From Candidatus Latescibacterota bacterium (GTDB lineage: Bacteria > JAAXHH01 > JACQVL01): 29,907 bases of DNA. Location: positions 1 to 29,907 of the forward strand of contig JACQVL010000038.1 in NCBI GenBank assembly GCA_016209865.1, read 5' to 3'. The stretch's first letter is position 1. Each line of letters starts with the position of its first letter. The notes beneath the pieces are model-generated. The model was given only the letters and a program-made list of their open reading frames with translations, ran no database searches and had not been told where the DNA came from. The translations under genes and the position numbers were made by a program. This document shows positions 1-29,907 of the stretch, piece after piece.

Positions 1-2
1 CG

Positions 3-107
3 ATTTTGGATTTTGGATTTTAGATTTTGGATTATTCAACCCACACCAGGGCTGAAGACGCGAAACGACCTCCATCAATCCAAAATCCAAAATCTAAAAT
101 CTAAAAT
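3..107. repeat. Inverted pair of ATTTTGG heptamer arrays
   Basis: Positions 3-33 hold four tandem copies of the 7-bp word ATTTTGG (one is ATTTTAG). Positions 80-107 hold four copies of the complementary word CCAAAAT/CTAAAAT. The two arrays face each other across about 46 bp, so a transcript could fold into a long AT-rich stem. The right arm ends 3 bp from the skp stop codon, so the pair may act as a 3'-end structure for the operon. The repeats and inversion are seen directly; the terminator-like role is inference. Confidence 0.85.
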
Positions 108-110
108 GTT

Positions 111-629
111 TCACTTCACTTCTTTCTGCAACTCCTCCAACACTCGTCCGGTCAGGTCGGACCCCTTCACAGGGTCGACATAGATGAGCGCGCTCGAATC
201 GAACACGTAGGTGTAGTTCTCAGTCTTTGCGAGCGTCGAGACGATGCCGAAAATCTTCTCCTGGAGGGGCTTGAGGAGCGTCTGTTCTTTCTGAGCCAGT
301 TCCTGCTGGGTCGACTGGATGTACTGGAGCAGGTCCTGTTCTTTCCGGTCGATCACCTGTTCGTCTTCCTTCCGCTTTTCCTCTGTCATCATCAACTTGC
401 GGGCCTCGTATTTCTGTTTGAGGTCATCGACCTCTTCCCGCATCACGCGGACTTTATCCTGGGACTCTTTCACCGCTTTGTCAAACTGCACCTGGATATC
501 TTTGAACCCTTTATACGTCTGCTGGATCTTCTCCAGGTCGATGTATCCCACTTTGATTGTCTGCGCGAACGCGGGCGAGATCATCAGGCAGCAAGTCAGG
601 GAACAGAGGAACAAGGACTTCTTCACCAT
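111..629 (-). CDS. skp: Periplasmic chaperone Skp/OmpH family
   Basis: A 172-residue protein of the OmpH/Skp family, periplasmic holdases that keep unfolded outer-membrane proteins soluble on the way to the BAM complex. The N-terminus is a classic Sec signal peptide: MVKK, a hydrophobic core, then SPAFA before the mature QTIKVGYIDLEKI. That VGYIDLEKI strand followed by a long charged coiled coil (about residues 45-130, rich in Lys/Glu/Gln) is the family pattern, and the length fits. ATG at 629 was chosen over upstream in-frame codons because it begins the signal peptide and has AGGAGG 8 nt upstream. It lies 157 nt after bamA on the same strand, the usual bamA-skp pairing, and is the last gene of the envelope operon. 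Heptamer repeats follow its stop. Confidence 0.9.
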   Translation of the reverse strand: MVKKSLFLCSLTCCLMISPAFAQTIKVGYIDLEKIQQTYKGFKDIQVQFDKAVKESQDKVRVMREEVDDLKQKYEARKLMMTEEKRKEDEQVIDRKEQDLLQYIQSTQQELAQKEQTLLKPLQEKIFGIVSTLAKTENYTYVFDSSALIYVDPVKGSDLTGRVLEELQKEVK

Positions 630-744
630 TGAAGCATCCTCCTGGAAAGAGCAACGGCTCTGTGTGGTCGTCCGCTGAAAGGGCAACCCCATCGGGTTGC
701 CTCGATCTCCCCACGCCTCAGGTCGGACAGACCGGAGCGGGGCG

Positions 745-783
745 GATCAGTGCCATCTGTCTTGCTCGATCAGTGTCATCCGT
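745..783. repeat. Short direct repeat between bamA and skp
   Basis: Two 16-bp copies, GATCAGTGCCATCTGT (745-760) and GATCAGTGTCATCCGT (768-783), differ at two positions and sit 23 bp apart in the 157-nt bamA-skp gap. No promoter or gene was recognised in the gap. Function unknown. Confidence 0.6.
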
Positions 784-786
784 GAT

Positions 787-3195
787 TCAGAAGATCTGGC
801 CGAGTTGGAAATGCGTGTTCCATCCACTCCGGCGACTGGTCGCTCTGAGGTAAGGATCGGAGGGGGGGTCGAAGCCGTACCCGAAGTCAAACCCGAACAC
901 CCCGACCAGGGGCATGACCGCCCGGAACCCGACGCCGACGGCTTTTTTGAGGACTTTGGGGTTGAGGGTCGTCTGTCCAACCCGATCCCAGGCGTTCCCG
1001 GCTTCCGCGAACGCGATCGCGTAGAGCGGGCTGGTCGATTTCCGCTGGCTGACGATCGGAATCTGATACTCGGCCGTGAGGATCAGCATGCTGCTCCCCC
1101 CGATTCGCGAGCTCCCGATCAGGGCACCGGTTGAATCATTGATCGAGATGTACGGCCCGATGGAGTTGTTCCCGTACCCGCGAATCACCCCGTCAAAGCT
1201 GATCCCGCCCGGGAAAAACCGCTCATTGAAGGGCGCCTGCCGTCTGGACAGGGGATTGTTGATGAGCGCGTACTTGCTCCTGAACGAGATCGACGTGCCG
1301 GAGAAGGAGGGAACGTAGACTTCCGACGTGTAGACCTGGCGGAGGAATTCAACATCCCCGCCCAGTCCGGCTAAGGTCACGGATACCCCGTGCCGCGACC
1401 CGGCAGTGGCGAACTGGGGAAAATCCCGGCTGTCCCGGTAGAGGGACATCGAGACGCTGCTCGTCAACCCTCCGGTCGCCTCCAGGTCGAGCCGCTGCCG
1501 AACGAGTTCAGGCCGCGTCTCCGGGTTGCCCGGGTAGTAGGCGGCGCTGAACCCCGTGTATGTCAGGTTGGCCAGCCGGTAGCCGCTCGTCAACCGGAAG
1601 TATGAGTCCGGCCACTTGAGCCGGCGACCCGTTTGCAGCCCGAACCCCGTCTCCTTGATCCGAAATTCACCGAACCAGTACCGGACCGTCCTGAACAGGT
1701 CGAGTCCGGCGCTCGTCGGGCTGTCGAACAGCCAGGGCTCGATAAACCCGACCTGGATGGAATTCCGCCGCGACCCGAATTCCCACCCGAAGTTGATCGT
1801 CTGGCCGTTGCCCATGAAGTTGGGAATGACGATCCCGATCGTCCCGACCAGCCCGTCCAGTCCGCTGTACCCGGCCCCGGCGTTGGCCGTCCCGGTCGGT
1901 TTTTCCTGAACCTGAAACCCGATATCCACATCCCCATTCGGCGTCGGGTTGATATCAGGCAAGACGTCCTGAAAGTAGTTGAGCTGGAAAATCTCGCGTT
2001 GACTCCGCAGCAGGGCAGAGCGTTTGAACACCTGACCGGGCTTGAGGACGATCTCCCGCCGGATGACCTTATCCTTCGTCTTCGTGTTCCCGGCGATGTT
2101 GATCCGATGGACGCGGGCCGGCTCCCCTTCCGTGATGATGACCGCCACGTTCAGGGTATCCCCCTGCGGCTGTTCCTTCGCGTAGGGAGTGGCGTAGAGA
2201 TACCCTTGTTCCCCGTACAATTCAAACAACTTGTTGATGCTCTCGTTGTATTTCTCTTCGTTCAGGACGTCGCCCGACTTGAGGGTGAACTGCCTGGCGA
2301 GCTGTTCAGCGGTGAAGAAGCTGTTGCCCTCGAACGTGACCGTCCCCAACCACCACTGCCGTCCCTCGGACACCGCGATTTTCCAGAACATCTTTTCCTT
2401 CGACTCGCTAAACCAGATGGAGTCCGCCAGCACCTTCGCATCCCGGAACCCATTCTTCTTGTAGAGTGTGATGACCTTGTCGAGCGCTTCCTGGATGCGC
2501 TCGCGCCGGAGGTCGCCGGTCTTCCAGAACACTTCCTTCTCGTCTTTCCCCTTTTTCTTCAGCGCCTTCTTGATCTTGTCATCCGGGAGCGTCTGATTGC
2601 CCTCGATGACGATATCCCCCAGTTTGACTTTCTTCCCTTCATCGATCGCCAGCTTCAAGGTCGCGTTATTCCCCGACACCTCCACTTGATCGGTGATCGA
2701 AGCAAGCAGGTACCCTTTTTCTTTGTACAACTTCAGGAGCTTGTCCCGGTTCATCTTTCGCCGGTAGGGGCTGACAGCCTGTCCCTGGAAGATCGTCACC
2801 TCACGCTCCAGGTCTTTCGTCCCGATGCGTTTGTTCCCGGTGATCTCGACATGGTCGAGCAGGGGGTATTCTTTCACCGCGATCGTGACGACGAGGCCCT
2901 GATCCTGGCGCGCGGCCAGCACCCGCACGTCGGAGAACATGCCGAGCCGGTAGAGCTGGCGGATGCTCTCCGCCACGTCGTTGCGGGTGAGCTTATTGCC
3001 CGGCTTCAGCCGGGTCACCGACCGAATCAGGCTCGCGTCCGCGTTCCGGTTGCCGGTGACGAGGACCTCCGTCATCGTGAGGTCCGGCGCCGGGGCCTGG
3101 GTCCCCTGGCCCCTGGCGGGCCTCGTCCCGGCCAGCACGGCGAGGATGAGGAGCACAGGCAGAGAGAGGAGGGATCGAGCAAGGAGACGCTTCAT
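787..3195 (-). CDS. bamA: Outer membrane protein assembly factor BamA
   Basis: The core of the BAM complex, which folds and inserts beta-barrel proteins into the outer membrane. The protein of 802 residues starts with a signal peptide (MKRLLARSLLS, hydrophobic core, then RPARGQG). Five POTRA domains follow over roughly residues 35-400, recognisable by repeated VEITGNKRI-, IVIEGNQTL- and INIAGNTKT-type strands. The Omp85 barrel includes the conserved lid-loop motif as VIRGYGNNS and ends in a C-terminal Phe, as expected for a beta-signal. Length is typical. ATG at 3195 starts the signal peptide; its Shine-Dalgarno is weak (GAGAG), and an ATG at 3216 in the same frame is possible. It lies 109 nt after clpC and upstream of skp, probably cotranscribed with both. 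Confidence 0.95.
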   Translation of the reverse strand: MKRLLARSLLSLPVLLILAVLAGTRPARGQGTQAPAPDLTMTEVLVTGNRNADASLIRSVTRLKPGNKLTRNDVAESIRQLYRLGMFSDVRVLAARQDQGLVVTIAVKEYPLLDHVEITGNKRIGTKDLEREVTIFQGQAVSPYRRKMNRDKLLKLYKEKGYLLASITDQVEVSGNNATLKLAIDEGKKVKLGDIVIEGNQTLPDDKIKKALKKKGKDEKEVFWKTGDLRRERIQEALDKVITLYKKNGFRDAKVLADSIWFSESKEKMFWKIAVSEGRQWWLGTVTFEGNSFFTAEQLARQFTLKSGDVLNEEKYNESINKLFELYGEQGYLYATPYAKEQPQGDTLNVAVIITEGEPARVHRINIAGNTKTKDKVIRREIVLKPGQVFKRSALLRSQREIFQLNYFQDVLPDINPTPNGDVDIGFQVQEKPTGTANAGAGYSGLDGLVGTIGIVIPNFMGNGQTINFGWEFGSRRNSIQVGFIEPWLFDSPTSAGLDLFRTVRYWFGEFRIKETGFGLQTGRRLKWPDSYFRLTSGYRLANLTYTGFSAAYYPGNPETRPELVRQRLDLEATGGLTSSVSMSLYRDSRDFPQFATAGSRHGVSVTLAGLGGDVEFLRQVYTSEVYVPSFSGTSISFRSKYALINNPLSRRQAPFNERFFPGGISFDGVIRGYGNNSIGPYISINDSTGALIGSSRIGGSSMLILTAEYQIPIVSQRKSTSPLYAIAFAEAGNAWDRVGQTTLNPKVLKKAVGVGFRAVMPLVGVFGFDFGYGFDPPSDPYLRATSRRSGWNTHFQLGQIF

Positions 3196-3304
3196 GGCGA
3201 CAACTCTCAAGCTCATACAACACGTCCCGGCGAGGACGTCTCCTCTGGCCGGGACGGAGTCGTAGGGAACAACGATGCACGGGTCACGCACGCCGCATCA
3301 CGGG

Positions 3305-5785
<2,481 letters not shown>

Positions 5786-5848
5786 GGATTCCCTCCGTCA
5801 GAGCATCCTGCAGACGAGCGATCCTGGCTCGTGTATGAGAGTTGATCA

Positions 5849-6955
5849 TCAGGGATTCGAACGATCATTGGCACGCCGGACCGGCGGGGTCCGCGAGGGG
5901 GTGAGCAGCCCTCGTACCACGTCGGCGCGGGCGATTTCCTGCGCGTCTCCTTCCAGCGCTCGTCCGGTGAGTTTTTGCACATGGGCGGACTGGGTGACGA
6001 CGACCAGCCGGTTGAGGGTCGGGATATCGATCGTCGCGATGATGCCCAGGCTGACTCCCAGGCGCACGGATGAGAGCGCGTTGACCGCATCGTGGGCGGT
6101 GAGAACCCGGGCATACTGGAGCACCCCGTACGCCCGCCAGACCCGATCTTCAACCTGGGAGGGCGCTTCGTGCAGCACCGCCTCACAGGCCCGCCGCTCG
6201 TGCTGGATGAGCTGCCGTACGATCCGATCCATCGTCGTGACAATCTCTTCTTCTGAACGTCCTAACGTCCGTTGATTCGATATTTGAAACAAATTCCCGA
6301 GGGCTTCAGTTCCTTCCCCGTACAGGCCCCGCACCGTCAGCCCGACCTGGGTGATCCCGCGAACGAGCGGCTCGATGTTCTTCGTCAACACCAGCCCCGG
6401 CAGATGGATGAGGACGGACACCCGGAGGCCGGTGCCGACGTTCGTCGGACAGGCGGTCAGGTAGCCAAAGTCGTTCGAGAATGCGAAATCCAGGCTGTGG
6501 CTCAACTCGGTGTCGATCCGGTCGACCGCGCGCCAGACCGCCTCTAAGTGCAGTCCCGCCTGGATCGTCTGAATCCGGAGGTGGTCTTCTTCGTTCACCA
6601 TCACACCGGCCGTCTCAGCCGGGCTGACGAAGACCCCGCACTCTTTCCGTTCTTCCGCTAAGGCCGGACTGATCAACCGGCGTTCGACTAAGAATTGCCG
6701 GTCGAGCGCGCTCATCTCCGGCATCGAGAAAAACAGCGCATGGGGGAGAGTCGCGCTCGCCCGCACCGCCGTTTCCACCTTGTTGATGATCCGGACGAGG
6801 TCGCTCTTCTTTGTCCGGTGGACGAACGGCAGGGCGGTCAGGTTCCGCGCCAGCCGGGCCCGGCTGCTCAGGATCACCTCTCCCGCCGTCCCGTCAGAGG
6901 CGATCCATCCCGGCGTCGTCTGGACTAAATCCTGGATCGAGGCGAACATCGTCAT
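5849..6955 (-). CDS. mcsB: Protein-arginine kinase McsB
   Basis: A 368-residue phosphagen-kinase-like enzyme that phosphorylates arginines on proteins, marking them for ClpC-ClpP. Visible family landmarks are SRARLARN (31-38), the NEEDH active-site loop (121-125, in VMVNEEDHLRIQ) and the cysteine-containing loop CPTNVGTG (169-176). The C-terminus carries RADVVRG (343-349), close to but not identical with the RDxxRA phospho-arginine-binding motif of Bacillus McsB. The ATG at 6955 overlaps the mcsA stop as ATGA, so translation is coupled to mcsA, the kinase activator. clpC follows 63 nt downstream. The order mcsA-mcsB-clpC is the same as in Firmicutes, although here it is embedded among envelope genes. 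Confidence 0.95.
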   Translation of the reverse strand: MTMFASIQDLVQTTPGWIASDGTAGEVILSSRARLARNLTALPFVHRTKKSDLVRIINKVETAVRASATLPHALFFSMPEMSALDRQFLVERRLISPALAEERKECGVFVSPAETAGVMVNEEDHLRIQTIQAGLHLEAVWRAVDRIDTELSHSLDFAFSNDFGYLTACPTNVGTGLRVSVLIHLPGLVLTKNIEPLVRGITQVGLTVRGLYGEGTEALGNLFQISNQRTLGRSEEEIVTTMDRIVRQLIQHERRACEAVLHEAPSQVEDRVWRAYGVLQYARVLTAHDAVNALSSVRLGVSLGIIATIDIPTLNRLVVVTQSAHVQKLTGRALEGDAQEIARADVVRGLLTPSRTPPVRRANDRSNP

Positions 6956-7278
6956 CGGAGTTGCGTCCTGCGGTCGGACTCCGTCAACCGTTCGATCTGG
7001 TTGATCCGATCCCGGAGTCCCGCCGCTTTCTCGAACTCTTCCCGTTCGATCGCCCGCTTCAACCGGCGACGCAACGCGAGGAGTTCTTTGCGGACCTGGA
7101 GCTGGAAGGGGTCGGTGACCGGCACTTTCCCGAAGTGCTGATCACTCCCGTGAATCTTACGCAATAAGCCGTGGAGCTCATCCGCGAAGACGCGGTAGCA
7201 CTCACTGCATCCTAACCGTCCGGCCTTGTTGAATTCCGCGAGCGAGAGGCCGCAGTGGGGACATTCCGGCGATCTCAT
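6952..7278 (-). CDS. mcsA: Short McsA: zinc-finger and UVR-domain activator of McsB
   Basis: A 108-residue protein matching the second half of McsA, the adaptor that activates McsB. Residues 6-27 contain CPHC and CSEC, a single zinc-binding unit with the family flavour CPHCG followed by GCSECY. Residues about 65-100 form a UVR helix hairpin (REEFEKAAGLRDRINQIE), as in ClpC and UvrB. Firmicute McsA is usually nearer 170-185 residues and has two such cysteine units. The first is missing here and cannot lie upstream, because the ATG at 7278 overlaps the lolD stop as ATGA. Its own stop overlaps mcsB in the same way. Identity is secure from motif and context; whether the shorter form changes McsB control is open. 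Confidence 0.9.
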   Translation of the reverse strand: MRSPECPHCGLSLAEFNKAGRLGCSECYRVFADELHGLLRKIHGSDQHFGKVPVTDPFQLQVRKELLALRRRLKRAIEREEFEKAAGLRDRINQIERLTESDRRTQLR

Positions 7279-8030
7279 CCGACACGCTCCCGGTCGAGTT
7301 CGTGCAACCGCCCATCGCGCAACCGGAACATCCGATCCGTCCGCTGTCCGATCTCCTCATCGTGCGTCACGATGACGAACGCCTGGCGGTGGCTCCGGCT
7401 GAGCGTCCAGATCATCGTGAGCAACGCCTCACTGTTGCCACGGTCGAGGTTGCCCGACGGTTCGTCCGCCAGGACGACGAGGGGACGGCCGACCAGGGCG
7501 CGCGCGACCGCCACCCGCTGCTGCTCTCCGCCCGACAGTTCTCCCGGTTTATGGTGCAACCGCTGCTCCAGTCCGACCTCCGCCAGGAGCGCCCGCGCGT
7601 GGTCGTACGCGGTGGGGTGCGCCTGGCCGCCGATCAACAGCGGCATCATCACGTTCTCGACGGCGGTGAACTCCGGCAGCAGGTGATGGAACTGGAACAC
7701 AAACCCGAGCGTCCGGTTCCGGACGGCCGCGATCTGATCGTCCGGAAGAGCAAAGATGTCGGTCGAATCGATCAACACCCGTCCACGGGTCGGCCGGTCT
7801 AACCCGCCTAAGAGATGCAGGAGGGTACTCTTCCCGACCCCGGACGCCCCGAGAATGGCGACGATCTCACCCTGAGTTATAGCAAAATCTATACCAGTCA
7901 ACACGTCGAGCCGGACGGCCCCGGTCGTGAAACTCTTCGCCAGGTCAACCGCCCGGAGCACGACCGACGGCCCGGGGAGAGACACGAACGGAGACTGTCC
8001 CTGACCGGGGTTCTGACTCGGCGCCTCCAC
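7275..8030 (-). CDS. lolD: Lipoprotein-releasing ABC transporter ATPase LolD
   Basis: A 251-residue ATPase of the LolCDE/MacB type, which powers extraction of outer-membrane lipoproteins from the inner membrane. Walker A is GASGVGKST (61-69), the signature LSGGEQQR (165-172) and Walker B LVVLADE (184-190), followed by PSGNLD as is usual for LolD. The start is GTG at 8030 with GAGGCGAGA just upstream; no ATG precedes the conserved core. It follows the permease gene by 12 nt and its stop overlaps the mcsA start. The unusually long N-terminus before the first strand (about 22 residues) is Pro/Gln-rich and could be partly untranslated if a later start is used. Confidence 0.93.
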   Translation of the reverse strand: MEAPSQNPGQGQSPFVSLPGPSVVLRAVDLAKSFTTGAVRLDVLTGIDFAITQGEIVAILGASGVGKSTLLHLLGGLDRPTRGRVLIDSTDIFALPDDQIAAVRNRTLGFVFQFHHLLPEFTAVENVMMPLLIGGQAHPTAYDHARALLAEVGLEQRLHHKPGELSGGEQQRVAVARALVGRPLVVLADEPSGNLDRGNSEALLTMIWTLSRSHRQAFVIVTHDEEIGQRTDRMFRLRDGRLHELDRERVG

Positions 8031-8042
8031 CGTCTCGCCTCG

Positions 8043-9344
8043 CTACTCATACCGGATCGCCTCGACCGGGGCCAACTGGGCGGCCTTCCAGGCCGGGTAG
8101 ATCGTCGCTAACGTGCAGATCGCCATCGACCCGACCGCGACGCTGACGAAATCGACCACCTCCATGCGGATGGGCAGGGCGTTGATAAAATAGATATCGG
8201 GCGGCAAGGCGATGAACTGAAACGTCTCCTGGGCCCAGCAGGCGGCAAACCCGACGAGACACCCCAAGACGGTGCCCACAACCCCGACCACCGACCCCTG
8301 ACAGATAAAAATCTTCATCACACTCTTCGACGTCGCGCCCATCGACTTCAGAATCCCGATGTCCTTCGTCTTCTCCAGCACGACCATGATCAGCGTGCTG
8401 ACGATGTTGAACGCGGCGACTAAGATGATCAGGTTCAACACCGCGAACGACAGCCATTTCTCGATCGTCATCCACCGGAACAGCGTCTTGTGCTGCTGCA
8501 TCCAGTCGACCGTGTAGTAGGTGTCCTCGAACGCCGGATCGACCCCGGCAGCGTTCGCGTTCTCCTGGGCGTGCTGGAGCGCGGTCTCGATCTCATCCGC
8601 GATCAGACGCGCCCGGTTCCGGTCGTCCACCCGGACCGCGATCCCCGTCACCCCGTCCTCCAGCTTGAACAACCGCTGCGCGTCCGGGAGGGAGATGTAC
8701 GTGAACGACGAATCATATTCATACAGTCCCGTCTCGAAGATGCCCGTGACGCGGAACACTTTGACCGTCGGGACGAGGCTGGTGCCGATCGACATCCCCT
8801 GCAGGTTGGCCAGGGCGACTTTCTGGCCGAGGACAACCCCCAGGCCGTCGGCCAGTCCCCGCCCGATCAGCAGCCCCGGCGACGTCTCCCCCGGCTGATC
8901 CCCCGGACGCGGCCGGACGTCCAGGTCGAACGACCCGAACACGACGTGCTTCGTGATCTCGGTCACCCGTCGTTCCCGGACGGGGTCGATCCCGATGACC
9001 ACCACCCCATCCGAACTCCCGTCGGGCAGGACGCTGAGCATCGCCTTGGACAGGACGAACGGGGTAGCCGCAACCACGTGATCGACCTGGGCGAGCCGTG
9101 CGATCAGGGCGTTGTAGTGCGTTATAGGTTTGTTATGGATCGAGAGGACGTGGACGTGCGCCCGTTCGCCGATGATCCGTTCCCGGACCTCGCTCTCAAA
9201 CCCGTTGAACAGGGAGAGCACGATCACCAGGGCGGCCACCCCGACCAGTACCCCTCCGACGGAGATGTAGGTGATGATCGAGACGAACCGGGTGCGTCGT
9301 TTCGACCGCAGGTACCGTTGTGCGATGAACAATTCATAGGACAT
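8043..9344 (-). CDS. lolC: Lipoprotein-releasing system permease LolC/LolE
   Basis: A 433-residue inner-membrane permease of the LolC/LolE family. One membrane helix lies near residues 22-48 (after the YLRSKRRTRF N-terminus), a large periplasmic domain spans about 50-270, and three further helices follow. The C-terminal PAWKAAQLAPVEAIRYE ending is characteristic of the family. Only one permease gene is present beside lolD, so it may act as a homodimer, as in many bacteria outside the enterics. The ATG at 9344 has no clear Shine-Dalgarno sequence and lies in a small inverted repeat (9342-9359). It begins 36 nt after lysS, separated by a 12-bp tandem repeat. Confidence 0.92.
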   Translation of the reverse strand: MSYELFIAQRYLRSKRRTRFVSIITYISVGGVLVGVAALVIVLSLFNGFESEVRERIIGERAHVHVLSIHNKPITHYNALIARLAQVDHVVAATPFVLSKAMLSVLPDGSSDGVVVIGIDPVRERRVTEITKHVVFGSFDLDVRPRPGDQPGETSPGLLIGRGLADGLGVVLGQKVALANLQGMSIGTSLVPTVKVFRVTGIFETGLYEYDSSFTYISLPDAQRLFKLEDGVTGIAVRVDDRNRARLIADEIETALQHAQENANAAGVDPAFEDTYYTVDWMQQHKTLFRWMTIEKWLSFAVLNLIILVAAFNIVSTLIMVVLEKTKDIGILKSMGATSKSVMKIFICQGSVVGVVGTVLGCLVGFAACWAQETFQFIALPPDIYFINALPIRMEVVDFVSVAVGSMAICTLATIYPAWKAAQLAPVEAIRYE

Positions 9345-9356
9345 GAAAAAAATTTC

Positions 9357-9380
9357 ATGACACGTGACATGACACGTGAC
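9357..9380. repeat. 12-bp tandem repeat after lysS
   Basis: Two perfect copies of ATGACACGTGAC stand head to tail, ending one base before the lysS stop codon (9381-9383). Each contains the palindrome CACGTG. The period is 12, unlike the 7-bp arrays elsewhere in the window, but the position against a stop codon is the same. Confidence 0.8.
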
Positions 9381-10880
9381 TCAACCCGTCTCCTCCGGCT
9401 CGTCCTCCCCTCCGCCGGATTCCGACCGCATGTGCGGGAACAGGAGGACGTCCTTGATCGACGGGGAATCCGTCACCAGCATCGTCAGCCGGTCGATCCC
9501 GATCCCGCATCCCCCGGTCGGCGGCATCCCGTACTCCATCGCCCGGAGGAAGTCCTCGTCTAGCACGTGCGCCTCTTCGTCCCCTAAGCGGTGCTGCTCG
9601 ACCTGCTGCTGGAAACGTTCCCGCTGATCGATCGGGTCGTTCAACTCAGAGAAGGCATTGCAGCACTCACTCCCGCAGATGAACCCCTCGAATCGTTCGG
9701 TCAGCTCCGGGTTGTTCCGGTGCCGTTTGGCGAGGGGAGAGATCTCGACGGGATAGTCGGTCACGAACGTCGGGTCGATCAGGTGCGGCTGGACGCACGT
9801 CTCGAACAGCCCTTCGATCAGCCTTCCGCGGCCGCGACTCGGGTCGACCTCCACATGGAGGGCCTGGCAGACCGCGGCCAGTTCCTCGTGGCTCTTGCCC
9901 GCCACGTCCACCCCGGCGTACTCCGTGATGGCGTCGAGCATCGACACCCGCCGCCACGGGGGAGTGAGGTCTGCCGTCTTGCCCTGGAACGTGATCGTCG
10001 TCGAACCCGTAACCTCCTGGACGACCGTCGAAACCAGTTCCTCGACCGTCCGCATGATGTCCATGTAATCAGCGTACGCCTGGTAGAACTCTAATTGGGT
10101 AAATTCCGGGTTGTGCGCGCGGTCGATCCCCTCGTTCCTGAAGTCCCGACCGATCTCGTAGACCCGCTCGAACCCGCCGACGACTAAGCGTTTTAAGTAG
10201 AGTTCATCCGCGATCCTGAGGTAGAGGGGCATGTCGAGGGCATTGTGGTGCGTGCGGAACGGGCGGGCTAACGCCCCGCCGTACAACGGCTGGAGGATGG
10301 GGGTTTCGACTTCTAAGAAGCCACGGTCATCCAGGAACCGCTGGATCGCCCGGATCAGCCGGGACCGGACGACGAACACCTCCCGGACCCGGGGGTTCAT
10401 TATCAGGTCGACGTACCGCTGCCGGTACCGCGTTTCCACGTCCTTCAGCCCGTGCCATTTCTCCGGGAGCGGGCGGAGGGATTTGGCTAACAGGGTTAAG
10501 GCCGTCGCTTTGACCGTCACCTCGTTCGTGCGGGTCCGGAAGACGGTGCCGTTCACTCCGACGAAATCTCCGACGTCGAGCAGCCGGTAGTACAGGTCGT
10601 AGACGGCTTCCCCCACCTCGTCTACGCGCAGGTAGAGCTGGATTCGCCCGGTCCGGTCCATCAGATGGGCGAAACTCGCTTTTCCATGATCCCGTTTGGC
10701 GACGAGACGTCCGGCCACCGAGACCGGCTGACCGGCCTGGATGAGGGTCTCCGCCTTATCGAGGATGTCCTGCGCGGTATGCGTGACCTCAAACCGATAC
10801 GGATAGGGGTCGTATCCCCGGCTGCGCACCTCCTGCAATTTGTGATGCCGCTGCGCGATGACTTCATTCGGGCTGAACAA
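9381..10880 (-). CDS. lysS: Lysine--tRNA ligase, class II
   Basis: A 499-residue class II lysyl-tRNA synthetase charging tRNA-Lys in the cytoplasm. The N-terminal OB-fold anticodon-binding region (about 55-150) precedes the catalytic core. RYRQRYVDLI, GRDFRNEGIDRAHNPEFTQL (motif 2) and the C-terminal GIGIDRLTML (motif 3) are all visible, and the length is normal. The likely start is TTG at 10880, preceded by a strong GGAGGGG a few bases upstream; no in-frame ATG lies near the conserved N-terminus. prfB lies upstream on the same strand, the same prfB-lysS order as in E. coli, but here a strong promoter separates them. The gene is the first of the lysS-lol-mcs-clpC-bam-skp run. Confidence 0.96.
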   Translation of the reverse strand: MFSPNEVIAQRHHKLQEVRSRGYDPYPYRFEVTHTAQDILDKAETLIQAGQPVSVAGRLVAKRDHGKASFAHLMDRTGRIQLYLRVDEVGEAVYDLYYRLLDVGDFVGVNGTVFRTRTNEVTVKATALTLLAKSLRPLPEKWHGLKDVETRYRQRYVDLIMNPRVREVFVVRSRLIRAIQRFLDDRGFLEVETPILQPLYGGALARPFRTHHNALDMPLYLRIADELYLKRLVVGGFERVYEIGRDFRNEGIDRAHNPEFTQLEFYQAYADYMDIMRTVEELVSTVVQEVTGSTTITFQGKTADLTPPWRRVSMLDAITEYAGVDVAGKSHEELAAVCQALHVEVDPSRGRGRLIEGLFETCVQPHLIDPTFVTDYPVEISPLAKRHRNNPELTERFEGFICGSECCNAFSELNDPIDQRERFQQQVEQHRLGDEEAHVLDEDFLRAMEYGMPPTGGCGIGIDRLTMLVTDSPSIKDVLLFPHMRSESGGGEDEPEETG

Positions 10881-10933
10881 CGATCCCCTCCGCGTGTCGA
10901 TTCCGTCGCAAAGACTTGTCAGGCTGGGTGTGA

Positions 10934-10962
10934 AATATAATCCGCACCTTATAGGGTGTCAA
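10934..10962 (-). promoter_or_regulatory. Sigma-70 promoter of the lysS operon
   Basis: On the minus strand TTGACA (10957-10962) and TATATT (10934-10939) are separated by exactly 17 bp, an almost perfect housekeeping promoter. Transcription would start near 10927, about 47 nt before the TTG start of lysS. The spacer holds a near-palindrome CACCTTATAGGGTG (10945-10958), which overlaps the inner base pairs of the -35 box and could be an operator. The leader is too short for a T-box or a lysine riboswitch. Confidence 0.85.
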
Positions 10963-10975
10963 GCGAAAAAACTGG

Positions 10976-12095
10976 TTACACGGCGGGCTTGCCATCCCGG
11001 TTTTGGCTCAAGAACGCGCGGATGAACCGGTCGATCTCCCCGTCCATCACCGCCTGGATGTTCCCCGCTTCTTCCCCGGTGCGATGGTCTTTGACGAGGG
11101 TGTACGGATGGAAGACGTACGACCGGATCTGACTCCCCCAGGCGATCTCCTTCTTCTGGGCCTCCATCGCCTCGACTTTCTTCCGCAGTTCCTCATGCTG
11201 GAGCTGGTAGAGTTTCGCCATCAAGAGCTTCATCGCGCTCTCCCGGTTCCGGTGCTGCGACCGCTCCGACTGGCACTGCACGACGATCCCGGTCGGGAGA
11301 TGGGTGATCCGGACGGCGGACGACGTCTTGTTGACGTGCTGTCCGCCCGCGCCGCTGGCCCGGAACGTGTCGATCTTCAGGTCGGCCTCGTTCAGGGCGA
11401 TGTCGCCGGGGTCCTCGATCTCCGGCAGGACGGAGACAGAGGCGAACGACGTGTGCCGGCGGTGGTTCGCGTCATACGGGGAGATGCGGACGAGCCGGTG
11501 GACGCCCGCTTCCGCCTTCAGGTAGCCGTAGGCGTACGGCCCGGTGACTTCGATATCGACGCTCTTGATACCCGCCTCCTCGCCCGGCTGCAGGTCGAGC
11601 ACGTCGGAGGCGTACCCGTGCATCTCGATCCAGCGGAGGTACATCCGCATCAGCATCTGGGCCCAGTCCTGCGACTCCGTCCCGCCCGCGCCCGGGTGGA
11701 TGGAGAGGATGGCGTTGTTCGCGTCGTCCGGCCCGGACAGGAGGCTCTGGAGTTCGAGCGCGTCGATCTCCCGCCGGAGCGGTCCGATCGCCCGTTCGAC
11801 CTCCGCCACCGTCTCCGCGTCCTCCTCTTCCTCGGCCAGCGTCGCTAAGGTCATCAAGTCGTCCATCTGCTGGTTGAGGGCGCGCCACCGCTCGATGACC
11901 TTTTTCAGGGAGCTGATGTCTTTCCCGACCGTCTGGGCGCGTTCCGGGTTGCCCCAGAACCCGGCCTCCGCCATTTCCTGCTCTAAGGCGGCGATGACGC
12001 GCTCTTTCGCCTCCAGGTCAAAGTAACCCTCGCAGGTCAGTCAGGCGAGTCTGGCATTCTTCTAAGATGGTTCTGAGTTCGGTGACTGTGATCAT
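10976..12095 (-). CDS. prfB: Peptide chain release factor 2, made by +1 programmed frameshift
   Basis: RF2 ends translation at UGA and UAA. The gene is in two frames. ATG at 12095 (GGAGG 5 nt upstream) opens 25 codons ending LRGLL, then an in-frame TGA at 12018-12020. After a +1 slip on CTT, reading resumes with DLEAKER and runs to 10976. The product would be 372 residues. The GGQ hydrolysis motif falls at 250-252 within SGAGGQHVNKT, the same position as in E. coli. The stop-codon recognition tripeptide at 205-207 reads SPY rather than the usual SPF. The frameshift is autoregulatory in known prfB genes: low RF2 slows termination at UGA and favours slippage. Annotating only the downstream frame would truncate the protein to 332 residues. 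Confidence 0.95.
12018..12031 (-). promoter_or_regulatory. prfB recoding site
   Basis: On the minus strand the sequence reads GAGGG TTA CTTTGAC. The internal Shine-Dalgarno-like GAGGG (12027-12031), slippery CTT (12021-12023) and TGA followed by C (12018-12020) are the established elements of bacterial RF2 frameshifting. The stop is codon 26, as in E. coli. Confidence 0.93.
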
Positions 12096-12116
12096 CTCAT
12101 CCTCCGTACAGACTGG

Positions 12117-12136
12117 ATTCCCGCATGCGCGGGAAT
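12117..12136. repeat. Small hairpin in the prfB leader
   Basis: ATTCCCGC (12117-12124) and GCGGGAAT (12129-12136) form a perfect 8-bp stem with a 4-nt loop, 12 nt upstream of the prfB ribosome-binding site. The unit resembles ATTCCC...GGGAAT repeats dispersed in several bacterial genomes (for example dRS3 of Neisseria). Whether it controls prfB is unknown. Confidence 0.6.
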
Positions 12137-12229
12137 GACACCAGGCAAAACATCATGAGATCAATGATTCAGCGAATCAACCAAATCTCAGCGAATACAC
12201 CAATATATGGTGGTTTCGCTCCTGCTCCA

Positions 12230-12290
12230 GGGCGCGATGAAACGCGCCCCTACAACGTCCCTATACGGGCGAACACAAGGTTCGCCCCTA
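12230..12290. repeat. Two TAGGGGCG-type hairpins upstream of prfB
   Basis: The first hairpin is GGGCGCG (12230-12236) with CGCGCCC (12243-12249). The second is GGGCGAAC (12267-12274) with GTTCGCCC (12280-12287), with a 5-nt loop. Both end in CCCCTAC on this strand, i.e. GTAGGGGCG on the other. The second is an inverted copy of the hairpin at 20965-20993, including the CTTGT loop. The 12096-12345 gap holds no gene. Confidence 0.75.
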
Positions 12291-12305
12291 CACCATGATC
12301 CTTCC

Positions 12306-12337
12306 CCTCTGCTCCTCTGCTCCCTCGCTCCCCTGCA
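12306..12337. repeat. 8-bp tandem repeat after the first oxidoreductase gene
   Basis: About four tandem octamers of the type CCTCTGCT (CCTCTGCT, CCTCTGCT, CCCTCGCT, CCCCTGC) lie 8 bp beyond the stop codon of the oxidoreductase gene. This is again a short-period array at a gene 3' end, although the period is 8. Confidence 0.55.
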
Positions 12338-12345
12338 TTATTTCC

Positions 12346-13380
12346 CTATCCCCCAAACGTCCTGAACATTTCCTCCATCAACTCCACGTCCCGGAGCGAA
12401 TCCGCGCCCGACGACCGGGACTCCCGATCATGCAGGATGCACTCGATAAACTGTTCGTCCGCCCGCTTGAACCCCCAGTCCCAGATCGCCTGTGGCTGAG
12501 ACCGTTCCTGAATCTTCCCGGCTTTGTACACCTCCACCCGCGCCGGGACGTTCCGGAGGAGCGGGGACGGGGTATGCACCTCCACCCAGCCGTGCTGGAA
12601 GTAGACTTTGAATTCCTCATCCCAAAAATTCGCGGAGATCCCGCCCACTTCCAGCACTGCGTCGAACCCGTCCATCCCGAAGACGACCACTCGCGCCGGG
12701 CTGTTCAGGTCGGCGTACTTCACCGTCTTCACATCTCCGGCGAGATGACGGAGCAGGTTCACGTCGTGACAGTACACGTTGTTGAACCCGTAGAACGGGC
12801 CGATCCGCGCCTCCGGGAGTCCGGCGGGCGGGCGTCGGACGACCTCCGGGTACGGCTCGTCCGTCGTGATGTGCTTCCCGATGTTGCACACCCAGTCCCC
12901 CCCGAAGCAGTGGGCGCGGACGAGAGTGATCGGGCCGAGTTCGTTCGACGCCCGCAGGTCGTCGATCATCCGCTTGGCGACCTCCACGCCGGGGTCGTAC
13001 CGTTTCATGTACCCGATGACGAGCTTCACTCCGTTCCGCTTCGCCGTCTCGACCATCGCATGGGCGTCCTCGACGTTCGTCGCCATCGGCTTTTCCATGA
13101 ACACGTGCTTCCCGGCGTTCATCAGGTCGATGGCCACCGGCGCGTGCAGGTCGTCCGACGTGATCTCCGCCACCGCGTCGATCTCCGGGTCGTTGCAGAG
13201 GTCGAGGTGACTCTTGTACACTTTTGGGATACGGTACTTGTCCGCCACCTGGCGGGCGAGCCGCGGCCGCCGCTCGGCGAGCGCGACGACCTCGCAGGTG
13301 TCGAACGTGACGAAATTGGCCAGATGGGCGAGCTGTCCCATATACCCCGCGCCGACGAACCCTAAGCGAACTTTGTCCAC
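12346..13380 (-). CDS. Gfo/Idh/MocA family NAD(P)-dependent oxidoreductase
   Basis: A 344-residue oxidoreductase. The N-terminal Rossmann fold opens with VRLGFVGAGYMGQLAHL (GxGxxG), and the conserved EKP motif occurs as FMEKPMA near residue 95, where the lysine normally contacts substrate and cofactor. The C-terminal half (about 125-344) is the Gfo/Idh/MocA alpha/beta substrate domain, with GFNNVYCHDVNLLRHL holding likely catalytic Asp and His residues. These enzymes oxidise or reduce sugars, inositols and related polyols. The substrate cannot be read from sequence and I give no gene name. The start is GTG at 13380 with AAGGGGGG about 8 nt upstream. Heptamer repeats lie immediately upstream and an octamer array downstream. 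Confidence 0.88.
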   Translation of the reverse strand: MDKVRLGFVGAGYMGQLAHLANFVTFDTCEVVALAERRPRLARQVADKYRIPKVYKSHLDLCNDPEIDAVAEITSDDLHAPVAIDLMNAGKHVFMEKPMATNVEDAHAMVETAKRNGVKLVIGYMKRYDPGVEVAKRMIDDLRASNELGPITLVRAHCFGGDWVCNIGKHITTDEPYPEVVRRPPAGLPEARIGPFYGFNNVYCHDVNLLRHLAGDVKTVKYADLNSPARVVVFGMDGFDAVLEVGGISANFWDEEFKVYFQHGWVEVHTPSPLLRNVPARVEVYKAGKIQERSQPQAIWDWGFKRADEQFIECILHDRESRSSGADSLRDVELMEEMFRTFGG

Positions 13381-13400
13381 GATGACCCCCCTTTGAGAGG

Positions 13401-13517
13401 ATTTTGGATTTTAGATTTTGGATTGTGGATTAAAGCGGTATGCTACTCACCATGCCATGACTGATTTCCGCGTTTCGAGATGTTGCAATCCAAAATCCAA
13501 AATCCCCAATCCAAAAT
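13401..13517. repeat. Inverted pair of ATTTTGG/CCAAAAT heptamer arrays
   Basis: Positions 13401-13431 carry ATTTTGG, ATTTTAG, ATTTTGG, ATTGTGG. Positions 13490-13517 carry CCAAAAT, CCAAAAT, CCCCAAT, CCAAAAT. The arms face each other over about 58 bp between the oxidoreductase start and the radC stop. The last base of the right arm is also the last base of the radC TGA. The 13381-13516 gap holds no gene. Confidence 0.85.
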
Positions 13518-14215
13518 CAAATCAGCCCCTTACTCGCCAGACTCGTGAACGTGCGATGGCCGACGATGATGTGGTCGAGCACCCGGATGTCGATCATCCG
13601 TCCAGCTTCGACGAGCTGGGTAGTGATCTTCAGGTCGTCCTGGCTGGGCGTTGGATCTCCAGACGGGTGATTATGCACGAAAATCACGGCGGCTGCGGAT
13701 TCCAGGATGGCCGGTTTGAACACCTCGCGCGGATGGACGATGCTGGCGGTGAGCGACCCTTCCGAGACGGTCATCTCTTTGATCAGTTTGTTCCGGGCGT
13801 CTAAGAGGACGACTTTGAACACCTCCTTCTTCAAGTCGCGGAGGCGTGGGATAAAGTAGTTGGCCACTTCGGCGCTCGACCCGAACGCTACCCGCTCGAC
13901 ATCCGGGGCTTCGAGCCGCCGACCGACTTCGACGGCCGCCTTCACTTGCGCCGCCTTGACCGGCCCGATGCCCGGCACTTCACACAGCTCACTGATCTCT
14001 CGTCCGGCCGCGTGACGGAGGCCGCCGAACCGCTTCAGCAGATCGCGGGCGATGTCGAGCGCGTTCCGGCCGGTGGCCGCATCCCCGGTGCGGAGCAGGA
14101 TGGCCAGGAGTTCCGCGTCCGACAGCGTACCCGGCCCGCATTTGATCAGCTTCTCGCGCGGCCGGTCGTCTTCCGGCCAGTCCTTGATGGTGATGATCGA
14201 CTTCATCTCGGTCAT
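13517..14215 (-). CDS. radC: RadC family JAB/MPN-domain protein
   Basis: A 232-residue RadC-type protein. It has an N-terminal helix-hairpin-helix (about 78-95, CEVPGIGPVKAAQ), then a JAB1/MPN domain with the metal motif HNHPSGDPTPSQDD (His181, His183, Asp194). An earlier proposed role in DNA repair is disputed for this family; some members are carried on mobile elements, so the name is structural rather than functional. ATG at 14215 has GGAGG 5 nt upstream. A longer in-frame N-terminus reaching 14272 would be read from ATTTTGG repeat DNA and is unlikely to be translated. Arrays of that heptamer flank the gene on both sides. Confidence 0.9.
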   Translation of the reverse strand: MTEMKSIITIKDWPEDDRPREKLIKCGPGTLSDAELLAILLRTGDAATGRNALDIARDLLKRFGGLRHAAGREISELCEVPGIGPVKAAQVKAAVEVGRRLEAPDVERVAFGSSAEVANYFIPRLRDLKKEVFKVVLLDARNKLIKEMTVSEGSLTASIVHPREVFKPAILESAAAVIFVHNHPSGDPTPSQDDLKITTQLVEAGRMIDIRVLDHIIVGHRTFTSLASKGLI

Positions 14216-14229
14216 GGGAACCTCCACTG

Positions 14230-14260
14230 ATTTTGGATTTGCGATTGTGGATTTTGGATT
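14230..14260. repeat. ATTTTGG heptamer array upstream of radC
   Basis: The four units are ATTTTGG, ATTTGCG, ATTGTGG and ATTTTGG plus a partial unit, starting 15 bp upstream of the radC ATG. A degenerate complementary stretch (AACCCAAAATCC) follows at about 14271-14282, so this may be a decayed inverted pair. Confidence 0.75.
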
Positions 14261-14363
14261 GGAGAATAACAACCCAAAATCCTCTTGTGGAGGGAAATTG
14301 CAAGAATACTCCCCCTGACCGGATTAGTCTCAGGATGGCCGGAAAACCTCGACATCAGTCGCC

Positions 14364-14414
14364 CGCCGTTTCAACGGCTGGCGTCTTGACGGCCGCGAGG
14401 CCTCGCGCCCCTAC
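14364..14414. repeat. 51-bp stem-loop repeat, copy 1
   Basis: A 51-bp element beginning CGCCGTTTCAACGG and ending CGCCCCTAC. It matches 16498-16548 in the same orientation with 5 mismatches. Its first part can fold as CCGTT/AACGG and its end as CGCGAGG/CCTCGCG. It stops 7 bp before the target duplication of the insertion sequence. Confidence 0.85.
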
Positions 14415-14429
14415 TCGTCACTGTTTTTT

Positions 14430-15714
14430 GGTTCTTCAACGATTTTTACGCTAAGGGTTTGTTAGCGACATTCGAGCAAGACTCTCAGACGGAAGTGGTC
14501 AAAGTTGACAAAGCCAAAGGCGCGTCGGTTGATGGCTTTGATGATATTGTTGATCCCTTCCACCAGTCCGTTGGTGATGCGATGCACAAAGAAGTTTAGG
14601 ATAGAGGTGCGCCAGCGCTGCAGCGTCTTGACAAAGGTGTCCAGATAGCGATTGCCCAGCGCCTTCGCCTGGTCGATCCACTGGGAGAGCCACCAGTCGG
14701 CCTGGTCGGGACAGTCAAAGGTGTCGTACCAGCGGCGGAAGTCTTCCTTGAGTTGCCAGAGTTGCTCGACCTCGGGGAAGGCCTGGAACGCCTGCTCCAG
14801 GCGCGGTTGCTCATCGGGTGTCAACTCTTCTGGATGCTTGAGGAACAGCCAGCGCAGGCGCTTGAGGACGTCCTGATCCGGCTGCATGTGCCGTAAGGCC
14901 CGCCGAGCTTTGTCGATAGCCTCATGGAGTTGCCGCATCACATGGAAGCGATCAATCACGATGGTGGCATTCGGCAGCACGGCGGTCGCACTGTTGACAA
15001 AGCCATCCCACATATCACAACTGAACACCTCGATGGCTTGGCAGAACGCGGGGCCTTGTTGCTGCAGGGAGGCGATCACGGCGGCTTGAGTGCGCTCGGG
15101 CAACAACTCGATGACGCAGGCGCGCTTCAGATCGATCAGCACACAAGCCTAACTGTTCTGCCCCTTGCGCAACGCGATGTCATCGATGCCGAGCCAGCGT
15201 ACCTGATCCCCAGGTTCCACCTGGCGAGCGGCTTGGCGTTCATAGATGGCCTGGACGACCGGCCACGCCAGGTTTTCTAACACGGCCCCTTGGGCAAAGG
15301 CGGTCTTCTCACACCGAGCACACAGATCGACTTCGTAGCGCTGCGTGGTCGTCCGGTTCGGCTCAACAAAGGCAAAGCGCTCACTGAAATACCGCTCACA
15401 GTCCGGACAAGAGAATTGCCGTTCTTCCAAGTCCAGATACACGTCCCGTCCAGTGATCGGGAGGTCCCGAATCGTCCGCTGATAGTACTTTTTCACCTCC
15501 TTGGTCGGACGAAGACAATTGGGACAGAGCGCTTCCCCGAAGCGACTGCGGCAGTGCACCACGAACTGCTGCTCGGTCAGTTCGATGCCGGTGACCTCTA
15601 TCTCCGGCAGATTTAAGAGGGCTTCGAGCTCGATGGTCATAGAGCTAAAAGAGAGAACTTTGGACAATTCGGCAACCCTACAGACACTGTTTCCGCCAAA
15701 ATCTTAGAAGAACC
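14430..15714 (-). mobile_element. ISL3-family insertion sequence with 8-bp target duplication
   Basis: A 1285-bp element. The ends are imperfect inverted repeats: GGTTCTTCAACGATTTT inward from 14430, and GGTTCTTCTAAGATTTT inward from 15714 on the other strand. The flanks are identical octamers TGTTTTTT at 14422-14429 and 15715-15722, the 8-bp duplication typical of ISL3. Length and the single transposase fit the family. The right-hand duplication overlaps the last two bases of the antitoxin-like gene's TAA, so insertion left that reading frame intact. An exact duplication suggests a fairly recent insertion. Confidence 0.93.
14462..15640 (-). pseudogene. ISL3 family transposase, interrupted by an amber codon
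   Basis: A DDE transposase of about 393 codons. The N-terminal part contains zinc-finger cysteines (CPNC, CPDC, CARC) and the first catalytic Asp in WLGIDDIALRKG. A TAG at 15149-15151 follows GQNS and interrupts the frame. Without shift, ACVLIDLKRACVIELLPERT and the rest continue, with SCDMWDGF, VIDRFHVMRQL and the likely catalytic Glu in NGLVEGINNIIK. One substitution would restore the frame. The downstream part has no ATG start of its own. ATG at 15640 is the likely original start; a TTG at 15667 is in frame. It is probably inactive unless complemented in trans or suppressed. Confidence 0.92.
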
Positions 15715-15720
15715 TGTTTT

Positions 15721-15972
15721 TTAAACTCCCGCGCCTAATTCTCCCCCACCGTCATCACGGGAATCTCTGGTGCTCCGTCGTTGTCGAATCTGTTCAGTCA
15801 ACGTCTGAACATCCAGTTGATCGAGCCAACTATGGCGCTCGACCGAATAGTCTCCATGGCCAATTTCAAACTGTTGCAAGAAACGAACCATCCCCGCCGG
15901 GCCTAACTCACGAGCGAGCGCTTCTAAGCCAGCCAGACGAATCTGCTCTAACGTCCTGGTTTGTATGCTCAT
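15721..15972 (-). CDS. Small protein partnered with the PIN toxin, putative antitoxin
   Basis: An 83-residue hydrophilic protein that I do not assign to a named antitoxin class. The central stretch LARELGPAGMVRFLQQFEIG followed by HGDYSVERHSWLDQLD looks like the small partner proteins found beside PIN-domain genes in cyanobacteria and other bacteria. The N-terminus (MSIQTRTLEQIRLAGLEA) is predicted helical and the C-terminus is Arg/Asp/Gly-rich. Its ATG overlaps the PIN gene stop as ATGA, so the two are translationally coupled. The insertion sequence lies immediately after its stop. The antitoxin role is inferred from this pairing; unusually, it is the second gene of the pair. Confidence 0.65.
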   Translation of the reverse strand: MSIQTRTLEQIRLAGLEALARELGPAGMVRFLQQFEIGHGDYSVERHSWLDQLDVQTLTEQIRQRRSTRDSRDDGGGELGAGV

Positions 15973-16418
15973 TGCTCAACGACCTCCTTCAGCCATGTCA
16001 GAGGGTTTTCCACTCGCACGCGCAGTTGTCCTGAAAGACGAGCAGCCAGACGGAGGAGTCGGTCATCGGTCGTCAAGAACACGGCAGCGCCGCTCCTTTC
16101 TGAGCAGGCAACGTGGAGAGCATCAAAGGAGCGAAACCCCAAGTTTTCGAGTTCTTGAGCGCGTGCCTCCTCAGTCTGTTCGACGAGAACAGAGTGATGG
16201 ATAGAAGCTGTCAGCACCTTAATGCGAGCTCGCCGCTCTGGATCAGGGATGTGCTCGATTTCAAGGTCTAACGCTTCGCTTCCGATCCATTGCCATTCGC
16301 CGGATTCAACATGGGTCAAGATAAGAAGAATTGCTTCAGATTCAAGACGGATTCTGTCCTGGGTCTGATCGTCAAACGGCCTATTCAAGCAACATGCATC
16401 AAGGTAGATTTGAGTCAT
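15969..16418 (-). CDS. PIN-domain ribonuclease, VapC-like toxin
   Basis: A 149-residue PIN-domain protein, a Mg-dependent RNase fold used by VapC toxins. It opens with YLDACCLNRPFDDQTQDR, carrying the first metal-binding Asp (Asp7). Other likely metal ligands are Glu53, Asp99 (SFDALHVA) and Asp118/Asp119 (TTDDRLL). The DxCCLNRPFDDQ opening belongs to a PIN subgroup common in cyanobacteria and other environmental bacteria. The last codons overlap the downstream small gene. Order is toxin first, partner second, the reverse of classical vapBC. The ribosome-binding site is weak. Target RNA is unknown. Confidence 0.85.
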   Translation of the reverse strand: MTQIYLDACCLNRPFDDQTQDRIRLESEAILLILTHVESGEWQWIGSEALDLEIEHIPDPERRARIKVLTASIHHSVLVEQTEEARAQELENLGFRSFDALHVACSERSGAAVFLTTDDRLLRLAARLSGQLRVRVENPLTWLKEVVEQ

Positions 16419-16463
16419 TCTTTGGCGAACCCTGTCTTACCCATCATAACTCTGACCTGACCC

Positions 16464-16548
16464 CCAGCCCCGTTCACGGGGCTTCGTATATTCAGCACGC
16501 CGTTTCAACGGCGGGCGTCTTGACGGGCGCGATTCCTCACGCCCCTAC
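16464..16548. repeat. Composite stem-loop repeat, full copy
   Basis: This 85-bp element has two strong hairpins, GCCCCGT/ACGGGGC (16467-16482) and CGCCGTT/AACGGCG (about 16498-16513), then a segment ending CGCCCCTAC. Its 3' 51 bp match 14364-14414. Its 5' 50 or so bp match the reverse complement of 24798-24852. The 16419-16643 intergenic stretch contains this element and other repeats but no gene. Confidence 0.85.
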
Positions 16549-16564
16549 CTTCGCCCCCTGTCTT

Positions 16565-16643
16565 CACTCGTCACTCGTCCGCCCGCCCATGCATGGGCGG
16601 GCACTTCCTCCCGAATCCCGTACCCCGAATCCCGTACCCCGAG
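16565..16643. repeat. Heptamer arrays and perfect palindrome after the slipin gene
   Basis: 16565-16578 is CACTCGT twice. 16581-16602 is a perfect 22-bp palindrome centred on CCATGCATGG. 16610-16643 is CCCGAAT, CCCGTAC, CCCGAAT, CCCGTAC, CCCGAG. The last array abuts the slipin stop codon (16644-16646). The palindrome could end slipin transcription, but no T-run follows it. Confidence 0.85.
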
Positions 16644-17471
16644 CTAATCCGTCGCGTTCGGATGCTCCGGGGACGACGCCACTGCTGGTGGGGCAGCGTC
16701 GGCCATCTTCCGGAGGAACGGGGTGAACAGATCGATAGGCACGGGGAAGATCGTCGTCGAATTCTTCTCGGCCCCGACCTCGACGAGCGTCTGGAGGAAC
16801 CGGAGCTGGAGGGAGATCGGCTGGGCGCTCATCACCGCCGCCGCATGGGTGAGCCTCTCCGCCGCCTGGGCCTCCCCCTCCGCGGCGATCACCTTCGCCC
16901 GCCGCTCGCGCTCCGCCTCCGCCTGCTTCGCCATCGCCCGCTGCATCTCCGGCGGGAGGTCGACGTTCTTCACCACGACCGCCGTCACTTTGACCCCCCA
17001 CGGCTCTGTCTGCTGGTCGAGCAACACCTGCAGTTCATCGTTGATCTTCTCCCGGTTGGCCAGCAGGTCGTCGAGTTCCACCTGGCCTAACACGCTCCGG
17101 AGCGTCGTCTGGGCAAGCTGGAAGGTGGCGTAGAGAAAGTCCTCCACCTCGATGATCGCCCTCTCCGGGTCGATCACCCGGAAGTAGATCACCGCATTGA
17201 CCTTGATGGACACATTATCCCGCGTGATCACATCCTGGGACGGCACATCTTTGGCGATCGTCCGCAGGCTCACTTTGATCATCTTATCGACGATCGGGAT
17301 GAGGAGGACGATGCCGGGGCCGTTCCCCCCCACGATCCCAGTCGCTAAGCGTCCCAACCGGAAGATGACCGCCCGTTCGTACTCCCGGAGCACTTTCACC
17401 GCGCTGGACAGGACGAAAATACCCGCGATGACGATGATGAGCAGGTAGAGCGGTAACGGACCGAACATCAT
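16644..17471 (-). CDS. Slipin/stomatin SPFH-domain membrane protein
   Basis: A 275-residue member of the SPFH (stomatin/prohibitin) superfamily, membrane scaffold proteins that form ring-like oligomers. It has one N-terminal hydrophobic segment (about 5-25). The SPFH domain follows, from [14 protein letters not shown] through [13 protein letters not shown] and [19 protein letters not shown] to about residue 200. A charged coiled coil ([23 protein letters not shown]) and an Ile/Leu/Phe-rich tail complete it. The ATG at 17471 shares a base with the nfeD TAA (TAATG). A second ATG at 17468 is better spaced from the GGAGG inside the nfeD end. Coupling to nfeD is the standard nfeD-slipin pair, where the NfeD protease may cleave the slipin. 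Confidence 0.93.
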
Positions 17472-18766
17472 TACACCTCCTTTGGGCGATGCCGGACGAC
17501 ATGGAGCGTCAGGCCGGTGAGTCCGACGACCTGCACCGGCTCTCCTTTCTCGATGGGCTGGTCACTCCGGGCCGCCCATTGTTCGCCATGGACGAGGATG
17601 TGTCCCTGCGGGGTCAACGCGGAGAGCGCCACCCCGGCCGACCCGATCAGCCCCTGAGAGCCGGTCGTGGGCTTCCGTCGCTGGGCTTTCAGGCCGAACC
17701 CGACGGCGAACACGAAGAACGCCGTCGTCGCCAGGACCGCCGGGATGATCACCCGGAGGGAGACCCGCAGGAACGGGTACGGAGAGTCGATGAGCATCAT
17801 CGACCCGAGCGTCGTGGCGATGATGCCGCCGATCGTCAACGCCCCGTGGCTGGTGATCTTGATCTCGGCGATGAACATCGCCAGCCCGATGAGGATGAGG
17901 AGCAGCCCGGCGTAGTTGATGGGGAGCGTCTGGAGGGCGAACAGGGCGACGATCAGACAGATCCCGCCGATCACGCCGGGGAACACCGCGCCCGGGTTGG
18001 CCAACTCGAAGAACAGGCCGTAGAAACCCAGGAGCATCATCAGGTACGCGATGTTCGGGTTACTGAGGCTGGCTAACAGGGTGTCCCGCCATCCCATCTC
18101 CAGCCTGCGGACTTCCGCCCCCTTCGTGTGGAGCGTCCGCTTCCCGTGCGCTACTTCGACCGCCAGGGTGTCCATCTTCGCCAAGAGCGAATCCAGGTCG
18201 GCGGCGATAAAATCGATGACGCGCAGGTCGGCAGCTTCCCGTTCGGTAATCGACGCGCTCTCCCGGACGGCCTTCTCCGCCCATTCGATGTTCCGGCCAC
18301 GCCGCTGGGCGATCGTCCGGATGTAGCTCGCCGTGAAGTTCTCGATCTTCTTCGCCATCGTCGAGTCGGCGATCCCGCCCCCGATCCCGACCGGATGGGC
18401 CGCGCCGATGTTCGTCCCCGGCGCCATCGCGGCGACGTGAGCGCTCATCGTGATGAACACCCCGGCCGACCCCGCGCCCGATCCGCTGGGGGCGATATAG
18501 ACCGCCACCGGCACCTCCGACGCTAAGATGCTCTTGATGATGAGCTGAGTTGACTCTAACAGGCCGCCAGGAGTGTCCATCTCGATGACCAGACACGCCG
18601 CGCTGTCCTGTTCCGCCGTCTTGATGCTCTCGGCGATGTGCTTCACCATGACCGGGCCGATCACCCCGTCGAGCGTGGTGACGTCCACGTGGGTTCGGGC
18701 GAGCGCAGGACGTCCGAAGAGGCTCATCAGCAGGATCACCGGCCACATCATCGATTGTCGTCTCAT
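17471..18766 (-). CDS. nfeD: NfeD-like membrane serine protease (long form)
   Basis: A 431-residue long-form NfeD protein. A signal peptide ([15 protein letters not shown]...PALA) precedes a ClpP-class protease domain. That domain has [20 protein letters not shown] (nucleophile Ser100) and MAKKIENF (general-base Lys near 139-140). Spacing agrees with the Ser97/Lys138 dyad of the archaeal homologue PH1510. About five membrane helices follow (roughly 225-370), then a C-terminal OB-fold domain ([21 protein letters not shown]). ATG at 18766 is preferred over an in-frame TTG at 18784. It lies 4 nt after recG and its stop overlaps the slipin start. Confidence 0.93.
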
Positions 18767-18770
18767 AGAT

Positions 18771-20912
18771 TCATCCCACCTCAATCAGTCCTACACCGTC
18801 CATATACCGCCGCTTCAACACCTCCCGGACGGCCCGGTGTTCGGGACGGGCAAGCTGGCCGTCACGCTCGACGACAGCGAACGCTTCCCGGCGGGCGGTG
18901 AGCAAGAGGGCATGATCTCGGATGATGTCCGCGATCCGCAGGCCGGGAAGGCCGTGCTGCCGCGTGCCTAAGAACTCGCCGGGGCCGCGGAGTTTCAAGT
19001 CCTCGTCCGCGATCCTGAACCCGTCCTGCGTCTCCGCCATCACTTCCAGCCGCCGGAGAGTGTCGTCCGGGATGGGCTGGCCGGGGTCGACCCCATTGAT
19101 CAGGATGCAGAACGACTGATGCTCCCCGCGGCCGACCCGCCCGCGAAGCTGGTGGAGTTGCGCCAGGCCGAACCGCTCCGCCTGCTCGATCACCATCACC
19201 GTCGCGTTGGGGACGTCGATCCCGACTTCGATCACCGTCGTGCTGACCAGAATATCGAATGCCCCGGCCTTGAAACGGTGCATGATGGCGTCTTTTTCTT
19301 CGGCCTTCATCCGGCCGTGGAGGAGGGCGACCCGCCGGTCGGGGAAGACCTCCTGCTGGAGATGGTCGGCCATGGCGATGGCGGCTTTGAGGTCGACTTT
19401 CTCCGACTCCTCGACGAGGGGGCAGACGACGTACGCCTGGCGGCCGTGTTCGACCTGGGACCGGACGAAGCCGTACACCTCTGTCCGCGTCGCGTCCGAC
19501 ACCCACCGCGTCGTGATCGGCTTGCGGCCGGGCGGCAGGGCGTCGAGCACGGACACGTCCAAGTCGCCGTACACCGTCAACGCGAGCGTGCGTGGGATGG
19601 GAGTGGCGGTCATGACGAGCACGTCCGGCATCCCTCCCTTCGCCCGGAGCGCCGCTCGCTGGACGACGCCGAACCGGTGCTGTTCGTCGATGATGACCAG
19701 GCCGAGCTTAGGGAACGTCACCCCTTCCTGGATGAGGGCGTGCGTCCCGATGACGACCTGAGCCGCGCCGGTCGCCACCTCGTCCCGGCGCGTCGCGCGT
19801 TCTTTTGCTGGCAGGCCGCCGACTAAGAAGGTGACGGTGACGCCCAGTCCGTCGAGCAGGTCGCGGATGACAAAGGAATGCTGCTCCGCTAAGATTTCTG
19901 TCGGGGCCATCAGCGCCGCCTGGTAGCCGCTCTCGACGGCGAGCAGCATGGCGAGGACGGCGACGACCGTCTTCCCCGAGCCGACGTCCCCCTGGAGCAG
20001 TCGGTTCATCGGCTGCGGCCGGCACATGTCCGCGTGGATCTCCCGGATGACCCGCTTCTGCGCGGGCGTCAGGTCGAACGGCAGGCGGTCGACCAACTGG
20101 CGCGCGAGCGGACTTTTCGACTGGAACGCAATGCCCTGCTGGCCGGTCGTCACCGCCTGCTTGCGCAGGGCGAGGATCATCTCCAGGTAGAACAGCTCAT
20201 CGAACGCCAATCGCGCCCGCGCGCGTTCTGCCTCCTCCGGCGTCTCCGGAAAGTGGGCGTGGGACAGCGCCTCCTCTAAGGAAGGCAGCCGGCACGCCGC
20301 CAGGATGGCCTCGGGCAGGGTCTCCGGGATCGTTCCGGCCAGGCTGTCTAACAACGGCTTGATCACCCGCCGGAACCCCCGGCTGTCCAGGCCGACCTCC
20401 CGCAGGTCGGCGGACGACGGGTAGACGGGGATGACCCGGCCGGTGTGGAGCAGGTCGTCCCCGTCCCCGGTCAGGATGTCGTACTCCGGGCTGATAATCT
20501 GTTTCCCGTTGAAAAACGAGACCTTGCCGGAAACGATCAGCTCATCGCCGGGCGCGAACGTCTTTCGCAGGCCGCGCACCCATCGGTCCCCGAACCAGGT
20601 GCACCGGAGGAAGCCGGTCTCGTCCCCCACGGTCAGCTCAAACCGTCCCGGCTTCCCGTACCGCACCGACGTCCGGCGGACGGTCGCCAGGACGGTGGCG
20701 GTCGTGTCCGGGACGAGGCGGCTGATGGGCATCAACTGGCGCCGGTCGAGGTACTGGCGGGGGATGTGGTAGAGCAAATCCTCGACGGTGTGGACGCCCG
20801 CCTGCTGGAGCGCGGCCGCCCGTTTCTCCCCGATCCCCCTCACCGCCGAGACGGGCGCGGAGAGGGAGACTGACGGCGCTGTGATGGATGCGCGGAGCGC
20901 GGGGTGAGGCAT
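18771..20912 (-). CDS. recG: ATP-dependent DNA helicase RecG
   Basis: A 713-residue RecG, the superfamily 2 helicase that remodels stalled replication forks and Holliday junctions. The N-terminal wedge/OB domain covers about 20-155. Helicase motifs include LTPAQKRVIREI, Walker A GDVGSGKT (308-315), TEILAEQH, DEQH (409-412), MTATPIPRTLAL, TTVIEVGIDVPNA and QLRGRVGRG. The C-terminal LRGPGEFLGTRQHGLPGLR is the RecG-specific TRG region. Length is typical. ATG at 20912 has no obvious Shine-Dalgarno. nfeD follows only 4 nt after its stop, so recG-nfeD-slipin are probably one transcript. Confidence 0.96.
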   Translation of the reverse strand: MPHPALRASITAPSVSLSAPVSAVRGIGEKRAAALQQAGVHTVEDLLYHIPRQYLDRRQLMPISRLVPDTTATVLATVRRTSVRYGKPGRFELTVGDETGFLRCTWFGDRWVRGLRKTFAPGDELIVSGKVSFFNGKQIISPEYDILTGDGDDLLHTGRVIPVYPSSADLREVGLDSRGFRRVIKPLLDSLAGTIPETLPEAILAACRLPSLEEALSHAHFPETPEEAERARARLAFDELFYLEMILALRKQAVTTGQQGIAFQSKSPLARQLVDRLPFDLTPAQKRVIREIHADMCRPQPMNRLLQGDVGSGKTVVAVLAMLLAVESGYQAALMAPTEILAEQHSFVIRDLLDGLGVTVTFLVGGLPAKERATRRDEVATGAAQVVIGTHALIQEGVTFPKLGLVIIDEQHRFGVVQRAALRAKGGMPDVLVMTATPIPRTLALTVYGDLDVSVLDALPPGRKPITTRWVSDATRTEVYGFVRSQVEHGRQAYVVCPLVEESEKVDLKAAIAMADHLQQEVFPDRRVALLHGRMKAEEKDAIMHRFKAGAFDILVSTTVIEVGIDVPNATVMVIEQAERFGLAQLHQLRGRVGRGEHQSFCILINGVDPGQPIPDDTLRRLEVMAETQDGFRIADEDLKLRGPGEFLGTRQHGLPGLRIADIIRDHALLLTARREAFAVVERDGQLARPEHRAVREVLKRRYMDGVGLIEVG

Positions 20913-20964
20913 GGTGATGGCTCACAGGATACCGGGTTTTCAGATCCCACTGATGAGAATCGTT

Positions 20965-20993
20965 GTAGGGGCGAATCTTGTATTCGCCCCTAC
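20965..20993. repeat. GTAGGGGCGAAT hairpin upstream of recG
   Basis: A perfect 12-bp stem, GTAGGGGCGAAT (20965-20976) with ATTCGCCCCTAC (20982-20993), and a CTTGT loop. The element at 12267-12290 is an inverted near-copy with the same loop. The 20913-21035 gap contains no gene. Confidence 0.85.
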
Positions 20994-21035
20994 TGTACAT
21001 TTAAGATATGACCTCACAACATGAAATTCAATGGT

Positions 21036-21857
21036 TTATTTCACTCCTCGTTCTCTTCGTAGCTCCCCGTACAGCGTGTGCAGACGGGCGGCATCCGTCC
21101 GTCCGTCGAACGCGACGAACCGGACGCTCAGGACAGAGCGCTCTCCCTGCGCCAGATGGATGTCACGATGGCGGGAGGGGTTGTACAGCGTAATCCCGTA
21201 ATCGCGGGTGAACCAGGGACACCGTTCGCCGTCCGGGTAGGGCATGATGGCGATGCCCGCTTCCCGTCCGCTGATCGTACCGCTGACCGCGATCCAGTCC
21301 GCGTCCCGGTCGAACGTCTGCGCCTCCCCGACGCCGCCCGCGCTGCTCTCGATCCGCCCGCCCAGCACGCTCTCCAACTCCGGGTTGTACCGCATCCCGA
21401 TCCCCGCCTCTTTCGTCTGGCCGAAGTGAATCGGTCCGAACGCCGCAATCCGGGTCGAAACGATGTCGACCAGCGTCTCTGTCGGGGTCGGCCGGAACGT
21501 GATCGTCCGTTCCTCCTGCATGACCTGTTCCCCGTTCGCTCCGGTCCACACGTTCGTCTGGCGCATGATCACACGGTCTCCCTCCACGGCCTTCGTCAAC
21601 CCTTCAGGAACCTGGCGTGTGGAGGGATGGTGGGGATGTCCGGCCGCCCAGAAGTTATGGCCGTTGATGAGGTCCTGTCCGACCATCAGTCCCTGGTGAT
21701 GCACGTGGTCAGGCGGGTATTCCTGGATGACGCAGACCCCGCCCGGCGAGTAGAGCGGCCAGACATGCGACCGGTGGTATCCGACGGTGTACGCGCCCCG
21801 TGCCTGCTCGTTGAAGTAGACCCAGTGACGGCTTGCCGACTCTTTGAGGGTGATCAC
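21036..21857 (-). CDS. DUF6807 (PmoA-like) family protein
   Basis: A 273-residue protein of the family named DUF6807 or, misleadingly, methane-oxygenase PmoA. Signature pieces are YSPGGVCVIQEYPPDHVHHQ, GLMVGQDLINGHNFW and, toward the C-terminus, GREAGIAIMPYPDGERCPWF. It has no membrane segment, so it is not a particulate methane monooxygenase subunit. Members often occur near sugar oxidoreductase genes; a role in carbohydrate metabolism is plausible but unproven. The start is GTG at 21857, with AGGAGG 8 nt upstream. A longer frame to 21905 begins with TTG and lacks family similarity. Gfo/Idh/MocA genes lie at 12.3 and 23.7 kb. Confidence 0.82.
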   Translation of the reverse strand: MITLKESASRHWVYFNEQARGAYTVGYHRSHVWPLYSPGGVCVIQEYPPDHVHHQGLMVGQDLINGHNFWAAGHPHHPSTRQVPEGLTKAVEGDRVIMRQTNVWTGANGEQVMQEERTITFRPTPTETLVDIVSTRIAAFGPIHFGQTKEAGIGMRYNPELESVLGGRIESSAGGVGEAQTFDRDADWIAVSGTISGREAGIAIMPYPDGERCPWFTRDYGITLYNPSRHRDIHLAQGERSVLSVRFVAFDGRTDAARLHTLYGELRRERGVK

Positions 21858-21947
21858 GATGAGGGCCTCCTGGAGGGAAGTAGACGGACGACAGCACGGG
21901 CGCAAGAGGTGGAGAGTGCGGCTTTGTTAAATGGCTTGTGATCTACC

Positions 21948-21975
21948 GCTATAGTCGGTATTTTCCTGTACTCAA
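21948..21975 (-). promoter_or_regulatory. Possible promoter of the DUF6807 gene
   Basis: On the minus strand TTGAGT (21970-21975), 16 bp, then TATAGC (21948-21953). This is a fair but not strong sigma-70 match, and it places transcription about 85 nt before the GTG start. The 21858-22051 gap otherwise shows nothing recognisable. Confidence 0.35.
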
Positions 21976-22051
21976 GAGGGATACCGATGGGCATCCATGC
22001 CAGTCTTACCCCGTTGGCGGCGATCCGTCTGGGACGACGTTGTACGCCGAA

Positions 22052-22519
22052 TTAGGCACGACCCGTGGAGGACGCTTTCTTCAAGAGCGCAATCTGACCG
22101 AGATGATACAGGCTATGCTGGATGAGCCCATGAAGTTGGATGTACACCATCGGGGGCTCCCCCGGCATCAACTCCGCCAGACGCGCCTCGCTGAGCGTGC
22201 GGATGACCGCCGCCAATCGGTCATGACTCTGTTCGGCCGCGGCGCGTGTGGCGTCCCACGCGGTCTGATCAGTCTCTCGGACCTCCGGCCAGGATTCGTC
22301 CTCCTCCCAGCGACCTCCGGCCAGACGCTTGGCGACAATGTCGGCCCAGGCGGTGAGGTGCAGCACCAGGTCCCAGATACTATGAGCGTTGGGGATGGGC
22401 TTGGCGAGAGCTTGGGCCGCCGTGATATCCGTCAGGATGTCATGAAGGCCGGGGCCGTGCCAGGCTTCCCCCCAGACCGCGCGGGTGAGCAGATCGGCGA
22501 TACGCTGTGCCTCGGTCAT
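22052..22519 (-). CDS. DinB-like / DUF664 metal-binding four-helix protein
   Basis: A 155-residue helical protein of the DinB/YfiT superfamily, which includes metal-dependent thiol transferases and many stress proteins of unknown function. The start MTEAQRIADLLTRAVWGEAW, the helix DLVLHLTAWADIVAKRLAG and the C-terminal LHGLIQHSLYHLGQI give the typical dispersed histidine triad. ATG at 22519 has GGAG 6 nt upstream; a longer frame to 22714 is not supported. It is the last of three small genes (GNAT, DUF3303, DinB) on the same strand, about 100 nt after DUF3303. Substrate unknown. Confidence 0.85.
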   Translation of the reverse strand: MTEAQRIADLLTRAVWGEAWHGPGLHDILTDITAAQALAKPIPNAHSIWDLVLHLTAWADIVAKRLAGGRWEEDESWPEVRETDQTAWDATRAAAEQSHDRLAAVIRTLSEARLAELMPGEPPMVYIQLHGLIQHSLYHLGQIALLKKASSTGRA

Positions 22520-22620
22520 GAGCGACTCCGTGGTGGAAGGGGTGACGGGTTGATGGAGCCAAACGGTGGAATCTCCCTGCGTGTGGCCCGTGACGGTGGG
22601 GCGCGGGTTGAACGAGGGGA

Positions 22621-22893
22621 TCACACCAGCGGGGTCAGCGCTGCGACCGCCTCCTGTGACGGGACGACAGGGATGATCTCGAAGTCGATCAGATCGTGCC
22701 ACCGGGCGACCCACGGCTGGAAGCAGCGCGGATCATCACATTCCATCAGTTGAAAGCACCGATCGAGGTTCGCCTCGATCCAACTGTCGACATACTTCAA
22801 CCCGTCTGGCATCATGCGCCCGTGCTCCTGAAATCGCCGGTACACGGCCACCGCGTCACGGTTCTTGAATCGCTCAATGACCATGAACAGCAT
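22621..22893 (-). CDS. DUF3303 family small protein
   Basis: A 90-residue protein with the clear DUF3303 pattern: MLFMVIERFKNRDAVAVYRR, GRMMPDGLKYVDSWIEANLD, RCFQLMECDDPRCFQPWVAR and FEIIPVVPS. It probably adopts a dimeric alpha/beta-barrel (ferredoxin-like) fold; no biochemical role is established for the family. ATG at 22893 follows AAGGAG with 5-nt spacing, which settles the start against a longer in-frame extension to 23007 that overlaps the GNAT gene. It starts 35 nt after the GNAT stop. Confidence 0.88.
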   Translation of the reverse strand: MLFMVIERFKNRDAVAVYRRFQEHGRMMPDGLKYVDSWIEANLDRCFQLMECDDPRCFQPWVARWHDLIDFEIIPVVPSQEAVAALTPLV

Positions 22894-22928
22894 CTCATCT
22901 CCTTCCTCTTTCGCGCCATGGTAGACGA

Positions 22929-23627
22929 TCACGTCAGATGAAAATCGACCCCATACGCGACTAAGCCCAGCTTCTTGGCCACCGCTTGGGACGCGCGATT
23001 CTCCCACGATGTACTATACAGGGGGAGACAGCCCATTTCCCGCACCACCACGGCCCACCCAGCCACGACCTGCGTGGCGTACCCTCTGCCCCGGAACGCG
23101 ACCAGCGTCTCGACGCCGGCTTCGTGCGCCTGGGCTGTGATGCGCACACTATAGCAGAGCGAAATGGCTCGGCCATCCTGGACGACCGCCAAACAGGGCT
23201 GCCTGACGTCCAATTCCGGGATCAGGTCCGCAAACCCTGCTCGTAAGACCTCGGCGTTCTCACGGGTAATCCGCACCACCTGGGGGGACTGTGGAAGTTC
23301 GTCGGGGAACTGATAGGCCGGCCCCAGCCACAGCCGCTGGATGGCTGCCTGAGCCTGCAGGAGCTGCCGATACGCCTCGATATACTGCGGCGGCGCGTGG
23401 AGCTCGGTCGGCAGCGGTTCGTCGGTACACCACGCCTCCAGTTGCTGGATGAGAGCGGCGGGAACATCCGCCCGAAATCGCCACAGGTTCCCCTCGGACG
23501 TCCGTCCCAAGAAGAACCGGGGGGCTGGAGCCCCGTCGGGTTCGTTGATCGCGTGCAGGTGCTGGTGGGCATCATGGGTAAACAGGGCCTCGACATGGAT
23601 GTTCATCAACGTCCAGTCAGAGAGCAT
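22929..23627 (-). CDS. GNAT family N-acetyltransferase
   Basis: A 232-residue protein with a GNAT acyltransferase domain in its second half. CLAVVQDGRAISLCYSVR is strand beta4, AHEAGVETLVAFRGRGYATQVVAGWA is motif A with the acetyl-CoA pyrophosphate loop (FRGRGYAT), and PLYSTSWENRASQAVAKKLGL is motif B. The first 110 residues (LTMTxx-free, rich in Pro, Trp and Leu) are a separate domain seen in a subgroup of larger GNATs. ATG at 23627 has GGAGG 5 nt upstream. It heads the GNAT-DUF3303-DinB set. Acceptor substrate cannot be predicted. Confidence 0.85.
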   Translation of the reverse strand: MLSDWTLMNIHVEALFTHDAHQHLHAINEPDGAPAPRFFLGRTSEGNLWRFRADVPAALIQQLEAWCTDEPLPTELHAPPQYIEAYRQLLQAQAAIQRLWLGPAYQFPDELPQSPQVVRITRENAEVLRAGFADLIPELDVRQPCLAVVQDGRAISLCYSVRITAQAHEAGVETLVAFRGRGYATQVVAGWAVVVREMGCLPLYSTSWENRASQAVAKKLGLVAYGVDFHLT

Positions 23628-23685
23628 GGTTGCCTCCGGCCGTGGCAGGTTATCTCCTGAACAAAATGATAGGCAGCTCGACTCG

Positions 23686-24777
23686 TCACTGCTGTTTCGG
23701 CGGCCAGGTCGGGACGGGCTTGACCTCCGGGGCCGACGCCTGTTCCGGGAACGGCGCGCGGATGTCGTACCGGCCCGGGATCGTCACGGGAAGTGTGCCG
23801 TCTTCGACGAGCAGGTCGAGCGGGTTGGCCTTCGTCGCCAGCGGGAACTGGACGACATCCCGGATGCGGAGGGATTCGTAGATGGCCATCATGATCTCCA
23901 TCGCCACCCGCGCCTGCCGGCCGCTGCTTCGGTGCTCCTCGACCGTCCCGTCGAGCCAGTCGATGAACTCCTGGAATTCGTTCGTCCCGACCGCCGGGGG
24001 GACGATCGTCTGCCATCCCGCCTCCTTGTCGTTCAAGAGCAGCAGCGTCCGCTCAGGCCCGCGCTTCAATACGCCATCGCTCCCGTACACGACATCCCCG
24101 CGCAGTCCTGGCTTGGGCAGGTCACTCTCGTAGACCCCGCGGATGCCGCCCTCGAAGCAGATGAGTCCCATACACCGGTCTTCGCACCGGACGCGCCGCT
24201 CCCACCGGTCGGTCTGACGGGTGACCTGGCCGATGACCCAGAGGGGCATCGGGTCGCTCAGGAGATACCGCATCTCGTCGATCTCATGCGTCCCACGGTT
24301 GAGCAGTCCCTCTCCGTCGCGGCGGAGCATCGCGGCCGGCTGGCCGATCGCTCCGGCAGCGATCAACCGGCGGGCTTCGACGTTCTGCGCGTCGAACCGG
24401 CGCTGGTGGCCGATGGCCAGCTTCACGCCGTGGCGCTCGCACGCCTCCAGCATCGCCTCCGCCTCGCCGAGGCTGGCGGACATCGGTTTTTCGCCGAAGA
24501 TGCCTGTGATTCCCGCGTTCGCAGCGGTGATCGTAATCTCCGCGCGGACGCTCTGCCAGGTCGTGATGCTGACGATGTCCAGTCGCTCGGCCTCGAACAT
24601 CGTGCGGTAATCTGTGTACGGAACAGCCCCGTATTCCGTTGCCAGTCGTTCAGCAGCAGTCTGGTTCACGTCCATCACCGCAACCACCCGCGTCCGCGGT
24701 TTGGCCGCCCACTCTCTCGCATGGGCACCGCCCATGCCGCCACACCCGACGATTCCAACACGATAGAGATCAGACAT
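23686..24777 (-). CDS. Gfo/Idh/MocA family NAD(P)-dependent oxidoreductase
   Basis: A second, distinct oxidoreductase of this family (363 residues). It opens with YRVGIVGCGGMGGAHAREWA (GxGxxG nucleotide fold) and has the EKP motif in IFGEKPMSASLGEAEAM near residue 95. GEGLLNRGTHEIDEMRYLL corresponds to the substrate-site Asp/His region. The tail is extended and proline-rich (PEQASAPEVKPVPTWPPKQQ). Similarity to the first family member (12346-13380) is limited to fold motifs, so this is not a recent duplicate. A strong promoter lies about 130 nt upstream (24909-24937). Its TGA stop falls inside the 11-mer CAGTGACGAGT, also found at the hemH end. Substrate is unknown; a sugar or polyol is likely. 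Confidence 0.88.
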   Translation of the reverse strand: MSDLYRVGIVGCGGMGGAHAREWAAKPRTRVVAVMDVNQTAAERLATEYGAVPYTDYRTMFEAERLDIVSITTWQSVRAEITITAANAGITGIFGEKPMSASLGEAEAMLEACERHGVKLAIGHQRRFDAQNVEARRLIAAGAIGQPAAMLRRDGEGLLNRGTHEIDEMRYLLSDPMPLWVIGQVTRQTDRWERRVRCEDRCMGLICFEGGIRGVYESDLPKPGLRGDVVYGSDGVLKRGPERTLLLLNDKEAGWQTIVPPAVGTNEFQEFIDWLDGTVEEHRSSGRQARVAMEIMMAIYESLRIRDVVQFPLATKANPLDLLVEDGTLPVTIPGRYDIRAPFPEQASAPEVKPVPTWPPKQQ

Positions 24778-24797
24778 GAAGAAAACTCCTTGATGAT

Positions 24798-24852
24798 CGC
24801 CCGCCGCTCAAGCGAGCGGGCTGACGGTACGAAGCCCCGTGAACGGGACTGG
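24798..24852. repeat. Composite stem-loop repeat, inverted partial copy
   Basis: The reverse complement reads CCAGTCCCGTTCACGGGGCT followed by TCGTACCGTCAGC and a GC-rich hairpin ending GGCGGGCG. It matches the first 50 or so bp of 16464-16548. It lies 20-75 bp upstream of the second oxidoreductase gene, inside its leader. Confidence 0.8.
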
Positions 24853-24908
24853 AGGGAGCCCCTGGACCCCTTGCTTCCGCGCTGTCATTCTCGCGTAAGC
24901 GGATATCC

Positions 24909-24937
24909 AATGTAGAGAATCCTCACCAGCCTGTCAA
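24909..24937 (-). promoter_or_regulatory. Promoter of the second oxidoreductase gene
   Basis: On the minus strand TTGACA (24932-24937), 17 bp, TACATT (24909-24914). The perfect -35 and ideal spacing make this a strong candidate. The transcript leader of about 125 nt includes the stem-loop repeat at 24798-24852. It diverges from the heme promoter 24 bp away. Confidence 0.75.
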
Positions 24938-24960
24938 TAGGAAGTCTCCCTCTATTTAGA

Positions 24961-24987
24961 TTGACAAGTCAGGTCTGATCGTCTAAT
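24961..24987 (+). promoter_or_regulatory. Promoter of the heme operon
   Basis: TTGACA (24961-24966) is followed by TCTAAT (24982-24987) at 15-bp spacing, or a poorer TAATTT at 17 bp. The -35 is perfect and the -10 compromise suggests moderate strength. Transcription would start near 24995, giving a leader of about 80 nt that contains the ATTCATC heptamer array. The 24778-25073 divergent gap holds the two promoters and repeats but no gene. Confidence 0.55.
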
Positions 24988-25021
24988 TTTTGCAATGGAC
25001 GTTGAACGAGGCACCATACCC

Positions 25022-25049
25022 ATTCATCATTCTGCATTCTTCATTCATC
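25022..25049. repeat. ATTCATC heptamer array in the heme operon leader
   Basis: Four tandem 7-bp units: ATTCATC, ATTCTGC, ATTCTTC, ATTCATC. They lie 25 bp upstream of the hemD-hemE start codon. An in-frame upstream TTG (24990) would translate this DNA, but it lacks a ribosome-binding site. Confidence 0.8.
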
Positions 25050-25073
25050 GTTGCCTTGCCACGGAGTCCCGAT

Positions 25074-27053
25074 ATGCCCGCCGGGTTCGACGGGTTGCAC
25101 GTGGTCGCGTTTGAAAGTCGCCGGGCCGAAGAGATGGGAGTCCTGATCGCCCGGCACGGGGGAAGACCTCTCGTCGCGCCGACGATGCGGGAAGTCCCTT
25201 TGCGCGAGATGCCCGACGCGCTGGCGTTCGCCCGGCGGCTGCTGAACGGCGAGGTGGATGTCGTCATCCTGCTCACCGGGGTGGGCACCCGGACCCTGGC
25301 TGCGGCGATCGACCAGGAATACCCGCGTGAGCGATGGGTCGAGGCGCTCCGGCGTGTGACCATTGTCGCGCGCGGGCCGAAGCCGGTCGCCGCCCTCCGG
25401 GAATTGGGACTCGCGCCCACGGTGACCGCGCCGGAACCGAACACCTGGCGGGAGCTCCTGGCGGCCCTGGACCAGAAGGTGCCCCTGCAGAGCCAGCGCG
25501 TCGCGGTGCAGGAATACGGGGAATCCAACCCCGATCTGTTGGAAGGCTTACGACAACGCGGGGCGGAGGTGACCGCCGTTCCGGTCTACCAGTGGGCGCT
25601 CCCTGAAGACCTGAAGCCGCTCAAATCGGCCATCCGTACGATCGTGGCGGGCGAGATCGATGCGGCCCTATTTACGAGCGCGAATCAAGTCAGGAATCTG
25701 TTCCAGGTGGCCGCCGACATGGGACTGGAACACGCCCTCCGTGATGCGTTCCGCCGGATGGCGGTCGGGTCGATCGGCCCGACCTGTTCGGACGCCCTGC
25801 GTACGCTGCGGGTGAGCGTCGAATTTGAGCCGGACCACGTTAAGATGGGAGACCTCGTCCGCGGCATCGCCCGTGCCAGCAAACGCCTCGTCGCCAAGAA
25901 ACGCGTCGCGGCAGACGCGGGAGTGGATACGACCGCCTGGCGGCGGGCGGACATGGTCTGGGCGGGCGCGGAGCGTCAGGCCTCGCTGACCGACTCAGTG
26001 TTCCTCCGTGCCTGCCGGCGTGAGCCGGTCCCGTATACCCCCATCTGGCTGCTGCGACAGGCGGGCCGGTATCAGCGCGAATACCGGGAACTCCGGGCGA
26101 AGGTGTCCTTCCTCGACCTCTGCAAGACTCCGGACCTCGCCGCAGAAGTGACCCTGATGGCCGTCGACCGGCTCGACGTGGACGCGGCCATCATCTTCTC
26201 GGACATCCTGCTCCTGCTCGAGCCGATGGGCATCGGCCTGGAATTCGCCAAAGGGGAAGGCCCGGTCATCCATCATCCGGTGCGGACGGGCGCGGCCGTC
26301 GACCAGCTCGCCGAGGTCGATCCCCAGGCGCTCGACTTCGTGTACGAGGCGATCCGTCTTACCCGTCGTGCCTTGTCGCCGTCTCTCCCCCTGATCGGGT
26401 TCGCCGGCGGGCCGTTCACGCTCGCTTCCTATGCGATCGAGGGGGGCGGGTCGCGCCATTATGCGCACACGAAAACGTTGATGTACCGCGACCCTGTCGC
26501 CTGGCATGCCCTGATGGAAAAACTCGCCCGCGCGGTGACCGGATACTTGAACGGCCAGATCGCGGCCGGAGCGCAGGCGGTGCAGATGTTCGACAGTTGG
26601 GTCGGCTGTCTCTCGCCGGACGACTACAGGGAATTCGTCCTGCCCCATTCCGGTTTTATTTTCTCCCATCTGACGCCGGGCGTCCCGGCGATTCATTTCG
26701 GCACGGACACCGCGACCCTGCTCGAACTCATGCGCGATGCGGGCGGAGATGTCATCGGCCTGGACTGGCGTGTCGACCTGGCCGAAGGATGGGCGCGCGT
26801 GGGCTATGACGCGGCCGTCCAGGGGAACCTGGACCCGGTCATCCTGTTCGCTCCCCCCGCCGAGATTCGTCGGCGGGCGAACGGCATCCTGGACAAAGCG
26901 GCGGGCCGGCCCGGACACATCTTCAACTTAGGACATGGGATTCTCCCGGAGACCCCGGAGGATAATGTGCTGGCGTTAGTTGACGCGGTGCATGAAAGGA
27001 GTGAAGAGTTAAGAGTGAAGAGTGAAGAGTGGAAAGGAGACGGCCGCTCGTGA
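25074..27053 (+). CDS. hemDE: HemD-HemE fusion: uroporphyrinogen-III synthase and decarboxylase
   Basis: A 659-residue protein joining two consecutive tetrapyrrole enzymes. Residues 1-265 are HemD, which cyclises hydroxymethylbilane to uroporphyrinogen III (FESRRAEEMGVLIARHGG, ILLTGVGTRTL, VQEYGESNPDLLEGL, FTSANQVRNLF). A 35-40-residue linker follows. Residues about 300-650 are HemE, which decarboxylates uroporphyrinogen III to coproporphyrinogen III. It has WLLRQAGRYQREYREL, the catalytic Asp near 377 in IFSDILLLLEP, FDSWVGCLSP and LGHGILPETPEDN. ATG at 25074 has GGAG 7 nt upstream. No stop or good ribosome-binding site separates the halves; an internal ATG at 25953 lacks a Shine-Dalgarno. 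The last 15 or so residues are encoded by a heptamer array. The TGA overlaps the hemH GTG start. Confidence 0.92.
   Translation: MPAGFDGLHVVAFESRRAEEMGVLIARHGGRPLVAPTMREVPLREMPDALAFARRLLNGEVDVVILLTGVGTRTLAAAIDQEYPRERWVEALRRVTIVARGPKPVAALRELGLAPTVTAPEPNTWRELLAALDQKVPLQSQRVAVQEYGESNPDLLEGLRQRGAEVTAVPVYQWALPEDLKPLKSAIRTIVAGEIDAALFTSANQVRNLFQVAADMGLEHALRDAFRRMAVGSIGPTCSDALRTLRVSVEFEPDHVKMGDLVRGIARASKRLVAKKRVAADAGVDTTAWRRADMVWAGAERQASLTDSVFLRACRREPVPYTPIWLLRQAGRYQREYRELRAKVSFLDLCKTPDLAAEVTLMAVDRLDVDAAIIFSDILLLLEPMGIGLEFAKGEGPVIHHPVRTGAAVDQLAEVDPQALDFVYEAIRLTRRALSPSLPLIGFAGGPFTLASYAIEGGGSRHYAHTKTLMYRDPVAWHALMEKLARAVTGYLNGQIAAGAQAVQMFDSWVGCLSPDDYREFVLPHSGFIFSHLTPGVPAIHFGTDTATLLELMRDAGGDVIGLDWRVDLAEGWARVGYDAAVQGNLDPVILFAPPAEIRRRANGILDKAAGRPGHIFNLGHGILPETPEDNVLALVDAVHERSEELRVKSEEWKGDGRS
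27000..27034. repeat. AGTGAAG heptamer array inside the hemE 3' end
   Basis: Five units: AGTGAAG, AGTTAAG, AGTGAAG, AGTGAAG, AGTGGAA. The array is in the coding frame and gives the peptide SEELRVKSEEWK, itself periodic at 7 residues (21 bp, three repeat units). It ends just before the hemH ribosome-binding site AAAGGAG. Confidence 0.88.
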
Positions 27054-27973
27054 CTTACGACGCCGCCCTCATGATCGCCTTCGGCGGACCGGAACGACCG
27101 GCGGACATCCGGCCGTTCCTGGCCAATGTGACGTGGGGCCGGCCGATCCCGCCGGCACGGGTTGAAGAGGTGGCGCACCACTACGAACGCATCGGGGGGA
27201 AGTCGCCCCTGAATGACATCACGTTCCGGCAGGCCCATGCACTGGAGGCGCAGTTGCGTGCTGACGACTGCTCACTCCCGGTGTACGTCGGGATGCGGAA
27301 CTGGCATCCGTTCCTGTCGGAGACGGCCCGCCAGATGCATGCGGACGGCCGGCGGCGGGCGGTGGGCCTCATCATGGCGGCGCACCAGTGCGACGCGAGC
27401 TGGGAGAAATACCAGCGGAACGTGACGGACGCGCTGACAGAGGAAGGGGTTGCGCTCGACGTCGTGTACACGCCGCCCGTGTTCGACCATCCGTTGTTTA
27501 TCGACGCGGTCGCGGGGCGCGTGGAACGATGCCTGGCACGCCTACCCGAAGTGGAACGAGCGACAACCCCGCTCGTGTTCACCGCGCACAGCATTCCGGC
27601 GGAGATGGCGGCGGCGTCCCCGTATGAACAGCAGCTCACGACCTCTGCCCGGCTTGTTGCGGAGCGCTTGCGCCATGCGCCGTGGCAGCTCGCCTACCAG
27701 AGCCGCAGCGGACGGCCGCAAGACCCCTGGCTGGAGCCGGACGTGTGTGCGACGATTCGAGACCTGGCCGCGCACGGCGTCCGCGCTGCGGTCGTCGTGC
27801 CCGTCGGCTTTGTGTGCGATCATGTCGAAGTGCTGTACGACCTCGACATCGAAGCGGCTGGCGTCGCGCGCGAGGTGGGCTTAACGATGCTCCGGACGGA
27901 GACGGTGAACGATGACCCACTCTTCATCGAGGCGTTAGCGGAGAATATAAAGGCAGTGACGAGTGACAAGTGA
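27050..27973 (+). CDS. hemH: Ferrochelatase, coproporphyrin type likely
   Basis: A 307-residue ferrochelatase that inserts Fe2+ into a porphyrin. Catalytic His180 lies in FTAHSIP and Glu260 in PVGFVCDHVEVLYDLD, matching Bacillus His183/Glu264. The N-terminus (YDAALMIAFGGPERPADIRP, then FLANVTWGR) and the LAYQSRSGRPQDPWLEPDV stretch closely resemble actinobacterial coproporphyrin ferrochelatases, which convert coproporphyrin III to coproheme. GTG at 27050 overlaps the hemE stop (GTGA) and has AAAGGAG 10 nt upstream. A GTG at 27029 is in frame but lies in repeat DNA. The last six residues (AVTSDK) and the TGA stop are read from an AGTGACG heptamer array. hemE-hemH-hemY is the Bacillus gene order. 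Confidence 0.93.
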   Translation: MTYDAALMIAFGGPERPADIRPFLANVTWGRPIPPARVEEVAHHYERIGGKSPLNDITFRQAHALEAQLRADDCSLPVYVGMRNWHPFLSETARQMHADGRRRAVGLIMAAHQCDASWEKYQRNVTDALTEEGVALDVVYTPPVFDHPLFIDAVAGRVERCLARLPEVERATTPLVFTAHSIPAEMAAASPYEQQLTTSARLVAERLRHAPWQLAYQSRSGRPQDPWLEPDVCATIRDLAAHGVRAAVVVPVGFVCDHVEVLYDLDIEAAGVAREVGLTMLRTETVNDDPLFIEALAENIKAVTSDK

Positions 27974-27982
27974 CGAGTGACG
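27955..27982. repeat. AGTGACG heptamer array across the hemH stop
   Basis: Four units: AGTGACG, AGTGACA, AGTGACG, AGTGACG. The hemH stop TGA (27971-27973) is inside the third unit. The 11-mer CAGTGACGAGT at its start recurs (reverse strand) at 14413-14423 and 23681-23691, both at gene 3' ends. Confidence 0.88.
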
Positions 27983-28025
27983 AGGAAAGACAGGGATCAG
28001 CTCCGAAGGGGCGAGAGATTCATAG

Positions 28026-28045
28026 CCCACGGCATAAGCCGTGGG
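28026..28045. repeat. Perfect hairpin before hemY
   Basis: CCCACGGCATAAGCCGTGGG folds into an 8-bp stem with an ATAA loop, ending 15 nt before the hemY ATG. The CCCACGG...CCGTGGG form preceded by TTCATAG resembles the terminal hairpins of IS200/IS605 elements, but no transposase is near. It could affect hemY translation. Confidence 0.7.
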
Positions 28046-28060
28046 ATGGAAAACTGGAAT

Positions 28061-29584
28061 ATGAACCGCGTCATCATCATCGGGGGCGGCATTACGGGCC
28101 TCAGCGCAGCGAACCGGCTGATCGAAGAACAGCAGGCCAGGCAGGTGCCGCTTGCGGTGACGCTCCTCGAAGGGAGTGACCGGTTAGGCGGGACGATCCA
28201 GACGCAGGAGGTCGACGGCTTCTTGATCGAGACCGGGCCGGACGCGTTCATCAGCACGAAGCCCTGGGCGCTCGCCCTGTGCACACGAATCGGACTGAGC
28301 GACCGCCTGATCCGGACGAACGAGACGTTCCGCCGCACGCATATCGTCCGAAAAGGCGCGCTGCTGCCCGTCCCGGAAGGCTTCCTGATGCTGGCCCCGA
28401 CGCGGTTCTGGCCGTTCGTCACCTCCCCTCTGTTCTCATGGCCGGGCAAGCTGCGAATGGCCCTTGACCTCGTCCTCCCGCGTGGCCCGCAGTGCGAGGA
28501 TGAAAGCCTCGGCTCATTCGTCACCCGCCGTCTCGGCCGCGAAGCCTTAGAGAGGATCGCCCAGCCGCTCGTCAGCGGTATCTACACCGCCGACCCGGAT
28601 GTCCTCAGCCTGCGGGCGACGATGCCGCGTTTTCTGGATATGGAGACGCAGCACCGGAGCATCATCACGGCGATGTGGCGGGAACAACGGACCGTGGCGC
28701 AGCGCACGCGGGATGGAACGAGCGGACGGAAGATAGCCGACAGCGGCGCACGGTACAGCCTGTTTGTGTCGTTCGACCGGGGGATGAAGACGCTGATCGA
28801 CACCCTGGCCGTCCGGCTGCCCGGCGGGGTGGCGCAACGCCAGAAGTCGGTCGCAACGGTTCGCCGGCGAGACGCCGCATGGGACGTTGTACTGTCCGAT
28901 GGGATGACCTTCCAGGCCGATGCGGTGCTGATCGCCGTCCCCGCCCATCGCGCCGCCGGGATGGTGCAGGAGCTGGACGCTGAGTTAGCCGCCGACCTGT
29001 CGGCCATTCCGTATGCCCCGTCGGTGGTCGTCAACCTGGCGTACCGCCGCCAGGACATCCCGCATCCGCTCGACGGGTTCGGGTTTGTCGTCCCCGCGAT
29101 CGAGCGACGAAGCCTGATCGCCTGTACGTTCAGTAGTGTCAAATTCGCCGGACGCGCGCCGGACGGGTGGGCGCTTCTGCGGGTGTTCATCGGCGGGACG
29201 ATGCAGGCGCACCTCTGCGAGCTGGACGACGAGGAACTGCTCCGCGCGGTGCGGAAAGACCTCCACGACCTCCTCGGCATCGAGGCCGCCCCACGGTTGA
29301 CGCTGATCGCGCGCCACCCGGCCTCGATGCCTCAGTATCCGGTCGGGCATCTGCAGCACGTCGCGCGGATTCAGGCGCGGGCCGCGCGGTACCCCGGCCT
29401 GGCGTTCATCGGCAATGCATACGGCGGGATCGGAATGCCGGACTGCGTTCATGCGGGGGAGACAGCGGCGGAGCAGGTGCTGGAGAGGGTAAAAGAGCGG
29501 GATACGGGATTCGGGGTACGGGGTACGGGAGGAAACTCGGGATTCGGGGTTAGGGGTTCGGGAAAACAAGGAGAGAAAAAATAA
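28061..29584 (+). CDS. hemY: FAD-dependent proto-/coproporphyrinogen oxidase HemY (CgoX)
   Basis: A 507-residue flavoprotein of the HemY/HemG (TIGR00562-like) family, which oxidises coproporphyrinogen III or protoporphyrinogen IX to the porphyrin. The N-terminal dinucleotide fold reads NRVIIIGGGITGLSAANRL, then LLEGSDRLGGTIQT and FLIETGPDAF. Its C-terminal FAD-binding end is YPGLAFIGNAYGGIGMPDCV. With a CpfC-like hemH, the coproporphyrin-dependent branch is likely, though a HemQ gene is not in the window. ATG at 28061 starts the flavin fold; a frame back to 27977 would translate repeat and hairpin DNA. Residues after about 480 (GFGVRGTGG...GFGVRGSGK) are encoded by a heptamer array and lie beyond the family's conserved end. 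Confidence 0.93.
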   Translation: MNRVIIIGGGITGLSAANRLIEEQQARQVPLAVTLLEGSDRLGGTIQTQEVDGFLIETGPDAFISTKPWALALCTRIGLSDRLIRTNETFRRTHIVRKGALLPVPEGFLMLAPTRFWPFVTSPLFSWPGKLRMALDLVLPRGPQCEDESLGSFVTRRLGREALERIAQPLVSGIYTADPDVLSLRATMPRFLDMETQHRSIITAMWREQRTVAQRTRDGTSGRKIADSGARYSLFVSFDRGMKTLIDTLAVRLPGGVAQRQKSVATVRRRDAAWDVVLSDGMTFQADAVLIAVPAHRAAGMVQELDAELAADLSAIPYAPSVVVNLAYRRQDIPHPLDGFGFVVPAIERRSLIACTFSSVKFAGRAPDGWALLRVFIGGTMQAHLCELDDEELLRAVRKDLHDLLGIEAAPRLTLIARHPASMPQYPVGHLQHVARIQARAARYPGLAFIGNAYGGIGMPDCVHAGETAAEQVLERVKERDTGFGVRGTGGNSGFGVRGSGKQGEKK

Positions 29585-29655
29585 GAGCGTATCAAAGGTC
29601 TTTTCAGGTGTTCACTTTCTGTCTTTCCCGAATCCCGTATCCCGAACCCCGAACC
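29499..29655. repeat. Inverted pair of GGGATTC/GGGGTAC heptamer arrays at the hemY end
   Basis: Left arm 29499-29562: GGGATAC, GGGATTC, GGGGTAC, GGGGTAC, a 12-bp interruption, then GGGATTC, GGGGTTA, GGGGTTC. This arm is coding for hemY. Right arm 29627-29655: CCCGAAT, CCCGTAT, CCCGAAC, CCCGAAC. The arms are complementary over about 65 bp of spacer containing the hemY stop. A further short hairpin GGGGTT/AACCCC (29660-29677) sits just past the tRNA 3' end and might terminate it. The 29585-29681 gap has no gene. Confidence 0.88.
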
Positions 29656-29681
29656 CCGGGGGGTTTATCCGAACCCCGAAA

Positions 29682-29756
29682 TACCCCTGGGGTGACTCGA
29701 ACACCCGACCAACGGTTTAGGAAACCGCTGCTCTATCCTGTCTGAGCTACAGGGGC
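29682..29756 (-). tRNA. tRNA-Arg (CCU anticodon)
   Basis: On the minus strand a full cloverleaf is readable. Acceptor GCCCCTG pairs with CAGGGGT (the first pair is G-U). The D arm is GCTC...GAGC, the anticodon stem GCGGT/ACCGT has loop TTCCTAA (anticodon CCT), and the T arm GGGTG TTCGAGT CACCC follows. The discriminator is A and CCA is not encoded. It decodes AGG. Confidence 0.95.
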
Positions 29757-29810
29757 GCGGAGAAAAAGGGGGAAAGAGGGAAAAGGCGAAAAGGAAAACG
29801 AACAACCAAT

Positions 29811-29840
29811 AATATACATTATGGTTGCGGTGACTGTCAA
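29811..29840 (-). promoter_or_regulatory. Promoter of tRNA-Arg
   Basis: On the minus strand TTGACA (29835-29840), 18 bp, TATATT (29811-29816). Transcription would start near 29804, about 48 nt before the mature tRNA, through a pyrimidine-rich leader. Confidence 0.78.
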
Positions 29841-29868
29841 AGGAATTTCTCCCCTCACTATCTCCCCA

Positions 29869-29906
29869 TCCCTCTTCCTCTCCCACGATGGGGAGAGGAA
29901 GAGGGA
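29869..29906. repeat. Long pyrimidine/purine hairpin at the window edge
   Basis: A 16-bp perfect stem (CCCTCTTCCTCTCCC flanked by T, against GGGAGAGGAAGAGGG flanked by A) with a 6-nt loop ACGATG. It may continue beyond the window. Similar CT-rich hairpins are dispersed in many genomes; function unknown. Confidence 0.75.
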
Positions 29907-29907
29907 G

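What the first reader, a model, noticed from the sequence alone, without database searches (positions are those of the whole stretch)
3..29655. A family of locus-specific 7-bp tandem arrays placed against gene ends
Twelve arrays share a strict 7-bp period but not a sequence: ATTTTGG (3-33, 80-107, 13401-13431, 13490-13517, 14230-14260), CACTCGT/AGTGACG (16565-16578, 27955-27982), CCCGAAT/GGGATTC (16610-16643, 29499-29562, 29627-29655), ATTCATC (25022-25049), AGTGAAG (27000-27034). Most touch or overlap a stop codon (skp, radC, slipin, hemE, hemH, hemY). They resemble the STRR heptamers of filamentous cyanobacteria in period and placement. Several word families kept at one period suggests a shared generating or selecting process rather than a single spreading sequence.
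Basis: partly seen in the sequence, partly recalled or inferred. Interest (0 to 1): 0.75.

Follow-up and report, generated by a model that had tools for sequence, protein, structure and literature searches.

The report
Heptamer repeat arrays at gene edges
This bacterium marks many gene edges with short stretches of a 7-letter DNA word repeated about four and a half times; the word varies, but the length, orientation and position follow one rule that also holds in several other phyla, so the published idea that such repeats are four-stranded G-structures cannot be the general explanation.

Summary
In 722 kb of the same genome I found 228 period-7 arrays. In an unselected 367 kb, period 7 stands alone (38 arrays against 0 in a Markov control). 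There are at least ten word families; arrays are mostly 30-33 bp (about 4.4 units).

The deeper regularity is geometric. Arrays lie within about 25 bp of a gene edge with the G-rich strand pointing away from the gene: 68:1 at 3' edges, 29:1 at 5' edges. The rule holds at tRNA genes too, so the stop codon is not the cue. Two arrays of one word often face each other across a spacer, G-rich first (50:1). The same bias appears in loci from Cyanobacteria and several other phyla. At orthologous cyanobacterial gene junctions the site stays while the word changes.

These are STRR-type heptamer repeats, known from Calothrix, Nostoc and Xanthomonas. Earlier work tied the four-unit preference of GGGAATC repeats to G-quadruplexes, but 202 of 228 arrays here cannot form one and obey the same rule. 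No RAYT-type transposase or reverse transcriptase was found. Generator and function remain inferred; most likely they are spacer-colonising repeats copied as roughly 31-bp units.

The parts
2..33 (+). GGATTTT (W1) array, far arm of an inverted pair downstream of skp; the contig begins here
   Evidence: pair
77..107 (-). W1 array on the minus strand, 3 bp after the skp stop (gene 111-692, minus), G-rich strand sense
   Evidence: fold of the pair z -7.1
13399..13431 (+). W1 array 18 bp outside the 5' edge of gene 12346-13380 (minus); outward-G arm of a pair
13487..13512 (-). W1 array 4 bp after the radC stop (gene 13517-14272, minus), facing 13399-13431 across the spacer
   Evidence: fold z -5.3
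14232..14260 (+). degenerate W1 array at the 5' edge of radC, outward-G; a partial complement (CCCAAAATCC) follows at about 14273-14282
   Evidence: direct reading
16564..16579 (-). short AGTGACG (W2) array, 2.3 copies; weak on its own
16610..16642 (-). alternating GGGATTC/GGGGTAC (W3-type) array, adjoining the stop of the SPFH/band-7 (slipin) gene 16644-17471 (minus), G-rich strand sense
25021..25046 (-). degenerate GATGAAT/GAAGAAT array near the 5' edge of the hemD-hemE fusion; G-rich strand points away from the gene if the true start lies downstream of the array
   Evidence: start codon uncertain
26999..27031 (+). AGTGAAG (W8) array at the 3' edge of hemE; begins at about residue 670, where the URO-D domain ends at 669, so it forms the C-terminal tail
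27955..27984 (+). AGTGACG (W2) array overlapping the hemH stop codon (TGA lies inside the array) and the 3-bp spacer to hemY
29498..29529 (+). CGGGATT/CGGGGTA (W3) array in the C-terminal end of hemY
29537..29562 (+). second W3 array, separated by AGGAAAC, ending 22 bp before the end of the hemY ORF; pairs with 29626-29658
   Evidence: fold z -4.2
29626..29658 (-). W3 array 24 bp after the 3' end of tRNA-Arg (minus), G-rich strand sense to the tRNA; faces the hemY arrays
29682..29756 (-). tRNA-Arg (CCT), the non-coding gene that carries an array at its 3' edge

Best explanation
These are STRR-type heptamer arrays that colonise gene spacers. SHOWN: most arrays are discrete units of about 31 bp with a preferred start and end phase in each family, flanked by A-rich DNA, placed at the edge of a protein or tRNA gene with the G-rich strand pointing away from the gene. 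A second array of the same word often faces it across the spacer, so the spacer can fold into a long hairpin. The word is nearly free: many families coexist, and in cyanobacteria the word at an orthologous site differs between species while the site stays. INFERRED: within a genome the arrays spread by copying (or re-making) of the roughly 31-bp unit at gene edges, one arm at a time rather than as a transposon-like whole, and are replaced over time. They behave as tolerated, REP-like resident repeats and not as sequence-specific regulatory sites. Period, length and polarity would come from the copying or repeat-adding process, whose machinery I could not identify.
For: Period 7 unique; length peak 30-33 bp; preferred phases per family; A-rich flanks; outward-G 68:1 at 3' and 29:1 at 5' edges, same word within a spacer 33/40 against 7/28 across a gene; tRNA genes follow the rule; words multi-copy in this genome; same site with different words or none in cyanobacteria; arms not covarying and loops mostly unrelated speak against insertion of one complete inverted-repeat element; same geometry in other phyla.
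Against: No mobilising enzyme found: no Y1 transposase, no RVT_1, though the assembly is only 83% complete. No target duplication. No direct capture of a copying event in this species. The near-absolute orientation rule is more than a neutral repeat would need unless the process itself imposes it. Nothing here explains why the period is 7.
Confidence: 0.45

Rival explanations
1. RNA or DNA hairpin element: the facing arms pair and the resulting long hairpin protects transcript ends, processes or terminates transcripts between genes; selection keeps pairing capacity but not the word.
For: Facing arrays share the word; five pairs fold with z -4.2 to -7.1; different words can give the same hairpin, which fits the free word.
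Against: Many arrays have no detectable partner and obey the same edge rule; many sit in spacers of a few bases inside gene strings such as hemE-hemH-hemY; paired arms match no better than shuffled partners; hairpins alone do not require G-first order.
Confidence: 0.2
2. Telomere-like scar: an activity adds about four G-rich heptamers to DNA ends that are then joined in spacers, giving G-first facing arrays with the same word, as in fused telomeres. Single arrays would be one-sided events.
For: G-first order 50:1, same word on both sides, independent arms, unrelated loops, and X(YX)n phases as expected of a short template with repeated ends. Bacterial telomerase-like RTs with A-B-A' templates exist (DRT10, PMC12632851).
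Against: No RVT_1 match in this genome or in the array-bearing relatives G011 and G013. DRT10 products are reported with varied unit length and are protein-primed, whereas here the period is always 7. Gene-edge targeting would need a separate explanation.
Confidence: 0.12
3. G-quadruplex element as proposed for GGGNATC repeats (PMC4692102): four G-tracts explain four units.
For: W3 and W5 arrays have four G-tracts; published CD data on GGGNATC-type repeats.
Against: 202 of 228 arrays do not match four tracts of three or more G, yet their median length is 30 bp and they are 93:3 G-sense near stops.
Confidence: 0.04
4. Translation or stop-codon device (stops in all three frames, or ribosome release or re-initiation), or a translational binding site as proposed for TAACTGA (PMC4679880).
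For: Many words contain TGA, TAG or TAA, and period 7 puts such a stop in all three frames; arrays start within about 20 bp of stops.
Against: tRNA genes carry the arrays by the same rule, so do 5' edges and divergent spacers; the common forms of W5, W6 and W7 lack stops on the G-rich strand yet also follow stop codons.
Confidence: 0.04
5. Selection by Rho: C-rich sense arrays after a gene would act as rut sites and cause polarity, so only G-rich sense arrays, or C-rich arms masked by an upstream G-rich arm, survive.
For: Explains the sense bias near stops; Rho is present in G000, G011 and G013.
Against: The bias is as strong in cyanobacterial loci, and no Rho RNA-binding domain was found in eight cyanobacterial genomes. 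It also holds in the divergent spacers (5 of 5).
Confidence: 0.03

Closest known systems
STRR heptamers of filamentous cyanobacteria (Calothrix, Anabaena, Nostoc; recalled from Mazel et al. 1990; PMC4692102 cites three tandem heptanucleotides in Calothrix)
   Same: 7-bp unit, several words per genome, intergenic; the cyanobacterial loci read here show the same outward-G placement and G-first pairs
   Different: Different phylum; here lengths are tightly set near 31 bp and facing same-word pairs are common, whereas cyanobacterial arrays are more variable and often longer
GGGAATC repeats of Xanthomonas and GGGGA(C/T)T repeats of Nostoc PCC 7120 (Rehm et al. 2015, PMC4692102)
   Same: Four-unit preference, convergent inverted pairs, 0-50 bp from gene ends, coding strand after stops and non-coding strand before starts, rare between divergent genes
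   Different: One G4-capable word type there; here at least ten words, most not G4-capable, with tRNA edges included
TAACTGA repeats of marine Beggiatoaceae (MacGregor 2015, PMC4679880)
   Same: Intergenic tandem heptamers next to genes, some overlapping gene ends, in distant phyla
   Different: One word, 2-6 copies, mostly just upstream of start codons, related words rare as repeats, and only one inverted repeat
REP/REPIN-BIME elements with RAYT transposases
   Same: Short intergenic repeats near gene 3' ends, often in inverted pairs of fixed polarity (from general knowledge)
   Different: REPs are palindromes and not heptamer arrays; no Y1 transposase in this genome; loops not shared between copies

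Membership tests
STRR-type heptamer repeats | Tandem units of exactly 7 bp, enriched over other periods | tested here: met
   38 against 0 in unselected sample; other periods weak
STRR-type heptamer repeats | Several word families, each in many copies, in one genome | tested here: met
   At least ten families; W1 55, W2 48 arrays
STRR-type heptamer repeats | Mostly intergenic | tested here: met
   167 of 228 arrays intergenic, 42 of the other 61 within 60 bp of a predicted gene end, although predicted genes cover 85%
STRR-type heptamer repeats | Unit number varies between close relatives | not testable with these tools
   No strain of this species held; met in cyanobacteria at one junction (about 1.7, 3 and 4 units)
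G-quadruplex heptamer repeats (GGGNATC type) | Four tracts of three or more G | tested here: not met
   Only 26 of 228 arrays qualify
G-quadruplex heptamer repeats (GGGNATC type) | Four-unit preference and 0-50 bp placement on the coding strand after stops | tested here: met
REPIN/RAYT | Palindromic REP unit with a cognate Y1 transposase | tested here: not met
   Units are heptamer arrays; no PF01797 match in G000, 83% complete
MITE | Copies share internal sequence and have target-site duplications | tested here: not met
   48 loops unrelated apart from a 28-bp palindrome and one W2 pair of loops; no flank repeat excess
Telomerase-like RT product (DRT10 and kin) | A reverse transcriptase with a repeat template | tested here: not met
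   No PF00078 match in G000, G011, G013; ncRNA template not sought

The most novel reading that the evidence does not exclude
The G-first facing heptamer arrays are scars of a telomere-like process in bacteria: an unrecognised activity adds about four G-rich heptamers to DNA ends, and healed ends are joined in gene spacers, in many phyla and with changing templates.
Probability: 0.1. Interest if true: 0.93.

Novelty: new variant of a known kind. Interest (0 to 1): 0.68.

Why it matters
Heptamer repeats have mostly been studied one word at a time and explained by that word's chemistry (G-quadruplex, regulator binding). Here at least ten words in one genome obey one geometry, and the same geometry appears in several phyla with largely different words. 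The cause must therefore set period, length and polarity without depending on the word. That turns an old cyanobacterial curiosity into a testable question: what makes short repeats of exactly seven bases and places them at gene edges, G-rich strand outward.

Tried and rejected
(1) Chance or composition: rejected. (2) G-quadruplex as the general cause: rejected. (3) Stop-codon or translation cue: rejected by tRNA genes and 5' edges. (4) Rho-polarity filter: rejected by cyanobacteria without a Rho match. (5) RAYT and RT generators: no gene found; the 83% complete assembly leaves some room. (6) MITE insertion: loops unrelated, no target duplication. (7) One arm copied from the other by template switching: arms do not covary, though old events could have lost the signal. 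(8) Arrays nucleated from local sequence at the stop: residual periodicity upstream (0.26) equals that downstream (0.28); an apparent 5-of-7 match at one cyanobacterial junction was not general. (9) Spread of the same words between phyla: the GGATTTT array matches in many phyla, but it was the word searched for; other words are not shared beyond a shuffled null. Literature searches for STRR in open papers gave little.

Full report
OBSERVATION. TRF and direct reading confirm the arrays. I took 722 kb of the same genome in stretches (60 loci plus the window) and measured exact self-match at each period. In the 367 kb not chosen for arrays, period 7 gives 38 runs of at least 1.5 periods against 0 in an order-2 Markov sequence; periods 5, 6, 8 and 9 give 35/26, 12/3, 3/0 and 1/0. 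The total is 228 arrays, in families named here W1 GGATTTT, W2 AGTGACG, W3 CGGGGTT, W4 GGTGGTC, W5 CAGGGGT, W6 AAGGACG, W7 GGATTGC, W8 AGTGAAG, W9 AATGATG, W10 GGGCAGT and rarer ones. Part of the sample was chosen because it holds W1, so W1 density is inflated; the other words were not selected for.

ANATOMY. Array lengths peak at 30-33 bp (111 of 228), with a second peak at 24 bp. Each main family starts and ends at a preferred phase, so an array reads X(YX)n: W1 (G)ATTTT...GATT, W2 AGT...AGT, W3 CGGG...CGGG. Both flanks are A-rich (about 45-65% A at several positions, in a sample with 62% G+C), often AAAAGC-array-AAAAG, with no sign of target duplication.

PLACEMENT. Genes were called with a simple codon-score script, so starts are approximate and stops exact. 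131 of 228 arrays lie within 50 bp of a gene 3' end; random points give 17 and random intergenic points 38. Counting arrays within 25 bp of one gene and at least 40 bp from the other, the G-rich strand points away from the gene in 68 of 69 cases at 3' edges and 29 of 30 at 5' edges, and in 5 of 5 cases in divergent spacers. Arrays wholly 0-20 bp after a stop are G-sense 68 to 3, so stop codons created by the array itself do not explain the bias. Arrays may overlap the gene end: in hemE the array starts at about residue 670 where the URO-D domain ends at 669, and the hemH stop lies inside its array.

tRNA GENES. Of 35 tRNA genes read with their flanks in this genome, 6 have an array starting 3-23 bp after the tRNA, all G-sense, and 4 arrays lie within 25 bp upstream of a tRNA, all C-sense, i.e. 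G-rich outward again. The window shows one such case at tRNA-Arg. The cue is therefore a gene edge and not a stop codon or translation. The numbers are small but one-sided; in the cyanobacterium G039 tRNA arrays are few.

PAIRS. Neighbouring arrays of opposite sign are G-first 50 to 1 here, 46 of them complementary. Within a spacer neighbouring arrays share the word in 33 of 40 cases, across a gene in 7 of 28; 14% is expected from family frequencies. Five pairs fold with z -4.2 to -7.1. The arms do not match each other better than shuffled partners of the same family (W1, 19 pairs, p 0.39). The 48 loops are mostly unrelated apart from a recurring 28-bp palindrome and one similar W2 pair.

OTHER GENOMES. 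In those loci period 7 gives 308 arrays against 32 for period 8 and 13 each for periods 6 and 9. G-sense arrays within 20 bp of a stop number 50 against 4 random in the cyanobacteria-rich set and 25 against 4.7 in other phyla, while C-sense counts equal random. Pairs are G-first 36:2 and 22:7. Within the window's own order the arrays are patchy: none in 127 kb of G003, 12 in 396 kb of G011, 12 in 116 kb of G013 with partly other words.

SAME SITE, DIFFERENT WORD. At one gene junction in ten cyanobacterial genomes the position just after the upstream gene carries GGTGATT, GGGAATA, TTGGTAA (about 1.7, 3 and 4 units in three relatives), ATTTTAG, GGGTAAT or GGGGATT; two Nostoc genomes have no heptamer array there. 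At a second junction the bases just after the stop carry GGTGATT, GGTGTAG or GGAATTG in three genomes, while three others have no array. Words other than W1 are not shared between this genome and the other sets beyond a letter-shuffled null (1 against 0.8; 3 against 1.9; 2 against 1.5).

MECHANISM. Excluded as general causes: G-quadruplex, translation, a Rho filter. Not found: Y1 transposase and reverse transcriptase. The evidence fits discrete units of about 31 bp copied or added at gene edges one arm at a time, with a polarity set by the process, and replaced over time. The polarity and the same-word facing arms are also what fused telomere-like ends would give, which I keep as the novel reading. 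No step of the copying process itself is shown.

KNOWN WORK. Rehm et al. 2015 (PMC4692102) described for GGGAATC in Xanthomonas the four-unit preference, convergent pairs and 0-50 bp placement, and linked them to quadruplexes. Cyanobacterial STRRs (from memory, Mazel et al. 1990) and the TAACTGA repeats of Beggiatoaceae (PMC4679880) are the other precedents. In the open papers searched I did not find it described that many words, most unable to form quadruplexes, share one geometry in one genome and across phyla, at tRNA genes as well as protein genes; papers outside that library could not be checked.

LIMITS. One draft assembly, 83% complete, in 356 contigs, 19% of it sampled; simple gene calls; no strains of the species; no expression data.

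Noticed in passing
loops of arrays in L004, L024, L026, L029, L031, L034, L038; genome sample: A 28-bp palindrome of the type GGATTCCCGC-N-GCGGGAATGAC (reminiscent of Neisseria dRS3, from memory) lies within 150 bp of a heptamer array in 19 of 31 cases, although only 8% of the sample is that close.
   Followed up: partly
window 14350-14440 and 16455-16550: Two copies of another interspersed repeat (CGCCGTTTCAACGGC..GGCGTCTTGACGG..CGC..CGCCCCTAC) flank the ISL3 and PIN-domain genes.
   Followed up: no
window 14462-15667: ISL3-family transposase split into two ORFs (zinc-ribbon part 15149-15667, DDE part 14462-15142), so probably a broken insertion sequence.
   Followed up: no
window 15721-16418: PIN-domain gene (15969-16418) overlapping a small upstream-type ORF 15721-15972 of unknown family; looks like a toxin-antitoxin-type pair, gene order not tested.
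   Followed up: no
window 24990-27053: Fused HemD-HemE (uroporphyrinogen-III synthase plus uroporphyrinogen decarboxylase) in one ORF.
   Followed up: no
window 1-33; L004 3168-3187; L022 1-32; L038 12017-12039: Contig ends lie inside heptamer arrays, so the arrays probably break the assembly and their true number is underestimated.
   Followed up: no
L110 486-625: In Sphaerospermopsis a roughly 140-bp sequence between two facing GGATTTT arrays is itself a multi-copy repeat in several cyanobacterial genomes, a candidate MITE nested in a heptamer pair.
   Followed up: no
G013 stretches L190-L195: This relative shows as many period-8 as period-7 arrays (9 against 8 in 116 kb), so the period may not be fixed at 7 in every genome.
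   Followed up: no
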